Notes under the pieces: generated by a model
The model's input: the letters and a program-made list of their open reading frames with translations, nothing else
Database searches by the model: none
Told to the model about the DNA's origin: nothing
Program-made: the position numbers and the translations under genes
In this document: positions 1-64,000 of the stretch, piece by piece
Numbering within the stretch: the stretch's first letter is position 1
Layout: every line of letters begins with the position of its first letter
Assembly: GCA_003576695.1 (NCBI GenBank)
Contig: QOZQ01000001.1
Location: 372,001-436,000, forward strand
From: Taklimakanibacter lacteus
GTDB taxonomy: Bacteria; Pseudomonadota; Alphaproteobacteria; Rhizobiales; Aestuariivirgaceae
DNA: 64,000 nt
Direction: 5' to 3'

Positions 1-828
1 GGCGATGCCGGGCATCGTCACGACCCACCAGGCGCGGGTTACAAATTCGCGGGAGTCGGCCAGCATCGTACCCCATTCGGGAGTCGGCGGCTGGGCGCCC
101 ATGCCGAGAAAGCCAAGCGCCGCGGCGTCGAGAATGGCGGTGGAGAACGACAATGCTGCCTGAACAATGAGCGGAGCCATGCAGTTCGGCAGGATGGTGA
201 CGAACATGAGTCGCAACCGGCCAACGCCGGAAACCTTTGCCGCCGTCACATAATCTTTCACCATTTCGCTCATCACGGCGGCCCGAGTGAGGCGGACGTA
301 GTGGGGCTGCTGGATCAGCGCGATCGCGATCATCGCGTTGGTGAGGCTGGGCCCGAGCAGCGCCACCAGAACGAGCGCAAGCAGAAGGCTTGGAAACGAC
401 AGGAATACGTCCATCACACGCATCACCGCATTGTCGAGCGGCCCGCGGAAATAGCCGGTGAAGAGGCCGATCGTGACGCCGAGAGTCAGTGAGATCGACA
501 CCACAATCACGCCGATGAACAGCGAGTAACGGCTGCCATAGATCAGACGCGAGAGGATATCGCGGCCCACGGCGTCGGTGCCGAGGATAAAGCGATAATC
601 CCCTCCCACCTGCCAGACGGGAGGCTTGAGGAACGCGTCTCGGTATTGCTCATGCGGCGCATGGGGCGCAATGACATCCGCGAAGACGGCCAGAATGACG
701 ACGAAGAGGAAAACGGCGAGACCGGCGACCGCGCCGCGGTTCTCGCTGAAATAGCGCCAGAACTCGGTGAGGAGCGTCATGCGCCCTGTCTTCCGGGTGT
801 CGGCAACTGTGGCGGCGGCGTCGCTCAT
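1..828 (-). CDS. Peptide/nickel-type ABC transporter permease, DppC-like (partial, runs off left edge)
   Basis: Second inner-membrane permease of a binding-protein-dependent importer for peptides or similar solutes. The 276 codons read from the ATG at 828 stay open to base 1, so the C-terminus is missing. The N-terminal stretch has a cytoplasmic tail with a first membrane helix (about residues 33-53), then the DppC hallmark HEQYRDAFLKPP...GTDAVGRDILSR before the core permease domain. The EAA-type loop that contacts the ATPases (AAKVSGVGRLRLMFVTILP) is near residues 190-210. The ATG starts 4 bases after the stop of the upstream DppB-like gene, so the two are co-translated. Family assignment is firm; substrate unknown. 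Confidence 0.9.
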   Translation of the reverse strand, partial: MSDAAATVADTRKTGRMTLLTEFWRYFSENRGAVAGLAVFLFVVILAVFADVIAPHAPHEQYRDAFLKPPVWQVGGDYRFILGTDAVGRDILSRLIYGSRYSLFIGVIVVSISLTLGVTIGLFTGYFRGPLDNAVMRVMDVFLSFPSLLLALVLVALLGPSLTNAMIAIALIQQPHYVRLTRAAVMSEMVKDYVTAAKVSGVGRLRLMFVTILPNCMAPLIVQAALSFSTAILDAAALGFLGMGAQPPTPEWGTMLADSREFVTRAWWVVTMPGIA

Positions 829-832
829 GTCT

Positions 833-1843
833 CTACCTCCCATGCCGTATGCGCGGATCGATGAGGCCGTACAGCAAGTCGACGATGAGGTTGACCAGCA
901 TGACGACGCCGGCAATGAGCAGAAGCCCGCTCTGCACGGAAGGATAGTCGCGGCGCGAAATGGCGTCGATCATCCACTTGCCGACGCCGGGCCAGGAAAA
1001 TATCGTCTCGGTGAGGATGGCGCCTGCGAGCAGTGTGCCGACCTGCAGGCCGATGGTGGTGATGACCGGGATCATGGCGTTGCGAAGTGCGTGGATGCCG
1101 ATGACCCGAAATGGCGCCAAGCCCTTGGCGCGGGCAGTTCGCACATAGTCATCGCCCAGCACCTCCAGCATGGCGGAACGCGTCTGCCGCGCGATGACGC
1201 CAAGCGGAATGGTTCCGAGCACCACGGTCGGCAAGATCAAGTGGCGGACGGCAGACGTGAAGGCGCCTTTCTGGCCCGACAGGAGACTGTCGATCAGCAT
1301 GAACCCAGTCACCGGCTTGAAGAAATAAACGAGCCCGATGCGGCCCGACACGGGCGTCCATTGCAGCGTCACCGAAAAGAAGATGATGAGCAGGAGACCC
1401 CACCAGAAGATCGGCATGGAATATCCGACGAGTGCTGTTCCCATCACCGACTGGTCGTAGACGCTGCCGCGCCGCACGGCAGCGACGACGCCCGCCGGTA
1501 TGCCGAAGATGACGGCAAAAAGCATGGCGCAAAATGCAAGTTCCACCGTCGCAGGAAACAGCGTGAGAAATTCGTTCAGAACCGGCGCCTTGGTCTTGAA
1601 CGAAATGCCGAAGTCGCCCTGCAGCAGTTTCCAGAGATAGGTAAAGTATTGTTCCCAGATTGGCCGGTCGAACCCGAACTGGCGGAGCAGTTCCTCATGC
1701 CGCTCGGGCGGAAGCGAACGCTCGCCGGACATGAGCAGCACTGGATCGCCGGGGAGAAGACGAATGAAGCCGAAGGCGACAATGGAGATGCCGATAAACG
1801 TCGGCACCAGCAGCAAAAGCCGGGAAGCGAGGAAGCGGAGCAT
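833..1843 (-). CDS. Peptide/nickel-type ABC transporter permease, DppB-like
   Basis: First permease of the importer, 336 residues, normal for DppB. It begins with the characteristic helix MLRFLASRLLLLVPTFIGIS, has the periplasmic loop GDPVLLMSGERSLPPE typical of the family, and an EAA loop RTARAKGLAPFRVIGIHALR near residue 240. About six membrane helices are visible. It sits between the binding protein (upstream, 53-base gap) and the DppC-like permease (downstream, 4-base gap), forming an A-B-C operon on the minus strand. ATPase genes, if present, lie beyond base 1. Confidence 0.92.
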   Translation of the reverse strand: MLRFLASRLLLLVPTFIGISIVAFGFIRLLPGDPVLLMSGERSLPPERHEELLRQFGFDRPIWEQYFTYLWKLLQGDFGISFKTKAPVLNEFLTLFPATVELAFCAMLFAVIFGIPAGVVAAVRRGSVYDQSVMGTALVGYSMPIFWWGLLLIIFFSVTLQWTPVSGRIGLVYFFKPVTGFMLIDSLLSGQKGAFTSAVRHLILPTVVLGTIPLGVIARQTRSAMLEVLGDDYVRTARAKGLAPFRVIGIHALRNAMIPVITTIGLQVGTLLAGAILTETIFSWPGVGKWMIDAISRRDYPSVQSGLLLIAGVVMLVNLIVDLLYGLIDPRIRHGR

Positions 1844-1896
1844 GAAGCTATGGAAGGAGGGCGGCTCCGATGCGGGGCCGCCCCCTCTGTCTCGTT

Positions 1897-3495
1897 CTAT
1901 TCGGCGATGTCAACGCCGTCGAAGCGATGCGAGCCCAATGGGTCCATCTTGTAGTTCGACACCTTCTTGCTCATCGGCATGAATACGACCGAGTGAGCGA
2001 TTGTGGCCCAAGGTGCCTGTTCCTTGAAGACCTTCTGGGCTTCCGCATAGAGCGGCTCGCGCTGGTCGTTGGTGGGTAGCGTCTTGGCCTTCTGGATCAA
2101 GTCCTCGAAGGGCTTGTAGCACCACTGTGCCCGGTTGTTCCCGCCGACCGCCGAACAGCCAAGCAACACGGCAAGGAAGTTGTCCGGATCGCCGTTGTCG
2201 CCGGTCCAGCCGAGCAGCACAGCGCCGTCGCGGTCCTTGGCTTTGGAGCGCTCCAGATACTCGCCCCACTCGTAGGAGACGATTTCCGCCCCGACGCCGA
2301 CCTTGGCGAAGTCAGCCTGGATGAGTTCGGCCATCTTGCGGGCGTCTGGATTATAGGGGCGTTGCACCGGCATTGCCCAGATCTTCATCTTGAGGTCGGA
2401 AACCCCGGCGTCTGCCAGCATTTTTTTGGCAGCTTCCGGGTCATAGGTGTCGTCGACCGTCTCGTTGTTGTAGGACCACATGGTCGGCGGGATCGGGTTC
2501 TTTGCCGCGGAGCCCGCGCCCTGGAACACGGCGTCGAGTATGGCCTGCTTGTTGATCGCCATATTGAGGGCCTTCCGGACTTCAACCTTGTCGAACGGCG
2601 CCTGCATCGTGTTGTAAGCCAGATAGCCGACGTTCAAACCTTCCTGTTCCATCACGTCGAGATTGGGATCGGCCTTGAGGCTGGCGATCTCGGCTGGCGG
2701 CGGATAGGGCGCCACATGACATTCGCCGGCCTTGAGCTTCTGCATGCGCACCGCGGCGTCGGTGGTGATGGCGAAGATCAGATCGTCGATCTGCTGCTTG
2801 CCGCCCCAGTAGTCCGAATGTGCGTGGTAGCGGATGACGGCATCCTTCTGGTAGTCGACGAACATGAACGGGCCGGTGCCGACCGGTTGCTGGTTGATCA
2901 TGTCCTTCTTGCCATCGGCTTCCAACTTGGCAGCATACTCGGCCGACAGGATCGAGGCGAAATCCATCGCAAGGTTGGCGATGAACGGAGCCTCGGGGCG
3001 ATTCAGCACGAATTTCACCGTGTAATCGTCAACTTTCACGATGTCCTTCAGCAAGGCGGGCATGTCCATACCGTCGAAATATTCCCAGGCGACGCCGGCG
3101 GTATACTGGTTCCACGGATGATCCTTCTTCCACTGACGGGAGAAGGAGAAAATCACGTCATCGGCGTTGAAGTCACGGCTCGGCGTGAAATAGGACGTGG
3201 TATGGAACTTGACGCCCTTACGAAGCTTGAAGGTGAACTCGAGGCCGTCAGCGGAGGCTTCCCAGCTCTCGGCTAGACCCGGAATCACCTTGGTCGTGCC
3301 GCGTTCGAACTCGACGAGGCGATTATAGATCGGACGCGATGAAGCGTTGAAGGTGGTGCCCGCAGTATATGGCGCAGGATCGAAGCCTTCCGGCGAGCCC
3401 TCGGAACAATAAACCAATGTCTTGGCACTGGCCGTGCCGGCCGCAAGCATTGTCGTAAAGAGCAATGCCGATGCGAGCGTCGTTACGCGTTTCAT
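1897..3495 (-). CDS. Periplasmic solute-binding protein, family 5 (DppA-like)
   Basis: Substrate-capturing lipid-free periplasmic protein of the importer encoded downstream. The start chosen is the ATG at 3495 (MKRVTTLASALL), preceded by GGGAGGA six to seven bases upstream; a longer reading frame adds only seven residues and has no ribosome site. A Sec signal peptide with cleavage after TASA (about residue 23) leads into LVYCSEGSPEGFDPAPYTAGT, the standard family-5 N-terminus. The 532-residue length and the motif GVKFHTTSYFTPSRDFNADDV fit DppA closely. Likely ligands are dipeptides or haem-like compounds by homology; the true substrate is not determinable. Confidence 0.92.
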   Translation of the reverse strand: MKRVTTLASALLFTTMLAAGTASAKTLVYCSEGSPEGFDPAPYTAGTTFNASSRPIYNRLVEFERGTTKVIPGLAESWEASADGLEFTFKLRKGVKFHTTSYFTPSRDFNADDVIFSFSRQWKKDHPWNQYTAGVAWEYFDGMDMPALLKDIVKVDDYTVKFVLNRPEAPFIANLAMDFASILSAEYAAKLEADGKKDMINQQPVGTGPFMFVDYQKDAVIRYHAHSDYWGGKQQIDDLIFAITTDAAVRMQKLKAGECHVAPYPPPAEIASLKADPNLDVMEQEGLNVGYLAYNTMQAPFDKVEVRKALNMAINKQAILDAVFQGAGSAAKNPIPPTMWSYNNETVDDTYDPEAAKKMLADAGVSDLKMKIWAMPVQRPYNPDARKMAELIQADFAKVGVGAEIVSYEWGEYLERSKAKDRDGAVLLGWTGDNGDPDNFLAVLLGCSAVGGNNRAQWCYKPFEDLIQKAKTLPTNDQREPLYAEAQKVFKEQAPWATIAHSVVFMPMSKKVSNYKMDPLGSHRFDGVDIAE

Positions 3496-3614
3496 GGATA
3501 GTCCTCCCTGGTACATCTTGTTAGCGCCTTATTCATTCAAGGCGGGGTTGCATATAAGCAGCTTTTTCAACGGAAGTGAACTGACTGGAAAAACGCGGTG
3601 AATACCGGTTTTCC

Positions 3615-4862
3615 TCAGTTTATTCCGGGGCTTCTTATTATACTTTCGGCCGGTTTCCCGGCTGTTCCCGGCTCGATTTCGGGAACCACCGCAATCGTGA
3701 GCTTCAGCCCGTGCAGCAGCTCCCCGAGCGCGTCACGCAGGGCCTTGAGCTGGGCGGATGAGGGCGGTGTGGGGCAAACGACCCTGAAAACCGCGTCATG
3801 GCGGGTCGTCTGCACCAGCTGCCATTCGCGATGATCGAGTATGGCCACAAACAGCTTTGCGGCAACGCTCGGATAGAAGAGATCGCCATTGGGCGCCCGG
3901 AACAGATTGCGTTCGCGCCCGACCACCCGCTTGATGCCGCGCAAGGCTTTGTCCGCCAGAAGCGGATCCATGACCGCGAAATCGCCGGGCGCATAGCGGA
4001 TAAGGGGGGTGGCGTGATTGTAGAAAGGCGTCAGGACGACATGGCCCGGCCGCTCGGCCGTTTCCTCCAGGCATTCGAAGAGGATGTTTTCCTCGCAGAC
4101 GAGCAAGGACCCTTCCTTGCCCTCAAAGGCAATGGCGCCAACCTCGGAGGTGGCATAGGCCTCGATCAGCGTGATTCCGAGCTGGCGCGCCAGGCGGGTG
4201 CGGGTTTCCGAGTGGATGACTTCGCCGGTCAGAACGGCCACGCGTAGATTGCGGAAAGCCTGGCCCGTATCGAAATCGAGCCAGGCGAGGAGCTGGTTCG
4301 GATAGGTGACGAGATGGGTTGGTGCTACGCGTTCCAGCAAAGCGAGCTGGTCCCTGGCCGGCAGATGCAGGGGAATGGTGATGGCACCCGTTGTCACCTG
4401 GTTACCCAGATCGGCGGGCACGGAACGGACAGCGGCGACGGCGCCAATGGCGCCCTTGTCATGCCAGTCGATGGCGCGGCCGAGCAAAGCGCTGGACGCG
4501 ATGCGGCTGAGCTTGGTGCGCTGGAAGCGGAAAGGCACGCCGGTGGAGCCCGAGGTCATGTCTTCGTCCAGGGGCAGCATTTCCGGCGGCAGCCAGTCGG
4601 CGCCCAGGGCCTTCTCATTGTCCTTCGCCTCGCGGCGGGTGAGGATGGGAAGGTCGCCCCAGCGCGACCAATCGATAGCCCCGTCGGGCCTGAAGAGCAG
4701 ATCGAGGCGGCCGCTGTCGCGATAGAAGGGGACGTGCTGGCGGGCGTGGCGAATGAGGCGCTCGAGCAGGCGGCGCTGGTGATCGATGATTTTCTGGCGC
4801 GTCGAGGTCTCGCTCCGCAGGATGTTCCTGAAGAATTGCTGGGTGAGGGCTGCCTCGTTCAC
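3615..4862 (-). CDS. Adenylate-forming enzyme related to phenylacetate-CoA ligase / CoF synthetase
   Basis: A 415-residue member of the PaaK-like ANL superfamily, which activates a carboxylate with ATP. The phosphate-binding loop MTSGSTGVPFRF is at residues 102-113, an A5-like EAYATSEVGAIAFE near 240, and the hinge-region RYAPGDFAVMDP near 315 with a following KRVVGRERN. A CoA-transfer step is possible but not shown. The gene is alone on the minus strand, 77 bases from the divergent porin-like gene, and its stop is 119 bases from the binding-protein start of the preceding operon. Acceptor and substrate unknown. The N-terminal 60 residues are helical and lack a signal peptide, so it is cytoplasmic. 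Confidence 0.75.
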   Translation of the reverse strand: MNEAALTQQFFRNILRSETSTRQKIIDHQRRLLERLIRHARQHVPFYRDSGRLDLLFRPDGAIDWSRWGDLPILTRREAKDNEKALGADWLPPEMLPLDEDMTSGSTGVPFRFQRTKLSRIASSALLGRAIDWHDKGAIGAVAAVRSVPADLGNQVTTGAITIPLHLPARDQLALLERVAPTHLVTYPNQLLAWLDFDTGQAFRNLRVAVLTGEVIHSETRTRLARQLGITLIEAYATSEVGAIAFEGKEGSLLVCEENILFECLEETAERPGHVVLTPFYNHATPLIRYAPGDFAVMDPLLADKALRGIKRVVGRERNLFRAPNGDLFYPSVAAKLFVAILDHREWQLVQTTRHDAVFRVVCPTPPSSAQLKALRDALGELLHGLKLTIAVVPEIEPGTAGKPAESIIRSPGIN

Positions 4863-4939
4863 GGACCTTCTCGTCGCTTGCCGGTTTGCGCGGGCCTATG
4901 CTACGTATAGTAAATTAGCCAGGACAATCGGGAGTTTGA

Positions 4940-5605
4940 ATGGCTGGGGCTCGATTGCAATCAAAACTCATCGCTGCTGCGCTGGTCGCGGGCAGCGCCG
5001 GTGCGGCTCAGGGCCAGGAAGTAGACTGGACCGGGTTCTATGCCGGTGTCCATGCCGAATACCTGTGGGGAGAGCCGACCGTAGACGGGTCGATCGCCCC
5101 CTTCATTTTCGACGAAGATATTGATGGCTTTGGTGGCGGCGCCCAGGTGGGCTTCAACTACCAGATCGACCACTTCCTGATCGGCGCGGAAGCGGATATT
5201 ACCGGCCTGGACACGGATGGCGAAGTTTTCAATCTCAAGAATCCGGGCTTTTCCGAAGGCATTACCGTCGACCTCGATTGGTTGGCGACGTTGCGGGCAC
5301 GGGCCGGCTTTGTCTTCGATAGCATTCTTGTCTATGGCACCGGTGGCTTCGCCTGGGGCGGCGGCGACAGCGACTATTTCGGTTTCGGTGATTTCGACAG
5401 CAAAAGTTCGCTCTCATGGTCCGGCTATACGATCGGAGCCGGCGCCGAATATCTGCTGAACGACCGGATCTCGGTCAAGGCGGAATATCTCTATGTCGAT
5501 CTCGATAATGAAGATCTCGATGTGCAGATCTCCGGCTACAGGGACGTAGGTATCGAGGCCAATATCGTCCGCCTGGGCGTCAATTATAATTTAGGCGCGC
5601 CCTGA
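4940..5605 (+). CDS. Outer-membrane beta-barrel protein (Omp25/RopB-like family)
   Basis: Small 8-stranded outer-membrane barrel of the kind abundant in Hyphomicrobiales (Omp25/Omp31, opacity family). ATG at 4940 has GGGAG six bases upstream. A Sec signal peptide ends near residue 26 (GAAQG/Q), followed by VDWTGFYAGVHAEYLWGEP, the typical first strand. Later strands carry LRARAGFVFDSILVYGTGGFAWGG and end GVNYNLG. It usually stabilises the envelope rather than transporting solutes. Its stop codon at 5605 directly abuts the stop of the convergent flavoprotein gene (5606), leaving no room for a separate terminator. Confidence 0.88.
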   Translation: MAGARLQSKLIAAALVAGSAGAAQGQEVDWTGFYAGVHAEYLWGEPTVDGSIAPFIFDEDIDGFGGGAQVGFNYQIDHFLIGAEADITGLDTDGEVFNLKNPGFSEGITVDLDWLATLRARAGFVFDSILVYGTGGFAWGGGDSDYFGFGDFDSKSSLSWSGYTIGAGAEYLLNDRISVKAEYLYVDLDNEDLDVQISGYRDVGIEANIVRLGVNYNLGAP

Positions 5606-6718
5606 TCAGTTGAAGCGGGCGGGCGAGATATCCTGAAGCTTCAGCCCTTCTCTTTCTATATAGCCCGGCATGCCGGCGCCCCTGACCAGGGCGGCGGCGA
5701 GCTCGCCCAGGGCGGGTGAGGTCTGGATGCCATAGCCGCCCTGGCCGATGAGCCAGAAGAAGCCTTCCGCCTCCCCGTCAAAGCCGCAGACCGGATTGCC
5801 ATCGGGCACGAAAGAGCGCAGGCCGCCCCAGCTTCCCTCGAGCCTCGTTACCTCGATGTCGACCGCCTCCTCGAAGCGGGCGAGGCCTTCGGCGAGCGTC
5901 ATGTCGTCGGCATAGGCGTCATGCGGCTCGACCGGCTCGGCCTCGGCGGGCGACACCAGAAGCCTGCCGCCGGAAGGCTTGGCATACCAGGTCTCGCCGG
6001 CATCGCCGACAAAGGACCAGGCCATCACATTGGCATCGGGCGGCACGGGAACGACCGCCATGCTGCGCCGCTTGGGCTGCAGGCCCTTGGGCTGGACGCC
6101 TGCGAGCCCGGCGATCACATCGCCCCAGGCGCCGGCGGCATTGATGAGGACCGGCGCCGAGAAGGTCCCTTGCGGCGTCGCCACGTGCCAGGCACCCTCG
6201 CGCCGCGCGATCGTCTCGGCCGGCGCCCGGCAGATGATCTCGCCGCCTTGCGTCTTCGCCATGCGCAGGAAACCCTGATGCAGGAGATCGACATCGATGT
6301 CGGCCGTGGTGGCATCGAGCATCGCCAGGCTGGCATAGGTCTCGCGCAAGGGCGGGAATTTCCGCCGCGCTTCCGCATAGGGGATTTCCGCGAAATCGAG
6401 GCCGGTCTTGAGCAGGGATTCCGCGTGCTCGCGCTGGTGATCGGGCACGACGAAGATGGTCTCGCGCGGCGAGACCAGGGGAGCGGCGGCAAAGCCCTGC
6501 GGCGGCGTTTCAAAAAAGCCACGGCTGGCGCGGGTCAAGGCGCGGATCGAGGGTGGGCCGTAATTGGGCTCATAGGTGGCGGCCGACCGGCCGGTCGAGT
6601 GATAGCCCGGCCGCTCCTCCATTTCGAGGACGACGACCTTGCGGTCGCGGGCAAGATGGGCTGCCACCGAGGCGCCGGCGATGCCGGCGCCAATGACGAT
6701 GATGTCGGCTGTCATCAT
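5606..6718 (-). CDS. dauA: FAD-dependent D-amino-acid dehydrogenase, D-arginine dehydrogenase (DauA)-like
   Basis: Flavoenzyme of the DAO family, 370 residues, expected to oxidise D-arginine or another cationic D-amino acid to the 2-oxo acid. The Rossmann motif GAGIAGASVAAHL is at about residues 10-22. It has DauA-type stretches from memory: PGYHSTGRSAATYEPNYG, INAAGAWGDVIAGLAGV, LQPKRRS and IGQGGYGIQTSPALGE. The ATG at 6718 makes an ATGA overlap with the stop of the dipeptidase gene; ATG 6715 is also possible. Clustering with a ureohydrolase of the guanidinobutyrase type supports an arginine role, but substrate is inferred from homology. Confidence 0.8.
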   Translation of the reverse strand: MMTADIIVIGAGIAGASVAAHLARDRKVVVLEMEERPGYHSTGRSAATYEPNYGPPSIRALTRASRGFFETPPQGFAAAPLVSPRETIFVVPDHQREHAESLLKTGLDFAEIPYAEARRKFPPLRETYASLAMLDATTADIDVDLLHQGFLRMAKTQGGEIICRAPAETIARREGAWHVATPQGTFSAPVLINAAGAWGDVIAGLAGVQPKGLQPKRRSMAVVPVPPDANVMAWSFVGDAGETWYAKPSGGRLLVSPAEAEPVEPHDAYADDMTLAEGLARFEEAVDIEVTRLEGSWGGLRSFVPDGNPVCGFDGEAEGFFWLIGQGGYGIQTSPALGELAAALVRGAGMPGYIEREGLKLQDISPARFN

Positions 6719-7779
6719 GCGCCCCAACTGCGTTCGAGCACCCTGATCCAGTTCTCGTGACAGAGCTTGCGCATGACGTCATCGGTGAAGCCGCGCTTCC
6801 TGAGCGCGCTGCGCAGGCTGTCCAGGCCTGAGACATCGCCGATCTCGGCGGGAACGACGGCGCCATCGAAATCGGAGCCGAGGCCGACCCCTTCGATGCC
6901 GAGATGCTGAACCAGATAGTCGATATGGCGCAGCATCTGGTCGATCGGCGTATGGGGGTCGACCTGGCCGTCGGCGCGCAGGAAGCAGGTGGCGAAATTC
7001 AGCCCCACCATGCCGCCCGAATCGCGAATGGCGGCGAGCTGCCGGTCGGTGAGATTGCGCGTGTGCTGGCAGATGGCATGGACATTGGAATGGGTGGCGA
7101 TCAGCGGCGCCTTGCTGAGGCGCGCCACATCCCAGAAGCCTTTCTCATTGAGATGGGAAAGGTCGATGGCGATGCCGAGCTCATTGCAGGCCTTGACCAG
7201 CGCCTTGCCGGCATCGGTCAGACCGGGTCCGGTATCGGGGCCGGCCGGGTACCGGAAGGGCACGCCATGGCCAAAAATGGTGGGGCGGCTCCAGACCGGG
7301 CCGATCGAGCGCAGGCCCGCCTGGTAGAAGACCTCGAGTGAATCGAGCTTCTCGTCGATGGCTTCGGCGCCCTCGATATGGAGCACCGTCGCCATCACGC
7401 CCTTGTCGATGCAGGTGCGGATCTCCTGCGCGGTGCGGCATACCTTGACCTGGCCCTGCGAGGCGCGCTCGATGCGGAACAGGATGGCCATCATGGCAAG
7501 CGCGGTGGGCAGCGCCTCGGTGGAGGAGATGATCCGCGGCAAGGGGACGTCATAGGACGATCCCTTCATCATCTCCTCGACATCGCCAATGTCGTCCCTC
7601 GAGGAGATGTAGACGGCGAACATGCCGCCGGCAAAGCCGCCGGCCTTGGCGCGCGGCAGATCGATATGGCCCTCGCCGTCACCGGCAAGGAAATGCTCAT
7701 GCGCCCGGTCGTTCTTCTTGTTCAGAAGCCGCAGGAGCACATCATTATGGCCGTCGAAAATAGGGATTCTGTCAGTCAT
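6715..7779 (-). CDS. Membrane dipeptidase (peptidase family M19)
   Basis: Zinc dipeptidase of the renal-dipeptidase family, 354 residues, able in this family to cut dipeptides including those with a D-residue at the C-terminus. The first metal motif is FDGHNDVL (H11, D13), the bridging glutamate lies in VLHIEGAEAID (about residue 126), and further histidines in DLSHLNEKGFWDV and IATHSNVH. GVGLGSDFDGAV near residue 310 is the family's C-terminal signature. There is no signal peptide, so the product is probably cytoplasmic despite the family name. It is translationally coupled to the D-arginine dehydrogenase-like gene, suggesting it supplies that enzyme with D-amino acids. Confidence 0.92.
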   Translation of the reverse strand: MTDRIPIFDGHNDVLLRLLNKKNDRAHEHFLAGDGEGHIDLPRAKAGGFAGGMFAVYISSRDDIGDVEEMMKGSSYDVPLPRIISSTEALPTALAMMAILFRIERASQGQVKVCRTAQEIRTCIDKGVMATVLHIEGAEAIDEKLDSLEVFYQAGLRSIGPVWSRPTIFGHGVPFRYPAGPDTGPGLTDAGKALVKACNELGIAIDLSHLNEKGFWDVARLSKAPLIATHSNVHAICQHTRNLTDRQLAAIRDSGGMVGLNFATCFLRADGQVDPHTPIDQMLRHIDYLVQHLGIEGVGLGSDFDGAVVPAEIGDVSGLDSLRSALRKRGFTDDVMRKLCHENWIRVLERSWGA

Positions 7780-7946
7780 CGGGTGAACCGTAGGAGAGGG
7801 GAAAGGGTGCCATTACCCCATGTGGCAGCGTGAGTGAACCCCTTTAGGCGAGGGGCAGGTCTGCGGCCTTGGGGAACATTGCTATTTTGCAAGCCTCGCG
7901 GCCCCGTGTCATGGTCACGCCCATCACGCAATGGTGGGGTTTTCGC

Positions 7947-8921
7947 ATGGTGAAGAATTCGGAGCGCCCGTTCAACCAGCCGGTGTCGGGTTTCGTGACG
8001 CCGCGCTTTGGCGGCATTGCCACCTTCATGCGCCTGCCGCATGTGCCGCTGGACCAGGCGGATGGCATCGATATCGGCCTCGTGGGCATTCCGTGGGATG
8101 CGGGCACCACCAACCGGCCGGGGCCTCGCCATGGACCCCGCCAGCTCCGCGACAATTCCGCGATGGTCCGGCGCATGCACCAGGTGTCGCGCATCTCGCC
8201 CTATGACATCGCCAATTGCGCCGATCTCGGTGACTGCCCGGTCAATCCGGCCGACGTGCAGGACGGCCTCGAGCGGATCGCGACCTGGTTCAAGGCGCTT
8301 ACGGCCAAGGGGATCAGGCCATTGGTCGGGGGCGGCGATCATCTCTGCTCGCTGCCGGTGTTGCGGGCGGTGGCTGAGAAGCGGCCTGTCGGCATGATCC
8401 ATTTCGATGCCCATACCGACCTCTATGACGAGTATTTCGGCGGTTTCCGCTATACGCATGGAACGCCGTTCCGCCGCGCCATCGAGGAGGGCCTGCTCGA
8501 CCCCAGGCGCGTGGTGCAGATCGGCATCAGGGGCTCGATGTATGACGCCGAGGACGTCAACTTTGCCGAAAAGGCCGGGGTGCGCATCATCCGCATCGAG
8601 GAAGCGATGGCGAAGGGGCCGGAGACCGTCATGGCGGAAGCGCGGCGCATCGTCGGCGACAGCCCTGTCTATGTGAGCTTCGACATCGACATGCTCGATC
8701 CCGTCTATGCGCCGGGCACCGGGACGCCCGAGATCGGCGGCTTCACCACCTTCCAGGCGCAGCAGATGCTCAGGGCCCTGCGCGGCCTCCATATCGTCGG
8801 GGGCGATGTGGTCGAGGTGTCGCCGCCCTTCGACGCTTCCGGCCTCACCGCCTATGCCGGCGCCACGATGATGTTCGAGATCCTGTGCCCGATGGCGGAG
8901 GATGTGGCGAAACGCAGGTGA
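7947..8921 (+). CDS. Ureohydrolase family enzyme (agmatinase/guanidinobutyrase-like)
   Basis: Binuclear manganese hydrolase that releases urea from a guanidino compound; 324 residues from the ATG at 7947, which has GGTGGGG about seven bases upstream. Metal ligands are all present: H132 in GGGDH, D154/H156/D158 in HFDAHTD, and D246/D248 in SFDIDMLDP. The N-terminal PRFGGIATFMRLPHV and C-terminal VVEVSPPFD resemble guanidinobutyrase (GbuA) and guanidinopropionase (GpuA) more than SpeB, by recollection. With a DauA-like gene nearby it could complete a path from D-arginine via 4-guanidinobutyrate to GABA. A longer start (7869) exists but lacks support. Confidence 0.85.
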   Translation: MVKNSERPFNQPVSGFVTPRFGGIATFMRLPHVPLDQADGIDIGLVGIPWDAGTTNRPGPRHGPRQLRDNSAMVRRMHQVSRISPYDIANCADLGDCPVNPADVQDGLERIATWFKALTAKGIRPLVGGGDHLCSLPVLRAVAEKRPVGMIHFDAHTDLYDEYFGGFRYTHGTPFRRAIEEGLLDPRRVVQIGIRGSMYDAEDVNFAEKAGVRIIRIEEAMAKGPETVMAEARRIVGDSPVYVSFDIDMLDPVYAPGTGTPEIGGFTTFQAQQMLRALRGLHIVGGDVVEVSPPFDASGLTAYAGATMMFEILCPMAEDVAKRR

Positions 8922-8925
8922 TGCG

Positions 8926-9351
8926 ATGCTGTCATCCTGGCAATTCTGGGCGCTTCTGTCGGCCGGCTTCGCGGCATTGACCGCGCTCTTCGCCAAGGTC
9001 GGAGTCGAAAACATCAATCCCGATCTTGCCACCTTCATCCGTACCCTGATCATCGCGGCGGTGCTGGCCTTGATCCTGGCGGCGAGCGGGCAGTTCCGCT
9101 CGCCCGGCGAAATATCGGGGCGGACCTATCTGTTCCTGCTGCTCTCCGGCCTTGCGACCGGGGCCTCATGGCTGTGCTATTTCCGCGCGCTGAAGCTCGG
9201 CGATGCGGCGCGGGTCGCGCCGGTCGACAAGCTCAGCATCGTTCTGGTGGCGGTGTTCGCGGCGATCTTCCTCGGCGAGAAACTGTCGCCCACCAACTGG
9301 CTGGGCGTGGCGCTGTGCACGGCGGGGATCGTGCTGGTGGCGTTGCGTTAG
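8926..9351 (+). CDS. EamA/DMT-superfamily small transporter
   Basis: Inner-membrane protein of 141 residues with four predicted helices, i.e. a half-size EamA protein that would work as a dimer. It opens LSSWQFWALLSAGFAALTALFAKVGVENINPDLATFIRT and ends with the family motif GEKLSPTNWLGVALCTAGIVLVAL. The start at 8926 is four bases after the ureohydrolase stop, so the two are co-translated and it may export or import a product of that enzyme. Substrate unknown. Confidence 0.88.
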   Translation: MLSSWQFWALLSAGFAALTALFAKVGVENINPDLATFIRTLIIAAVLALILAASGQFRSPGEISGRTYLFLLLSGLATGASWLCYFRALKLGDAARVAPVDKLSIVLVAVFAAIFLGEKLSPTNWLGVALCTAGIVLVALR

Positions 9352-9376
9352 AGCGCTTCTCCGCCTTTCATGCATT

Positions 9377-9477
9377 CGTCACCCCGGCGAAAGCCGGGGC
9401 CCCCTGAATAGAATCAACCGGGCGGTGCTGTTCGTATTTCACGAATTTAATAGGCCCCGGCTTTCGCCGGGGTGACG
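9377..9477. repeat. Dispersed ~100-bp palindromic repeat, copy 1
   Basis: Perfect 24-bp terminal inverted repeats (9377-9400 and 9454-9477; arms begin CGTCACCCCGGCGAAAGCC) enclose a 53-bp centre. It fills the gap between two convergent genes, so when transcribed it can form a strong hairpin and act as a bidirectional terminator. Three further copies in the window (14692, 51243, 56991) have the same size and arms. Confidence 0.9.
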
Positions 9478-9496
9478 GTAGAGGGGAGGATTCGGG

Positions 9497-10291
9497 TCAC
9501 GTCGTCAGCGGCAGCGTGAAGAGCTTGCCCCATTGCGGCAGCGCCTCGTCATATTTGGCGAGGCGCAGCGCATGCCAGGCCATGGCGTGATTGGAGGAGG
9601 TGACGGGCAGGCCGATCTCGCGTTCGATATCGGCGGCGGCTTCGGCGAGGCGCACCGAGGTGCAGGAGACGAAGACCGCATCGATCTCGGCGCGCTTGCG
9701 GATCGCCAGGATGCCGTCCTTGATCGATCTGGGCGTGATGCGGGCGACGATGTTGTCGTCTTCCTCGTTGAAGGAGCCGAAGACCGGCACGGTGAAGCCG
9801 CGCGCCGTTATATAGCTCGCGACGATGCGGTTCACATCGGCGCGATACGGGGTGAGGACGCCGATGCGGCGCGCGCCGAAGGCATGGAAGGCGGCAAAGG
9901 CGGCGGTGATCGGCGTCGTGCATTCGACATTGGGCCGCGCCTCGCGGATGCGGGCGAAGACCTTTTCCTCGCCGATCGCCATCGAGGCCGAGGTGCAGCC
10001 ATAGGCGATGACGTCGAAATCGGCGCCGGGCAGGATGACATCGGTGGACTGGGCGATGCGCGGCTCCATGGCGCGCAAAGTCTCGGGCGTGATCTGCGCG
10101 TCATTGAGGATGCGGCTGTGATAGAGCGCCACGCCGGGCAAGCCCGACATGACCTGGCGCCATTCATGCTCGATCGTGTAATCGGTGGCGAGGACGATGA
10201 GGCCGATGCGCGCCCGGGACGCAATGCCGCGGTCGGTCTCGAAGGGCAGATGCTCGAGGAGCAGCATGCCGTCTTTCGCCTTCTGGTCCAT
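9497..10291 (-). CDS. Asp/Glu/hydantoin racemase superfamily enzyme (maleate isomerase / arylmalonate decarboxylase-like)
   Basis: 264-residue enzyme with the two catalytic-type cysteines expected of the superfamily: C99 in AYGCTSASMAIGEEKV and C210 in VFVSCTSVRLAEAA. The layout RIGLIVLATDYTIEHEW at the N-terminus and GARRIGVLTPY near residue 139 matches maleate isomerases and arylmalonate decarboxylases. Start ATG 10291 has AAGGAGG seven bases upstream; the longer frame to 10345 overlaps the divergent lnt promoter region and is unlikely. Reaction not assignable from sequence: racemisation, cis-trans isomerisation and decarboxylation all occur in this family. Confidence 0.82.
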   Translation of the reverse strand: MDQKAKDGMLLLEHLPFETDRGIASRARIGLIVLATDYTIEHEWRQVMSGLPGVALYHSRILNDAQITPETLRAMEPRIAQSTDVILPGADFDVIAYGCTSASMAIGEEKVFARIREARPNVECTTPITAAFAAFHAFGARRIGVLTPYRADVNRIVASYITARGFTVPVFGSFNEEDDNIVARITPRSIKDGILAIRKRAEIDAVFVSCTSVRLAEAAADIEREIGLPVTSSNHAMAWHALRLAKYDEALPQWGKLFTLPLTT

Positions 10292-10358
10292 CCAATGCCC
10301 TCCTTCGGCCGCATCGAGCAGTGTATCAGAGGCGCCGCCCCGCACCTATAGTGACATC

Positions 10359-11936
10359 ATGAGTCGATCCTTGAGAATTGCCCAAAGCGTAAGCGAGCTC
10401 GGCGGCTGGCGCAGGGCGGCCATGCTGCTCGTCGCCGGCGCAGCGGCAGGCCTTGCCATGCCGCCCTTCGATGTCTGGCCACTGCTGTTCCTGGCCTTTC
10501 CGGTCTTGATCTGGGCGCTCGATGATGCAGCGCCGCGCCGCGCCTTCCTTACCGGCTGGCTGTTCGGGCTCGGCTACTTTTCGGTCTGCTTCTACTGGAT
10601 CGGCATCGCCTTCCTGGTCGATGCGGCGACCTATTTGTGGATGATGCCCTTCATGGTGGGGGCGCTCTCGGGCGGCATGGCGCTTTATTGGGGACTGGCG
10701 GCGCTCGCCACGGTCCTGCTGCGTCGACAAGGCCTTGCCCGCATCATCGCTTTCGCCCTGTGCCTGGCGCTTGCCGAATGGTTGCGCGGGCATCTCCTGA
10801 CCGGCTTTCCGTGGACGGCGCCCGGACTTGCGGTCATCGGCATGGGTGCCCTGGCGCAAACGGCCTCGCTCATCGGCATGACGGGCCTGACCCTTTTCAT
10901 CGTGCTGTGGGCCTCATTGCCGGCGCTCTTCGGCTTCGCCTCATTGCGAAGGCGCGAGATCATCGCGGCTCTCCTGCTGATCGCGCTCCTGCCGGCCCTG
11001 TGGCTGTGGGGCAGCACCCGGCTTTCGGCGACGCAGGACGATCCGGCCACGAAAGTGAATATCCGCATCGTGCAGCCCAACATCTCGCAGGATGATAAAT
11101 GGCGGGGCGACAATGCGCGCCCCATCTTCGACAAGCTCAAATTCCTTTCGAGCCAGGCGAGCCCGCAAAGACCCAACGGCATTGCCGATGTGTCGGTGGT
11201 GATCTGGCCCGAGAGCTCGGTGTCCTTCTACATGGATGAAAGCGTCGAAGGCCTGAACGAGCTTGCCGACATGCTGCCCGACGGCACGGCGCTGGTGATG
11301 GGGGCGCTGCGCCGCGAGAAAGGGGCGGAGGGCGAAAGACGCGTCTTCAACAGCGTGCTCGGTCTCGACAGCGATGCCAATGTCGCGGCGCGCTATGACA
11401 AATGGCGGCTGGTGCCGGGCGGCGAATTCCTGCCGTTCGAATCCATCCTCGAGCCCCTGGGCTTTCGCAAGGTCGTCACCGTGCCGGGGAGCTTCGCCGC
11501 GGGGCCGGGCCCCCGCAATATCGCGCTGCCGGGACTGCCGCCGGCAGCGGTGCTCATCTGCTATGAAGCGATCTTTCCGCATGATCTTGTCGATCCGACG
11601 CAGCGGCCGGACTGGATCATCAATGTGACGAATGACGGATGGTTCGGAAAATCAAGCGGGCCCTATCAGCATCTGGCGCAAGCGCGCCTGCGCACGATCG
11701 AGCAGGGGCTGCCTCTGGCGCGCGCCGCCAATACCGGCATATCGGCGATCATCGATTCCTATGGACGCATCGTGACATCGCTCGGCCTCGGACAGGAAGG
11801 CGTGCTCGACGGCACGCTGCCCAAGGCTTTGCCACCCACCTTGTATGCGCGCGCCGGCGATTGGATGCTGTTGGTCCTGATGCTGCTTCTCGGCGCGATC
11901 GGCATCGTCGTGCGACAATCGAAGCCGAAGCAATGA
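10359..11936 (+). CDS. lnt: Apolipoprotein N-acyltransferase
   Basis: Adds the third acyl chain to lipoproteins at the periplasmic face of the inner membrane. 525 residues: about seven N-terminal helices (residues 20-220) then a nitrilase-fold domain whose catalytic triad is readable as E285 (IWPESSVSF), K348 (RYDKWRLVPGGEFLP) and C401 (LICYEAIFP). WIINVTNDGWFGKSSGPYQHL follows as in other Lnt proteins. ATG 10359 is chosen because the family N-terminus begins there; upstream codons shadow the divergent racemase gene. A final helix near residues 500-520 completes the topology. Lnt upstream of a small HTH gene and metK is a common alphaproteobacterial order. Confidence 0.95.
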   Translation: MSRSLRIAQSVSELGGWRRAAMLLVAGAAAGLAMPPFDVWPLLFLAFPVLIWALDDAAPRRAFLTGWLFGLGYFSVCFYWIGIAFLVDAATYLWMMPFMVGALSGGMALYWGLAALATVLLRRQGLARIIAFALCLALAEWLRGHLLTGFPWTAPGLAVIGMGALAQTASLIGMTGLTLFIVLWASLPALFGFASLRRREIIAALLLIALLPALWLWGSTRLSATQDDPATKVNIRIVQPNISQDDKWRGDNARPIFDKLKFLSSQASPQRPNGIADVSVVIWPESSVSFYMDESVEGLNELADMLPDGTALVMGALRREKGAEGERRVFNSVLGLDSDANVAARYDKWRLVPGGEFLPFESILEPLGFRKVVTVPGSFAAGPGPRNIALPGLPPAAVLICYEAIFPHDLVDPTQRPDWIINVTNDGWFGKSSGPYQHLAQARLRTIEQGLPLARAANTGISAIIDSYGRIVTSLGLGQEGVLDGTLPKALPPTLYARAGDWMLLVLMLLLGAIGIVVRQSKPKQ

Positions 11937-11937
11937 A

Positions 11938-11970
11938 GTGATCGGATTTTCAGGAACGGTGTGATCGGAT
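11938..11970. promoter_or_regulatory. Pair of 10-bp direct repeats upstream of the XRE gene
   Basis: GTGATCGGAT occurs at 11938-11947 and again at 11961-11970, start-to-start distance 23 bp, right after the lnt stop. Two turns of helix apart, upstream of a DNA-binding protein gene, they could be autoregulatory sites. No experimental or comparative support. Confidence 0.3.
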
Positions 11971-12172
11971 AAAAACACACGCTGGGTAAGCTTGCGGGAA
12001 TGTGAAAAAAGCAACGCAAAAATGTTGAACCTAAGTATAAATCCATTTGTCAAAATCAGATGGGTGGTCTAAGCATTACGCCGCCGAAATGACAGGGGCT
12101 GAGGCTCAGGTTTTCTCGGTAAAGCACATTTGGTCAGACCGGGGGAAGCAGTGGTCGGACAAAAGTACTTTA

Positions 12173-12577
12173 ATGACAAAAAGAGACCCGAATTTCGTAG
12201 ACCGTCATGTGGGCAATCGGGTGCGCATGAGACGGCTCCTCGTCGGCATGAGCCAGGAAAAGCTTGGCGAACTGCTCGGCATCACTTTCCAGCAAGTCCA
12301 GAAATACGAGAAAGGCTCGAACCGGGTCAGCGCTAGCCGCCTGTACCAGATTTCGCGCGTGTTGGGCGTACCGGTCCAGTATTTCTACGACGAGCTGAAA
12401 GGCGACGACGACCCCTCCGGCTTCGCCGAATCAGAGGGAGCGGACGCTATTGCCGGCGCGCTGCAATCGCCCGATGGCGTGCAGATCGCCCGGATATTCA
12501 GCGAGACCACCGATCCGGAGAAGCGCAAGCTCATCCTCAATGCGGTGAAATTGCTGGCCGATTACAAGGGGCCGTAA
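12173..12577 (+). CDS. XRE-family transcriptional regulator (PraR/PhrR-like position)
   Basis: 134-residue cytoplasmic DNA-binding protein. The helix-turn-helix covers about residues 12-70: VGNRVRMRRLLVGMSQEKLGELLGITFQQVQKYEKG... then VSASRLYQISRVLGVPVQYFYDEL, the canonical XRE layout. The C-terminal 50 residues (FSETTDPEKRKLILNAVKLLADYK) are helical. ATG 12173 is chosen since the domain starts there; 42 extra in-frame codons upstream look unrelated. The neighbourhood lnt-HTH-metK-trmB is the one in which rhizobial PraR/PhrR regulators of biofilm and acid stress are found; identity with those is inferred, not proved. Confidence 0.85.
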   Translation: MTKRDPNFVDRHVGNRVRMRRLLVGMSQEKLGELLGITFQQVQKYEKGSNRVSASRLYQISRVLGVPVQYFYDELKGDDDPSGFAESEGADAIAGALQSPDGVQIARIFSETTDPEKRKLILNAVKLLADYKGP

Positions 12578-12825
12578 GGCCCCTTGCAGCCATGCCGAAT
12601 GCGAAGTTCCTGTGCGGCGGCTGCGGGCAATCTCAGCGCCAGGGGTCCGAAAGCACTAGAGTAATGAAATTGCTGGTGTTCTTCCCCTTCGCATGCCTGC
12701 CGCCACGGCCGGCGAACGGGCGGACCGAGACATCGGCTACGCTTGACCTCATTTGCCAAGCCTGCCAGAAGACGCGCGGCTTTCCGCGGGAGTTCGCGGG
12801 GGATTTTGATGCGATTTGATGTGAG
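12578..12825 (+). other. Leader region of metK
   Basis: 248 bases between the XRE stop and metK. I compared it by eye with the SAM-II, SAM-V and SAM/SAH riboswitch consensus forms and did not recognise any. It contains CGCGG/CCGCG-type stems near 12774-12800 (GCGGCTTTCCGCGG) that could form a hairpin before metK. A 75-codon open frame here (12592-12819) has no recognisable protein features. Confidence 0.3.
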
Positions 12826-14025
12826 ATGACAATGGCGCGGAAGAACTATCTCTTTACCAGTGAATCGGTTTCCGAAGGGCACCCGGACAAGGTCTGTGAC
12901 CGTATCTCCGATGAGGTGGTGGATCTGTTCTATCGGGAAGCGATCGAGCAGGGCATGAACCCGGCGCATGTCCGGGTCGCGTGCGAGACCATGTGCACGA
13001 CCAACCGGGCGATCATCGCCGGCGAATATCGAGGTCCCGTCAGCGTCACGCATGACAAGATCGAAGCCGCGGCGCGCAACGCCATCAAGGATATCGGCTA
13101 CGAGCAGGACGGCTTCCACTGGAAGAACGCCAAGATCGAGATCCTGCTGCACGGCCAGTCGGCCGATATCGCTCAAGGGGTCGATGCCGCCGAAACGAAG
13201 GATGAAGGGGCGGGCGACCAGGGCATCATGTTCGGCTATGCCTGCGATGAGACGCCGGAGCAGATGCCGGCGCCCATCTATTACGCCCACCGCATCCTGC
13301 AGGCGCTGTCCGAGGCGCGCCGTTCGGGCAAGGAAAAGGCGCTCGGTCCCGATGCCAAGAGCCAGGTCACCGTCCAGTACAAGAACGGCAAGCCGGTCGC
13401 TGCGACCCAGATCGTCGTGTCGCAGCAGCATCTCGATGAGAGCCTCACCTCCAAGGACATGCGCAAGCTGATCGAGCCCTATGTGAAGAAGGCGCTGCCC
13501 AAGGGCTGGATCACCAAGGACACCATCTGGCACATCAACCCGACCGGCAAGTTCTTCATCGGGGGCCCGGATGGCGATTGCGGCCTCACCGGCCGCAAGA
13601 TCATCGTCGACACCTATGGCGGGGCGGCGCCGCATGGCGGCGGCGCCTTCTCGGGCAAGGACCCGACCAAGGTCGACCGCTCGGCGGCCTATGCGGCGCG
13701 CTATCTCGCCAAGAACGTCGTGGCGGCAGGCCTCGCCAAGCGCTGCACCATCCAGCTCTCTTATGCGATCGGCGTGGCCCAGCCCCTGTCGATCTATGTC
13801 GACACCCATGGCACCGGCAAGATCGAGGAGAAGGCGCTCGAGAAGGCGCTGGCCAAGGTCATGGACCTGACGCCGCGCGGCATCCGCAATCATCTCGGCC
13901 TCAACAAGCCGATCTATGCGCGCACCTCTTCCTACGGCCATTTCGGCCGTCATTCGGAAGGCGACGGCGGCTTCTCCTGGGAGAAGACCGATCTCGTCAA
14001 GGCGATCAAAGCTGCGGTGAAGTGA
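12826..14025 (+). CDS. metK: S-adenosylmethionine synthetase
   Basis: Makes SAM from methionine and ATP. 399 residues with family signatures [17 protein letters not shown] (about residues 14-30), [18 protein letters not shown] near 128, and the glycine-rich phosphate motif [19 protein letters not shown] near 270. ATG 12832 (MARKNYLF) is an alternative start two codons in; neither has a strong Shine-Dalgarno. The last codons overlap the GTG of trmB by four bases, so methyl-donor synthesis and a SAM-using tRNA methylase are co-translated. Confidence 0.97.
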
Positions 14026-14681
14026 GCGAAAGAGACCGGCGCTTCCAGCTCTATGGGCGGCGCAAGGGCAAGGCGCTGCGTCCCCATCAGGCGAGGCTGA
14101 TCGCCGAGCTCCTGCCGCAAGTGACTTTCGATCCCGCGCGTCTCGATCGGGCGCGGCCTTTGCGCCTCGAGATCGGCTTTGGCGGCGGCGAGCATCTGGC
14201 GCACCAGGCGGCGCTCAATCCCGACATCGCCTTCATCGGCGCCGAGCCCTTCGTCAATGGCGTGGCGAAGCTGCTGGCGGTCATCGAGGCGGAGAAGCTC
14301 GGCAACATCTCCATTCATCCCGACGATGCGCGGGCGCTGTTCGGATTGCTGCCTGATCGCTCGCTCGAGCGCATCTATCTGCTCTATCCCGATCCCTGGC
14401 CCAAGGCGCGCCATCTGCGCCGGCGCCTCGTCTCACCGGAGACGCTCAGGCAGTTTCACCGCCTGCTGAAGCCCGGCGGATTGTTCCTGTTCGCCAGCGA
14501 CATCGCGCATTATGTGCAATGGACGCTGTTCGAGATGCGCAAAGCGGGCGGCTTCACCTGGCTCGCCGAAAGTGCCGATGACTGGCGCAAGCCATTTCCC
14601 GACTGGATCGAGACACGCTACGAGGCGAAGGCGAAGCGCGAGGGACGGGTGCCCTGCTATCTGACTTTCAGAAGAGACTGA
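14022..14681 (+). CDS. trmB: tRNA (guanine-46-N7)-methyltransferase
   Basis: 219-residue SAM-dependent methylase forming m7G46 in tRNA. The start is GTG 14022 in a GTGA overlap with metK; this gives the expected [20 protein letters not shown]-terminus. SAM-binding [14 protein letters not shown] is near residues 50-63, the catalytic [17 protein letters not shown] near 121-137, and [12 protein letters not shown] near 160. Length and motif order match TrmB throughout. Confidence 0.95.
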
Positions 14682-14691
14682 TTCCTCTCTC

Positions 14692-14792
14692 CGTCATCCC
14701 GGCGAAAGCCGGGATCCATTGAATTCGCGAAGGGCGGGCAGCGCCGCCCGGTTGATTCTAGTCAGGGGGTCCCGGCTTTCGCCGGGATGACG
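14692..14792. repeat. Dispersed ~100-bp palindromic repeat, copy 2
   Basis: 23-bp perfect terminal inverted repeats (14692-14714 and 14770-14792; arms begin CGTCATCCCGGCGAAAGCC). The centre contains a second small palindrome GGGCGG...CCGCCC. It lies between convergent trmB and the DUF971 gene and probably terminates both. Confidence 0.9.
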
Positions 14793-14800
14793 GTTGTGGA

Positions 14801-15154
14801 TCAGCGCGTCAGCTTCTCGTCCGCGAGCTTCTGCAAATAGGCGGGCCAGCGGGTCTTCTCGTCGCGGCCGAGCTCGCGCAGATAGCCCCAGGTGTAGAGG
14901 CCGGTGTCGTGACGGTCATCGAAGACGATGCGCAGCGCATAGTGGCCGACGGGGGCGAGGCGCAGGATGCGCACATTCTTCTTGCCGGCGACGGTGACTT
15001 CCTGGCCGGGCCCATGGCCCTTCACTTCGGCGCTCGGGCTCTCGACCCTCAGATATTCGGCGGAGAGCGCATAGGTCTCGTTCGGGCCATACTGGACCTC
15101 GAGTGTGCGGCCATGATCCCTGAGGCGGATTTCCTCCGGCGGATCGCTACTCAT
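14801..15154 (-). CDS. DUF971 (gamma-butyrobetaine hydroxylase-like N-terminal domain) protein
   Basis: 117-residue single-domain protein. The block [33 protein letters not shown] followed by [26 protein letters not shown] is diagnostic of DUF971, a small fold also found at the N-terminus of gamma-butyrobetaine hydroxylases and beside Mrp/ApbC iron-sulfur proteins. The cysteine and histidine zinc ligands of the hydroxylase version are mostly absent here. It overlaps the Trm112 gene by eight bases. Stand-alone function unknown. Confidence 0.88.
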
Positions 15155-15332
15155 TTTCGCCGAGCTCGCGGGCCTCGTCGGCCAGCATGATCGGGATGCC
15201 GTCGCGGATCGGATAGGCCACGCGCGCGGCGCGCGAGATCAGCTCCTGCTTCTCGCTGTCATATTCAAGCCTGGTCTTGGTCAGCGGACAGACCAGGATT
15301 TCGAGCAGCTTGGGATCGGTCTGCCGGCTCAT
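15147..15332 (-). CDS. Trm112/YcaR-family protein
   Basis: 61-residue zinc-ribbon-like protein. [47 protein letters not shown] is the complete Trm112p fold. As in many proteobacterial members the zinc cysteines are reduced to one (C15), so it may not bind metal. Eukaryotic and archaeal relatives activate methyltransferases; the bacterial role is unsettled. It lies 7 bases downstream of the LON-domain gene and overlaps the DUF971 gene. Confidence 0.92.
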
Positions 15333-15339
15333 CTCTGCC

Positions 15340-16011
15340 TCACTGCAGGCCCGAGCTCGGGCCCGAGCCCTGGCGCGCCAGCGCCATCTCTGTCAGCGCG
15401 ATCAGCACGTCGGCGCGGGATTTGAGATCCTTGGCCTCGAGCAGCGCCTGCTTGTCGCGCGGCGCATGCGGCGCCAGCACGGCCAGCGTGTTGACGAGCG
15501 CCTCGGTCGAAGCGGCCCTGACCTGGTCCCAGTCGGCGCTCATGTCATTGGCGTTGAGATAATCGCGGAACACCTTGAGAAGCGAGGTGCGATCGACCGC
15601 CTCTTCATCCTCGGCATCGGCGAGATCGCCGGCGAAGCCCGTGAAATCCGCCTCGACCTGGCGATAGGGCCGGTCGGAGGCGATCTCGCGTGTCACGGCG
15701 AAGCGGCAGACGCCTGAGAGCGTGATGAGGATGCGGCCATCCGGCGTCTCGGTGAAGGAGGTGATACGCCCGGCGCAGCCGACCTGCTTCAGCGCCGGGC
15801 TGCCTGAGAGATCGGCGTCGTCGTCATCAGGCTGGATCATGCCGATGAGGCGGTCGCCCGACAGCGCATCCGACACCATCGCGAGATAGCGCGGCTCGAA
15901 GATGTTGAGCGGCAATTCGGCATGCGGCAGCAGCAGCGCGCCCGGCAGCGGGAACACTTTCAGGTGGCGCGGCAGATCGGAAGGCGATCGATACTGGTCG
16001 ATGAAACCCAT
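15340..16011 (-). CDS. LON peptidase substrate-binding domain protein
   Basis: 223-residue protein made only of the Lon N-terminal domain; no ATPase or protease domain follows. [38 protein letters not shown] is the family start, and [27 protein letters not shown] its core. Stand-alone LAN/LON proteins are common in alphaproteobacteria next to CnoX and Trm112, as here. Presumed to bind unfolded or damaged protein. Six bases separate its start from the stop of the CnoX gene. Confidence 0.93.
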
Positions 16012-16017
16012 GGCCTA

Positions 16018-16947
16018 TCAAGAGAACAGAATAGAGGACAATTTACGGCGGCCCAGGATGGTGAACTCGTCCTTGGGGCCCCAGGCCTCGAAGAACTTGA
16101 CCAGCTGCTTGCGCGCCGCCTCCTCGTTCCAGTCGCGCTTCTTGCGCACGATATGGAGGAGATGGTCGAGCGCCTCTTCCTTCTTGCCGGCGGCATTGAG
16201 CGCCACGGCGAGATCGAGGCGCGCCTGATGGTCGTCGGCATTGGCCTCGAGGCTGCGCGTCAGATTGGCGATCTCGCTGTGGTCCACCGGCGTTGCTGCA
16301 AGCTCGAGCGCCGCCTTGGCGCTCACCACTTCGGGATCATTGGCCTTGGCGGGCGGCACCAGCGCCAAAGTCGCCCTGGCCTGGTCGAGATCGCCCGAGC
16401 CGATATAGCATTTGACGAGGCCGGCGAGCGCGCCTGCATGCTCGCGGTCGACGCCCAGCACCTGGGCGAAGATCTGCGCCGCCTCGGCGAACTGGTTCTG
16501 GGCCAGCGCCTCGCGGCCGGCGGTGACGGCGGCCTCCAATTCCTCGGCCATGCCGCCCTGGCTGCCCAGGCGGTCGATGAACTGCTTGATCTGGCTCTCG
16601 GGCAGGGCCCCCATGAAGCCGTCGACGGGCTGGCCATCGACAAAGGCGAAGACGGCCGGGATCGACTGGACGCGCATCTGGCCGGCGAGCTGCTGGTTCT
16701 CATCGACATTGACCTTGACCAGGCGGACCTTGCCATTGGCCTGGGTCACCTGCTTTTCGAGCATCGGGCCGAGCTGCTTGCAGGGACCGCACCAGGGCGC
16801 CCAGAAGTCGACGATGACCGGCACCTTGCGCGACATCTCGACGACATCGGCCATGAAATTGCGGGTGTCGGAATCCTTGATCAGGGCGCCAGCGGGCGGG
16901 CTGCCGGCGCCATTGGTCTTGAGGGCGGCTTGAGGGGAAGCTTCCAT
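16018..16947 (-). CDS. cnoX: CnoX-type chaperedoxin (thioredoxin plus TPR)
   Basis: 309 residues: an N-terminal thioredoxin domain with the active site WCGPC at residues 52-56, then TPR-like helical repeats from about residue 160 to 300, the CnoX/YbbN architecture that hands redox-protected clients to GroEL. The canonical CGPC is kept, unlike E. coli CnoX, so it may be an active oxidoreductase. Start ATG 16947 has GAAAGG about eight bases upstream; the longer frame to 17169 crosses into the next gene and is rejected. First gene of an operon with LON, Trm112 and DUF971. Confidence 0.92.
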   Translation of the reverse strand: MEASPQAALKTNGAGSPPAGALIKDSDTRNFMADVVEMSRKVPVIVDFWAPWCGPCKQLGPMLEKQVTQANGKVRLVKVNVDENQQLAGQMRVQSIPAVFAFVDGQPVDGFMGALPESQIKQFIDRLGSQGGMAEELEAAVTAGREALAQNQFAEAAQIFAQVLGVDREHAGALAGLVKCYIGSGDLDQARATLALVPPAKANDPEVVSAKAALELAATPVDHSEIANLTRSLEANADDHQARLDLAVALNAAGKKEEALDHLLHIVRKKRDWNEEAARKQLVKFFEAWGPKDEFTILGRRKLSSILFS

Positions 16948-17077
16948 GAAACGGCCTTTCGGAGCGGAATTCACCCCATAGATGGCGGATCGGGCAGGTG
17001 ATTGCAACCCGAAGGGCCGGAGATGCTTTCCGCACGTCAAATCCCCGAAAACAGTGAGAAATCCGCCCCGGGGCCGG

Positions 17078-17578
17078 TCAGGCCGCCAGCGCCACGATGC
17101 GCGGTTCATGGCCGCAGGAGCGGATGAAGGCAACGAGATCGGGCGTCTTGATGGTGGTCGTCGCGTCATTGCCGAGCGGGTGATAATTGAGCAGGGCCTC
17201 CTGCATCATGCGCTCCTCGAGGATGACGGTGATGCGGTTGCCCACATCATTGATGAGGCCGAAAGGCGTGACCGAGCCCGGCTCGACGCCCAAAAGCTCC
17301 ATCAGGAGATCGGGCTTGCCGAAGGAGAGGCGCCTCGAGCCGATGCGGGCCGGGGCCGCCTTGAGGTCGATCCTTGCGTCCTCGAGGCAGACGATGAGCC
17401 ACACGGCGCCCTTCTCGTCCTTGAGGAAGAGGTTCTTGCAATGGCCGCCCGGGATCTGGCCGCGCAAGGCCTGCGCCTCATCGACGGTGAAGACGGGCGG
17501 GTGCTCGCGGGTCTCGGTCGCGATACCGAGCGCGGAGAATCGGGCCATCAGGTCGGCGCGGCTGGCGGGCATTTTCAC
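17078..17578 (-). CDS. Prolyl-tRNA editing protein, YbaK/ProXp-ala (PrdX) family
   Basis: 166-residue trans-editing deacylase that removes alanine wrongly attached to tRNA-Pro. Readable family parts: REHPPVFTVDEAQALRGQIPGGHCKNLFLKDEKG, the loop GSVTPFGLINDVGNRITVILEERM and the C-terminal HPLGNDATTTI. The GxxxPF and HPxxN signatures are intact. It is transcribed towards the CnoX gene from which it is separated by about 130 bases. Confidence 0.93.
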   Translation of the reverse strand: MKMPASRADLMARFSALGIATETREHPPVFTVDEAQALRGQIPGGHCKNLFLKDEKGAVWLIVCLEDARIDLKAAPARIGSRRLSFGKPDLLMELLGVEPGSVTPFGLINDVGNRITVILEERMMQEALLNYHPLGNDATTTIKTPDLVAFIRSCGHEPRIVALAA

Positions 17579-17683
17579 CTTCTAAGTGAAGTGTTTACGG
17601 TCAAAGCGAGGTTCCTATTGCATTTGTCCGGGGCATGCGCAATAAGACCGGCGCGCCGGGCTTGCCCCGTCGCCTTACCTATT

Positions 17684-17758
17684 GCGGGCGTAGCTCAGGG
17701 GTAGAGCACAACCTTGCCAAGGTTGGGGTCGAGGGTTCGAATCCCTTCGCCCGCTCCA
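17684..17758 (+). tRNA. tRNA-Gly, anticodon GCC
   Basis: Cloverleaf read by eye: acceptor GCGGGCG pairs with CGCCCGC, D arm GCTC...GAGC, anticodon stem-loop CCTTGCCAAGG with GCC at 17716-17718, T arm with GGTTCGAATCC. Discriminator is T and CCA is encoded (17756-17758). It reads codons GGC and GGU. It stands at the edge of a lower-GC gene group, a typical integration address. Confidence 0.97.
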
Positions 17759-17765
17759 GGTTTCA

Positions 17766-17782
17766 TCGTAAGTGGCTTACGA
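17766..17782 (+). terminator. Hairpin after tRNA-Gly
   Basis: TCGTAAG, loop TGG, CTTACGA: a 7-bp perfect stem eight bases past the tRNA end. No T-run follows directly, so it could be a terminator or a processing signal. A second T-rich hairpin (TAGC, six T, GCTA) is at about 17810-17823. Confidence 0.45.
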
Positions 17783-18002
17783 AGTTCCTCTAATACACTC
17801 TGGGGTGCGTAGCTTTTTTGCTATCATGCCGAATTTAATCCACTTTCGGGATGTCGAAAGAATCGGATATTCGTTGCAAATGTGTACATTCGGCCAATAT
17901 GACAATGGTCGGTGACGAATTTTGTGCTGCGAATCGGACCAGGTGCCACCATTTTGACGTTGGACGCTCACCGGGTGTCGCCATAGCGTGCCGGGAGAAT
18001 CT

Positions 18003-18812
18003 ATGACTAGGCCGCCACACCTTGCCGAGTTCCGGAAACCGCCCCTAAACGAGGTTGTGCTCGGCATTCAATTTCAGCCGCCTGCGGGCTACCAGCAAAT
18101 TCGTGCCGGCGAAGTCTGGTGTCTCTTTCGAGATCGGTATCCGTCCGTCGAAGAAAAGCCGGCGTTGCCGCCGCAATTTGAGACATTCGGCCCATTGCAG
18201 GGACAACGTCCGCGCCTAGAATTCCTTACAGGCGCGCAGCATGATCGGTATTGGTTCATTTCAAAGGATCGGGATGAACTTATGCAGTTCCAATCCGATC
18301 GGCTCCTTCACAATTGGCGGCAAACCCCGGGTGTTTTGCGTACTTACCCTCGTTTTGATGTGATGATCGCTGACTTCCAAAAAGAGATCAGCGAGTTTGA
18401 GCGCTATTCCAACAGCTTGGCGCCTCAAACACTGGAGGTCAATCAGTGTGAGACCTCATATATAAATCACTTTTCTTTAGGTACCCATGCGGGTTTCGAA
18501 CGCGCATCAGACTACCTGAATCTTTTCGACTTTAACGACCGTGAGCCTGCCGACTTATCATGCTCATACTGGCGCACGATATTTGATAAAGGGGGAAAAC
18601 CAACTGGCCGCTTTTATTGCGATATTGCGACAGCAGTATCTAAGGATGGCAGCCGGATAATAAGCGCGACACTAACTGTTCGCGGCACCCCAAGGGAACC
18701 TTCATGGCTCGCCGCATTAACTTATCTCGCCGAGGGTCGAGAAATGATCGTTGAAGAATTCACCGCGATAACGACTGGCAAGGCGCAGAATCTATGGGAG
18801 AGAACAAAATGA
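18003..18812 (+). CDS. TIGR04255-family protein of unknown function
   Basis: 269 residues, cytoplasmic, no signal or membrane helix. The start RPPHLAEFRKPPLNEVVLGIQFQP is the hallmark of TIGR04255, a sporadically distributed family of unknown role. ATG 18003 has GGGAGA five bases upstream. Codon use and base composition are visibly less GC-rich than the core genes around it, fitting horizontal transfer beside the tRNA. Stop overlaps the next gene in ATGA. Family membership rests on recalled signature; function cannot be given. Confidence 0.75.
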   Translation: MTRPPHLAEFRKPPLNEVVLGIQFQPPAGYQQIRAGEVWCLFRDRYPSVEEKPALPPQFETFGPLQGQRPRLEFLTGAQHDRYWFISKDRDELMQFQSDRLLHNWRQTPGVLRTYPRFDVMIADFQKEISEFERYSNSLAPQTLEVNQCETSYINHFSLGTHAGFERASDYLNLFDFNDREPADLSCSYWRTIFDKGGKPTGRFYCDIATAVSKDGSRIISATLTVRGTPREPSWLAALTYLAEGREMIVEEFTAITTGKAQNLWERTK

Positions 18813-19294
18813 CACGAGCGCAGAACAGCTCGGCTTTTACGAATGTAGTGCGAACGCTTGGCAGCGGTGGTGCAGTTGGTGCATTTTCCAGGCGGATCGT
18901 GTCCGAGCCTCTTCGGGACTGGCGTCCACCCGTTGTTAGTCAGCTAAACGAGTTGGTGGCGCTTGAATCGGGTTGGGACGGCTATCGTGCGCCGCCGGTA
19001 AGCTTCGAAACAGCGAATTTTGCGCTCCGCATGCTTGAAACCGTTTGTCCGGCAGACACAATAGTTCCGCAAGTCGTCCCTGGGCGGACCGGTGATCTTC
19101 AAGTTGAGTGGCATACAATACACGGCGATGTCGAATTGCACGTTCAGCGTCCTTTCAGGGTGACTGCTTGGCGTGGGAACGACGCGACTGGGCCGGCGGG
19201 AGAAGAGCTTGTCCTGACGAATGACTTTACGGAGATTGCTGACTGGATAGCCGAAATAGCGGGGTCTGCCCTTGCCGACGCCGCCGCCGCGTGA
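18809..19294 (+). CDS. Hypothetical protein, partner of the TIGR04255 gene
   Basis: 161 residues, no recognised domain. Start ATG 18809 is chosen for the ATGA overlap with the preceding stop and GGAGAG upstream. The most distinctive stretch is LNELVALESGWDGYRAPPVS (residues 44-63), followed by an alpha/beta segment VVPGRTGDLQVEWHTIHGDVELHV. Proteins with an LESGWDGY...AP motif recur beside TIGR04255 genes as far as I remember. Soluble, composition like its neighbour. Role unknown. Confidence 0.65.
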   Translation: MTRAQNSSAFTNVVRTLGSGGAVGAFSRRIVSEPLRDWRPPVVSQLNELVALESGWDGYRAPPVSFETANFALRMLETVCPADTIVPQVVPGRTGDLQVEWHTIHGDVELHVQRPFRVTAWRGNDATGPAGEELVLTNDFTEIADWIAEIAGSALADAAAA

Positions 19295-19724
19295 CGCGGG
19301 AGGCGCCGTCATTCCCCACGACCACGAGGGGATTGGGCATGATGACGGAGTCATCCGCCGATTATCTGAAAGGCAGACGGTCGTAGGGGCAGATGGGCGG
19401 CGTCGTGTTTCTACGATAGCTTTCCAAGCCTCTGCGGGTCCGAATGGGGGTATGTCTGTTGACATTGAACCCTTTATTGCGGCAGCGGGCGAAAACCCCC
19501 GGGCATACGTCACTACGCCACGTTGGGTGGGGTCGGTTCGATTTACGGCAGGTGCGCTGAGGGGCGAGGGTTTCCAAGTCGGATATGATCCGCTTGAGGA
19601 AACCCCTTCTGAGCCGGCTAATCCATACCATGGTGAAGTTTGGGGAATTTTCACCAAAGACAAACAGAGGCGACTCCGAGCGCTGGCCGTTTGGTTCGTG
19701 CCTATACCGGGAATTGACCTCTGA
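19272..19724 (+). CDS. Hypothetical protein, third gene of the tRNA-adjacent operon
   Basis: Up to 150 residues, overlapping the previous gene by 23 bases. The first usable codon is TTG 19272; the next methionine is at 19452, so the true start is uncertain. HDHEGIGHDDGVIRRLSERQ is rich in His and Asp and might bind metal, then TPRWVGSVRFTAGALRGEGFQVGYDP and a C-terminus ALAVWFVPIPGIDL. No homologous family recognised. Same strand and similar composition as the two preceding genes, so part of one unit. Confidence 0.55.
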   Translation: MPTPPPRDAGGAVIPHDHEGIGHDDGVIRRLSERQTVVGADGRRRVSTIAFQASAGPNGGMSVDIEPFIAAAGENPRAYVTTPRWVGSVRFTAGALRGEGFQVGYDPLEETPSEPANPYHGEVWGIFTKDKQRRLRALAVWFVPIPGIDL

Positions 19725-19744
19725 GTTGTCAGTCGCTCTGAATA

Positions 19745-20002
19745 TCAATATCGGCAGAGCCATGCGCCTGGATCTTTTAACTGCCGGTCTTTTCCCAAGG
19801 TAGGGCAGTTGAATTTCTCGGCGAGCTGCACGGTGTTGCATTTCTCGTTGGCGGCCTTGCGGCAGGCCTCACAGGTGACATGGAGCGTTTCCACGCATGT
19901 GCGGCCCTTGCCTTCGCACTCAGCCTTGACGCAGTCGACATCGGCAGATGCCTGTGCTGCGCCGAGACAGAGGATAAGCAGCGCGAAACCAGCTTTCCGC
20001 AT
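19745..20002 (-). CDS. Small secreted cysteine-rich protein
   Basis: 85 residues with a Sec signal peptide MRKAGFALLILCLGAAQASA (cleavage about residue 20) and eight cysteines in the mature 65 residues (DVDCV, AECEG, RTCVE, TCEAC, EKCN, FNCP, WLCRY). The even count suggests four disulfides in the periplasm. ATG 20002 is preferred to the GTG three codons earlier. No family recognised; convergent with the tRNA-adjacent operon. Confidence 0.6.
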   Translation of the reverse strand: MRKAGFALLILCLGAAQASADVDCVKAECEGKGRTCVETLHVTCEACRKAANEKCNTVQLAEKFNCPTLGKDRQLKDPGAWLCRY

Positions 20003-20056
20003 GTCGATCACCGGAGTTGGATGCCAGGCAGCCTCATGCCGGCCGATGATATCGAT

Positions 20057-20986
20057 CTAGCCGACCGGCGCAACCACCTTTGGCTTGCCGAGCATGAAGC
20101 AGTCGGACACCAGCTGCAGAGGAGAAGGATCGACCTCGCTCTTCTTCGCTTTCAGGAGGCGCGCGAATTTGGCGTAGATGTCCTCATATTCCCGCAGCAC
20201 GGCCTTGTGCGCCGTCTTGCCGTTGATCTCGAGGATCGAGCCGCCATTCTTCAGATGCAGCTTCAGGCCGTCTCTGGTGGCGACCTCGATCTCCCAGGTT
20301 TCGCCGGTCTTCTGCCGCCAGTCGAAGACCGCCGAGAGATCCGCCGTTGCGCCGTCGCCGCGCTTGAAGCGGATATCGGCCGCGATCGGGGTCGCCGCAT
20401 CGGCGGGCACTTCGATCGTGGCGCTGTCGACGAAAATGGGCTCGGGCAGGATCTTGGTCACGATGGAGAGCGCGTTGATGCCGGGGTCGAACACGCCGAA
20501 GCCACCGGGCTCCCAGATCCAGGCCTGGCCTGGATGCCATTTATGCACGTCCTCCTTCCAGGTCACGCGCAGGAAATCGACATGCTTGCCCCGGAGTTTG
20601 GCCTTGGCCATGTCCACCGACTTGTTGTAGCGCGAATGCCAGGTGGCATAGAGCACGCGTTTTTTCTTCCTGGCATAGGCCTCCATGGCGAGGAGCTCGC
20701 CCACCGTGGGGGTCGGCGGCTTTTCGATCAGGAGGTGCCAGCCATGGTCGAGCGCTTCGCGCGCCATGGCGAGGCGGACGGCCGGCGGCGTGCACAGCGC
20801 CAGGCAATCCACCTTGAGCTTGCTCGCCTTGAGGGCCGCAAGGCTCTCGAAATTGGGCACGCCTTCAATTTTGGCCGAACGGCTGACGCCCGCCACCAGG
20901 GTGAAATTGCGGTTCTTGCCGATGCAGGGCAGGTGTTGGTCCCGGGCGATCTTGCCGATGCCGGCGACGGCGATCCTGTAAGGCAT
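20057..20986 (-). CDS. Gfo/Idh/MocA-family oxidoreductase, D-galactose 1-dehydrogenase-like
   Basis: 309-residue NAD(P)-dependent sugar dehydrogenase. Rossmann start MPYRIAVAGIGKIARDQHLP, the cofactor-site lysine in LLIEKPPTPTVGELLAM (about residue 93), and the substrate-domain motif ATWHSRYNKSVD then FGVFDPGINALSIVTKI. These match galactose/arabinose 1-dehydrogenases by recollection more than inositol dehydrogenases. ATG 20986 with GGGGAAG upstream; the 30-residue extension in the longer frame lacks family similarity. Stands alone on its strand. Confidence 0.78.
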   Translation of the reverse strand: MPYRIAVAGIGKIARDQHLPCIGKNRNFTLVAGVSRSAKIEGVPNFESLAALKASKLKVDCLALCTPPAVRLAMAREALDHGWHLLIEKPPTPTVGELLAMEAYARKKKRVLYATWHSRYNKSVDMAKAKLRGKHVDFLRVTWKEDVHKWHPGQAWIWEPGGFGVFDPGINALSIVTKILPEPIFVDSATIEVPADAATPIAADIRFKRGDGATADLSAVFDWRQKTGETWEIEVATRDGLKLHLKNGGSILEINGKTAHKAVLREYEDIYAKFARLLKAKKSEVDPSPLQLVSDCFMLGKPKVVAPVG

Positions 20987-21363
20987 GAGGCTTCCCCTGC
21001 TTCGAAAGGCAATGACGAAGCACCGATGTCTAGCACAGGAATCTCGGCCGGCAACGGCCCGGTCCGGTTTCTCCAATCATTTCAAGGGAGCCGGCCCGGC
21101 CGACAGTCCGCTGAATAGGCAAAAGCTAATCAAAGCTTCCATAAGACATGGTTTTCCCAAGCCGGTTTTTGCGTGACATTGAAGCCAAGCGGCGAAGCCC
21201 GCACAGGGAAAGCCAGGCCTTCACCTGAGCCGACCCTCCAGACCAGACTTCGGGGAACCCAGATGCAGCTCTTCGGCGCATCCCGGACGGGATGAAGGCC
21301 GATGCAACTCATTCTGCGAACCCCGCGGAAACGTCGACCAATGAACAAGGAGGAGGAAACGAA
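20987..21363. other. Non-coding gap between divergent genes
   Basis: 377 bases separating the dehydrogenase-like gene from the binding-protein gene. It must carry both promoters. I checked for TPP and guanidine-I riboswitch features, both of which occur before ABC importers of this class, and saw neither. Several CG-rich inverted segments (GGCCGG...CCGGCC, about 21055-21105) are present. Nothing else is recognised. Confidence 0.35.
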
Positions 21364-22347
21364 ATGCTGAAATCATTGATGCGCAAAGCCGGACTGGCCG
21401 TGCTGTCCGCCGCGGCGGGCCTTTCCATGATGGCTTCCGCCGAGGCCGGAAACATGCGGCTCGGCATGACGACATGGGTGGGCTATGGCCCCATGTTCCT
21501 GGCCCGCGACAAGGGTTTCTTCAAGGAGAACGGCCTCGATGTCGAGCTTCGCATCATCGAGGACGCCTCGCTCTATATGGCCGCCATTGCCGCCGGCGAG
21601 CTCGACGGCAATGCATCGACCATCGATGAGATCATGAAATACCGCTCGCCCGAATTCTGCTTCAAGGCGGTGTTCGCGCTCGACGACAGCCATGGCGGCG
21701 ACGGCGTGCTGGTGCATGACGGCGTCAATTCGCTGAAGGACCTCAAGGGCCAGCAGGTCGGCATGAATGAGGGCTCGGTCTCGCAGTTCTGGTTCAACAT
21801 CCTCCTGACGCGTGAGGGCATGACCGAGAAAGACCTGCAGATCACCAATATGACGGCCGATGACGCGGCCGCGGCCTTCATCGCCGGCCAGATTCCGGCG
21901 GCCGTGACCTGGGAGCCGCATCTGTCGCTGGTGCGCAGCAAGAAGCAGGGCAAGGTGCTGATCGATTCCTCGCAGACGCCCGGCCTCATCGTCGATGTGG
22001 TGGCGCTGACCTGCGACTACATCCAGAAGAACCCCAAGGATGTCGAGGCCTTCGTGAAGGGCGTCTACAAGGCGGTCGAGTTCATCAAGACCAATCCGGA
22101 CGAGGCCCATGCCATCATGGCCAAGGGCGTCGGCGGCTATCTCGAGAAGCCCGCCGATTTCGCCGAAGCCGCCAAGGGCGTGCGCTTTTACGACAAGCCG
22201 CGCAATATCGAGTTCTTCGGCACGCCGGACAAGGGCGAGGCCAAGGACCTCATGGATCTGGGCAACAAGATCTGGGGCGGCTTCCAGAAGATGAAGATGA
22301 CGATCGGCTACGGCGATCTCGTCGACACGTCCTTCATCGACAAATAG
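21364..22347 (+). CDS. NitT/TauT-type ABC transporter substrate-binding protein
   Basis: Periplasmic binding protein, 327 residues, of the SsuA/ThiY/NMT1 class. Signal peptide cleaved after MASAEAG (about residue 28), then MRLGMTTWVGYGPMFLARDKGFFKENGLDVEL, the typical N-lobe. ATG 21364 has AGGAGGAGG seven bases upstream, one of the strongest ribosome sites here, in keeping with high binding-protein expression. Ligand unknown: nitrate, sulfonate, urea or heterocycle precursors all occur in the class. Confidence 0.9.
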   Translation: MLKSLMRKAGLAVLSAAAGLSMMASAEAGNMRLGMTTWVGYGPMFLARDKGFFKENGLDVELRIIEDASLYMAAIAAGELDGNASTIDEIMKYRSPEFCFKAVFALDDSHGGDGVLVHDGVNSLKDLKGQQVGMNEGSVSQFWFNILLTREGMTEKDLQITNMTADDAAAAFIAGQIPAAVTWEPHLSLVRSKKQGKVLIDSSQTPGLIVDVVALTCDYIQKNPKDVEAFVKGVYKAVEFIKTNPDEAHAIMAKGVGGYLEKPADFAEAAKGVRFYDKPRNIEFFGTPDKGEAKDLMDLGNKIWGGFQKMKMTIGYGDLVDTSFIDK

Positions 22348-22370
22348 ATCACTTCATCCATCAGCGGGTT

Positions 22371-22390
22371 CCGGCACGCCAGAGTGCCGG
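22371..22390 (+). terminator. Intra-operon hairpin
   Basis: CCGGCAC, six-base loop, GTGCCGG, 24 bases after the binding-protein stop. Stem of 7 bp, no T-run. Its place between a binding protein and its permease suggests mRNA stabilisation or partial termination that raises binding-protein level. Confidence 0.45.
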
Positions 22391-22433
22391 GCCCTCTCAT
22401 GGATTGAATCCGGCACTCCATCTCTTCTTTTGC

Positions 22434-22478
22434 GCATCGGATGATCCGAAAGCCGCTGCGCATTTTCCGGTCCGATGC
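22434..22478 (+). repeat. Rhizobial-type 45-bp hairpin repeat, copy 1
   Basis: GCATCGGA at the left end and TCCGATGC at the right pair over 8 bp, with an inner stem CCGAAA/TTTCCGG. The same element recurs at 24114-24158 with a few base changes. It precedes the permease gene by about 30 bases. Confidence 0.85.
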
Positions 22479-22509
22479 TTTATATGCGGAACCCGCTTTC
22501 GTGAAACCG

Positions 22510-23313
22510 ATGAACAACAAACGCTCCTTGTTTCAGACTTTCGTGACGCCGTTCGGCGACATACCGGCATCCGCCGCCATGATCGCCGGCGCCATCCTCT
22601 GGATTGCCGTGCTCGGCGCCTGGGCCGTCGCCACCTATGGCGGCTATGTCAGGGACATGTTCCTGCCGGTGCCGGATGCCGTCGTCAGGCGCGCCATCAC
22701 GCTCGCAGCCGACGGCTCGCTCTTCGTCCATATGTGGTCGAGCATCAAGGTCGTCCTCCTCGGCTTCCTGGTCTCGGCCGCCATTTCGGTGCCGCTCGGC
22801 CTCTATATGGGCACCTACCGGATCGTGCAGGCGGCGCTGGAGCCCATGGTCAACTTCATCCGCTATCTGCCGGTCACCTCGCTGGTGCCGCTGTTCATCC
22901 TGTGGATCGGCATCGGCATCGAGCAGCGCATCACGGTCATCTTCTTCGGCACGTTCTTCTCGCAGCTGGTGATGATCGCGGATGAGGCGCGTGCAGTGTC
23001 GCGCGACCTCGTCAATGCCAGCTACACGCTCGGCACCAAGCGCAGCGAGGCGGTGTGGCATGTGATCTTTCCGGCCGCACTGCCCGGCATCATCAACACG
23101 CTGCGCGTCACCATGGGATGGGCCTGGACCTATCTGGTGGTGGCCGAGCTGGTGGCGGCCAATAGCGGGCTCGGCTTCATCTCGCTGAAAGCCATGCGCG
23201 GCTTCCAGGTCGACACGATCTTCCTCGCCATCGTGCTGATCGGCCTCCTGGGCCTCATTTCCGATCTCTTCTTCCGCTATCTCAGGCGTCGCCTGGCGCC
23301 ATGGGCTGTATGA
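22510..23313 (+). CDS. NitT/TauT-type ABC transporter permease
   Basis: 267-residue inner-membrane permease of the SsuC/TauC class. About six helices; the EAA loop is ASYTLGTKRSEAVWHVIFPAALPGIINTLRV near residues 170-200. The chosen ATG 22510 (MNNKRSLFQTF) avoids translating the hairpin repeat just upstream, which the longest frame would do. No strong Shine-Dalgarno. Next gene begins one base after the stop. Confidence 0.88.
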   Translation: MNNKRSLFQTFVTPFGDIPASAAMIAGAILWIAVLGAWAVATYGGYVRDMFLPVPDAVVRRAITLAADGSLFVHMWSSIKVVLLGFLVSAAISVPLGLYMGTYRIVQAALEPMVNFIRYLPVTSLVPLFILWIGIGIEQRITVIFFGTFFSQLVMIADEARAVSRDLVNASYTLGTKRSEAVWHVIFPAALPGIINTLRVTMGWAWTYLVVAELVAANSGLGFISLKAMRGFQVDTIFLAIVLIGLLGLISDLFFRYLRRRLAPWAV

Positions 23314-23314
23314 G

Positions 23315-24097
23315 ATGAGCAAGGCGAAAGGCAGCCTGTCGGTCAACGGCGTCTCGCTGGTCTATTCGGCGGGCGAAAAAAGCGTGCTGGCGCTCGATGG
23401 CATATCCTTCGAGGTGCGCCCGAACGAATTCACCGTCATCGTCGGCCCGTCGGGCTGCGGCAAGTCGAGCCTGCTCTATATCGCAGCGGGGCTCACCGAT
23501 GCGACATCGGGCCATATCCATACCGGTGGGCAGATGGTGACGGGGCCGGGCGCCGATCGCGGCATGGTGTTCCAGGCCTATACGCTGTTTCCCTGGCTCA
23601 CGGTGCGCAACAATGTCGGATATGGCCTCAAGCGCAAGGGCATTGCGGCGGCGGAGCGGCAGAAGGTCGTCGATTATTATCTGGGCGAGGTCGGGCTTGC
23701 CGCCTTTGCCGATCACTATCCCAAGCAATTGTCGGGCGGCATGATGCAGCGCGTGGCGATCGCCCGGGCGCTCGCCAACGATCCCGACATCCTGCTGATG
23801 GACGAGCCCTTCGGCGCGCTCGACAGCCAGACTCGCCACACGATGCAGAGATTGCTGCTGCGCGTCTGGGAGCATGCGCAGAAGACGGTGGCCTTCGTCA
23901 CCCATGATATCGACGAGGCGATCCTGCTGGGCGACCGGGTCATCGTGATGACGGCGCGTCCCGGCAAGGTCAAGGCCGATATCAGGATCGACATACCGCG
24001 CCCGCGCGACCCGGAAATCGTGCTGGAGCCCGAATTCATCGCGATCAAGCGGCGGATCATCAACGAGCTGCGCGACGAGATCGACGAGACGCACTAA
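23315..24097 (+). CDS. NitT/TauT-type ABC transporter ATP-binding protein
   Basis: 260-residue ATPase energising the importer. Walker A GPSGCGKSS (about residues 45-53), Q-loop VFQAYTLFPWLTV, signature LSGGMMQRVAIARAL near 141-155, Walker B ILLMDEPFGALDSQTR and switch VTHDIDEA. All motifs intact. Length and order match SsuB/TauB. Start lies one base after the permease stop; third gene of the operon. Confidence 0.93.
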   Translation: MSKAKGSLSVNGVSLVYSAGEKSVLALDGISFEVRPNEFTVIVGPSGCGKSSLLYIAAGLTDATSGHIHTGGQMVTGPGADRGMVFQAYTLFPWLTVRNNVGYGLKRKGIAAAERQKVVDYYLGEVGLAAFADHYPKQLSGGMMQRVAIARALANDPDILLMDEPFGALDSQTRHTMQRLLLRVWEHAQKTVAFVTHDIDEAILLGDRVIVMTARPGKVKADIRIDIPRPRDPEIVLEPEFIAIKRRIINELRDEIDETH

Positions 24098-24113
24098 GTG
24101 TCTTTTTGTTTGC

Positions 24114-24158
24114 GCATCGGACTATCCGAAAACCGCTTCGCACTTTTCGGTCCGATGC
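24114..24158 (+). repeat. Rhizobial-type 45-bp hairpin repeat, copy 2
   Basis: GCATCGGA...TCCGATGC outer stem and CCGAAAA...TTTTCGG inner stem. It sits 16 bases after the ATPase stop and 15 before the next ATG, between co-directional genes, so it may fold in the mRNA and tune expression across the junction. Confidence 0.88.
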
Positions 24159-24173
24159 TCTAGGAGCCAGGCC

Positions 24174-26261
24174 ATGCGCGACCCACGCTATGACATCCTC
24201 TTCGAGCCGGTCCGCATCGGGCCCGTCACCACGAAAAACCGCTTCTACCAGGTGCCGCATTGCAACGGCATGGGGTATCGGGACGCCACCGCGCTCGCCA
24301 CGATGCGGGCGGTGAAGGCGGAAGGCGGCTGGGGCGTCGTGTGCACCGAGCAGGCGGAGATCCACCCCACCGGCGATATCGCTCCCTTCATCGAATTGCA
24401 CAACTGGGACGAGAGCGATGTTCCGATGCTGGCCCGGATCGCCGAGGCCACGCATGCGCAAGGGGCGCTCGCCGGATTGCAGCTTGCCCATAATGGCATG
24501 AACGCGCCCAATCTCTATTCGCGTGAGATCCCGCTGGGACCTGTCGATCTTCCGGTCTTCTCCATCTTCAACGATCCCGTCCAGGCGCGCGCCATGGACA
24601 AGGAGGATATCCGCAATCTGAGGCGCTGGCATCGCAATGCGGCGCTGCGCGGCAAGAAAGCGGGCTATGATCTCGTCTATGTCTATGCCGGGAAGCTGTT
24701 CGGCGGCGCCATGTTCTTCCTGTCGCGGCGCTTCAATACGCGGGCCGATGAATATGGCGGCAGCCTCGAGAACCGGGCGCGCCTGCTGAAGGAGTTGATC
24801 GAGGAGACGAAGGATGCTGTGGGCGACAAGATGGCGGTCGCCTGCCGCATATCGGTCGACGAGCTCCTGGGCGAGGAGGGCCTCCATGCCGCCGAGGCAC
24901 GCGACATCATTTCGCATCTGGCCGAATTGCCTGATCTCTGGGACCTGACGCTGTCGAGCTGGGACAATGACAGCCAGACATCGCGCTTCGCGGAAGAAGG
25001 GTATCAGGAGCCTTTCGTCACCGGCATCAAGCAGTTGACCACAAAGCCCGTGGTCGGCGTCGGCCGCTTCACCTCGCCCGACTACATGGTGAGGCTCGTC
25101 CGTTCCGGCATTCTCGACCTCATCGGCGCGGCGCGCCCGTCGATCGCCGATCCCTTCCTGCCCAACAAGATCATGGAGGGCCGCATCGACGATATCCGCG
25201 AATGCATCGGCTGCAATATGTGCGTCGCAGGCGATCATATGATGAGCCCGAGCCGCTGCACGCAGAATCCGTCCTTCGGCGAGGAATGGCGGCGCGGCTG
25301 GCACCCCGAACGCATCAATATCGCTGGGTCGCGGTCCTCCGTCCTGGTTGTCGGCGCCGGTCCCTCCGGGCTCGAAGCCGCCATGATGCTGGGCCGGCGC
25401 GGCTATGAGGTGACGCTGGCGGAGAAATCGCGGGTGCTCGGCGGCAGGCTGGTCGAGGAGCGGCGGCTTCCCGGGCTTTCAGCCTGGGGCCGGGTGGCGG
25501 ATTACCGCGAGGGCCAGATCAACAAGCTCGCCAATGTGACGGTCTATCGCGAGAGCGATCTCACGGCTGAAGATATTCTGGGTTTTGGCTGCGATCACGC
25601 GGTGATCGCCACGGGATCGAATTGGCGGCGGGATGGCGTGGCGCGCTATCTGCTGAAGCCGGTGAGCGTGGCCCCGGGAGCCGAGGTGCTGACGCCCGAT
25701 GACCTCTACTCCGGCGCGCGGCCCAAGGGCAAGCGCGTGGTGGTCTATGACGATGATCATTATTATATGGGTGGCGTCCTGGCCGAATTGCTGGTGTCGG
25801 AAGGGCGCCAGGTGACGCTGGTCACGCCCGCACCCGATGCGTCCAACTGGATGCGCAACACCATGGAGCAGTTCCGCGTGCAGGCTCGCCTCCTGGAGCT
25901 GGGCGTCAGGATCATCACAAATCACGGTCTCGCCGCCATCACTCAACAGGGTGCTGAAGTGGCGTGCGTCTTCACCGGAAGGCGCGTGATGGTCGAGGCA
26001 GAGGCGAGCGTTCTCGTCACGGCCCGCCTGCCGCGCAACGAGCTGCTCGCTGGCGTGAAGGCGCAGATGACGGCGCAAGCGCCGCTCAAATCCGTTACAG
26101 CGATCGGAGATGCGGTCGCACCGGGCACGATCGCGGCCGCCGTCTTCTCAGGCCGCCGCTATGCCGAAGAGCTGGACGTAACGCGCGACATCGATGCGCC
26201 GCTGTTCCGGCGCGAGGTGACGGGGCTGGCGGAGGGACCGCTGCCCTGGAGAACTCAATAG
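24174..26261 (+). CDS. NADH:flavin oxidoreductase / trimethylamine dehydrogenase-like iron-sulfur flavoprotein
   Basis: 695 residues: an N-terminal FMN (beta/alpha)8 barrel of the old-yellow-enzyme type (1-340), a [4Fe-4S] motif with C344, C347, C350 and C362 (CX2CX2CX11C), and a C-terminal FAD/ADP-binding half starting VLVVGAGPSGLEAAMML at about 390. This is the TMADH/2,4-dienoyl-CoA reductase architecture; members demethylate amines such as trimethylamine, dimethylamine or methylated betaines, or reduce enoyl thioesters. ATG 24174 has AGGAGCC upstream. It follows the NitT/TauT importer, which may supply its substrate. Which reaction it performs is open. Confidence 0.88.
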   Translation: MRDPRYDILFEPVRIGPVTTKNRFYQVPHCNGMGYRDATALATMRAVKAEGGWGVVCTEQAEIHPTGDIAPFIELHNWDESDVPMLARIAEATHAQGALAGLQLAHNGMNAPNLYSREIPLGPVDLPVFSIFNDPVQARAMDKEDIRNLRRWHRNAALRGKKAGYDLVYVYAGKLFGGAMFFLSRRFNTRADEYGGSLENRARLLKELIEETKDAVGDKMAVACRISVDELLGEEGLHAAEARDIISHLAELPDLWDLTLSSWDNDSQTSRFAEEGYQEPFVTGIKQLTTKPVVGVGRFTSPDYMVRLVRSGILDLIGAARPSIADPFLPNKIMEGRIDDIRECIGCNMCVAGDHMMSPSRCTQNPSFGEEWRRGWHPERINIAGSRSSVLVVGAGPSGLEAAMMLGRRGYEVTLAEKSRVLGGRLVEERRLPGLSAWGRVADYREGQINKLANVTVYRESDLTAEDILGFGCDHAVIATGSNWRRDGVARYLLKPVSVAPGAEVLTPDDLYSGARPKGKRVVVYDDDHYYMGGVLAELLVSEGRQVTLVTPAPDASNWMRNTMEQFRVQARLLELGVRIITNHGLAAITQQGAEVACVFTGRRVMVEAEASVLVTARLPRNELLAGVKAQMTAQAPLKSVTAIGDAVAPGTIAAAVFSGRRYAEELDVTRDIDAPLFRREVTGLAEGPLPWRTQ

Positions 26262-27085
26262 CCTGGAGGGCCTGGCGGGACCGGGCCGCTGGGGGCGAGC
26301 GCACCGTCCTCGTCATGCTGCTCGTCGCCGATGAGCGGCGGGCAGAACATGCTCACCAGATGCATATCGGTGTGAGCGCGCAGGTGGTGGCGGTCCCTGG
26401 GGCCGACATTGTAGGCCATGCCGGGTTCGAGCGTCCACGCCTCGCCGGTGGTCAGGTCGCTCACCTCGCCTGTGCCCGAAATGATGTGGTTCGCTTCCCA
26501 ATGATGCTTGTACCAGAGAACGGCCTCGGCGCCCTGGGCGAGGCGCACATCCGAAAATCCGAAGCCGACGCCATCGGCCTTGGTCAGCATGCGGACCGTT
26601 CGCGCCTGGCCATCGGCTACGACGATCTCCTGTCCGGCCCGGCGCATCTCGTCCGCCTGTTTGACGAACATGCGCCGGTCGGTCTTGTCGATGGGGCCGC
26701 TTGCCTCATAGCCGCCATCCGCGTCGAAGTGCTCGTCGCCCTTGAGCGGCGGGCAGAAGATGCTCACATAATGCATGTCCTCGCTCACCTGGAGGCGGTG
26801 CCAGTCATTGGGGCCGACGACATAGAGAACGCCCGCCGCGAGAGACCATGTCCTGCCGTCCGTCAGATCGGTGACCTCGCCCTTGCCGGAGATGATGTAA
26901 TTGGCTTCCCAGTGGTGCTTCAGCCAGATGATCGCGTCGATGCCCTGCCTGGCCCGGTTCTCGTTATACGAGTAACCCATCCGGTCGGCGGCCGTGAGGA
27001 AACGCGCCGAGCGGAACATGTCATTGGCCATCGGAAACCTTATGCGCCCGAGCCTCTCGAGCTCGGCGTCAGTGCGGATGAACAT
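26255..27085 (-). CDS. Tandem ectoine-synthase-like bicupin
   Basis: 276 residues made of two copies of the EctC fold: residues 1-131 and 139-267, which share HHWEAN and IISG(K/T)GEV(T/S)DLT. Both copies hold the iron ligands expected for EctC: E60, Y88, H96 in the first, E197, Y225, H233 in the second; both keep FCPPL(K/I)GDE near the end. The second half (PRDRHHLRAHTDMHLVSMFCPPL) is the closer to true EctC. ATG 27085 has GGGAGGAAA upstream. No ectA or ectB is nearby, so it is unlikely to make ectoine. Its 3' end overlaps that of the convergent TMADH-like gene by seven bases. Confidence 0.85.
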   Translation of the reverse strand: MFIRTDAELERLGRIRFPMANDMFRSARFLTAADRMGYSYNENRARQGIDAIIWLKHHWEANYIISGKGEVTDLTDGRTWSLAAGVLYVVGPNDWHRLQVSEDMHYVSIFCPPLKGDEHFDADGGYEASGPIDKTDRRMFVKQADEMRRAGQEIVVADGQARTVRMLTKADGVGFGFSDVRLAQGAEAVLWYKHHWEANHIISGTGEVSDLTTGEAWTLEPGMAYNVGPRDRHHLRAHTDMHLVSMFCPPLIGDEQHDEDGALAPSGPVPPGPPGY

Positions 27086-27123
27086 GGCAGATATTTCCTC
27101 CCGATCCGGCAAGTGTAACGCAA

Positions 27124-28142
27124 TCACAAGGAACGGCCGAGCTTCAGGTCGTCGCGAATGCACCGCGTCCAGTGGCCGCCGTCCACTTGCCGGAGCGGCG
27201 GCACCGCGCTTGCGCATTCGGGCAAGGCATAGCGGCAGCGGCCACGGAAGGCACAGCCCGAGGGCGGCGCCAATGGACTCGGAATGTCGCCTTTGAGGAT
27301 GATGCGTTCGCGCCGGATGGTCGGGTCCGGAACCGGGACGGCGGAGAACAAGGCTTCGGTATAGGGATGGCGCGGCCGCCGGAACAAGGCGCGGGTCGGC
27401 GCGATCTCGACGATACGGCCTAGATACATGACCGCGACGCGGTCGCAGAGATGGCCGACCACAGCCAGGTCATGGCTGATGAACAGCATGGCGACGCCGA
27501 GTTCCTTGCGGATGTCGATCAGCAAATTGACGATCTGCGCCTGGATCGAGACGTCGAGCGCCGAGACCGGCTCGTCGGCGACCAGAAAGGCGGGCTCGAG
27601 GATCAAGGCGCGGGCAATGCCGATGCGCTGACGCTGGCCGCCCGAGAATTCGTGCGGGTAGCGGCCGGCATAGTGCAGCGACAGGCCGACCGTGCGCAGC
27701 ACTTCGCCGATGCGGGCGTCGCGCGCCGCGCCGTCGAGCTCCGGCCGCTGGATGAGGAGGGGGGCGCCGACGATCTGGCGCACCGTCATGCGCGGGTTGA
27801 GGGAAGCGAACGGGTCCTGGAAGATGAACTGCATGCGCGGCCGGAGCGGGCGCAGCGCCCGTCGGCCAAGCTTCGTCACATCGCGGCCTTCGAACAGGAT
27901 CTGCCCGCTGGTCGGCGTGCTCATGCGCAGGATGGCGCGCCCCAGCGTGCTCTTGCCCGAGCCCGATTCACCGACCAGGCCCAGGACCTCGCCTTTGGCG
28001 ATCGAGAAGGAGACATCGTCCACCGCGCGCACCACGTCACCGCGCCGCAGCAGGCCGCCGCCGACAGGGAACCATTGGCGAAGCTCGCGCACTTCGATCA
28101 GCGGACTTTCGGGGACAGGTGCGGCGATCGCCGCCGTTGCGG

Positions 28143-28146
<4 letters not shown>
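27124..28146 (-). CDS. Peptide-type ABC transporter ATP-binding protein, DppF-like
   Basis: 340 residues; Walker A GESGSGKST at 59-67, signature FSGGQRQRIGIARAL, Walker B LVADEPVSALDVSIQ, and the C-terminal extension with Cys-containing GCAFRGRCRYALPECASA that marks oligopeptide ATPases. ATG 28146 makes an ATGA overlap with the DppD-like stop; a longer frame would run into that gene. Last gene of a five-gene importer operon on the minus strand. Confidence 0.92.
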
Positions 28147-29159
<1,013 letters not shown>

Positions 29160-29166
29160 CGGGGGC

Positions 29167-30054
29167 TCACTTCACATCGAAGCGCGCATCGAGCGCGTCG
29201 CGCAGGCCGTCGCCGACGAAGTTGAAGCTTGCGACCGAGAGCGTGATCATGAGGCCGGGAAAGATCGCGAGCCAGGGGGCGGAGCCCAGATATTGCTGGG
29301 CATTGTTGAGCATGTTGCCCCAGCTCGCCATCGGCGCCTGGATGCCGTAGCCGAGGAAGCTCACATAGGCCTCCATCAGAACCGCCCGGGCGACGGTCAG
29401 CGTCGCCGCCACGACGATCGGCCCGATGGCGTTGGGCAGGAGCTCGCGGAACATGACATAGCGGCCGGGCGCGCCGATCATCTCGGCGGCCAGGATGAAA
29501 TCGCGCTCGCGCAATGAACGCACCTGCGCTTCCACCACGCGCGCCACCTCCATCCAGCTCGTCGCCGCAATGATGAGCGTGATCGTCGTGACGCTCGGCT
29601 GGATGAAGGCGGCGAGGATCAAGAGCAGGAAGATCGAGGGGAAGCACAGCATCGCATCGACGAAGCGCATCAGCACGATGCGAATGGCGCCGCCATAGTA
29701 GCCGGCCGTGATGCCCACCAGCGTGCCGAAGGCGGTGCTGACGATCATCGCCAGGAAGCCGATGGCGAGCGAGATGCGTCCTGCCATCAGCAGGCGCACC
29801 AGAAGGTCGCGGCCGAGCTGGTCGGTGCCGAACAGGTGCCCGCCCCAGGGCGGTGGCGCGAAGCGGTGACGGATGTCGATCTTGAGCTGGTCGAAGGGGA
29901 TGAGCCACGGTCCGACGATGCTCGCCAGCACCATGAGCACGATGGCTACGATGCCGAACAGAGCGAGGCGGTGGCGGCGGAAACGGCGCCAGGCACGGTT
30001 GCCGGTCGTGGCGAGGTCGCGTTCCAGGGGGGCCAGGGCGGCGGCGGTCGTCAT
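29167..30054 (-). CDS. Peptide-type ABC transporter permease, DppC-like
   Basis: 295 residues: cytoplasmic N-terminus, first helix near 30-50, the DppC signature HRFAPPPWGGHLFGTDQLGRDLLVRLL, and EAA-like loop AAEMIGAPGRYVMFRELLPNAIGPIVV near 190-215. Ends FVGDGLRDALDARFDVK, the conserved DppC tail. Seven bases follow the DppB-like stop. Confidence 0.93.
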   Translation of the reverse strand: MTTAAALAPLERDLATTGNRAWRRFRRHRLALFGIVAIVLMVLASIVGPWLIPFDQLKIDIRHRFAPPPWGGHLFGTDQLGRDLLVRLLMAGRISLAIGFLAMIVSTAFGTLVGITAGYYGGAIRIVLMRFVDAMLCFPSIFLLLILAAFIQPSVTTITLIIAATSWMEVARVVEAQVRSLRERDFILAAEMIGAPGRYVMFRELLPNAIGPIVVAATLTVARAVLMEAYVSFLGYGIQAPMASWGNMLNNAQQYLGSAPWLAIFPGLMITLSVASFNFVGDGLRDALDARFDVK

Positions 30055-30061
30055 GGGCGCC

Positions 30062-31021
30062 TCATGTCAGCCGGATGCGGGGATCGGCGGTGGCGGCGAA
30101 GATGTCGGCGAGCAGGTTGCCGAGCAGCGCCAGCAACGCCGAAAACATGAGAATCCCCATGATCACCGGGTAGTCGCGGTACCCCAGCGAATCGAGCAGG
30201 AGGCGGCCCATGCCCGGCCAGGTGAAAACCGTTTCGGTGACGAGCGCGCCGCCGAGAAGCGTCGGGATCTCGACACCGGCGAGCGCGATCATCGGCAGGA
30301 GCGCATTGCGCAAGGCATGGTGCCAGAGCACGGTGCGCTCAGGCAGCCCCTTGGCGCGGGCGGTGCGGATGAAGTCCTGGTTGATCACGTCCAGCATGGA
30401 GGCGCGCATATAGCGGCTCCAGATCGCCACCTCGACCAGCGCCAGCACCAGTGCCGGCGCGATCAGATGGTGCAGATAGTCGAGGAACGAGCCGTCGCCG
30501 CCAACCGTCATGCGGTTGCCCGGCGGCAGCCAACCGAGATTGACCGAGAAGGCATAGATGACGATCAGGCCGAACCAGAAGGTCGGGATCGACAGCGCCA
30601 CCATGGCGCCGACCGTCGCCAGCATGTCGAAGAGCGAATAGCTGCGGATGGCCCCCATCACGCCGATCCATATCCCGACGAAGACCGAGATGAGGATGGC
30701 GGCGCCCATGAGCTCGAGCGTCGCCGGCAGGCGTCCGGCGATCACCGCGAGCACCGGCTGGTTGTCGCGATAGGAGCGGCCCCAGTCGCCGCCGACGAGC
30801 CGCGTCAGCCACTCCCAATATTGCACCGGCAGCGGCCGGTCGAGACCCATCTCATGCGCGATGCGGGCGAGGTCTTCCTTGCTGAGGCCCGGCACCAGCG
30901 CGAACTGGCTGAGCGGCCCGCCCGGCGCCAGATGCAGCACGGCGAAGCCGATGATCGAGACGATGAGCAGCAGCACAAGGCTCTGCAGCAGGCGGCCGAG
31001 CAGGAAGTTGGCCATCAGCAT
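30062..31021 (-). CDS. Peptide-type ABC transporter permease, DppB-like
   Basis: 319 residues opening FLLGRLLQSLVLLLIVSIIGFAVLHLAPGGPLSQF, the DppB helix and periplasmic loop; EAA loop RTARAKGLPERTVLWHHALRNALLPMI near 220-245. The methionine at codon 3 (31015) is an alternative start. Located 64 bases downstream of the binding-protein stop. Confidence 0.93.
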   Translation of the reverse strand: MLMANFLLGRLLQSLVLLLIVSIIGFAVLHLAPGGPLSQFALVPGLSKEDLARIAHEMGLDRPLPVQYWEWLTRLVGGDWGRSYRDNQPVLAVIAGRLPATLELMGAAILISVFVGIWIGVMGAIRSYSLFDMLATVGAMVALSIPTFWFGLIVIYAFSVNLGWLPPGNRMTVGGDGSFLDYLHHLIAPALVLALVEVAIWSRYMRASMLDVINQDFIRTARAKGLPERTVLWHHALRNALLPMIALAGVEIPTLLGGALVTETVFTWPGMGRLLLDSLGYRDYPVIMGILMFSALLALLGNLLADIFAATADPRIRLT

Positions 31022-31084
31022 TCTCCCTCGGACCGGCCGCGAGCCGATTATCTCAGGCCCGCGGCACGATCCAAACGCGTAGCG

Positions 31085-32770
31085 TCAGCTCGCCCAGAAC
31101 CAGGTGCAGGCGTTCCAGCAATTCTCCTGAACATTGACGTTCGGTGTGAAGCCTTCGAGCTTGCCCTTGACGCCCTGCACCATCGCGTACTGGAAGATCG
31201 GCAGGAAGGGCAAGTCCTTGCGCGTCAGCTCCTGCATCTTCACGTAGGCGGCCTTGCGCTTCTCGATATCCACGGTCGCGGCGCCGTCGGCCAGGAGCTT
31301 GTCGACGTCCGGATTGGCATATTGCGTGGTGTTGTTGCCGGCGCCGCCCTTGGCCACGATGCCGGTCGAGGCGAAATACTGGGTCGCGTCCGGATCCGGC
31401 CCGACCATGAAGTCGATGCCGACCATCGTCGTGTCGAACTGGGAGAGGTTCCAGTAATCGCCCCACATCACCGCCGGCGGCAGGTTCTTGATGGTCATCC
31501 GGGCGCCGATGTCGCCCCAGGTCTGCTGCAGCAATTGCTGCGCCTGCTCGCGCACATGATTGCCCGCGGTGGTCGAGTTGGTGAACTCAAGGCGCTTGCC
31601 GTCCTTCTCGCGCACGCCGTCGGCGCCCGGCTTCCAGCCGGCATCGTCGAGCAGCTTCCTGGCCTTCTCCTGGTCGAAAGCATGCTTCGGCAGATCCGGG
31701 TTGAAAGCCCAGGACTGCCTGGGCAGGAAGGACTCGGTCGGGCTTGGCAGGCCGTAATAGATCTGCTCGATGATGCTCTGCTTGTCCATGGCGAGATAGA
31801 GCGCCTCGCGCACGGCCGCATCCTGGAAGATCGGATTGCCGAGATTGAAGGCGATGTTCTCGATGAAGGGCTGCGGCACCGGCGTCACCACACGGTCGGC
31901 AAGCGACTTCGCCTCCTCATAGTGATCGGGGGTGATGCCCTGGATGCCGATATAGTCGACGTCACCGGTCTGGAACTGGGTATAGAGCACCGTCAGGTCC
32001 GGCACATATTTGAAGATCAGCTTCTCCAGATAGGGGCCCTTGCCGTGATAGGCATCGCTGGCGGCGAGCGTGATGTGATCGCCGGGCACGCGCTCGACCC
32101 ATTTGAACGCGCCGGTGCCCACCGGGTTGGCCAGGAACGCCTCGGGCTTGTTGAAGTCCGCCGCCTTCTCGAGCAGATGCTTCGGCACGAGGAATGTCCA
32201 GGAGATGATCGAAGGCAGCGGCGCATAGGGACTCTTGAGCTTGAAGGTGAGCTCGCTCGGACCCAGGATCTTGATGTCCTGGATCAGATCGATGCCGGAA
32301 CGGCGGCCGGCCAGGAATTTCGGATTCTGGATCAGCTCGATATTGAACTTCACGTCGTCGGCCGTGAATGGCGTGCCGTCATGCCACTTGGCCTTGTCGT
32401 TGAGCTTCAAATGCCATTCGAGGCCATCGGCCGATATGCCGCCATTCTCCAGCGTCGGGACCTCGGCGACGAGATCGGGCTGGAATTCGCCCTTCTCGTC
32501 GACGCGCCAGAGCGGGCTGAAGAGATTGAAATAGACGCCTTCGTCGACCTCGATATGGGCGAGGAGCGGCATGAAGACGGTCGGCTCCTGCGAGAGGCCG
32601 ATCACCGCCTGTCCGGTCGGCTTGGAGGGCGGGGTCGCCGCCTCTGCGGCGGGGATCCAGCCCATTTTCGGGCCGGCCCAGGCGAGCGCGCCCGCCGATG
32701 CGCCGAGCGCCAGCAGGCGCCGGCGGCTGGTGAGCAATGGGATGGTTTCGTTTCTGCGGTCTTCACTCAT
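31085..32770 (-). CDS. Tat-exported solute-binding protein, family 5
   Basis: 561-residue periplasmic receptor of the second peptide-type importer. The N-terminus has a twin-arginine motif (SRRRLLALGAS at residues 15-25) and a hydrophobic stretch ending near IPAAEA (44), so export of the folded protein by Tat is likely; the first operon's binding protein uses Sec instead. GLEWHLKLNDKAKWHDGTPFTADDVKFN is the family-5 signature. It heads the operon SBP-B-C-D-F and is followed upstream by a flavin oxidase, hinting at an amine or amino-acid derivative as ligand. Confidence 0.92.
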   Translation of the reverse strand: MSEDRRNETIPLLTSRRRLLALGASAGALAWAGPKMGWIPAAEAATPPSKPTGQAVIGLSQEPTVFMPLLAHIEVDEGVYFNLFSPLWRVDEKGEFQPDLVAEVPTLENGGISADGLEWHLKLNDKAKWHDGTPFTADDVKFNIELIQNPKFLAGRRSGIDLIQDIKILGPSELTFKLKSPYAPLPSIISWTFLVPKHLLEKAADFNKPEAFLANPVGTGAFKWVERVPGDHITLAASDAYHGKGPYLEKLIFKYVPDLTVLYTQFQTGDVDYIGIQGITPDHYEEAKSLADRVVTPVPQPFIENIAFNLGNPIFQDAAVREALYLAMDKQSIIEQIYYGLPSPTESFLPRQSWAFNPDLPKHAFDQEKARKLLDDAGWKPGADGVREKDGKRLEFTNSTTAGNHVREQAQQLLQQTWGDIGARMTIKNLPPAVMWGDYWNLSQFDTTMVGIDFMVGPDPDATQYFASTGIVAKGGAGNNTTQYANPDVDKLLADGAATVDIEKRKAAYVKMQELTRKDLPFLPIFQYAMVQGVKGKLEGFTPNVNVQENCWNACTWFWAS

Positions 32771-32837
32771 GGCACTTCTCCCTATTGTGACTCGGTTGCC
32801 GCGGTTTCAAACGGACCCGCCGCGGATCGGGCCTGTT

Positions 32838-34166
32838 TCAGATTCCGGCGATCGGCCGCACGCGCGTGCCGTCGCTGAAACGCGAGAAACGGAATTCACC
32901 TGGATCGACGATCGGCGCCACGCCCATCGCCAGATCGGCAATGAGGCGGCCGGCGCCGGGGCCGATGCCGAAGCCATGACCGGAGAAGCCGGTCGCGATG
33001 ATGAGGCCCGGCACGCCGTCGACGCCCGAGATGACCGGTATCGCGTCGGGCATGACGTCGATCAGGCCGGCCCATTCCTGGACGACCTCGGCCGCGGCGA
33101 AAGACGGGATCATCTCCACCAATCGATCGAGCGCCGTACGCAGATATTCGCTGTCGGGCGCCGGATCGAGGACACGGGTCTCTTCATAGGGCGATGGCTG
33201 GTCGAGCGGCACCGGCCTCGCCTCGTGCAGCTCCTGCCGGAAGCGGCCGTCGAGGCGCAGTTTCAGGCTCTTGTGGTCCTCGCGCAGTGCCGGCAGGAAG
33301 TTGCTGAAGAAGCGGAAGCTGTCGGGAACGATCGGCACGACATTCACATTGCCGTTGGCGATGTTGTAGCCGCCGTCGAGCCGCTTGCGGAACGCGAAAT
33401 CGTTGCACCACAGCGCCGTCTCCGGCGGCCCGTCGAGGGGTGCTGTGCGCATCACGCTCGCGCGCACCTTGAGCTGCGGCAAGGTGAGGCCCAGATCCTT
33501 GAGAAAGCGCCTGGACCAGGCGCCCGCCGCCACCACCAGGGTGTTGCAGGCGATCCGGCCATGCTCGGTGATCACCGCCGACACCTTGCCGGCGCTCTTC
33601 TCGACGCCGCGCACGGCGCAATTGGTCAGCACCGCCGCGCCGGCGCGACGGGCAGCCGCGGCGATCGCGGGCGCTGCCTTCTGCGGCTCGGCGCGTCCGT
33701 CGGTGGCGCAGTAGAGGGCGGCCTTCCAGCGCCGTCCGCCGCCCGGCATCATCCGATCGAGCTCATTGCCGGCAACGAGGCGCGCCTCGATCTGGTAAGG
33801 CTGGGCATGGCCGAGCCAGGTTTCGTAGCGCGCGACATCGGCGTCGCTCTCGGCAGCGAAGAGAATGCCGGTGCGGCGGAAGCCGGTCTCGCCTTCGACC
33901 TCTCCATTCAGGCCCTCCCACAGGCGCAGGCTTTCGACGATCAGCGGAATCTCGCGCGGATCGCGCCGTGCCTTGCGCACCCAGCCCCAGTTGCGGCTGG
34001 ACTGCTCGCCGGCGATGTGGCCCTTCTCGCACAGGGCCACGGAAACCCCCTTCTGCGCCAGAAAGAAGGCTGCGCTGGTGCCGATGATGCCGCCCCCGAC
34101 AATGACGACATCGACGCTTGATGGGATGCGATGTTCGGCTTCCACAGGATCGACGACCGGACCCAT
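32838..34166 (-). CDS. FAD-dependent amino-acid/amine oxidoreductase (DAO family)
   Basis: 442 residues. FAD-binding VDVVIVGGGIIGTSAAFFLAQKG at about 18-40, then GEQSSRNWGWVRKARRDPREI typical of bacterial D-amino-acid or opine oxidase-like proteins, and ATGFSGHGFGIGPGAGRLIADL at the C-terminus. It starts one base after the stop of the SDR gene and precedes the ABC operon, so likely oxidises the compound that the operon imports. Exact substrate unknown. Confidence 0.88.
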   Translation of the reverse strand: MGPVVDPVEAEHRIPSSVDVVIVGGGIIGTSAAFFLAQKGVSVALCEKGHIAGEQSSRNWGWVRKARRDPREIPLIVESLRLWEGLNGEVEGETGFRRTGILFAAESDADVARYETWLGHAQPYQIEARLVAGNELDRMMPGGGRRWKAALYCATDGRAEPQKAAPAIAAAARRAGAAVLTNCAVRGVEKSAGKVSAVITEHGRIACNTLVVAAGAWSRRFLKDLGLTLPQLKVRASVMRTAPLDGPPETALWCNDFAFRKRLDGGYNIANGNVNVVPIVPDSFRFFSNFLPALREDHKSLKLRLDGRFRQELHEARPVPLDQPSPYEETRVLDPAPDSEYLRTALDRLVEMIPSFAAAEVVQEWAGLIDVMPDAIPVISGVDGVPGLIIATGFSGHGFGIGPGAGRLIADLAMGVAPIVDPGEFRFSRFSDGTRVRPIAGI

Positions 34167-34865
34167 CTAAACCATCTCCTCCAGGGTTGAGTTGATCGGG
34201 ATTTCGGCAATGCTCGCGGTATTCGGCAGGTCCAGCACGATGCCGACCAGCCGGGCAATATCGGAGGCTTGGGTCATGTCTTCGGGCGCCCGCTCAGTGA
34301 GGCCGATCGCCATGTCGGTGGCGACGAAGCCCGGGCAGATGGCGGTGGTGCGCACGCCCAGATCCCAGCCGGCCTGACGGATCGCATGCGTCATGGCAAG
34401 GGCGGCAAACTTGCTCGTGGCATAAAGGCCGGAGCGGGCGGACTTCACCCGCTTGCCGGAAAGCGAGACCAGCGTCACCACCCGGCCTTGCCCCGAGCGG
34501 GTGAGAAACGGCCAGGCCGCTTTGACGAGCCTCAGCGGCGAGCGCACATTGACCTGAAACAGCAGGTCGAGATCGCCGTCATCGGCCTCGATCACGGTCT
34601 TCGGGATCATCATGCCGGCATTGGCGATGACCGCATCGATGCGGCCGAAGCGCTCAACGGTCCGCCCGGCCCAGGCGGCCTCGCTGGCGATGTCCTCGGC
34701 ATCGTGGCGCGAGACCAGCGTGGCCGGTCCGCCGGGTGGCGCGGTCAGGTCTTGCGGCTTGCGCATGCCGAGGCTCAAGCGCCAGCCGCGCTCGGCGAGA
34801 TGCGCCGCGATCGCGGCACCGATGCCGCGATTGGCGCCGGAGATCATCGCCACACGCTCAACCAT
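34167..34865 (-). CDS. Short-chain dehydrogenase/reductase
   Basis: 232 residues. NAD(P)-binding TGxxxGIG variant SGANRGIGAAIAAHLAERG near residues 9-27, NAG motif DAVIANAGMMIPK near 78, catalytic Ser in VTLVSLSGKR, and YATSKFA with the Tyr/Lys pair near 146-150. All classical SDR residues are present. ATG 34865 chosen over a TTG two codons earlier. Directly coupled to the flavin oxidase gene; it could reduce or oxidise that enzyme's carbonyl product. Confidence 0.9.
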   Translation of the reverse strand: MVERVAMISGANRGIGAAIAAHLAERGWRLSLGMRKPQDLTAPPGGPATLVSRHDAEDIASEAAWAGRTVERFGRIDAVIANAGMMIPKTVIEADDGDLDLLFQVNVRSPLRLVKAAWPFLTRSGQGRVVTLVSLSGKRVKSARSGLYATSKFAALAMTHAIRQAGWDLGVRTTAICPGFVATDMAIGLTERAPEDMTQASDIARLVGIVLDLPNTASIAEIPINSTLEEMV

Positions 34866-34895
34866 TGCCAAGTCCCCGGCAATGGAGCGTGAGCG

Positions 34896-35441
34896 TCAGC
34901 CCTCGGCGAGGGGCTGTGTGTCTATATAGGTCTCGTAGACCTTGCGCAGCACGCGGGTGAGCGTCGCCTTTTCCTCTTTGCTCAATATGGCGAAGAAGTC
35001 GTCGTCCTGCTTCTTGATGACGAGGCGCAGGCGCCTGGCCAGATCCTTGCCCTTCCTGGTCAGATAGAGCTCGCGCGCGCGCCGCTCGGCGGGCGAGATC
35101 CGCTGCTGCAGATAGCCCGCATGCTCCATCTGCCAGAGCAGCTTGGTCATGGCCGAGCGGTCCTTGCGGATGAAATGCGCCAGCACCGAGGGCCTGAGAC
35201 CCGGATTGGAATCGACCATCAGGATGGTCGAGATCTTGCCGGTCCCGCCGCCGAGAGTCAGGGCTTCGGTGTGAGAATCCAGGTCCTGGCTGACCAGCAG
35301 ATTGACCGATCGCACGTAGAAGCTCAGCAGCGTATCGAGAATGTCGAAATCGATGTGCTGATAGGCGATGGTTTTCGGCGTCTTGCCGGGATTGCGCCGT
35401 CGTGCCTCGTCGCGCCGTCGCGCCAGATCGCTGGGACTCAT
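34896..35441 (-). CDS. MarR-family transcriptional regulator
   Basis: 181 residues with a winged helix in the middle: LRPSVLAHFIRKDRSAMTKLLWQMEHAGYLQQRISPAERRARELYLTRKGKDL. The N-terminal 45 residues are a longer helix-rich arm than usual for MarR. First gene of the minus-strand run ending in the peptide-type importer, so it probably represses that operon in response to the imported or oxidised compound. Confidence 0.88.
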   Translation of the reverse strand: MSPSDLARRRDEARRRNPGKTPKTIAYQHIDFDILDTLLSFYVRSVNLLVSQDLDSHTEALTLGGGTGKISTILMVDSNPGLRPSVLAHFIRKDRSAMTKLLWQMEHAGYLQQRISPAERRARELYLTRKGKDLARRLRLVIKKQDDDFFAILSKEEKATLTRVLRKVYETYIDTQPLAEG

Positions 35442-35534
35442 GTCCTCGACGCCCTCCCTTCGCCGTTAATCTCTTTTTCTCGTGATGGCAGATGGTCATT
35501 GAAACTGCAACCCCTCGCGCGGTCTCGGCATTGG

Positions 35535-36854
35535 CTAGAAGGGCGGCGGATCGGCACCGCCGGCGCGCGCCAATCGCTGATCGCGGATGCGCGACCAGGC
35601 CAGGAACAGCCTGGGCGCAAAGTTCATGTAAAGCGGCGCCGGGCGCAGCTTCTCGAGCGGCAAAGCGAGGTCCTCGCGCCGCGCACCCATGGCCCATTCC
35701 GCAAGGACGGTGCCCATCATTGTGCCGGTCGGCACGCCGCGGCCGGAATAGCCGAGCGAGGCGACCACGCCGGGCGCCAGATCGAACAGCCGGGGAATCG
35801 TCTTCGGCTGCATGTCGAGGGCGCCCAGCCAGTAATATTGCCAGTCGACCTCGGTGAGCTGCGGCAGGAGCCACTTCAGCTTGTCGCGCATCAGCGCCTT
35901 GGTGAAGGCGATGTCGCCGCCGCGCCGGCCTTCCACGAAGGCCGAAGTCACCAGCCGGCCTTCCTTGTTGTATTTGTAGATCATCGTGTCGCCGCGGCTG
36001 TCGACGACCGTATTGTTGTTGGGCGCGATGATCTTGCGCAGATTGTCGCCGATCGGCTGGGTCGCCATGACCGCGACGCCGAGGGTGCTGAAGGTCCTGT
36101 CGAGACCGGGCCAGAAGCCGGTCGTATAGGCGCCGGTGCCGCAGATCACCTTGTCGGCCAAGACCGCGCCTTGCTGCGTCTCGACGCGCCAGCGCACCCC
36201 TTCGGGCGTGATCGCCGTCACCGGGGATTGCGTGAACACCCGGCCGCCGCGCGACATGACCGCCCGCGCGAGGCCGCGCGAATAGCCCAGCGGATTGAGA
36301 TGGCCGCCTTCCGGATGAAACCAGCCGCCGTAATAGCGCGGCGACCCCGTCAGCTGCGTGACCTCGTCGCGATCAAGCATGCGCGCCGCCTTGCCGACCG
36401 ACTGATAGTAGCCGCAGCGCGCTTCCATCTTCGCCAGCACGCCCGGCGCGTGCGCGGCCTGGACATAGCCCGTCTGCACGCCTTCGCAGTCGATGTCGTA
36501 GCGACGGATGAGGTCGAAGACGAGATTGGCGGCATTGGTCTGGCGCGCGATCAGGCGCGCGGCGAAGGGCTCGCCCAGCATCTTGCGGATGGCCGGTATC
36601 TCATAGAAGTGGAAAGTCGGCGTGCAATGACCGGCATTGCGCCCCGAGCCGCCGTGACCGATCTCCTTGGCCTCGATGAGGACGACATCGACCCCTTGCT
36701 CGGCCAGATGCAGGGCCGAAGACAGGCCGGTATAGCCGCCGCCGATCACGCAGACATCGGCGTTAAGGCGATCGGTGAGCGGCTCCGTCTTCGGCGCCGG
36801 CGCTGCCGTCGCATACCAGAGAGAAGGCTCTATCGGCGCGTCCTGTATCTTCAC
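35535..36854 (-). CDS. FAD-dependent oxidoreductase, gamma-glutamylputrescine oxidase (PuuB/OrdL)-like
   Basis: About 439 residues. N-terminus EPSLWYATAAPAPKTEPL leads to VCVIGGGYTGLSSALHLAEQGVDVVLIEAKEIGHGGSGRNAGH, the PuuB/OrdL signature with its SGRNAG. C-terminal GYSGRGVPTGTMMGTVLAEWAMG is the second FAD/substrate motif. GTG 36854 (AGGAA upstream) is preferred over a TTG 13 codons earlier, but the start is not certain. Substrate probably a glutamylated or free amine; a sigma-70-like promoter lies upstream at 36978-37007. Confidence 0.86.
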   Translation of the reverse strand: MKIQDAPIEPSLWYATAAPAPKTEPLTDRLNADVCVIGGGYTGLSSALHLAEQGVDVVLIEAKEIGHGGSGRNAGHCTPTFHFYEIPAIRKMLGEPFAARLIARQTNAANLVFDLIRRYDIDCEGVQTGYVQAAHAPGVLAKMEARCGYYQSVGKAARMLDRDEVTQLTGSPRYYGGWFHPEGGHLNPLGYSRGLARAVMSRGGRVFTQSPVTAITPEGVRWRVETQQGAVLADKVICGTGAYTTGFWPGLDRTFSTLGVAVMATQPIGDNLRKIIAPNNNTVVDSRGDTMIYKYNKEGRLVTSAFVEGRRGGDIAFTKALMRDKLKWLLPQLTEVDWQYYWLGALDMQPKTIPRLFDLAPGVVASLGYSGRGVPTGTMMGTVLAEWAMGARREDLALPLEKLRPAPLYMNFAPRLFLAWSRIRDQRLARAGGADPPPF

Positions 36855-37184
36855 GCGGCGCGTTCCTGCGTTCTTGCTTTCGAAGGAAAGCAACTTCCCC
36901 GTCCCGCCGCCTTGCGAGCGGCAGATGAATTTCGATGCGACCGCTCACGCCGTCTGAGCTGGTGGATTTGAGAAATAATAGTAAGTTTCCACTATGGACA
37001 ATGTCAATGGATGTGACGTTGGCCAGACGGGGAATCCGCTGATTTTTCGACGCAGGCGGAATCAAGCCAGGAACCGGAACCCGGTCATCTTCGAACGGCA
37101 AAGGAAAGACTATCGATCTCTGCACGGATGCCGAGCCACGGTGCTCTTGCCGTGAACGAGGCCGACCCCGGCAGAAGCCGTTGG
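36855..37184. other. Gap with promoter and unexplained sequence
   Basis: 330 bases between the PuuB-like start and the cyclase stop (both minus strand). The left part holds a promoter-like site at 36978-37007. From 37010 to 37184 no gene or structure is recognised. Confidence 0.4.
36978..37007 (-). promoter_or_regulatory. Sigma-70-like promoter with overlapping operator-like inverted repeat
   Basis: On the minus strand TTGACA (37007-37002), an 18-base spacer, and TACTAT (36983-36978). The match to the bacterial consensus is the best found in the window. An inverted repeat ATAGT...ACTAT (36978-36995) covers the -10 and part of the spacer, as a repressor site would. It would drive the PuuB-like gene with a leader of about 115 bases. 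Confidence 0.55.
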
Positions 37185-39671
37185 TCAGGAACCCAGGCTG
37201 GCGCGGAGAGACTGCTGCAACCTCAGCCGATCCGCCTCCCTGGCGATCGGAAAGGCGGAAGTGAACCAGGCAAGGACAATCTCGGGCGTCGCCTTCTGCT
37301 CGCCGGCCCATAAGGGCTCGACCGCCTGGACCTGCTGGCGAAAGGCCTCTTGAGCCTCAGCCTTTCTACCCAGCATCGAGAGCGCCGCGGCGCGCCAGCC
37401 ATGCGTATCGAGCGTCGTCAGCCCGCCGCGGGTCGCCGCCATGAGCGCCGGTTCATATTTGCCGATCATCCAGCAGGTGGAGCACACATAGCACCACTGG
37501 TAAGGCAGCAGGAACGGCGCGGCCTGCAGAGCTTCCTCCATGATCTGGCGAGCGCGCCCCACGGCGCCCAGGAAGGCAAGCCCCTGGGCGGCGGAGATCA
37601 GCAGCTTCGGTGCGACCGGATTCAGGCTCACCGCCAACTCGTAATGAATTGCCGCCTTGTCGAACTCGCCCGACATGGCCGATGACCAGGCCACCACGAG
37701 ATGATTGCGGGCATCGAGCGGGTCAAGCTCGGCCGCCTGCCTGGCGAGCTGAAGCGCCTGACGATCCTGCTGCGCGTCGGGCGCCAGGCCGGGCTTTATC
37801 AGATGGCGAACATTGAAGATCGAGGCGAGGCTCGCCAGCGCCGGCGCAAATTTGGGATCGTCCTCCACGATGCGGCGAAAGATCCGGGCGGCTTCATCCT
37901 CGGCGTCCGGAGTCCACAGCGACAGAAGGTGTTCGCCGCGCAGCCAGGCGTCGTAGTTTTTCAGCGCCGTGTGGTCGCTGTCCACGATCCGCGACAGCCG
38001 GTCCGAGGAGAGATAGATGTGCAGGCGAGCGGCGACCTGCCGGATAACGAGCCGAAGCGCGTCGAACCAGGTCTCGATGGCAATGTCGACCGTCTCGCTC
38101 CATACGATATGCTGGCTGCCGCCTTCGAGAAGCGTCAGCTGCAAGGCAAGCCCGCTCTTGGTCTGCAAGCAGGACATCACGAGTTGATAGTCGGCCCGGC
38201 TGCCCTTCGCGGCAGGCGCCTCCGCCGAGGCTTCCTGGACGATCCATTCCCTGAAGCGGGCAAGGTTCGCCACCAATTCGTTTCGGAATCCCGCGGCCAG
38301 ATGAATGTCCTTTTGCGCCAGGGCGGAGACGTCTATGCGGCCGACTTCCAGAGTCGGCGCCAGGTTCTTGGCTTTCGGCGCCGGAGCCGTGTCGCTCGCC
38401 TTCTCCCATCGGCCCTCGGTTATGTTCCTGATCAGGGTGGCCGTCGCCTGGCTGGGAGAGATCTGAAACTGCGCGCTTATATAGGCCGAGAACTCCTTGA
38501 AGGTCTTCACAGCCATGGCGACGTTGTGATGATGGGCATAGTGCGAGATCAGCTTCTGAACCGCGATCTCGTGACCGGGCTCGAGGGCAAGCAGCGCCGT
38601 GGCGGCTCGCCGCAAGGCCGTGTCGTCCGGCTCAAAGCGGCCCAGGCACACCTCAAGCGCGTCCGCGATCTTGGTGCGCCAGTTGTGTCGCGTGACCTGG
38701 AGCCAGGAACGGTAGAGGGGGCCCAGCGTGTCGGTGCCGCGCAGGAGTGCTTCCGGCCAGTCGGGCCGCTCAACCAGCAGCTTGTCGATGACGCCAAGTT
38801 CGATCTTCTCGGAAATGTCATCGAGATCGACGGCCACATTTCTCTCATCGAGCGCCAGTTGGCCGTCTTCCTGAAGCAAAGGCGAGCTCGGCAGGCTGCG
38901 GAAGGCATCGGCGGTCGAGCGCAGGCACTGAGCCAAGGCCCGCCGCGCCGCCTGGGCCTCGCGCTCGGACCACAGCAGGGCCGCCAGGCGCTCCTTATAG
39001 TCGCCATGGCCGGGGCTCAGGGCCAGGTAGCCGAGCAGGGCCCGGACATGCTCCGAGCGCAAATCGGCCTTGTGGCCTGCTTCATCGGTGATCGAAACCG
39101 ATCCGATGGTCCGGACCATGTAACGCGTGGCCTCGGTCTCCTTCGCCGTGCCACCCGAAGTGACGTGGTAAAGGGTCATCGGCTCGGGAATGTTCTTGAG
39201 ACGCGTGGGGCCTGCCGAGGCGAAGACGAAGGACGGATGATGCCGCGCCTGCTGGTAGACGTCATGGGAGACACAGATGCCTCCCGGCCTGGCAAAGCCG
39301 ACCACGCGGGAAGCCACGTTCACGGCATGGCCGTATATGTCGGAATCGACCGACTCGACCTCGCCGGCATGCACGCCGATGCGGAATTGTGCCTTGCGGG
39401 GGGCTTCGCCTTGCAGGCGGTCAATCGCGCCCTGCATCTCAAGGCCATACTGGATGGCCTCCGACGCGGAGGCGAATTCGAGCATGATGCCGTCGCCCAT
39501 GGTCTTGATGACCGAGGCATCAAATCCGGCGCAGTGCTCGCGAAAGAGCGTGAAGCATCTGGCGACGAAATCCAGCGTGGAGGCCTCGCGCTCGCTCACG
39601 CGGCGGCTGTAGTCCACCATGTCCGCGATCAGGATGGCCTTGAGCGCTGTCTTTCTCGGTCGGACGCCCAA
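37185..39671 (-). CDS. Class III adenylate cyclase fused to SARP-like winged helix, BTAD and TPR domains
   Basis: About 828 residues from TTG 39671 (AAGGAG ten bases upstream). Residues 10-180 form a cyclase homology domain with metal-binding D17 (ILIADMVD) and D60 (KTMGDGIMLEF), and the transition-state Asn/Arg in GHAVNVASRVVGF. Next is a SARP/OmpR-like winged helix (EHVRALLGYLALSPGH...YKERLAALLWSE), a BTAD-like helical region, then C-terminal TPRs. So it may couple nucleotide synthesis with DNA binding and protein recruitment. No signal peptide; cytoplasmic. Divergent from the YcaO gene with almost no gap, suggesting co-regulation. Longer frame (to 39830) would overlap YcaO. Confidence 0.8.
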   Translation of the reverse strand: MGVRPRKTALKAILIADMVDYSRRVSEREASTLDFVARCFTLFREHCAGFDASVIKTMGDGIMLEFASASEAIQYGLEMQGAIDRLQGEAPRKAQFRIGVHAGEVESVDSDIYGHAVNVASRVVGFARPGGICVSHDVYQQARHHPSFVFASAGPTRLKNIPEPMTLYHVTSGGTAKETEATRYMVRTIGSVSITDEAGHKADLRSEHVRALLGYLALSPGHGDYKERLAALLWSEREAQAARRALAQCLRSTADAFRSLPSSPLLQEDGQLALDERNVAVDLDDISEKIELGVIDKLLVERPDWPEALLRGTDTLGPLYRSWLQVTRHNWRTKIADALEVCLGRFEPDDTALRRAATALLALEPGHEIAVQKLISHYAHHHNVAMAVKTFKEFSAYISAQFQISPSQATATLIRNITEGRWEKASDTAPAPKAKNLAPTLEVGRIDVSALAQKDIHLAAGFRNELVANLARFREWIVQEASAEAPAAKGSRADYQLVMSCLQTKSGLALQLTLLEGGSQHIVWSETVDIAIETWFDALRLVIRQVAARLHIYLSSDRLSRIVDSDHTALKNYDAWLRGEHLLSLWTPDAEDEAARIFRRIVEDDPKFAPALASLASIFNVRHLIKPGLAPDAQQDRQALQLARQAAELDPLDARNHLVVAWSSAMSGEFDKAAIHYELAVSLNPVAPKLLISAAQGLAFLGAVGRARQIMEEALQAAPFLLPYQWCYVCSTCWMIGKYEPALMAATRGGLTTLDTHGWRAAALSMLGRKAEAQEAFRQQVQAVEPLWAGEQKATPEIVLAWFTSAFPIAREADRLRLQQSLRASLGS

Positions 39672-39745
39672 TCGACGGCAACTCCTTGTGCGCGCGCTGC
39701 TCCCCGATAATATCAGAGGTTCGGGGAACCGCTCCAGAGGGTATA

Positions 39746-40963
39746 TTGGACGAGACAGGCGGGCAAAGGCTGTGGCAGTGCTTCGAGCCGCTGGAGATAG
39801 CGCCCGACGGCTGCCCGGCGTTCTTTTCAATTGCCATCCCGACCGGCAGGCTGGCGCGGGAATTTCCCAATTTTCCGATGGCGGCGACGCCGATGCGCGG
39901 TCGGGCCGCCAATGGGAGAGGGTTAACGCGCGCTCAGTGCCGGCTAAGCTGTTTCGGCGAACTGATCGAGCTTGCCAGCAGCTGCGCCTGGGGAGATGAG
40001 CCGATCGTCGGAGCGTCCCGCCATGAGCTCAGGGGCGAGGCGATCCCGGCCGAAGACCTGATCGGCTTGAGTGCGTCGCAATATGCGGAGCGCGATCCTT
40101 GGAACCGGCAGTATGGCTGGTTCGATTGGCGTCCGAGACGGCCGGATCCGGAGGCCGTGATCGACTGGCTCAAGGTCGAGGACGCTTATGGTGCCGCAAG
40201 CAAGTTTGTGCCGGCCGATACCGTTCTCATCGGCAGGCGAGAGCGCGGAGACGAGGAAGCGGTCGCGATCGCCGACAGCAATGGCTGCGCCAGCGGGGAA
40301 ACGCTGGAGTCCGCCAAATGCTCGGGACTTCTTGAGCTGATTGAAAGGGACGCCGTCGCACGCTGGTGGTATGGCCGTGTGCCCGGCAAGACCGTCGACC
40401 TGACATCTTGCGGTCTGCCGGATCAGCTGGGCTCCTATTTGCGCGATCGATCGCGGCGCTGTCACCTGATCGAGATAACAAGCGATATCGCCGTGCCGGC
40501 CTTCGTCGCTGTCACCTGTGAGCCCGATGGGACGGATATCGCCACCGGATCGGCCGCTTCAGGCAATGCATGCGCAGCAGCCCGATCCGCAGTGATCGAA
40601 GTCCTGCAGATGGAAGTGTCGCTCGATATAGCGAGGTCCGCCCCCGGCAGCTCGCAAGCCTGGGATCTCTGGTGCGAGCGCGTCACGATGGCGACCCAGC
40701 CCCTGAGCCTGGTTGGCGAAGAGCTGAAGTCAACGCACCAGGATGGTAATCTTGATCTCGACGCCTGCCTGAACGCTTGCGAGAGGGCAGGCATATCCGT
40801 CTATTGGATCGACCAGACACGCCCAGAGCTGTCGGTACCCTCTGTCAGGGTGCTGTCTCCTGATCTGTGCCTGGGGAAGCCCCGGTTTGGCCGCAAGCGT
40901 ATTTATCCACCGGGTTCTTCGTTCGGCGAAGATGCGCTCAATGACGTCCCGCTACTCGTCTAG
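39746..40963 (+). CDS. YcaO-family ATP-dependent peptide-modifying enzyme
   Basis: About 405 residues. YcaO proteins use ATP to activate peptide amide oxygens, making azolines, thioamides or amidines. ATP/Mg residues are visible: FGELIELASS (E-X2-E), SNGCASGETLESAKCSGLLELIERDAV (second E-X2-E-R) and GSAASGNACAAARSAVIEVLQ. The C-terminus (FGEDALNDVPLLV) lacks the PxPxP tail of azoline-forming cyclodehydratases, so thioamidation, amidine formation or another role is more likely. Start uncertain: TTG 39746 (AGAGGG upstream) or TTG 39686. No TfuA, E1-like or dehydrogenase partner and no obvious precursor peptide lies next to it. Confidence 0.82.
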   Translation: MDETGGQRLWQCFEPLEIAPDGCPAFFSIAIPTGRLAREFPNFPMAATPMRGRAANGRGLTRAQCRLSCFGELIELASSCAWGDEPIVGASRHELRGEAIPAEDLIGLSASQYAERDPWNRQYGWFDWRPRRPDPEAVIDWLKVEDAYGAASKFVPADTVLIGRRERGDEEAVAIADSNGCASGETLESAKCSGLLELIERDAVARWWYGRVPGKTVDLTSCGLPDQLGSYLRDRSRRCHLIEITSDIAVPAFVAVTCEPDGTDIATGSAASGNACAAARSAVIEVLQMEVSLDIARSAPGSSQAWDLWCERVTMATQPLSLVGEELKSTHQDGNLDLDACLNACERAGISVYWIDQTRPELSVPSVRVLSPDLCLGKPRFGRKRIYPPGSSFGEDALNDVPLLV

Positions 40964-40967
40964 ATTT

Positions 40968-40983
40968 ATCCTGGCAACAGGAT
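40968..40983 (+). terminator. Hairpin after the YcaO gene
   Basis: ATCCTG, GCAA tetraloop, CAGGAT, five bases past the stop codon and between convergent genes. A stable GNRA-capped stem but without a T-run; a candidate 3' end. Confidence 0.4.
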
Positions 40984-41026
40984 GTCCACGTGGCCTTCGT
41001 TTTTGAATACCACCCTCCGATCGGGG

Positions 41027-41452
41027 TCAACGACACTTCGTGATGAGCGTCATGCCAAAGACAAACTTCCTTTGCTTTGGCGGATCACCACTCAGGTTGT
41101 TGATCTCGGTGATAAAGGCCCCAAGGTACCCAAAATTGTTCGGCATCTCCTCCGGGATCGATATTCGAGTTATTGGGCGATCGACATCATCGAAGCTCTC
41201 GTCAGACGTAAACACGATATGATGAGTACTTGGATCAATCTCAACTCCATCCTCATCATATACCAACCGGTTTCTGGTTCCGCCGGTCTTGGCTGGAGTT
41301 CCGGTTTTAAGGAAACGTATGGCGGGATTGACACGTCCCAGAGCTTTATATTCTTTGGGGGTGAGATTCTTCAAATCTTCGGCCAATTCGATGTAGCCGT
41401 TGACATCAAGCGCTCCGGAGCTGTTGCCCATCAGAATTCTGAGACTGCCCAT
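41027..41452 (-). CDS. Hypothetical protein downstream of haem peroxidase
   Basis: 141 residues, start ATG 41452 with GGAGGAG eight bases upstream. No recognised domain; acidic, with an N-terminal helix (YIELAEDLKNLTPKEYKAL) and a beta-rich C-terminal part (FVFGMTLITKCR). Fifteen bases separate it from the peroxidase stop, so the two are one transcript and it may be a peroxidase partner. Composition is lower in GC than the surroundings. Confidence 0.6.
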   Translation of the reverse strand: MGSLRILMGNSSGALDVNGYIELAEDLKNLTPKEYKALGRVNPAIRFLKTGTPAKTGGTRNRLVYDEDGVEIDPSTHHIVFTSDESFDDVDRPITRISIPEEMPNNFGYLGAFITEINNLSGDPPKQRKFVFGMTLITKCR

Positions 41453-41467
41453 AAGTTTCTCCTCCAG

Positions 41468-43024
41468 TTATGGCTCGGGGCATGGCCCCAATTCTTCGTA
41501 GACGTTGAGTCCTCCCGAGAAATTCAGAAGGTCAATCATCGTGAAGTGCTCGTCCTGGGAACGAGGAAGTGTTGGCGACCAGGGTCGTTTTGGATCGAGT
41601 ATGGAATTTTGGCACCGCTCTATGAGTGCGCGCAGAACCTCGATGACAATCCGACTACCAAGCTGGCCCAGAGCGTTCCCGGACTGCTGAATTTTTGCTT
41701 CCTTCAGAATGTAAAACCAAAGGGGGGTCTCTATAGCCAGCTTTTCCTGGCCCAGGATGGCGCTATTCTCATCCGCGAGAACCTGTTTCTCGCTCAGTAT
41801 GTTGATCTCTGCCCTTCCTGCACACCTCAGCAACACATTGAGTTCCGCGGCGGCCGCCTGCCCACTTGGCAATCCAAGCGCTTGCCCGAAGAGCAAGGTT
41901 CGCACGGCGAGATTGTTTGAGGGATCAGGAGAGGCCAATACCCGATCCGGCAGCGTACCGAGCGGAATTGCTATGCGGGTATCAATCGGGCGCGAGTAGA
42001 TCAGCCCCGCGAGCGAGGCGCCTCCCAGGAATGGGGGAGGAAAGAATTTCCTCCAGTTAATTATCCATTCCGATGGGAGTGGGGACTTCAGGCTGCCGTT
42101 CTCATTCGTCAGATCAAACATGTCTGAGATGTCAGGAGATACATACGGATTCCAGTGTCCGTAGGATGGTCTGATCATGCTGTGGCCGAAGCGAAATGCC
42201 GCCATCGCAAATTCAATCGGCATCGGGAGGGGATCGGTCCGGTCCTTGAGGACGTTCGGAAACCACACCGACCCATTGTCGCGAATATCCGCGTAGACAT
42301 CCGGATCGGTAATCCTCGGCAGGAAGTCGTGCAGCACCACAGATTGGAAGTGCTGCACCGTCATCTCCACAACATCGTCCATCGTATGACGCTGACGAGA
42401 TTCGTGCAGCAGGGTCGCAATGGCGTTGTGGAATCGCATCAACGCAATATGCATTTGCGCGACGGTGACATTTCCGTCGTTGCGCGTGTCGGCAATGGTC
42501 GTCTTTCCGTTCTCATCGCGCGGAAGATCTCGGGGAAAGGACCTGCATTTCAAAGGAGGTATATGGGACGACGGTGTGGTGTAACCCATCGGCAAGTGAA
42601 ACGGAGGAGTATTGAAACTACGGAAATCCAATTTGCCATATATGCTGTCCAAATCCAGCCTTGGAGAAGCGGCCTGCTTCATATCCTTTACATTGCGGTA
42701 CTCTTTGTAAGCCGTCTCGTTGTGCGTTGTCTCATGCGCGATGAATTGGCCCAAATATGAGTAGCCCGCTGGTATCGTGCTGTCGCCGACATTGAGGGCA
42801 TCGCTAGTCATCGCCTTTCCCAGTTCCGTCAAGACTCTTATGGACGGTTGGTTGGCGCCTTCGGTGAGAGCCCTGGTGAAACGAAACGGGTAGCCCGATG
42901 TCGGGTCGGCATCCAAAATATCGATGTCGGCGCGGGCGCCGCCAATGTCGAACACATATCTGTCGTCGAGGACGTATGTGCTGCGCCCATGTTTGAGGGG
43001 CCGCTTTGCCTCTCGTGCAAGCAA
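41468..43024 (-). CDS. Animal-type (peroxidase-cyclooxygenase superfamily) haem peroxidase
   Basis: 518 residues. Distal histidine region SYLGQFIAHETTH (H97) and proximal histidine in AMAAFRFGHSMIRPSYGH (H281), with RNDGNVTVAQMHIALMRFHNAIA (181-203) between them, the order of the animal haem peroxidase family. The distal GQFxxH has Ala where mammalian enzymes have the haem-linking Asp. No signal peptide, so probably cytoplasmic or exported unusually. Start TTG 43024 has GGAGG four bases upstream. Lower-GC sequence than neighbours suggests acquisition. Substrate unknown. Confidence 0.85.
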   Translation of the reverse strand: MLAREAKRPLKHGRSTYVLDDRYVFDIGGARADIDILDADPTSGYPFRFTRALTEGANQPSIRVLTELGKAMTSDALNVGDSTIPAGYSYLGQFIAHETTHNETAYKEYRNVKDMKQAASPRLDLDSIYGKLDFRSFNTPPFHLPMGYTTPSSHIPPLKCRSFPRDLPRDENGKTTIADTRNDGNVTVAQMHIALMRFHNAIATLLHESRQRHTMDDVVEMTVQHFQSVVLHDFLPRITDPDVYADIRDNGSVWFPNVLKDRTDPLPMPIEFAMAAFRFGHSMIRPSYGHWNPYVSPDISDMFDLTNENGSLKSPLPSEWIINWRKFFPPPFLGGASLAGLIYSRPIDTRIAIPLGTLPDRVLASPDPSNNLAVRTLLFGQALGLPSGQAAAAELNVLLRCAGRAEINILSEKQVLADENSAILGQEKLAIETPLWFYILKEAKIQQSGNALGQLGSRIVIEVLRALIERCQNSILDPKRPWSPTLPRSQDEHFTMIDLLNFSGGLNVYEELGPCPEP

Positions 43025-43115
43025 GAATCCTCCACGGGTTTAAGAATTCACCCTACAGCTCCCAATAATGGTTGCATGCCTTAACGTAAGAGTCTAGCTG
43101 CAATCGAGTGATTTT

Positions 43116-43158
43116 GGTCATGGTCGAATGACCGAACACGAGAGCGTGGACTCTCGTG
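43116..43158. terminator. Two hairpins downstream of fpr
   Basis: GGTCAT...ATGACC (43116-43133) and CACGAGAG...CTCTCGTG (43137-43158, 8-bp stem) lie between the fpr stop and the peroxidase start on the minus strand. No T-run, so they may be terminators of the rho type or a boundary element. Confidence 0.4.
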
Positions 43159-43191
43159 GAAGGCGCAGCCACTGTCGTACAGATGGCGGTT

Positions 43192-43965
43192 CTAGCGCTG
43201 GACGAAGGCCTTCTCGACCAGGAAATGCCCGGGCTCGCCGTGATTGCCTTCCTCGAAGCCCAGGCCTTCGATCAGGGTTCTGAGATCCTGGATCATCTGC
43301 GGGCTGCCGCACAGCATGATGCGGTCGTTTTCGGGGGAGAGGGGCGGCACGCCGACATCGTCGAAGAAGGATGGCTGCTGCAGATGATGGGTGATGCGCC
43401 CGACATGGCGGAAGGCCTCGCGCGTCACGGTCGGGAAATAGACCAGCTTCTCGCGCACCAGCTCGCCGAAGATCTCGTCGTTCGGCAGCACATTAGTCAG
43501 ATAGTCGGCATAGGCAAGATCGGTGACGAAGCGGCAGCCATGCATCAGGATCACGCGCTCGAAACGCTCATAGGTCTCGAGATCGCGGATGAGGCTGAGG
43601 AAGGGGGCAAGTCCGGTGCCGGTGCCGAGAAGATAGAGATTCTTGGCCGGAAGGAGATTGTCGAGGACGAGCGTGCCGGTCGGCTTCTGGCCGATGACCA
43701 CCTGATCGCCGTCCTTGATGTGTTGGAGCTTGGAGGTCAGCGGCCCGCCCGGAACCTTGATGCTGAAGAATTCGAGATAGTCCTCGTAATTGGGGCTCGC
43801 CATGCTGTAGGCGCGGACCAGCGGCTTCTTGCCCTCATTCAGGCCCACCATGGTGAACTGGCCGTTGCGGAAGCGGAAGCCGGGCTGCCGGCTGGTGCGG
43901 AAGCTGAACAGGCGATCGGTCCAATGATGAACGCTGAGGACCGTCTCTTCGACGAAATTGCTCAT
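43192..43965 (-). CDS. fpr: Ferredoxin-NADP+ reductase
   Basis: 257 residues, the usual bacterial Fpr size. FAD site RAYSMASPNYEDYLEFFSIKV near residues 50-70, NADP site LLGTGTGLAPFLSLIRD near 113-130, and the C-terminal MLCGSPQMIQDLRTLIEGLG...FLVEKAFV with terminal aromatic/arginine residues. ATG 43965 gives the family N-terminus; the upstream extension covers the palindromic control region. Divergent from the molybdenum hydroxylase operon. Could supply NADPH electrons to ferredoxin for the 6-hydroxynicotinate-reductase-like enzyme encoded opposite. Confidence 0.93.
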   Translation of the reverse strand: MSNFVEETVLSVHHWTDRLFSFRTSRQPGFRFRNGQFTMVGLNEGKKPLVRAYSMASPNYEDYLEFFSIKVPGGPLTSKLQHIKDGDQVVIGQKPTGTLVLDNLLPAKNLYLLGTGTGLAPFLSLIRDLETYERFERVILMHGCRFVTDLAYADYLTNVLPNDEIFGELVREKLVYFPTVTREAFRHVGRITHHLQQPSFFDDVGVPPLSPENDRIMLCGSPQMIQDLRTLIEGLGFEEGNHGEPGHFLVEKAFVQR

Positions 43966-43986
43966 GGATAAAGCGATCCGATATCG

Positions 43987-43998
43987 TTTGTATACAAA
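43987..43998. promoter_or_regulatory. Palindromic operator candidate TTTGTATACAAA
   Basis: Perfect 12-bp palindrome 22 bases upstream of the fpr start, in the divergent fpr/hydroxylase control region. GntR-FCD and some MarR regulators bind this kind of site. Related sites at 44078, 52582 and 58435 flank the same functional block. Confidence 0.6.
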
Positions 43999-44077
43999 TG
44001 ATAGTGGAGAAATGCCGTATGTCAACGAATTTCTCGGTGGCGGGGCTGGGTCCTGCGCTTGCCCAATGCCATTGTCA

Positions 44078-44089
44078 TATGTATACATA
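44078..44089. promoter_or_regulatory. Palindromic operator candidate TATGTATACATA
   Basis: Second perfect 12-bp palindrome with the same GTATAC core, 91 bp centre-to-centre from the first and 33 bases before the hydroxylase ATG. Paired sites at a divergent promoter fit a shared repressor. Confidence 0.6.
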
Positions 44090-44121
44090 CGAAATAGCGT
44101 GGCAACTCGGACCGCCGGCGG

Positions 44122-44976
44122 ATGAACGCCTATATCAGACCCACCAACCTAGCGGAAGCCACAAAGCTGCGGGCCAAGGCCGGCAGCAAGATCCTGTGCG
44201 GCGGCACCGATTTCTACCCGGCGCTGGGGACGGCGCAGCCCCAGGGCACGATCATCGATCTCACCCGGATTGCCGGGCTCGACGGGATCAGCGTCGGTCC
44301 GCAGGAAATCCGCATCGGCGCCTGCACCAGCTGGACGAAGCTCATCGCGAGCCCGCTGCCGCCGGCCTTCGACGCCCTCAAGGCGGCGGGCCGGGAAGTG
44401 GGGTCGATCCAGATCCAGAACCGCGCCACGATCGGCGGCAATCTGTGCAATGCATCCCCTGCCGCGGACGGGGTACCGCCCTTGCTGGCGCTCGAGGCCG
44501 AGGTCGAACTCGCCTCGGCGGAGGCCATGCGCAGGCTTGCGCTCAGCGACTTCATCCTGGGCAACCGGCGCACCGCGTTGAAGTCCGACGAGATCCTCAC
44601 CGCCATCATCGTGCCGCAGCAGCGCGCCCGGGGCAGGGCCTCCTCCACCTTTGCCAAGCTCGGCGCCCGTCATTATCTCGTGATCTCCATCGCCATGGTG
44701 GCGGTCAATCTGGTGCGCGGCGATGATGGAAGCGTTGCCGATGCGAAGATCGCGGTCGGCGCCTGCTCGGCCGTGGCGCAGCGCCTGCGCGCGCTGGAAG
44801 CCGATCTGCTTGGCAAGCCTGTGGCGGCGGAGCTTGGCCGCAGTGCCGAAGCCCGCCATCTCGCAGATCTCTCGCCCATCGATGATGTGCGCGCCACCGG
44901 AACCTACCGGCGCGACGCGGCCCTCTTGCTGGTGCGGCGCGTGATAGGCGAATGCGCCAAGGGAGCCTCGGCATGA
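44122..44976 (+). CDS. Molybdenum hydroxylase FAD subunit (CoxM/XdhA-type)
   Basis: 284 residues. FAD motifs AGSKILCGGTDFYPAL near 20-40 and RATIGGNLCNASPAADGVPPLLAL near 105-128 place it in the FAD subunit family of xanthine, nicotinate and CO dehydrogenases. It passes electrons from the iron-sulfur centres to the final acceptor. Overlaps the next subunit by ATGA. First gene of an operon of six. Confidence 0.92.
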   Translation: MNAYIRPTNLAEATKLRAKAGSKILCGGTDFYPALGTAQPQGTIIDLTRIAGLDGISVGPQEIRIGACTSWTKLIASPLPPAFDALKAAGREVGSIQIQNRATIGGNLCNASPAADGVPPLLALEAEVELASAEAMRRLALSDFILGNRRTALKSDEILTAIIVPQQRARGRASSTFAKLGARHYLVISIAMVAVNLVRGDDGSVADAKIAVGACSAVAQRLRALEADLLGKPVAAELGRSAEARHLADLSPIDDVRATGTYRRDAALLLVRRVIGECAKGASA

Positions 44977-47738
44977 CGCGCCATGAGATCATCGCCCAGG
45001 GCCATGCCGAGCTCGAATTCTCGCTGAACGGCAAGACGGTTTCGGTCACCAGCGCCCCGGCCGAGCGCCTGAGCAAGGTGGTGCGCGAGAAGCTTGCGCT
45101 GTGGGGAACCAAAGTCGGCTGCGATGCCGGCGATTGCGGCGCCTGCACGGTGCTGATCGATGGTGCGCCGGCCTGCGCCTGCCTCACCAGCGTGCAGCAG
45201 GTGGAAGGCGCCTCCGTCGTCACCATCGAAGGCCTGGCCAGCTGCACGCGGGCCGGCGAAAGCCTCAAACAGTCATTCCTCGCGCAAGGGGCGGCGCAAT
45301 GCGGCATCTGCACGCCGGGCATGCTGGTCTCGGCCGCGGCCTTGCTCGAAGAGACGCGCAAGCCCTCCGAGCAGCAGGTCATGGATGCGCTGGGCGGCGT
45401 GCTGTGCCGCTGCACCGGTTATCGCAAGATCATCTCGGCGGTGCTCGCTGCGGCCGAAGGGGTCGAGTCCATCTATGTGAGCCCGAAGATCGGCGCCGCG
45501 GTGGGTGCCCGCATCGCGCGGCTCGATGGCGTGCGAAAGGTTGACGGCAGCGAGATCTTCGGCGCCGATGCCACGCCTGCTGATGCCTTGCTGGCGCGCG
45601 CCATACGCTCGCCGCATCACCATGCGCGTTTTACGCTGGGCAATATCGATGGCTGGATCGGCGCGCATCCCGGCATATTGCGTGTGCTGACGGCGGCCGA
45701 CATTCCCAGCGTCAACCGGCATGGCGTCATCGAGCCTTTCGCCGACCAGCCGGTCTTCGCGATCGATGAAACCCGCTTCAAGGGCGAGGCGGTGGCGCTG
45801 GTGGTGGGTGAGCCTGCGGCGATCGAGAGCCTCGATCTCGGCACCTTCCCGGTGACATGGAACGAGCTGACGCCCTTGCTGACGATGGATGAGGCGCAGC
45901 AGGGCATGCTCATACATAAGGAGCGGCCGGACAATCTGCTCACCAGCGGGCGCGTGGTCAGTGGTGATGTCGACAGAGCGCTTGCCTCGGCCGCCGTCGT
46001 CGTCGAGGGCGAATTCGAAACCGGCTTTGTCGAGCACGCTTATATCGAGCCCGAGGCCGCCTGGGCACGGCGCGTCGGCGACACGGTCGAGATCCATACC
46101 TCGACCCAGGCGCCCTATATGAACCGCGACGACCTGGTGAAGATCCTGGGCCTCGCGCCCGAACAGGTGCGTATCGTGCCGACGGCAGTGGGCGGTGGCT
46201 TCGGCTCCAAGCTCGATCTGTCGCTGCAGCCTTTCGTGGCAATCGCCGCCTTCCATCTCGATCAGCCGGTGCGCATGGTCTATAGCCGCAGCGAGTCGAT
46301 CATGACCACGACCAAGCGGCATCCGGCCCGTATCCGCGCGCGGGCCGGCGTCACCCGCGAGGGCAAGCTCGTGGGCCTCGACTTCACCGGCGATTTCAAT
46401 ACCGGCGCCTATGCCTCCTTCGGCCCGACGGTCGCCAATCGCGTGCCGGTCCATGCGTCGGGTCCTTATTTCGTGCCGCATTACCGGGCGCTGGCGCGCG
46501 CCATCCACACGCATGTCGTGCCCGCCGGCGCCTTCCGCGGCTTCGGCGTGCCGCAGACGGCGATCGCCCAGGAGCAGCTTTATGACGAGCTGGCGGAACG
46601 TATCGGCATGGACCGGCTCGAATTCCGCATCCTGAATGCGCTCGATGCAAGCCAGCCGACGGTGACGGGACAAATACTGGGCGAGGGAGTGGGCATCCGC
46701 GCCTGTCTCGAGGTGCTGCGGCCACACTGGGCCCGCGCTCTGAAGGACGCAGATGATCACAATGCGAAGGCAGCGCATCTGCGCCGCGGCGTCGGCATTG
46801 CCGGCATGTGGTATGGCTGCGGCAACACTTCACTGCCCAATCCGTCGACGATCCGCGCCGGGCTCAAGCCCGACGGGCGCATCGCGCTGCATCAGGGTGC
46901 CGTCGATATCGGCCAGGGCTCCAACACCGTCATCACGCAGATCTTCGCCGATGCGCTCGGCGTGCCGATCGGCATCATCGACCGCGTCTCGGCCGATACG
47001 GCGCTGACGCCCGATTGCGGCAAGACCTCGGCGTCGCGCCAGACCTTCGTCACCGGCAAGGCGGCGGAGCTTGCGGGCCAGGCCCTCAAAGCCTCGATCC
47101 TGCGGCTCGCCAATGCGGGCGAGGGCGCCTCCTTCACGCTCGAGGACGGAAAAGCGATCATCGATGACGGCGTCATGACGCACCGGATCGAGCTCACCGG
47201 CCTCGCGCGCGACGGCTTCGGCTATGTGCTCAAGAGCGAAGAGACCTTCAACCCGCCGACCACGCCGCTCGACGAGAACGGCCAGGGCGAGCCCTATGCC
47301 GCCTATGGCTTCGGCGCGCATCTGGCCGAGATCGAGATCGATGTCGAGCTCGGCAAGGTGAAGATACGCAAGATCACAGCGGCGCATGATGTCGGGCGCG
47401 CCATCAACCCGACGCTGATCGAAGGCCAGATCGAAGGCGGCATCGCGCAAGGGCTCGGCATGGCGCTGATGGAGGAATTCCATCCGGGCCGCGGCGAAAA
47501 CCTGCATGACTATCTGATCCCGACGATCGGCGACATGCCGCTGGTCGAGACGATCCTGATCGAGGACCAGTCACCGGTCGGGCCCTTCGGCGCCAAGGGT
47601 GTGGGAGAGCAAGCCCTCATCCCGACGGCGCCCGCCATCCTCAATGCCATCCATCACGCGACGGGCATGCGCATCAGGCGCGTGCCCGCCACACCCGACC
47701 GCATCCGCGCCGCCTTGCTCAGCGCAAAGGAGACTTGA
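44973..47738 (+). CDS. Molybdenum hydroxylase, fused [2Fe-2S] and molybdopterin subunits (xanthine/nicotinate dehydrogenase family)
   Basis: 921 residues. The first 160 form the small iron-sulfur subunit with two clusters: C50, C55, C58, C70 and C110, C113, C145, C147. From about 175 the molybdopterin domain follows, with VGGGFGSKLD, GAFRGFGVPQT and the catalytic glutamate E879 in AKGVGEQAL. Most bacterial enzymes encode these as separate genes; here they are fused while FAD stays separate. Hydroxylates a carbon next to nitrogen in an aromatic ring. The neighbours suggest nicotinate or a similar pyridine rather than xanthine. ATG 44973 overlaps the FAD-subunit stop. Confidence 0.92.
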   Translation: MTRHEIIAQGHAELEFSLNGKTVSVTSAPAERLSKVVREKLALWGTKVGCDAGDCGACTVLIDGAPACACLTSVQQVEGASVVTIEGLASCTRAGESLKQSFLAQGAAQCGICTPGMLVSAAALLEETRKPSEQQVMDALGGVLCRCTGYRKIISAVLAAAEGVESIYVSPKIGAAVGARIARLDGVRKVDGSEIFGADATPADALLARAIRSPHHHARFTLGNIDGWIGAHPGILRVLTAADIPSVNRHGVIEPFADQPVFAIDETRFKGEAVALVVGEPAAIESLDLGTFPVTWNELTPLLTMDEAQQGMLIHKERPDNLLTSGRVVSGDVDRALASAAVVVEGEFETGFVEHAYIEPEAAWARRVGDTVEIHTSTQAPYMNRDDLVKILGLAPEQVRIVPTAVGGGFGSKLDLSLQPFVAIAAFHLDQPVRMVYSRSESIMTTTKRHPARIRARAGVTREGKLVGLDFTGDFNTGAYASFGPTVANRVPVHASGPYFVPHYRALARAIHTHVVPAGAFRGFGVPQTAIAQEQLYDELAERIGMDRLEFRILNALDASQPTVTGQILGEGVGIRACLEVLRPHWARALKDADDHNAKAAHLRRGVGIAGMWYGCGNTSLPNPSTIRAGLKPDGRIALHQGAVDIGQGSNTVITQIFADALGVPIGIIDRVSADTALTPDCGKTSASRQTFVTGKAAELAGQALKASILRLANAGEGASFTLEDGKAIIDDGVMTHRIELTGLARDGFGYVLKSEETFNPPTTPLDENGQGEPYAAYGFGAHLAEIEIDVELGKVKIRKITAAHDVGRAINPTLIEGQIEGGIAQGLGMALMEEFHPGRGENLHDYLIPTIGDMPLVETILIEDQSPVGPFGAKGVGEQALIPTAPAILNAIHHATGMRIRRVPATPDRIRAALLSAKET

Positions 47739-49183
47739 CCATGTCAGAGGCAGCTCTCCCGATCACGCCTCAAGCCGACAAGATCCGCTGCGATGCCTGT
47801 CCGGTGCTGTGCTACATCAAGCCCGGCAATACCGGCGCCTGCGACCGCTATGCCAATATCGAGGGGCAGTTGGTGCGGGTCGATCCGCATGTGCTGCTCG
47901 ACAAGACGATCAAGGGCGGCGGCCAGGTCATCTCCTTCCTCGGGCGCGAGAAGGACTGGGACGGCCGCATCGTCGAAAGCGCCAATACTTTCGTGACCGC
48001 GATCGGCGCCGGCACCACCTATCCCGACTATAAGCCGGCGCCTTTCATCGTCTCCTCCGAGGTCAATGGCGTCGACATGGTGACGGTCGTCACCGAGGGC
48101 ATCTTCAGCTATTGCGGCGTCAAGGTGAAGATCGACACCGACCGGCATCTGGGGCCTGAGACCGCGGCGGTGCGCGTCAATGGCGAGCAGGTGGGCCATG
48201 TCACGACGGCCGAATATGGCTCGCAGATGCTGGCGCTCGGCGGGGTTCGCCATCTGACCGGCGGCTCGAAGAAGGAAGGCCGCGTCACCTGCGATGCGCT
48301 GCTGTCGCTGTGCAACGGCAAGCCAGTCGAGATGACGGTCGATGGCGGCGTCACTCTCATCGTCGAGGCCGGCAAGCCGCCGATCATCAACGGCACACCG
48401 GAAGAGCGGATGCGGGTCGGCTGCGGCTCGGCCACCATCGGCATGTTCGCGCGCCAGTGGTTCGGGCAGATCGATGAGGTGGTGGTGGTCGATGACCACA
48501 TCACCGGCGTGCTGTCCGAGCACCAGGCCGGAAAATTCCTCGGCGTGCGCGACACCGGCATCAAGATCAAGGGCCATCGTTCGACGCCCGGGCGCTATTT
48601 CAAGGTGGCCGAGCCCGGCACCGGCTGGGGCGGCACCGATCTCAGCGATCCGCTCGCGATATTGAAGCCTTTCGACGCGAAGGAGGCGTGGCCGGGCCTG
48701 CGCATGCTGATGGTGTCGACGACCGGCGAGCACAGCGCCTATTTCGAGCTCGACGCGGAGCTGGCGCCGGTCGAGAAGGAGATGCCGGCCGGCATGCGGG
48801 CCTCGGTCGAGCGCATCAAGGAGAATTGCGAGCCGGCCCTGTCGACGGTGCTGTTCATGGGCGGCGCCGGCGGGTCGCTGCGCGCCGGGGTCACGGAAAA
48901 TCCGGTGCGCCTCACCAAGTCGGTGAAGGATTCATTCACGCGGGTGACCGCGGGCGGCGCTCCCACCTATGTGTGGCCGGGCGGCGGCATCACCTTCATG
49001 GTCGATGTGACCCTGTTGCCGGCCAATGCCTTCGGCTATGTGCCGACGCCGGCGCTCGTCGCTCCCATCGAATTCACCATGCGCCGCGACGATTATCGCC
49101 TGCTCGGCGGGCATATGGATCATGTGCGGCCTCTGTCGGAAGTCGCCCTGGCCAAGGGCAAGAAACGGGTCAACGCACCATGA
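47735..49183 (+). CDS. hnr: 6-hydroxynicotinate reductase homologue
   Basis: 482 residues. N-terminal cysteine set C19, C22, C26, C36 (CDACPVLCYIKPGNTGAC) would bind a [4Fe-4S] cluster. The whole layout, including GGGQVISFLGREKDWDGRI and GGGITFMVDVTLLPANAFGYVPTPALVAPIEFTM, corresponds to 6-hydroxynicotinate reductase, which in Eubacterium barkeri uses reduced ferredoxin to make 1,4,5,6-tetrahydro-6-oxonicotinate. Starts four bases inside the hydroxylase gene end and overlaps UPF0280 by ATGA. Identity is from recalled family resemblance plus operon context. Confidence 0.8.
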   Translation: MTMSEAALPITPQADKIRCDACPVLCYIKPGNTGACDRYANIEGQLVRVDPHVLLDKTIKGGGQVISFLGREKDWDGRIVESANTFVTAIGAGTTYPDYKPAPFIVSSEVNGVDMVTVVTEGIFSYCGVKVKIDTDRHLGPETAAVRVNGEQVGHVTTAEYGSQMLALGGVRHLTGGSKKEGRVTCDALLSLCNGKPVEMTVDGGVTLIVEAGKPPIINGTPEERMRVGCGSATIGMFARQWFGQIDEVVVVDDHITGVLSEHQAGKFLGVRDTGIKIKGHRSTPGRYFKVAEPGTGWGGTDLSDPLAILKPFDAKEAWPGLRMLMVSTTGEHSAYFELDAELAPVEKEMPAGMRASVERIKENCEPALSTVLFMGGAGGSLRAGVTENPVRLTKSVKDSFTRVTAGGAPTYVWPGGGITFMVDVTLLPANAFGYVPTPALVAPIEFTMRRDDYRLLGGHMDHVRPLSEVALAKGKKRVNAP

Positions 49184-50055
49184 CCCGCTATCAGGCGCAG
49201 CTCCTGGCCGACGGAAAGAGGTTGCATCTCCATGACGGTCCGATCGATCTGTTGATCGAGGCGAAAGGTGACGCGTCTGCTGTTCGTGCCGCTTATGGCG
49301 CGGCGGAGTTGCGCTTTGCGACGATCCTCGATGAATTGTGCGCCGAGCTTTCCCTGTTGCGTCAGGCCACGTCGGTGAGGCCGGAGGGAATTACCGCGCA
49401 GCTTATGTGGCGCGCGACGCTTCCTTTCGCGCGAGGCCGTTTCATCACGCCGATGGCGGCGGTGGCCGGCAGCGTCGCCGAGGAGATCCTTGCGGCGATG
49501 ACGGAAGCTGCTCATTTGGCTCGCGCCTATGTCAATAATGGCGGCGATATCGCGCTTCATCTGGCGCCAGGCAGCTCGTTCCGCATCGGGCTCGTCGACC
49601 GGCCCGACCAGCCCTCGCTCTTCGGCACAGCGGAGATCGGGGAAGAGGACGGCGTGCGCGGCATCGCGACCAGCGGCTGGCGCGGCCGCAGCTTCTCGCT
49701 CGGCATCGCCGATGCGGTGACCGTCCTGGCCGAGACAGCGAGCCATGCCGATGCGGCGGCGACCATCATCGCCAATGATGTCGACCTGCCCGGCCATGCG
49801 GCCATCGCGCGCGCGCGGGCTTGCGATATCCAGCCCGACAATGATCTCAAGGAGCGGGAAGTGACGCGCGGCGTCGGCGCCTTGTCGAAGGATGAGATCG
49901 ATCGCGCGCTGACGCGCGGCTGCCGGACCGCGCAGCGCCTCGTGGCAGAGGGCCTTGTTATTGCAGCCGCCCTCCACCTGCAGGGCGAGACGCGAACCGT
50001 CGGCCACTACCGGGCGCGCAACAGGGAAACAGCAAGGATAGCTATATATGCATGA
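49180..50055 (+). CDS. UPF0280 family protein
   Basis: 291 residues. YQAQLLADGKRLHLHDGPIDLLIEAKGD followed by AMTEAAHLARAYVNNGGDIALHL is the UPF0280 signature. The family has, as I recall, a fold related to ApbE flavin transferases, including an NNGGDIAL element like ApbE's; this suggests nucleotide or flavin handling, possibly flavinylation of the reductase, but that is inference. ATGA overlaps on the upstream side and an 8-base overlap with the next gene tie it into the operon. Confidence 0.85.
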   Translation: MTRYQAQLLADGKRLHLHDGPIDLLIEAKGDASAVRAAYGAAELRFATILDELCAELSLLRQATSVRPEGITAQLMWRATLPFARGRFITPMAAVAGSVAEEILAAMTEAAHLARAYVNNGGDIALHLAPGSSFRIGLVDRPDQPSLFGTAEIGEEDGVRGIATSGWRGRSFSLGIADAVTVLAETASHADAAATIIANDVDLPGHAAIARARACDIQPDNDLKEREVTRGVGALSKDEIDRALTRGCRTAQRLVAEGLVIAAALHLQGETRTVGHYRARNRETARIAIYA

Positions 50056-50632
50056 GCTGAAGATCAGGAAATTTCTCGTCTCCGTCGAAGAGATCTTCCA
50101 TGAGGGCGGGCCGGTCGCCGCCGTGCCGCAGCGGCGCGCCTCGGCTCTCGCCGTGATCGCCAATCCGTTCGCCGGCAGATATCACGAAGAAATCCAGCCT
50201 TTCATGGACGACCTGAAGCCGCTCGGGCTCGACATGGCGCGCCGGCTCATCGCGGCGCTCGGCGGCGATGCCAGGGTGGTCGAAGGCTATGGCAAGGCCG
50301 CCATCGTGGGCGAGGGCGGGGAGCTCGAGCATGGTGCGCTGTGGCATGAGCCGGGCGGCTATGCGATGCGTGAGCTCCTGGGCGGTGCGAAAGCGATCGT
50401 GCCCTCGACCAAGAAAGTGGGCGGGCCCGGCACGCGCATCGATGTGCCCGTCACCCATATCAATGCCTCCTATGTGCGCAGCCATTTCGATGCGATGGAG
50501 GTTGGTCTTCCGGACGCACCCCGCGCGAATGAGATGGTGCTGATCCTGGTGATGACCACGGGGGCGCGCGTCCATGCCCGCGCCGGCGGGCTGGCGGCCA
50601 AGGATATTGCCGGAAAGGATGGACTGAGATGA
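50048..50632 (+). CDS. AA_synth (DUF1185) family protein, paralogue 1
   Basis: 194 residues. LKIRKFLVSVEEIFHEGGPVAAVPQRRASALAVIANPFAGRY is the family start, with EGYGKAAIVGEGGELEHGALWH and PSTKKVGGPGTRIDVPVTHINASYVRSHFDAMEV following. The family was named amino-acid synthesis protein, with little biochemical support. It overlaps UPF0280 by eight bases and shares an ATGA with its own paralogue, so a hetero-oligomer is likely. Function in this pathway unknown. Confidence 0.88.
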   Translation: MHELKIRKFLVSVEEIFHEGGPVAAVPQRRASALAVIANPFAGRYHEEIQPFMDDLKPLGLDMARRLIAALGGDARVVEGYGKAAIVGEGGELEHGALWHEPGGYAMRELLGGAKAIVPSTKKVGGPGTRIDVPVTHINASYVRSHFDAMEVGLPDAPRANEMVLILVMTTGARVHARAGGLAAKDIAGKDGLR

Positions 50633-51213
50633 AAGCCAGGATTCGGAAAATCGTCACCTTCGTGGATGAGACGCTGAGCGAGCAGGGCAAGGCGGTGACA
50701 CCACCCATACGCCGCGCGGCCGCGGTGGCGGTGATCGAGAATCCCTTTGCCGGCAGGTATCAGGAAGACCTGAGCCTGCTCATCGATGTCGGCGAGGAGT
50801 TGGGTGGCCTTCTGGCCGAGCGCGCTGTCGCCGCATTGGGGATACCGGGCGCCAGCGTGGAGAGCTATGGCAAGGCGGCGGCTGTCGGCGAGAATGGCGA
50901 GCTTGAGCATGCGGCAGCGATCCTCCATCCCAAGCTCGGCACACCTTTCCGCAAGGTGCTGGGCAAAGGTGCGGCGCTCATCCCGTCATCGAAGAAGCGC
51001 GGCCCCATGGGGGTCGTGCTCGATGTGCCGCTCGGCCACAAGGATGCCGCCTATGTGCGCAGCCATTTCGACGGCATGGAAGTCAGGGTCAATGACGCGC
51101 CGCGCGCCAATGAGATCATGGTGGCGGTTGCCGTCACCTCGGGTGGACGCCCGCTGCCGCGCGTCGGCGGGTTGAAGACGTCGGAGATCAAGGGCGAGGA
51201 CGGGTTGCGGTAG
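50629..51213 (+). CDS. AA_synth (DUF1185) family protein, paralogue 2
   Basis: 194 residues, same length as paralogue 1 and alignable end to end: IRKIVTFVDETLSEQGKAVTPPIRRAAAVAVIENPFAGRYQEDL, ESYGKAAAVGENGELEHAAA, PSSKKRGPMGVVLDVPLGHKDAAYVRSHFDGMEV. Last gene of the hydroxylase operon. Differences concentrate in the middle (ILHPKLGTPFRKVLGKGAALI against LWHEPGGYAMRELLGGAKAIV), which may mark two different binding roles. Confidence 0.88.
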   Translation: MKARIRKIVTFVDETLSEQGKAVTPPIRRAAAVAVIENPFAGRYQEDLSLLIDVGEELGGLLAERAVAALGIPGASVESYGKAAAVGENGELEHAAAILHPKLGTPFRKVLGKGAALIPSSKKRGPMGVVLDVPLGHKDAAYVRSHFDGMEVRVNDAPRANEIMVAVAVTSGGRPLPRVGGLKTSEIKGEDGLR

Positions 51214-51242
51214 AGCGCAGTCCCCCGCACGCAACCCCAGTT

Positions 51243-51344
51243 CGTCATCCCGGCGAAAGCCGGGATCCATTGCGATCTCACCTCACGATCGGCGTTGATC
51301 GCGTTGCGCGAATTTAATGGGTCCCGGCTTTCGCCGGGATGACG
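51243..51344. repeat. Dispersed ~100-bp palindromic repeat, copy 3
   Basis: 23-bp perfect terminal inverted repeats (51243-51265 and 51322-51344). It separates the convergent AA_synth and enamidase genes, where it can end transcription from both sides. Confidence 0.9.
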
Positions 51345-51354
51345 GTTTTGGGGG

Positions 51355-52554
51355 TCACGCCTTCTCGATCGTCGGAATCCGTTTCGCCGGCGGCGTGTTG
51401 CGGCTGCGCTGGCAGCGCACCAGGCCGTCGATGATCACCATGCCGATGCCGGGCAGGTCGCCGAGCCTTATGCTGTCGAGCAAGGTCTCGCCGGCCGAAT
51501 GCTGGGCGGTATCCATCAGCACGAAATCGGCCGCACGGCCGGTCTCGATCAATCCGCAGTCGAGCTTGCGCATGCGCGCGGTGTTGCCGGTGGCGAGGCA
51601 GATGGCCTGTTCCGCCGGCAGGTCGCCCAAAGCGGACAGCATGGAGATCATGCGCAATATGCCGAGCGGCTGCACGCCGGAGCCTGCCGGCGCATCGGTG
51701 CCTAAGATCACGCGCTCGAGCTGCTTCATCTCGGTCGCGGCGCGCAGCGCATAAAGCGCGGCGCGCTCATTGCCATTGTGCACGATCTCGAGGCCGCGCT
51801 TGCAGCCCTCGCAGATGCAGCGGATCTGCGTGTCGGGCAGCGCCGTGTGGCCGCCATTGATATGGCCCACCACATCGGTGTCGGCTTCGAGCACCACATC
51901 CTTGTCGATGAGGCCCGAGCCCGGAATGGACGGGCCGCCGGTATGGATGGTGCTCTGGATGCCGTATTTGCGCGCCCAGGCCACCATGCGGCGCGCCGTC
52001 GGGCCGTCCTTGACGCCGCCGAGCCCCACTTCGCCCAGAAGCTTCACGCCGGCTTCCGCCAGGTCCTTGAAATCCTGCTCCGTCATCTCGGGCTCGATGC
52101 AGGGTGCCCCGGCATGGACCTTGACGCCGGACGGCCTGAAATTGGCGAACTGGCGTTGCGCCGAGATGGCGAGCGCCTTGAGGCCGATCACATCGCGCGG
52201 CCGGCCCGGCGTGTGCACCTCGCCCGCCGAGATCATGGTGGTGATGCCGCCATTGAGATTGCTGTCGATCCAGCCGAGCTGGTTCTGGCGCGGCGTCCAG
52301 TCGCCCGCCACCGGATGCACATGGCTGTCGATAAGCCCCGGCGCAAGTGCGCAGCCCTTGGCATCGATGATCACCGTCGCTCCTTCGGCATCGATGTCCC
52401 TGGCGCGGCCGATCTGCGTGATCCTGCCGTCGACCGCCGCGATCGTATCGGCATCGAGGATGGGATTCTCGAGAGCGCCCGACAGGACAAGGCCGATATT
52501 GCGGATGACGGTCTTCCGGGGACCAGCGGCAGGGGTGGCGGCCTCATGGGACAT
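51355..52554 (-). CDS. ena: Enamidase-like amidohydrolase
   Basis: 399 residues. Metal ligands of the amidohydrolase barrel: H78/H80 (DSHVH), E175 (GEVGLG), H204 (IHTGG), H231 (GHINGG) and D287 (GTDAPAG). Segments such as GGITTMISAGEVHTPGRPRD, FRPSGVKVHAGA and the tail SRNTPPAKR closely resemble E. barkeri enamidase as I remember it; that enzyme opens the 1,4,5,6-tetrahydro-6-oxonicotinate ring to 2-formylglutarate and ammonia. The gene is transcribed towards the hydroxylase operon and divergently from the MarR gene. Strong candidate for the third step of the same pathway. Confidence 0.85.
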   Translation of the reverse strand: MSHEAATPAAGPRKTVIRNIGLVLSGALENPILDADTIAAVDGRITQIGRARDIDAEGATVIIDAKGCALAPGLIDSHVHPVAGDWTPRQNQLGWIDSNLNGGITTMISAGEVHTPGRPRDVIGLKALAISAQRQFANFRPSGVKVHAGAPCIEPEMTEQDFKDLAEAGVKLLGEVGLGGVKDGPTARRMVAWARKYGIQSTIHTGGPSIPGSGLIDKDVVLEADTDVVGHINGGHTALPDTQIRCICEGCKRGLEIVHNGNERAALYALRAATEMKQLERVILGTDAPAGSGVQPLGILRMISMLSALGDLPAEQAICLATGNTARMRKLDCGLIETGRAADFVLMDTAQHSAGETLLDSIRLGDLPGIGMVIIDGLVRCQRSRNTPPAKRIPTIEKA

Positions 52555-52581
52555 GTTCGTCTCCTCTTGTCAGAATGAATA

Positions 52582-52593
52582 TTTGTAGGCAAA
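52582..52593. promoter_or_regulatory. Operator candidate TTTGTAGGCAAA
   Basis: Near-palindrome between the divergent enamidase and MarR genes, identical to the fpr-side site (43987) except for the two central bases, which break the GTATAC core. Would allow the MarR protein to regulate its own gene and enamidase. Confidence 0.5.
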
Positions 52594-52642
52594 CAATAGG
52601 GAAGGAGCAAGCACCTGCTGTCCTGCTTGAGAGAACCCGACG

Positions 52643-53113
52643 ATGACATCGCGCAAACCGGCACCATCGCGCCAGGGCGGCAATGGCCGCAAGCCGGACG
52701 ATGATGATTATGTGCTCGACAGCCAGGTCGGCTTCATCCTGAGGCAAGTAAGCCAGCGCCATGCGGTGATCTTCGACGAGCTGATCGGCGAGGGCGTCAC
52801 GCCGACGCAATGGGCGGCGCTGTCCAAGCTCCAGGAGATCGGCCCCACGTCGCAGAACCTGCTCGGCCGGCTCACCTCCATGGATGCGGCGACCATCAAG
52901 GGCGTGGTGCTGAGGCTCGGCAAGCGCCAGCTGGTGGAGACCAATCCCGATCCCGGCGATGCGCGAAGGCTCGTGGTGCGGCTGACCGAGCAGGGCAGGC
53001 GGCTCACCCGGAAGCTCACGCCGCGCGCCGCCGCCATCAGCCAGGTGACGATGGCGCCTTTGACGCCCGAGGAGCAGACGCGGCTGCTGGCGCTGCTGAC
53101 GAAGCTGCGGTGA
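52643..53113 (+). CDS. MarR-family transcriptional regulator of the heterocycle cluster
   Basis: 156 residues. The winged helix spans GEGVTPTQWAALSKLQEIGPTSQNLLGRLTSMDAATIKGVVLRLGKRQLVE and the wing ends DARRLVVRLTEQGRRL. It is closest in style to MarR proteins that control aromatic or heterocycle catabolism. Divergent from enamidase; the putative operator at 52582 lies between. The most plausible local regulator of the whole 43-58 kb block. Confidence 0.88.
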   Translation: MTSRKPAPSRQGGNGRKPDDDDYVLDSQVGFILRQVSQRHAVIFDELIGEGVTPTQWAALSKLQEIGPTSQNLLGRLTSMDAATIKGVVLRLGKRQLVETNPDPGDARRLVVRLTEQGRRLTRKLTPRAAAISQVTMAPLTPEEQTRLLALLTKLR

Positions 53114-53123
53114 CCCGATCGTA

Positions 53124-53178
53124 TCCTCTCCCTCACCGCGGAGCGGGGAGGGTACGCCCGAAGGGCGGGGGTGGGGTC
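53124..53178 (+). repeat. Inverted repeat, left copy, flanking the DUF559 gene
   Basis: A GC-rich element (CTCTCCCTCACC...GCGGGGAGGGT...GGGTGGGGTC) whose inverted homologue is at 53602-53653. Both ends point the GTGGGGTC edge towards the gene between them. Confidence 0.75.
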
Positions 53179-53234
53179 TTTCCCCTATGCACCTAGCCTA
53201 GTAACGTTCGCGCGCAGTCAGGATGGAGCAATCC

Positions 53235-53591
53235 ATGGACGACCGTATCGCCTTCGCTCGTTCGCTTCGAAAACGCATGACTCCAGAAGAAGTGAAACTC
53301 TGGGTAAGATTGAGGACATGGCGCAGCAAGGGTTATCACTTTCGTAGGCAAGCGCCGATCGACGGTTACGTCCTGGATTTCGTCTGCAAGACGCACAAGC
53401 TGATCGTCGAAGTCGACGGTAGTCAGCATGGTGAAGACCATGGTTCGGCACATGACGCAAAACGAGATGCGCATTTCCGCGCCAAAGGCTATCGCGTTGC
53501 GCGCTTATGGAATGCCGATGTTAATAGCGATCCTGATGCCGCTGCCGATACAATCTGGGCATTTCTGCAAGGAGAAAATCCCTTCGCATAA
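53235..53591 (+). CDS. DUF559 endonuclease-like protein (Vsr/restriction fold)
   Basis: 118 residues. SLRKRMTPEEVKLWVRLRTWRSKGYHFRRQAPIDGYVLDFVC then KLIVEVDGSQH gives the D...ExD...H set of the Vsr/PD-(D/E)XK-type DUF559 fold. ATG 53235 (GGAG eight bases upstream) is preferred to 53223. The protein is probably a small nuclease. It is a lone gene between the inverted repeat copies at 53124 and 53602, dropped between MarR and the ABC operon; it has no obvious metabolic link to them. Confidence 0.85.
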   Translation: MDDRIAFARSLRKRMTPEEVKLWVRLRTWRSKGYHFRRQAPIDGYVLDFVCKTHKLIVEVDGSQHGEDHGSAHDAKRDAHFRAKGYRVARLWNADVNSDPDAAADTIWAFLQGENPFA

Positions 53592-53601
53592 GTGCGGCGG
53601 C

Positions 53602-53653
53602 GTGACCCCACCCGACGCTTCGCGCCACCCTCCCCGCCATGCGGGGAGGGAGA
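53602..53653 (-). repeat. Inverted repeat, right copy, flanking the DUF559 gene
   Basis: Reverse complement of the 53124 element with about one fifth of positions changed (GACCCCACCCGACGCTTCGCG then CCCTCCCCGC...GCGGGGAGGG). The pair is placed symmetrically around the DUF559 gene. Confidence 0.75.
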
Positions 53654-53672
53654 TTCTGACGGGTAACGAGCT

Positions 53673-54374
53673 TCAGCGATGCACGCCGATATAGCGTTCG
53701 AGCGGCACCGGATTGGCGGCGAGCTCGCTGGCTTTGGCCTCATGCTGGATGACGCCGTTCTCGATCAGCAGGATGCGATCGCAGATGCGCAGAGCGGATT
53801 TGACCTGCTGCTCGACCAGCAGGATGGCGACGCCCGACTGGCGCAATTGCGCCACGGTGTCGAGGATGCGATGGGTCACCGCCGGGAACAGGCCCTCGCT
53901 CGGCTCGTCGAGCAGCAGCACTTTCGGCTTGGTGCATAAAGCCCGCGCCACCGCCAGCATCTGCTGCTCGCCCCCCGACAATGTGCCGGCGGCCTGCGCC
54001 AACCGCTCGCGCAATATGGGAAAGAGATCGAGCACCGGCTCGGCATCGCTTTGCGGCGCGTTATTGACCAGCAATCCCATGCGCAGATTCTCGGCCACGG
54101 TCAGCTCGCTGAACAACCGGCGGCCCTGCGGGACATAGGCGATGCCACGCGCCGGGACGGCATGCGGCGGCAGATGGGAAATCTCCTCAGCAGCGATCTT
54201 CAGCGATCCCCGCCGCTTCGGGATGAGGCCCATGATGGTCTTAAGTATCGTCGTCTTGCCGGCGCCGTTGCGGCCCATGACGCCCAGGATCTCGCCCGCG
54301 GCGAGGGTGAAAGAGATCTCCTTCAGGACCTCCACCGCGCCATAGGCGCTCGATATGCGGGTGAGCTCGAGCAT
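53673..54374 (-). CDS. livF: Branched-chain-type ABC transporter ATPase LivF
   Basis: 233 residues. Walker A GRNGAGKTT near 36-44, signature LSGGEQQMLAVARAL, Walker B LLLDEPSEGL and the LivF ending NPVPLERYIG. One-base overlap with livG. Last gene of the importer operon for the heterocycle block. Confidence 0.93.
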   Translation of the reverse strand: MLELTRISSAYGAVEVLKEISFTLAAGEILGVMGRNGAGKTTILKTIMGLIPKRRGSLKIAAEEISHLPPHAVPARGIAYVPQGRRLFSELTVAENLRMGLLVNNAPQSDAEPVLDLFPILRERLAQAAGTLSGGEQQMLAVARALCTKPKVLLLDEPSEGLFPAVTHRILDTVAQLRQSGVAILLVEQQVKSALRICDRILLIENGVIQHEAKASELAANPVPLERYIGVHR

Positions 54375-55108
54375 CAGTCCCCCAGATAGGCCTGCTGCAC
54401 CGCCGGGTGCCTCTCGATCTCGGCGGGCGTGCCTTCGGCGAGGATAGCGCCCCGGTCCATGACGGTGATCCGGTCGGCGAGGTCGAGGACGACCTTGAGA
54501 TTGTGCTCGATGAAAAGGATGGTCGAGGTCTTTGCCGTCCTGCGGATGAGATCGCAGAAGGGCTGGATGTCGCCGGGCGCCAGGCCCTGCGTCGGCTCGT
54601 CCAGCACCAGCAGAGACGGCTTGAGCGCCAGGCCCATGGCGAGCTCGAGCAGGCGTTGATGGCCATAGGGCAGCACGCCCGCCAGGCGATCCGCCTCGTT
54701 GTTGAGGCCCACCGCCGACAGGGCCTCATCGATCGCGGCATCGAGGGCATCAGGGGAGAGCGACAGATGAAGACCGGGCTTCGCCGTCAGCCGGCGCTGG
54801 ACAGCCAGCGCCACATTCTCGCGCAGAGTGAGCTTGGGATAGATGCTGGTGATCTGGAACGTATAGACGATGCCGCGCATCACCCGTTTCCACGGACTCA
54901 TATTGGTGATGTCATGGTCCTCGAAGAAGACGGCGCCACCGCTCGGCGGGATGCGGCCGCAGATCATGCTGACGAAAGTGGTCTTGCCGGCGCCATTGGG
55001 GCCGATGATGCTGCGGATCTCGCCCTGCTCGAGGCGGAAGGAGACATCGTTCACCGCCGTCACGCCGCCATAGCGCCGGCTCAGGCCCCTGGTCTCGAGC
55101 AGCGTCAT
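54374..55108 (-). CDS. livG: Branched-chain-type ABC transporter ATPase LivG
   Basis: 244 residues. Walker A GPNGAGKTT near 37-45, the long LivG helix region FQITSIYPKLTLRENVALAVQRR, Walker B LLVLDEPTQGLAPGD. ATGA overlap with livM upstream. Confidence 0.93.
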   Translation of the reverse strand: MTLLETRGLSRRYGGVTAVNDVSFRLEQGEIRSIIGPNGAGKTTFVSMICGRIPPSGGAVFFEDHDITNMSPWKRVMRGIVYTFQITSIYPKLTLRENVALAVQRRLTAKPGLHLSLSPDALDAAIDEALSAVGLNNEADRLAGVLPYGHQRLLELAMGLALKPSLLVLDEPTQGLAPGDIQPFCDLIRRTAKTSTILFIEHNLKVVLDLADRITVMDRGAILAEGTPAEIERHPAVQQAYLGD

Positions 55109-56058
55109 GCGGGCTTCCTCCTGAGGAAGCGGCGCACCCAGCCGCCGATGCCCTCCGGGAACCAGAGCGTGATGACGAGCAGCGCTGCGCCTACGATGAT
55201 CATGTAGCTCGAGGTGAAGCTGCTCGATATGTCGATGAGGTAATACATGATCGCCGTGCCGGCGAGCGGGCCCAGCGTCACGCCGGTGCCGCCGAGCAAG
55301 GTGTAGAGCAGCGGCAGTGTCGAATATTGCAGCGAGGCGAAGGAGGCGCCGACATAGGCGAAGAGAAGGCAGTAGAGGGCGCCCGAGAGCCCCGACAGGG
55401 TGCCCGAGATCACCAGCGCCCAGAAGCGATAGAGAAAGGTGTTGTAGCCGAGGAGCTTCGTGCGCGCCTCGTTCTCGCGCACCGCGATCAGGATGCGGCC
55501 GAAGGGCGAGCGCAAGAGCCAGAGGCTGAAGAGGAGCGCGAAGGCGAAGGCGGCAAGCGCCACATTATATTTCACCGACGGGTCGGAGAGCGCGAAGGAA
55601 AGCCCGGCCATCTCGATCGGGCGCAGCGACAGCACGATGCCCTGGTCGCCCAGCGTGATGGTGTTGAAATACAAGGTGGCGAGGAACGCCGCCTGCGCCA
55701 GCATCAAGGTGACGATGAGAAAGGCGACGCCGCTCACCCTGAGGACCACGATACCCGCCAGCAGCGAGACGACGAAGGCGGAAGCCACACCCGCCAGCAG
55801 CGCCGCGATCGGGCCGAAGCCCAGCCAGTAGACGGAGAGGCCCGCGCCATAGGCGCCGGCGGCGAAGAACATCGCATGGCCGAGGCTCATCAGGCCGGTA
55901 TAGCCGAAGAGGATATTGTAGCCGATCGCCAGCACCGCATAGACCATGATGCGGGTGAAGGTGCCGATGTGATAGGCGGGCAGCACATATTGCAGGAGGA
56001 AGAGGGCCGCGATGACGGCAATATGAAATGCGTAAGATCTGAACGCCGCCTGTCTCAT
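55105..56058 (-). CDS. livM: Branched-chain-type ABC transporter permease LivM
   Basis: 317 residues, about nine helices. YNILFGYTGLMSLGHAMFFAAGAYGA and GRILIAVRENEARTKLLGYNTFLYR are LivM signatures. Start ATG 56058 in an ATGA overlap with livH; the much longer open frame upstream is only a frame shadow of livH. Confidence 0.93.
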   Translation of the reverse strand: MRQAAFRSYAFHIAVIAALFLLQYVLPAYHIGTFTRIMVYAVLAIGYNILFGYTGLMSLGHAMFFAAGAYGAGLSVYWLGFGPIAALLAGVASAFVVSLLAGIVVLRVSGVAFLIVTLMLAQAAFLATLYFNTITLGDQGIVLSLRPIEMAGLSFALSDPSVKYNVALAAFAFALLFSLWLLRSPFGRILIAVRENEARTKLLGYNTFLYRFWALVISGTLSGLSGALYCLLFAYVGASFASLQYSTLPLLYTLLGGTGVTLGPLAGTAIMYYLIDISSSFTSSYMIIVGAALLVITLWFPEGIGGWVRRFLRRKPA

Positions 56059-56939
56059 GGGGCGCTCTCGCGCATGAGGCCGCCCGGTCTGGCGATGAGG
56101 ACGAGCGCCACCAGAAGTGTCGCGATCATCTTGGCGAGAGTGGGCGAGAACAGGACCGCGATCATGCCTTCGCCGATGCCGATAAGGGCCGCGGCCAGCA
56201 AGGTGCCGCGCAGATTTCCCAAGCCCCCGACAATGACGACGATGAAGGAGAGCAGCAGCGGATCGGCGCCCATGAGGTAATGCGCCTGCTGGATGGGGGC
56301 GATCAGCACGCCCGAGACCGCGGCCAGCATGGCGCCCAGCGCGAAAACCGAGGCATAGACGCGCCTGACCGGCACGCCGAAGGCCTGGGCGGTTTCGGCA
56401 TCGAGCCTTGTGGCGCGCATGTAGAGGCCGATGCGGCTCTTCGACAGGATCAGCCAGGTGATGCCGAGCAGCAGCAGCGCCAGCGCGATGACGATGAGCT
56501 TGTAGCCGGAATAGCCGAACCAGGGCAGCTGGATGCGGAAATAGACGGGCGGCTCGATCGGCCGCGCATCCGGACCATAGGTCATCAGCACGCTCTGCTG
56601 GATGACATAGAGCAGGCCCATTGTGGCGACGATGGTGCGCTCGGGATCGTAGTTGATGCGACGCAGCACCAGCCAGTCGGCGGCCATGGCGATGAGGCCG
56701 ACGACGACCGGCGCCATCACGAGGGCGAGCAGGAAGCCCAGGGCCGGATGGGCGCCCAGCAACTCCGCCGAGCACCACCAGACGATGATGGCGCCCAGCA
56801 TGACGAATTCGCCATGGGCGATGTTGATCACCCGCATGACGCCAAAGACGAGCGACAGGCCGAGCGCTGTCAGCGCCAGGACAGCGGCGCCGACCGCGCC
56901 TTCCATCAAGGCGAGGAGGAGGGCAGGGCCGGTGATCAT
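56055..56939 (-). CDS. livH: Branched-chain-type ABC transporter permease LivH
   Basis: 294 residues, about eight helices; LVFGVMRVINIAHGEFVMLGA near 30-50 is the LivH signature, and RATRLDAETAQAFGVPVRRVYASVFALG the coupling loop. Similar proteins import leucine, urea or aromatic acids. Separated from the binding-protein gene by repeat copy 4. Confidence 0.93.
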   Translation of the reverse strand: MITGPALLLALMEGAVGAAVLALTALGLSLVFGVMRVINIAHGEFVMLGAIIVWWCSAELLGAHPALGFLLALVMAPVVVGLIAMAADWLVLRRINYDPERTIVATMGLLYVIQQSVLMTYGPDARPIEPPVYFRIQLPWFGYSGYKLIVIALALLLLGITWLILSKSRIGLYMRATRLDAETAQAFGVPVRRVYASVFALGAMLAAVSGVLIAPIQQAHYLMGADPLLLSFIVVIVGGLGNLRGTLLAAALIGIGEGMIAVLFSPTLAKMIATLLVALVLIARPGGLMRESAP

Positions 56940-56990
56940 CGTGGAAACGGAACCATGATTCTAGACACGCGATCCGCCCCGATCCTTTTC

Positions 56991-57089
56991 CGTCATCCCG
57001 GCGAAAGCCGGGACCCATTAAATTTGCCGTAGCGAGCAGCGCCGCCCAGATTGCACTTTTTCAGGGGGCCCGGCTTTCGCCGGATGACG
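56991..57089. repeat. Dispersed ~100-bp palindromic repeat, copy 4
   Basis: Terminal inverted repeats 56991-57013 and about 57068-57089, the right arm lacking one G. Unlike the other three copies it lies between co-directional genes, livK and livH, so it may lower permease expression relative to the binding protein. Confidence 0.88.
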
Positions 57090-57100
57090 AAAGTGGGCTA

Positions 57101-58393
57101 TCACAGGGCCTGCGTCGTGTAATCCGCCTTCGGCTCGTAGAGTCCGTCCTCGATGGACGTGGTGTGCACCACTTTCAGCTTGCCGCCTTCGACCTGGGAG
57201 ATGAACTGCCGGCCGAAGCACTGATGCGCCTTGCCGATGAATTTCTTCTCGCCCTGCGGATGCTCCTTGCCTTCGGCGAAGGAGGTGATCGCCTCGACGG
57301 TCTCGATGAAAGTCTTGCGGTCGGACGCCCCCTTGTAGCCCGACGCCTCGACGGCCTGCTTGATCGAGAACAGGGTCTCCCAGCAGCCGAACATGTGCGA
57401 ATTGGTCGAGACTTCCTTGGCGTTGTCCTTGTTGGCGCCGTTCTCGTCGAGGCCGACGGCGTCGCGGTAGAATTTGGCGCCTTCAGTGTCGAGGCCGGAG
57501 AGATAGCGCGGGAAGGCCTCCCACAGATGCGAGCCTTCGAGGAATTCGAGGCCGGGCGAGGCGATGGCGACCGCTTCGAGCGAGTCGATGAAGCCGAAAA
57601 GCTTCGGTCCCTTGGTGCCGAAGAACTCGCCGAGCTCGCGCACGAAAGTGAGCACGCCCGGGCCCACCATCACATGATAGATGGCGTCGGTATCAGGCGG
57701 GATCTGCGAGAAATATTTGGTGAAGCTGGTCTCGGTCGGCGGGATGGCGATGACCGCCTTGACCTCGCCGCCCTCAGCCTTGGCGGCCTCGGTGAAGAAG
57801 TCGCGGTGATTATATCCGAAGATATAATCCGGGATGATCATCGTGACCTTCTTGCCGACATTGCCGATGACGAAGGGCGATATCGCCTTGACCTGCGAGC
57901 GCACATTGGTGATGCCGGTCTGGAACACATAGCGGTTGAACTGGCCGTCGGCGAGCTCGCTGCCCTCGCTGACGATGAAGAGCGGCATCTTCAGGTCGGC
58001 GGCGCGCGCGGCGGAAGCGCCGACGACATGGCCGAAAAGCGGACCGAAGACGAAATCGACATTATGCTGGGTGGCGAATTTCTCCATCACCTCGCCGGCG
58101 CGCTTGGCATCGGTGGCATCATCCTCGACGATGAGCTCGACCGGACGCCCGGCAATGCCGCCCATGTCGTTGATCACCTTGACGGCGGCGACGCTGGTGC
58201 GCTCATACCAATAGCCATAGGCGGCGCCGATGCCGGTGCGGTGCGCCTGCAGGCCGATCTTGAGCGGATCACCGGCGGCATAGGCTGATCTTGGAAACTG
58301 GCCCGCCAGAGCGAGGCCGGACAAGGCGCCGGCACCGGCGAGAATTTGACGGCGAGACAAGGAAACAGGGTTGCCTGTTTTGCGGGCACTCAT
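57101..58393 (-). CDS. Branched-chain-type ABC transporter substrate-binding protein (Tat-exported)
   Basis: 430 residues. Twin-arginine motif SLSRRQILAGAGA at residues 11-23 and a hydrophobic stretch ending near SAYAA. Periplasmic-binding fold type I (LivK/AmiC-like): IGLQAHRTGIGAAYGYWYERTSVAAVKVINDMGGIAGRPVEL. ATG 58393 has GGGAGGC seven bases upstream. Expected to capture the compound degraded by the adjacent hydroxylase pathway. A GTATAC-centred site is 40-50 bases upstream. Confidence 0.92.
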   Translation of the reverse strand: MSARKTGNPVSLSRRQILAGAGALSGLALAGQFPRSAYAAGDPLKIGLQAHRTGIGAAYGYWYERTSVAAVKVINDMGGIAGRPVELIVEDDATDAKRAGEVMEKFATQHNVDFVFGPLFGHVVGASAARAADLKMPLFIVSEGSELADGQFNRYVFQTGITNVRSQVKAISPFVIGNVGKKVTMIIPDYIFGYNHRDFFTEAAKAEGGEVKAVIAIPPTETSFTKYFSQIPPDTDAIYHVMVGPGVLTFVRELGEFFGTKGPKLFGFIDSLEAVAIASPGLEFLEGSHLWEAFPRYLSGLDTEGAKFYRDAVGLDENGANKDNAKEVSTNSHMFGCWETLFSIKQAVEASGYKGASDRKTFIETVEAITSFAEGKEHPQGEKKFIGKAHQCFGRQFISQVEGGKLKVVHTTSIEDGLYEPKADYTTQAL

Positions 58394-58434
58394 GGACGCC
58401 TCCCTAGAGACGATGTTGGTTATCTCGTTGATTG

Positions 58435-58446
58435 TTGGTATACACA
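58435..58446. promoter_or_regulatory. Operator candidate TTGGTATACACA
   Basis: GTATAC core (58438-58443) with partial outer symmetry, 42 bases upstream of the livK-type start. Matches the core of the sites at 43987 and 44078. Confidence 0.45.
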
Positions 58447-58479
58447 TAGTTTCATTCGCAGGTCAAGAAGAGGTGTGAC

Positions 58480-59889
58480 GTGATTGCGCTGTTCACGCAA
58501 GCGACCGGTCGTCGCGCTCTCGCCGTCTTCACCTTCTGCCTGCCGGGCGCGCGCGAAGCCGCAGCGCATGCGGGCGAGGGGGCGGAAATCCTGCTCCTGC
58601 CGACCGAGCTCTATATTATCGGCGGCGCGCTGGCGGTGCTCGTCTCGTTCTGCGTGCTGGCGCTCTTTCACAAGCGGCGGGAAGAAGCGCGCGTCGCTGC
58701 CCCCGTGCATGAGGTGCCGCGCCCGGTCCTGCGGACCATCAGTCTGCTCAGCCTTGCCTTTCTCGCTTTTCTCCTCGCCGCGGGTTTCGCCGGCAAGCCC
58801 GATCCGCTCGTCAATCCTCTGCCGCTCACGGTATGGACCTTGTGGTGGATGGGCTTCACGTTTCTCGTCGTCATCGCCGGCAATCTTTGGTCAATGATCA
58901 ATCCGTGGATCGGGCTCCATGATCTCCTGCCCTGGCGGGCGCCGCTCACCTATCCGGCGCGCTGGGGCTACTGGCCCGCGATCATCCTGTTCTTCGGCTT
59001 CGCCTGGTTCGAGCTCATCTATGTCGTGCCGCAGGATCCGTACCAGCTGGCGATCGCGGTCGCGGCCTATTGGCTCATCACCTTCGCAGGCCTTCTCCTC
59101 TTCGGGCCGCGCTGGCTCTCGCACGGAGAAGCGTTTTCCGCCTTCTTCGCCATGGCCGGAAGCTTCAGCCCCTTGCAGTGGCGTATGACGGTGCGGGAAA
59201 ATCGCGCCGGCGTCGCGCTCACCTTCGGCAGCCCTGGAAGCAAGGATGACTTCACCAGTCTCACCGGGGTGTTGTTCATCCTCGTGACCCTGGCCTCGGT
59301 CTCCTTCGATGGGCTGGCGCGAAGCTTCACCTGGATGGGATGGCTCGGCATCAATCCGCTCGAATTTCCCGGACGCTCCGCCGTGCTCCGGGCGAACAGC
59401 TCAGGCCTCGCCTTGAGCATCCTGGCGCTCGGCGCGCTCTATGCGCTGGCGATCGAGCTCGGACCCTTTCGCACCCGCCTCGTCCCCTCGCGGCGCAAGG
59501 CGCTCGGCCTTTTCGTGCTCTCGCTTGTCCCGATCTCCATCGCCTATCACCTGGCGCATTACCTGCCGAGCCTGATCGTCGGCTTTCCTTCCGTCATCCT
59601 GGCGCTGGCCGACCCCTTTGGCCTCGGCTGGGAGCTCATCCCGCATGGCACCGTGCATGCCGGCTCCGGCATGGGGCTCGGCCATGACAGGGTGGTGCTG
59701 ATCTATCGGGTACAGACCGCGATCATCGTCATCGGCCATATCATCGCGACACTGATGGCGCATCGGATCGCATTGGCCGAGACGGATGATCGCTGGAAGG
59801 CTGTGAGGAGTGAAATCCCCGTGGCCCTGCTGATGGTGGGCTACACGCTGTTCGGCCTGTGGCTCCTGTCGACGCCGCAGATCGGCTGA
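58480..59889 (+). CDS. Polytopic membrane protein, possibly fenitrothion-hydrolase (FedA)-like
   Basis: 469 residues with ten or more predicted helices and short loops; GTG 58480 has AGAGG eight bases upstream. Recognisable stretches are NPLPLTVWTLWWMGFTFLVVIAGNLWSMINPW and AHYLPSLIVGFPSVILALADPFGLGW. Membrane proteins of this make-up are annotated in databases as fenitrothion-hydrolase-like, as far as I recall; natural role unknown. Histidines in HLAHYLPS and GHIIATLMAHR could be functional. Monocistronic, divergent from the livK gene. Confidence 0.5.
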   Translation: MIALFTQATGRRALAVFTFCLPGAREAAAHAGEGAEILLLPTELYIIGGALAVLVSFCVLALFHKRREEARVAAPVHEVPRPVLRTISLLSLAFLAFLLAAGFAGKPDPLVNPLPLTVWTLWWMGFTFLVVIAGNLWSMINPWIGLHDLLPWRAPLTYPARWGYWPAIILFFGFAWFELIYVVPQDPYQLAIAVAAYWLITFAGLLLFGPRWLSHGEAFSAFFAMAGSFSPLQWRMTVRENRAGVALTFGSPGSKDDFTSLTGVLFILVTLASVSFDGLARSFTWMGWLGINPLEFPGRSAVLRANSSGLALSILALGALYALAIELGPFRTRLVPSRRKALGLFVLSLVPISIAYHLAHYLPSLIVGFPSVILALADPFGLGWELIPHGTVHAGSGMGLGHDRVVLIYRVQTAIIVIGHIIATLMAHRIALAETDDRWKAVRSEIPVALLMVGYTLFGLWLLSTPQIG

Positions 59890-59907
59890 ACGCTCGTGTG
59901 CCCGCCA

Positions 59908-60198
59908 TCACTGCGGCAGGGCGCCGGTTTCGGAAGCCTTCGACATGGCGTCGCGGCATTGCGACGACAGTTCGCTGTTGTGGTCTTGCAGGCAAGCGAG
60001 AATACGGCCGCCACCCCGCTTGACGCCCGGACAAAGCCGGCGGAAATCCGCTCGACAGGCGCGTGCCAGCGCCTTTACCTGGGCCTTCATCTCAGGTGTG
60101 ACCTGCGTTTGCGCCGCCGTGCCGCCGGAGCCGGCAATGGCGAGCGCAAGCAATGTGACGGCGGCAAAAGCGATAGGGCGGCGTGAGGTGGACTTCAT
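59908..60198 (-). CDS. Small secreted Cys-rich GLG1-repeat-like protein
   Basis: 96 residues with a Sec signal (cleavage near residue 29, GTAAQ) and one copy of the repeat ACRADFRRLCPGVKRGGGRILACLQDHNSELSSQCRDAM, the Cys-rich GLG1-type motif with four cysteines. Periplasmic, probably two disulfides. Two-base spacing from the desaturase gene implies a shared transcript. Function of bacterial members unknown. Confidence 0.8.
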   Translation of the reverse strand: MKSTSRRPIAFAAVTLLALAIAGSGGTAAQTQVTPEMKAQVKALARACRADFRRLCPGVKRGGGRILACLQDHNSELSSQCRDAMSKASETGALPQ

Positions 60199-60201
60199 GG
60201 T

Positions 60202-61110
60202 TCATTCTCCTTTGATTGAGGCTGATGGCGAACAATTGCTGCCGGACTTGCCGGCGATCTTGACGGATCCTGGCGGCGCGAAGAGCGCGCGGAGCCTTAT
60301 GCGCGTCGACGGCGCATTACGGACGTCGCGGATCAGGGCGGCCCATTCGCCCAGCGCGACGCGGATGGGGTTGAGCGTCGGCCTGCCGCCGACGAGGCCG
60401 TAACGCAGCCTTTCATTCCGGGGCGCTTCGGCGAAAGTGCCGAACAGGCGGTCGAACACGATCAGCATGCCGCCATAGTTCTTGTCGAGGCAGGAGTGGT
60501 TCGAGGCGTGGTGCACGCGATGATGCGCCGGTGTGTTCAATATCCATTCAAGCGGCCCCAGGCGAGGCGCGAGCTCCGTATGGATGAAGAACTGGTAGAG
60601 CAGGTTCACGCCCAGCATCGCCACGATGGCCAGAGGGTGGAAGCCGATCCAGGCGAGCGGCACGAAGAACAGAAAATTGCCTGAGATGCTGCCGGTCCAG
60701 CCGAGCCGGATCGCCGCGGTGAGGTTGAGCCTGGTGGCCGAATGATGGACCGAGTGCGTCGCCCACATCCATCGAATGCGGTGCGCGGCGCGATGGTGCC
60801 AATAGTAGACGAATTCGGTGGCGAGGAAGAGAGCGCCGATGGCGGCTGGGGTGGAGGGAGCGATCTCGAACAGCCGATGGCCGTAGGCGAAAGCGAAAGG
60901 CATCGCGACAATGCCGGCTTCGAGCGCCCGCACGACATTTTGTCCGAGCGCCACGCCGATGGATGCGGCGCTCTCGCCGAGGTCGTGTGTCTCCCGGTCG
61001 TGATGCGCAAGGCGGCTGAGAAGATATTCGAGGATCATGAAGCCCACGGCGACCGCAAGGATCGTCAGGCGCATCGCGGGATTGGTCAGGATGTTGAGCT
61101 GGTCCGTCAT
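60202..61110 (-). CDS. Sterol desaturase / fatty-acid hydroxylase family membrane protein
   Basis: 302 residues. Three histidine clusters of the diiron family: HHRAAH near 103-108, HSVHHS near 118-123, and HHRVHHASNHS near 197-207; helices lie around and between them. Adds a hydroxyl group or double bond to a lipid in the inner membrane. ATG 61110 (MTDQLNILTNPAM) marks the family N-terminus. The last 25 residues (GSVKIAGKSGSNCSPSASIKGE) are not conserved-looking. Confidence 0.88.
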   Translation of the reverse strand: MTDQLNILTNPAMRLTILAVAVGFMILEYLLSRLAHHDRETHDLGESAASIGVALGQNVVRALEAGIVAMPFAFAYGHRLFEIAPSTPAAIGALFLATEFVYYWHHRAAHRIRWMWATHSVHHSATRLNLTAAIRLGWTGSISGNFLFFVPLAWIGFHPLAIVAMLGVNLLYQFFIHTELAPRLGPLEWILNTPAHHRVHHASNHSCLDKNYGGMLIVFDRLFGTFAEAPRNERLRYGLVGGRPTLNPIRVALGEWAALIRDVRNAPSTRIRLRALFAPPGSVKIAGKSGSNCSPSASIKGE

Positions 61111-61187
61111 GGCATTGCTCGTTTTGACCTCATGCCGGAAGGAGCCGGACGGGGTGGGGGAAGCATCCCGCCCGGCAAGGCCCGGGA

Positions 61188-61490
61188 TCAGCGTGAAATT
61201 GAGCCCTGGCGATGGATCGTCCGGCCGCGCGGGCCGGTGGTCGTGCGGCTTCCCGTGCACACGCCGTCGGCGCAGCTCACCGAACCCTGACGGGTCATGC
61301 TGCGGCCATAGGGGCCGGTGCGCGTGATCTGCCGTGAGCAAACACCGTCCGCGCAGCTTCCGGAGCCCTGGACAGTGGCGGTGCCGCGCCAGCCCGTCAC
61401 CGATCCGTGACGGGTCCAGGCATTGGCATCGGCGGCCGCCATGGACAGGGTGGCGGCGACGGCGGCCGCGGCGAATAGCTTCATCATCAT
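61188..61490 (-). CDS. Small secreted protein with CADGVC repeats
   Basis: 100 residues. Signal peptide ends near ADANA (residue 23). The mature part has two near-identical units: GSCADGVCSRQITRTGPYGRSMTRQGSVSCADGVCTGSRTTTGPRGRTIHRQGS, each with a CX4C pair, Arg/Thr/Gly-rich. ATG 61490 is chosen because AAAGGAG lies six bases upstream of it, while the first ATG (61496) touches the ribosome site. Divergent from the two-component system. No family function known. Confidence 0.75.
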   Translation of the reverse strand: MMMKLFAAAAVAATLSMAAADANAWTRHGSVTGWRGTATVQGSGSCADGVCSRQITRTGPYGRSMTRQGSVSCADGVCTGSRTTTGPRGRTIHRQGSISR

Positions 61491-61691
61491 TTTCATCTCC
61501 TTTGATTTCGACTGGCGGTCATTTCCCGAACCGTCCATGCCAGGGAGATTGCAGTGGCGATGTCAGCGTGGTTTGATCGGCGCATGGTATTTTGTAACAG
61601 GCTGTCAGGGGCATGTAACAGTTTGTAAAAGCTCGCTTAAGTCCTTGCACATCACCTTCGGATACCGGAAAAGCGGGGGATGGGCTTGCCG

Positions 61692-62396
61692 ATGGCCACC
61701 ATCCTGATCGTCGAGGACGATTCCGACATTCGCCGGCTCGTCGCCGAGCTGCTGGGCAAGGAGGGCTTTGGCGTCGAGGAGGCGAAGGATGCCGCGGCCA
61801 TGGACGAGGTGTTGGCCCGCATGCGGCCGGATCTCGTCATCCTCGACCTCATGCTGCCCGGCGAGGACGGGCTTTCGATCTGCCGGAGGATCAGGAGCCG
61901 GGATGCTCTGCCGATCCTGATGCTGACGGCCAAGAGCGACGAGATCGATCGCGTGGTAGGCCTTGAGATGGGGGCGGACGACTATCTGGCGAAGCCCTTC
62001 GGTCCGCGCGAGCTGCTGGCGCGCGTCCGGGCCGTGCTCCGGCGCGGGCGCGCGCAATCCTTCACGACGCCCTCGCGGCGCTTCGCCTTCGGCCGGTTCG
62101 TCATCGATCTCGATGCGCGCCAGCTGGCCGACGACAATGGCGGGGTGCTGAGCTTCACCAGCGCCGAATTCGACCTGCTCGCCTGCTTCGTGCAGCGGCC
62201 ACGCCGGGTGCTGACGCGCGACCAGATTCTCGACTGGCTGCGTGGCCGCGCCGCCGATCCCTTCGACCGCACCGTCGACATGCTGGTCTCGCGCTTGCGC
62301 AAGAAGCTCGACGCTGCCAGCCCTGGCTCCAATTTGATCAGCACTGTTCGCAATGGCGGCTATCTGTTCACCGCTCCCGTCAAGCCGGTGCCGTGA
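61692..62396 (+). CDS. OmpR-family response regulator
   Basis: 234 residues. Receiver domain with acidic pocket EDDSD (8-12), phosphoacceptor D52 (VILDLMLPG) and the conserved Lys in YLAKPFGPREL; winged-helix output RVLTRDQILDWLRGRAADPFDRTVDMLVSRLRKKL. ATG 61692 (ATILIVEDD) chosen; 61680 possible. Coupled to the sensor kinase by a stop/start overlap. Confidence 0.93.
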   Translation: MATILIVEDDSDIRRLVAELLGKEGFGVEEAKDAAAMDEVLARMRPDLVILDLMLPGEDGLSICRRIRSRDALPILMLTAKSDEIDRVVGLEMGADDYLAKPFGPRELLARVRAVLRRGRAQSFTTPSRRFAFGRFVIDLDARQLADDNGGVLSFTSAEFDLLACFVQRPRRVLTRDQILDWLRGRAADPFDRTVDMLVSRLRKKLDAASPGSNLISTVRNGGYLFTAPVKPVP

Positions 62397-63745
62397 TGCT
62401 GCGCCTGGGCCTTGCCGCCCGCATCGCGATGATCGTGATCATTGCCCTGACGACGGCCTGGATCGTGGCGATCGCGCTGGTCTACCGCTCATATGATCAG
62501 GAGGGGGAAAGCGCGCGTCCATCGCCACGACAGATCGCGGCACTTGTGGAATTGATCGAGCGCATTCCCCGTGAGCAAAGACCGCTTGCCCTTGCTGCAG
62601 TCGCCTCCCGGGTCTTCGATGCCAGGTTGCAAGCGGACAGGGCGCCCGATGGCGCAGCAAGTGAAGGTCGGCCAGTCGACGAGACACTGCTGCAGGCCTA
62701 CGCGGCTGCCCTGGAGGGTCGCCCGCTCGCCATCGTGTTTGCGGTGCCGGCCGAGCGGCGTTTCCCCCGGCTCTTCGCGATCACCACGAACGCACTCGAA
62801 TTCCGCATTGCGCTGAGGACCGGCGAAACCCTCTTCATCAATACGCGCAGTCCACTGCCGGTCTCCCGGCTCGGCCTGCCGGTGGGGTTCGGCGCAGGCC
62901 TGTTCGGGACACTGATCGCCTTTCTCGCCCTCGTCATCATGCATCGTGAAACGCGACCGCTTGCCCGGCTTTCCGCTGCCGTCGATCGGATGGATCTCGC
63001 CGGCACGCCGGTGATCTTGCCCCAGGCGCGGGCCAGCGCGCCTGAAATCCAGGCGCTCATTGCCGCCTTCAACCGGCTGCAGGCCCGCCTCGCGCAGTTG
63101 CTGCGCGCCCGCATGGCGATGCTCGGTGGAATCTCGCACGATGTCCGCACCTTCGCGACGCGATTGCGTCTGCGCGTCGACCGCATCCCGGAGGGCGCGG
63201 AGCGCGATCGTGCGATCAACGATATCTCCGACATGATCCGACTCCTGGACGATGCCCTGCTCGCCAGCCGCGCCGGCGCCGGAGAGCTTGCCCAGGAGCT
63301 TGTGGAGCTCGACGACGTCGTCCGCATCGAGGTCGAGGACAGACGAGCGGCGGGGGCGCCGGTCGAGCTTCAGGTCGCTCCGGGCGCCGCCGGCGCGACC
63401 ATTCTCGGCGATCGCCTCGCGCTCCGGCGCATTGTCTCAAACCTCGTCGACAACGCCCTGAAATACGGCCATGCGGCGCATCTGGGCATCGCGATCGATT
63501 CGCAGTCGCTGGTTTTGACGGTCGATGACGAAGGCACGGGCATTCCGCCCGATCTGCGCGAATTCCTGCTCGAGCCGTTTGTCCGTCTTGAGACCTCGCG
63601 CAACCGGCAAACGGGCGGCGCCGGCCTCGGCCTCGCCATCGTCCGCAACCTTGTCGAAGCGCATGGCGGGACCCTCGGGATTGGCGACGCCGCAAGCGGC
63701 GGCGCACGGATCACACTGCTGTTGCCGATGTTCCGGCCTCTGTGA
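62393..63745 (+). CDS. Sensor histidine kinase, EnvZ/OmpR-pathway type
   Basis: 450 residues: helix near 10-32, periplasmic sensor about 33-160, second helix about 163-183, HAMP, DHp with H249 (GGISHDVRTFATRLRLRVD), then ATP-binding N-box LVDNALKYG, G1 DDEGTGIP and G2 GGAGLGLAIVRNL. The usual DLRTPLT of the H-box is DVRTFAT here, a departure in the phosphatase-relevant positions. GTG 62393 or ATG 62396 starts. Partner of the OmpR-type regulator; stimulus unknown, though secreted-protein and lipid-modifying genes are next door. Confidence 0.92.
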   Translation: MMLRLGLAARIAMIVIIALTTAWIVAIALVYRSYDQEGESARPSPRQIAALVELIERIPREQRPLALAAVASRVFDARLQADRAPDGAASEGRPVDETLLQAYAAALEGRPLAIVFAVPAERRFPRLFAITTNALEFRIALRTGETLFINTRSPLPVSRLGLPVGFGAGLFGTLIAFLALVIMHRETRPLARLSAAVDRMDLAGTPVILPQARASAPEIQALIAAFNRLQARLAQLLRARMAMLGGISHDVRTFATRLRLRVDRIPEGAERDRAINDISDMIRLLDDALLASRAGAGELAQELVELDDVVRIEVEDRRAAGAPVELQVAPGAAGATILGDRLALRRIVSNLVDNALKYGHAAHLGIAIDSQSLVLTVDDEGTGIPPDLREFLLEPFVRLETSRNRQTGGAGLGLAIVRNLVEAHGGTLGIGDAASGGARITLLLPMFRPL

Positions 63746-63823
63746 CCCGCAGCTGGACTTCCCGTCACGAAGCTGGCACGAACTTCGTCGCAACATCGGC
63801 ATGATCGAGACGACGGGGATCCT

Positions 63824-64000
63824 ATGGTAAAAGACGCATCCCGGATGGGGCCCAAGACTCCGCAAGTCCTCATCCTGGTGGGGGCGACTGGCGACCTGTC
63901 GCGGCGCAAGCTGCTGCCGGGGCTTTTTCATCTGTGCAGCGCGGGCTTCATCACCGCCTGCCGCATTATCGGCCTGGCGCTCGAAAATCTCGACAGTGAC
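63824..64000 (+). CDS. zwf: Glucose-6-phosphate dehydrogenase, N-terminal part (runs off right edge)
   Basis: 59 codons in frame to the window end. VLILVGATGDLSRRKLLPGLFHLCSAG is the NADP-binding G6PDH start (GATGDLSRRK). ATG 63824 has GGGGAT five bases upstream. Enters the pentose-phosphate and Entner-Doudoroff routes. Assignment is firm even from this fragment. Confidence 0.9.
   Translation, partial: MVKDASRMGPKTPQVLILVGATGDLSRRKLLPGLFHLCSAGFITACRIIGLALENLDSD

Follow-up and report, generated by a model that had tools for sequence, protein, structure and literature searches.

A probable nicotinate catabolic gene cluster in Taklimakanibacter lacteus, related to the aerobic Azorhizobium type

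Does an alphaproteobacterium whose other genes look aerobic degrade nicotinate with the first enzymes of a fermentation? The question was raised by a 64-kb stretch of DNA (the window), in which a preliminary description had placed homologues of a molybdenum (Mo) hydroxylase, 6-hydroxynicotinate reductase (Hnr) and enamidase in one block with a MarR regulator and a Liv-type importer. All of these were found, at 44122-58447 (Table 1). A UPF0280 protein, two PF06684 proteins and a ferredoxin-NADP+ reductase (FNR) are cluster members absent from that description. The open reading frame (ORF) of FNR opens at 44088, and the MSNFVEE start at 43965 is probably the true one; a start there leaves an intergenic region, in which the first probable operator lies.

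Table 1. Features of the cluster, with positions in the window
Feature	Position	Strand	Evidence or remark
FNR (ferredoxin-NADP+ reductase)	43192..43965	-	NF008178 147.1 bits, below cut-off 390
Probable MarR operator 1, TTTGTATACAAA	43987..43998	.	between divergent FNR and NdhF genes
Palindrome TATGTATACATA, related to operator 1	44078		
FAD subunit, nicotinate dehydrogenase-type hydroxylase (NdhF-like)	44122..44976	+	PF00941 3.5e-41, PF03450 3.2e-15
Fused [2Fe-2S] and molybdopterin subunit (NdhS+NdhL+NdhM, one chain)	44952..47738	+	PF01799, PF02738, PF20256
Hnr homologue	47735..49183	+	homologues; cluster as in the accessible part of PMC3511419
UPF0280 protein (NF003322), ApbE fold	49180..50055	+	
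AAS1, PF06684 'AA_synth' protein 1	50048..50632	+	PF06684 8.1e-72
AAS2, PF06684 'AA_synth' protein 2	50629..51213	+	2qtp (SPO0826) E 1.6e-85
Enamidase homologue	51355..52554	-	2vun E 2.3e-109
Probable MarR operator 2, TTTGTAGGCAAA	52582..52593	.	between divergent enamidase and MarR genes
MarR regulator, BpsR-like	52643..53113	+	2nnn 2.5e-37, BpsR 6pcp 6e-21
Liv-type ABC importer, whole	53673..58447	-	
LivF; LivG; fused permease; binding protein	53673-54374; 54374-55108; 55105-57018; 57101-58447	-	

We assign the cluster to the Azorhizobium/Bradyrhizobiaceae type of nicotinate catabolism, which passes through 1,4,5,6-tetrahydro-6-oxonicotinate (THON), as a variant with a soluble dehydrogenase; judged from sequence, the probability of this reading is roughly 0.88. 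The genes very probably allow an oxygen-using host to feed on nicotinate (vitamin B3) along a pathway that was discovered in a fermenter. The nicotinate reading is well supported because the Mo subunit is, in its C-terminal half, closest to nicotinate dehydrogenase (NDH), the MarR regulator keeps three of the four contacts of BpsR with 6-hydroxynicotinate and its probable operator is common to Bradyrhizobium clusters. The earlier proposal that these are the first three enzymes of nicotinate fermentation in Eubacterium barkeri was supported, with the enamidase close to 2vun, the Mo subunit half closest to E. barkeri NDH and Hnr in a nicotinate-type cluster. The novelty that it implied was not. 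According to the accessible part of PMC3511419, aerobic use of the route in Azorhizobium goes back to work of 1989/1992 cited there, and the gene cluster in Azorhizobium and Bradyrhizobiaceae was described in 2012, with exit of the product via glutarate. In the same part of that paper, the cluster of Azorhizobium, Bradyrhizobium, Rhodopseudomonas and SG-6C carries genes for the initial three steps, for an ABC transporter and for two proteins that are conserved but of unknown function. The window cluster alone is a further example of this published aerobic route and ordinary by itself; the gain lies in the comparison of many genomes, namely in UPF0280, the AAS2/enamidase pair, a sister clade and two hydroxylase types.

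In its C-terminal half the Mo subunit scored 220.8 bits against 3hrd_B, a chain of E. barkeri NDH, 158.3 bits against the next match and at most 87.5 bits against xanthine dehydrogenases, and formation of 6-hydroxynicotinate is predicted on this basis. Y621 aligns with Tyr13 of 3hrd_B, and the motif GNTSLPNP of the window's subunit corresponds to GNTGLPNP in 3hrd_B. Could the enzyme instead be a xanthine or aldehyde dehydrogenase that lies beside Hnr and enamidase by chance? The top full-length phmmer match is a Desulfovibrio aldehyde oxidoreductase (381.2 bits), and the best NCBIfam model is that of Se-dependent xanthine dehydrogenase (566.6 bits, short of the cut-off of 830.45). However, these full-length scores are a product of the fused layout; compared piecewise, the NDH chains score 244.2, 217.7 and 122.6 bits, and the C-terminal half clearly prefers NDH. 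The Mo gene and hnr also have four bases in common, and a Mo gene of this type stands beside hnr in 30 of the best 80 of 479 confirmed loci. We regard a xanthine or aldehyde dehydrogenase as very improbable and rejected it. A dihydroorotase-type amidohydrolase was likewise rejected for the enamidase homologue, whose sole strong PDB match is 2vun, ENAMIDASE (369.5 bits; next match 36.8 bits, E 2.6e-8). Best matches to xanthine dehydrogenase or to a dihydroorotase-type enzyme, which the preliminary description had named as contrary outcomes, were not seen in the searches run. The presumed metal ligands of the enamidase (H78, H80, E175, H204, H231 and D287) are conserved in 48 of 48 sequences. 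That the cluster is a non-functional relic is hardly credible: no point in its favor was found, the reading frames are open, the proteins are well conserved and a genome of the same genus (G004) encodes Hnr with 91% identity.

Hnr had no Pfam match over the cut-off (GCV_T_C, 18 bits; cut-off 25.9) and no NCBIfam match, and its assignment as an Hnr homologue is based on its relatives in other genomes and on its cluster. Homologues occur in 53 of 337 genomes of the class, that of the window (G000) counted, at 64-91% identity; identity is 68-81% in the best 80 of 479 confirmed loci, a set with many Bradyrhizobium loci that are not independent. The same gene set recurs around Hnr in these 80 loci, and with the occurrence in 53 of 337 genomes this makes the cluster more than a chance grouping. 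E. barkeri Hnr has three clusters and a covalent flavin. Across 37 sequences of the Hnr homologue seven Cys are invariant and one nearly so, and these eight are too few for all three clusters of the E. barkeri enzyme. No canonical flavinylation motif is conserved, the Thr of GSAT being Ala in two loci (L029 and L042). The AlphaFold model of Hnr is poor (pLDDT 61.9), and a Foldseek search with it returned nothing from the PDB at E ≤0.001. FNR is a possible source of reduced ferredoxin for Hnr; it has one match in its own genome at E ≤0.001, and a homologue is present in 34 of the best 80 of 479 Hnr loci.

The MarR regulator is predicted to respond to 6-hydroxynicotinate. The equivalents of Tyr15, Arg26 and His32 of BpsR (Y23, R34 and H40) are kept in all 57 sequences of a set filtered at ≥45% identity, window included, while the fourth contact, His23, corresponds to Phe31 in the window and to Phe in 56 of the 57. 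As a control, 30 MarR-family loci of the same genome were taken; the profile picked out 15 ORFs, that of the window among them, and the Y-R-H pattern appeared in none of the 14 others, for which the alignments are unreliable. MarR would bind CGTTTGTATACAAACG, the predicted operator sequence. The pattern TTTGN4CAAA occurs twice in the 64-kb window (0.28 expected), both times in the two divergent control regions. Among the best 80 of 479 loci, 56 of 63 such sites lie ≤300 bp upstream of a cluster gene, compared with 7.7 expected, and CGTTTG[TC]NNNCAAACG is present in 34 of these 80 loci. A probable operator is common to the window and the Bradyrhizobium clusters. No TTTG[TC]NNNCAAA was found in 34 of the best 80 of 479 loci; loci of this kind with the window-type hydroxylase and enamidase include L055, L076, L106, L126 and L129. 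Scans for promoter-like sites (2 versus 2.6 expected) and terminator-like sites (10 versus 7.4) carry little weight because the counts are near expectation.

Two different types of hydroxylase appear, from the gene neighborhoods, to feed the same Hnr core. Among the best 80 of 479 loci, the Mo type of the window is found by Hnr in the 30 already mentioned, a NicB-cytochrome c type in 43, an isoquinoline-oxidoreductase-like pair in one and none was detected in six; the two main types occur together in 0 of the 80. In the tree, 18 rows form a sister clade with support of 100/100, and the window is not among them. The Hnr clusters of this clade mostly lack enamidase and often have HyuA/HyuB, an ATP-dependent hydantoinase/lactamase. 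In these relatives another enzyme appears to carry out the ring opening. A corrected comparison of 32 loci gave enamidase in eight, HyuA in 13, both in none and neither in 11. This exclusion does not describe a random sample because the loci were hand-picked (18 without a close enamidase in the genome, two with one, 11 named and the window). The 'neither' loci may have an enamidase elsewhere in the genome, as L194 does. L124 speaks against the sister-clade reading because its Hnr falls inside the clade and its Mo motif is MSNP, yet enamidase and AAS2 are present, the enamidase as a partial gene at the end of the locus (71% over 145 residues). Where a hydantoinase-type ATP-dependent lactamase replaces enamidase, the Hnr clusters seem to represent a variant or sister pathway of Alphaproteobacteria that has not been described before, and no paper on hydantoinase together with 6-hydroxynicotinate was found in the open literature searched.

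The sister clade bears on the substrate. The preliminary description had allowed for another one, and degradation of a different N-heterocycle (a pyridine carboxylate, pyridone or pyrimidine) by the same chemistry would agree with the usual lack of enamidase in the clade, with its HyuA/HyuB genes and with a search for the palindromic operator that found none in 18 loci of that kind. Given these differences, members of the Hnr family may differ in substrate, so the suggestion keeps some force for the sister clade. For the window cluster it is unlikely: the window lies outside the clade, and its enamidase, its MarR contacts and its operator each indicate 6-hydroxynicotinate. The LPNP of its Mo motif, as in 3hrd_B, is present in eight of 25 compared Mo sequences, and for each of these eight the locus or the genome contains an enamidase homologue; in the other 17, S or A replaces that P, and 16 of them lack enamidase in the locus, the exception being L124.

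Of the 337 class genomes, 53 have UPF0280, and these are precisely the ones that have Hnr; two weak matches (G158, 3.8e-5; G365, 7.4e-4) are left out of the count. Its AlphaFold model (pLDDT 92.6) had 35 PDB matches with E ≤0.001, 33 to ApbE, Ftp or FmnB and two to DUF375. Fold and core motifs are common to the ApbE flavin transferases (PF02424; Foldseek E 2.5e-7, hhalign E 1.6e-6): in 39 UPF0280 sequences GGD, ATSG and AD...T are invariant or nearly so, and the equivalents of the catalytic Ser and Asp, S165 and D191, are invariant. In the hhalign alignment, the ApbE loop that carries the catalytic His is missing from UPF0280, whose PF02424 score of 19.9 bits is below the cut-off of 25.6. We propose from sequence and model that UPF0280 would install the flavin of Hnr, as a transferase or insertase. 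That it is not a transferase and serves Hnr as a flavin/FAD-binding chaperone or structural partner has a chance only somewhat short of even. The missing loop favors such a role, as the catalytic His is the proposed general base of ApbE in the accessible part of PMC12052999, and so does the lack of a canonical target motif in Hnr. The conserved motifs argue for a transferase, as does the genome of the window, in which no PF02424 ApbE was found; moreover, the accessible part of PMC12052999 reports that His257Gly lowers but does not abolish ApbE activity. In the open literature searched we found no mention of UPF0280 and no paper on ApbE together with 6-hydroxynicotinate. A bolder combination, which we advance as speculative and rather doubtful, is that UPF0280 of the NF003322 type works in the cytosol as an ApbE-like enzyme and attaches a covalent flavin to Hnr without His loop or canonical target motif; more tentatively still, that AAS2 is a dedicated enamidase partner (e.g. 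a 2-formylglutarate decarboxylase) and that sister Hnr clusters swap enamidase for the hydantoinase-type lactamase, perhaps for another N-heterocycle. If true, this would give a function to this UPF0280 subtype and an origin to the covalent flavin of Hnr.

AAS2 and enamidase occur in the same 23 genomes at identity cut-offs of 65% and 68%, respectively, which were chosen after the lists had been seen, the sets being equal only then. Three further genomes have an AAS protein of 57-63% without a close enamidase, and one of them (G163) has an enamidase of 42%. We propose that AAS2 would work together with enamidase or in the step directly after it, and it may be the decarboxylase. PF06684 has been tied to amino-acid metabolism partly through nearby transporter genes of the branched-chain amino-acid type (PMC2954203, accessible part). 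Many of the loci seen have such Liv-type importers as part of a nicotinate-type cluster, and the tie to amino acids may therefore be misleading.

The importer of the window is a probable nicotinate uptake system. A related importer in L097, L112, L117 and L193 has an operator-like site just upstream of the binding-protein gene, and the binding protein is 58-65% identical to that of the window where close; in the 64-kb scan no such site was found upstream of the window's own binding-protein gene. The earlier remark that the E. barkeri lower pathway is not visible held, as none of its families was found in those ORFs of 37185-63745 that were scanned by Pfam; the destination of the product, which had been left open, is glutarate in the accessible part of PMC3511419. 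Genes near Hnr in L053 and L191 have homologues in the window's genome (acyl-CoA dehydrogenase 66%, CoA-transferase 58%). These lower-pathway candidates are unlinked to the cluster and come from large families; the query genes are below NCBIfam cut-offs, and for the acyl-CoA dehydrogenases the FadE models score slightly above, or close to, glutaryl-CoA dehydrogenase.

In the proposed route the importer would take up nicotinate, which the FAD/2Fe-2S/Mo enzyme, by homology to E. barkeri NDH, would convert to 6-hydroxynicotinate. Hnr would reduce this to THON, and the electrons may come from ferredoxin that the adjoining FNR recharges. Enamidase, for which the homology is strong, would open the ring and release ammonia to give 2-formylglutarate. 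Decarboxylation and oxidation would lead to glutarate, which would be activated to glutaryl-CoA and oxidized further. The glutarate exit itself follows the accessible part of PMC3511419. MarR would repress from the palindromic operators and be released by 6-hydroxynicotinate.

Comparison with known systems places the cluster among these routes. The nicotinate fermentation cluster of E. barkeri, reportedly described by Alhapel in 2006 with NDH, Hnr and enamidase, has the chemistry that is predicted for the window cluster, and its NDH and enamidase are clearly homologous to those of the window. Its lower pathway includes hydroxymethylglutarate dehydrogenase, methyleneglutarate mutase and dimethylmalate lyase. 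In contrast, the window has fused Mo and Fe-S parts, a setting of MarR, Liv, FNR and UPF0280 genes and no fermentative lower-pathway gene among the scanned ORFs. The nic (maleamate) pathway of Pseudomonas and Bordetella, which to our knowledge has no Hnr or enamidase step, has 6-hydroxynicotinate as first product, as is predicted for the window cluster, and its regulator BpsR is related to the MarR of the window. Its ring cleavage is oxidative in the accessible part of PMC9304392. The window agrees best with the THON cluster of Azorhizobium caulinodans, Bradyrhizobium, Rhodopseudomonas palustris HaA2 and SG-6C, in Hnr and in an enamidase with an intact metal site. Bradyrhizobium loci share MarR, FNR, UPF0280 and the same probable operator with the window; their hydroxylase is a NicB-type Mo/cytochrome c enzyme and their single PF06684 protein is of the AAS2 type, whereas the window has an FAD/Fe-S/Mo enzyme, a pair of PF06684 proteins and another Liv importer.

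Reading frames and family searches located homologues of the Mo hydroxylase, 6-hydroxynicotinate reductase (Hnr) and enamidase in one block with a MarR regulator and a Liv-type importer, as the preliminary description had it. All successive plus-strand genes from the FAD subunit to AAS2 overlap by a few bases, and this run therefore looks like a single operon. Upstream of the cluster lies a minus-strand gene for an animal-haem-peroxidase-like protein (PF03098, 41468-43024), and a YcaO cyclodehydratase gene and, after it, a 312-aa ORF that has no Pfam match (39686-41920) form a possible peptide-modification locus. The sequence CCCGGCGAAAGCCGGG is present in four exact copies in the window (9383, 14698, 51249 and 56997), with a two-change variant at 33093; the copy at 51249 sits where the AAS2 and enamidase genes converge, in the gap between them.

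Genes of the cluster and its flanks, in window positions
Feature	Position	Strand	Basis or remark
Ferredoxin-NADP+ reductase (FNR)	43192-44088	minus	start probably at 43965; reading frames and family searches
FAD subunit	44122-44976	plus	reading frames and family searches
Fused [2Fe-2S]/molybdopterin subunit	44952-47738	plus	reading frames and family searches
Hnr homologue	47735-49183	plus	neighbours and published relatives
UPF0280	49180-50055	plus	family searches
AAS1 (PF06684)	50048-50632	plus	family searches
AAS2 (PF06684)	50629-51213	plus	family searches
Enamidase homologue	51355-52554	minus	structural relative 2vun
MarR regulator	52643-53113	plus	divergent from enamidase gene
DUF559/MTES_1575 nuclease-like gene	53223-53591		between MarR and importer; probably unrelated
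Liv-type importer	53673-58447	minus	

Comparison with characterised enzymes supported two of the proposed identities. At full length the fused Mo subunit scored highest with Desulfovibrio aldehyde oxidoreductase (381.2 bits), a protein with the same fused layout; nicotinate dehydrogenase 3hrd chains A, B and D matched consecutive parts (244.2, 217.7 and 122.6 bits). When residues 600-928 were searched separately, 3hrd_B was best (220.8 bits), ahead of 4-hydroxybenzoyl-CoA reductase (158.3 bits) and xanthine dehydrogenases (at most 87.5 bits). The MWYGxGNTxLPNP motif around 3hrd_B Tyr13, a residue close to the substrate, is retained. For the enamidase homologue, the sole strong structural match in the PDB search was 2vun (ENAMIDASE, E 2.3e-109; runner-up 2.6e-8). 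Residues H78, H80, E175, H204, H231 and D287, presumably the metal ligands, as in the amidohydrolase family, are identical in 48 of 48 sequences (window plus 47 loci). Hnr gave no match above cut-off in family searches and no relative in the PDB search (best E 0.096), and its identity comes from neighbour genes and published relatives. Its N-terminus has a CxxCPxxCxI...GxC motif, which may resemble the one with which AmmeMemoRadiSam-type radical SAM proteins begin.

A homologue of Hnr is encoded by 17 of the 60 relatives and by 53 of the 337 genomes of the class, the window's own genome being counted in both. From at least 479 confirmed Hnr places in the genome scan, the best 80 were taken as the locus sample. 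UPF0280 was detected in 78 of these best 80, AAS2 in 72, MarR in 56, enamidase in 49, LivF, LivG and permease in 54 each, AAS1 in 36, FNR in 34 and the binding protein in 18; these are detection counts, as many loci are incomplete and a single label covers related importers, as it does PF06684 paralogues. Beside Hnr, the same best 80 loci hold the window-type Mo subunit (30), a NicB-type Mo protein that carries cytochrome c domains (43; domains identified by Pfam in B. japonicum L068), an isoquinoline-oxidoreductase-like pair (1) or no detected hydroxylase (6), and never both main types together. With two hydroxylase types around one Hnr core, different hydroxylases seem able to supply the core with its substrate; this supports the window Mo enzyme as a nicotinate 6-hydroxylase. 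Locus L052 (10001-18595) has an Hnr close to the window's (79%), accompanied by FNR, MarR and a pair of isoquinoline-oxidoreductase-like Mo proteins. Eight contigs titled as acidobacterial MAGs (L073, L076, L078, L085, L089, L102, L123 and L128) carry the same cluster (Hnr 72-76%), through either transfer or mis-binning. In one class genome (G087:C1:2969823-2971210) Hnr appears as two adjoining matches with a four-base overlap, either a natural fission or a frameshift.

The regulator is nearest to PDB entry 2nnn (2.5e-37) and next to BpsR, the 6-hydroxynicotinate-responsive MarR of the nic pathway (6pcp, 6e-21). The 6-hydroxynicotinate contacts named in the BpsR report, Tyr15, His23, Arg26 and His32 (PMC6837509), correspond to Y23, F31, R34 and H40. 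Y, R and H never vary among 57 MarR sequences (window plus 56 loci, at least 45% identity), and 56 of these have Phe at the remaining contact. The motif TTTGN4CAAA occurs twice in the 64 kb, at 43987 and 52582, each in a divergent control region (expected 0.28; 4 of 100 shuffles had at least two sites anywhere). The best 80 of at least 479 loci contain 63 such sites, of which 56 precede a cluster gene by no more than 300 bp (expected 7.7), and CGTTTG[TC]NNNCAAACG is present in 34 of these loci. Since TTTG[TC]NNNCAAA is absent from 34 of these best 80 (including L055, L076, L106, L126 and L129), the putative operator is not universal; most positive loci are related Bradyrhizobium. An operator-like site immediately upstream of the importer binding-protein gene in L097, L112, L117 and L193 indicates that the importer probably belongs to the regulon there; none was found upstream of the window's own binding-protein gene. 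A promoter-like sequence for FNR (44025-43998) abuts the first putative operator, and promoter-like sites in the promoter scan were no more numerous than chance.

UPF0280 is a member of NF003322 (390.5 bits, cut-off 290) and matches the ApbE flavin transferase family PF02424 weakly (19.9 bits, under cut-off). AlphaFold models the protein with confidence (pLDDT 92.6), and among 35 PDB matches at E ≤ 0.001, 33 are ApbE/Ftp/FmnB flavin transferases and two the DUF375 structure 2o34. Profile comparison with five ApbE proteins aligned GGD, ATSG and AD...T and placed the ApbE catalytic His in an 18-residue stretch that UPF0280 lacks; functional residues named for ApbE are Ser241, His257 and Asp285 (PMC12052999). 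At E < 1e-10 UPF0280 is present in exactly the 53 of 337 genomes having Hnr and in 0 of 284 without it (weak matches in two), and it was not found in the stretches examined at L052 and L113. E. barkeri Hnr carries a covalent flavin, and a search of the window's own genome gave no PF02424 ApbE. From the ApbE-like fold and motifs, the co-occurrence, the missing ApbE and the E. barkeri flavin, we propose that UPF0280 attaches flavin to Hnr. The missing His, and an Hnr in which no canonical flavinylation motif was found, argue against the standard mechanism, and installation would follow a non-standard one.

AAS2 is very near SPO0826 (2qtp, E 1.6e-85), and its family has been tied to amino-acid metabolism by fold and adjacent branched-chain amino-acid transporter genes (PMC2954203). 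With identity cuts chosen after inspection of the lists, AAS2 (at least 65%) and enamidase (at least 68%) occur in an identical set of 23 of 337 genomes, so AAS2 probably acts alongside the enamidase, and one task it may have is to decarboxylate 2-formylglutarate. One genome of this set, G141, has no Hnr match, yet genomes of its genus, G256 and G349, do have Hnr. Any PF06684 match is found in 46 of 53 Hnr genomes and also in 20 genomes without Hnr, so the family has additional uses.

A close enamidase is present in 22 of 53 Hnr genomes. In a picked sample of 32 (20 fetched stretches, 11 further loci and the window), enamidase occurs in eight loci (L124 included, where the gene is partial and terminal), HyuA of the ATP-dependent hydantoinase/lactamase family in 13, HyuB in eight and neither enamidase nor HyuA in 11; enamidase and HyuA never occur together. 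The best NCBIfam models for HyuA/HyuB are caprolactamase subunits (506 and 346.1 of 1000, under cut-off), so these proteins likely open a lactam ATP-dependently. In the 39-row Hnr tree, an 18-row clade (support 100/100) unites 11 HyuA rows with seven labelled as having neither, one of which, L124, nonetheless has enamidase. The window falls in a 15-row set (97/96) that includes every one of the five NicB rows and half of the ten enamidase rows. HyuA requires seven changes on the tree (shuffles average 10.4, and 5 of 500 need no more than seven) and enamidase five (8.9; 0 of 500); both labels are clustered, yet do not form single clades, and the HyuA row L182 lies on a long branch outside the others. 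The Mo-subunit motif LPNP is found in 8 of 24 sequences. All eight are accompanied by an enamidase homologue (52-100% identity), which for L194 lies elsewhere in the genome and for the rest within the locus. The other 16 have S or A in place of P, and their loci contain no enamidase. No palindromic operator was seen in 18 sister-type loci, and any TTTG[TC]NNNCAAA in four. These gene, tree and motif splits suggest that many sister-clade members open the ring by another route; perhaps the substrate itself differs. L124, added to the 24, has MSNP though enamidase is present, and this mixed case lowers the odds of the novel reading and weakens the case for another substrate. That locus (Pelagibius marinus, 6200-21392) combines a sister-type Hnr and hydroxylase with AAS2 and an enamidase (71%) that is truncated where the stretch ends. 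The Hnr/UPF0280/Ndh clusters L175-L192 and L120 (Ferrovibrio MAG), without close enamidase and with HyuA in 13 of 19, are a probable undescribed variant or sister pathway. The joint reading, that UPF0280 flavinylates Hnr, AAS2 is the enamidase partner and the sister clade swaps enamidase for a lactamase, is tentative, at a probability of roughly 0.28.

For the lower pathway, genes for an acyl-CoA dehydrogenase and for a CoA-transferase are found no more than about 6.5 kb from Hnr in Kaistia (L053) and L191. The transferases resemble succinate-glutarate CoA-transferase (580 and 511.1 bits, cut-off 750); the dehydrogenases match the FadE model first and glutaryl-CoA dehydrogenase second or third, all under cut-off. 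Homologues in the window's own genome (66%, C7:12830-13999; 58%, C18:300001-301149) are unlinked to the cluster, and ten ORFs scanned around the former included no further obvious pathway gene. These candidates fit a glutarate route, short of proof.

Reduction of 6-hydroxynicotinate to 1,4,5,6-tetrahydro-6-oxonicotinate was first found in E. barkeri and afterwards in aerobic Azorhizobium; a homologue at 42% identity to the E. barkeri counterpart and onward conversion of the product via glutarate are also described (PMC3511419); ring opening is described as the same in both (PMC9304392). A fermentation-type nicotinate upper pathway in an alphaproteobacterium, as previously claimed for this DNA, is thus mostly right as a reading and not new, since these sources already contain route and cluster. 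What is of interest is UPF0280, PF06684 and the sister clade with HyuA/HyuB, and the cluster itself is a further member of the published nicotinate system.
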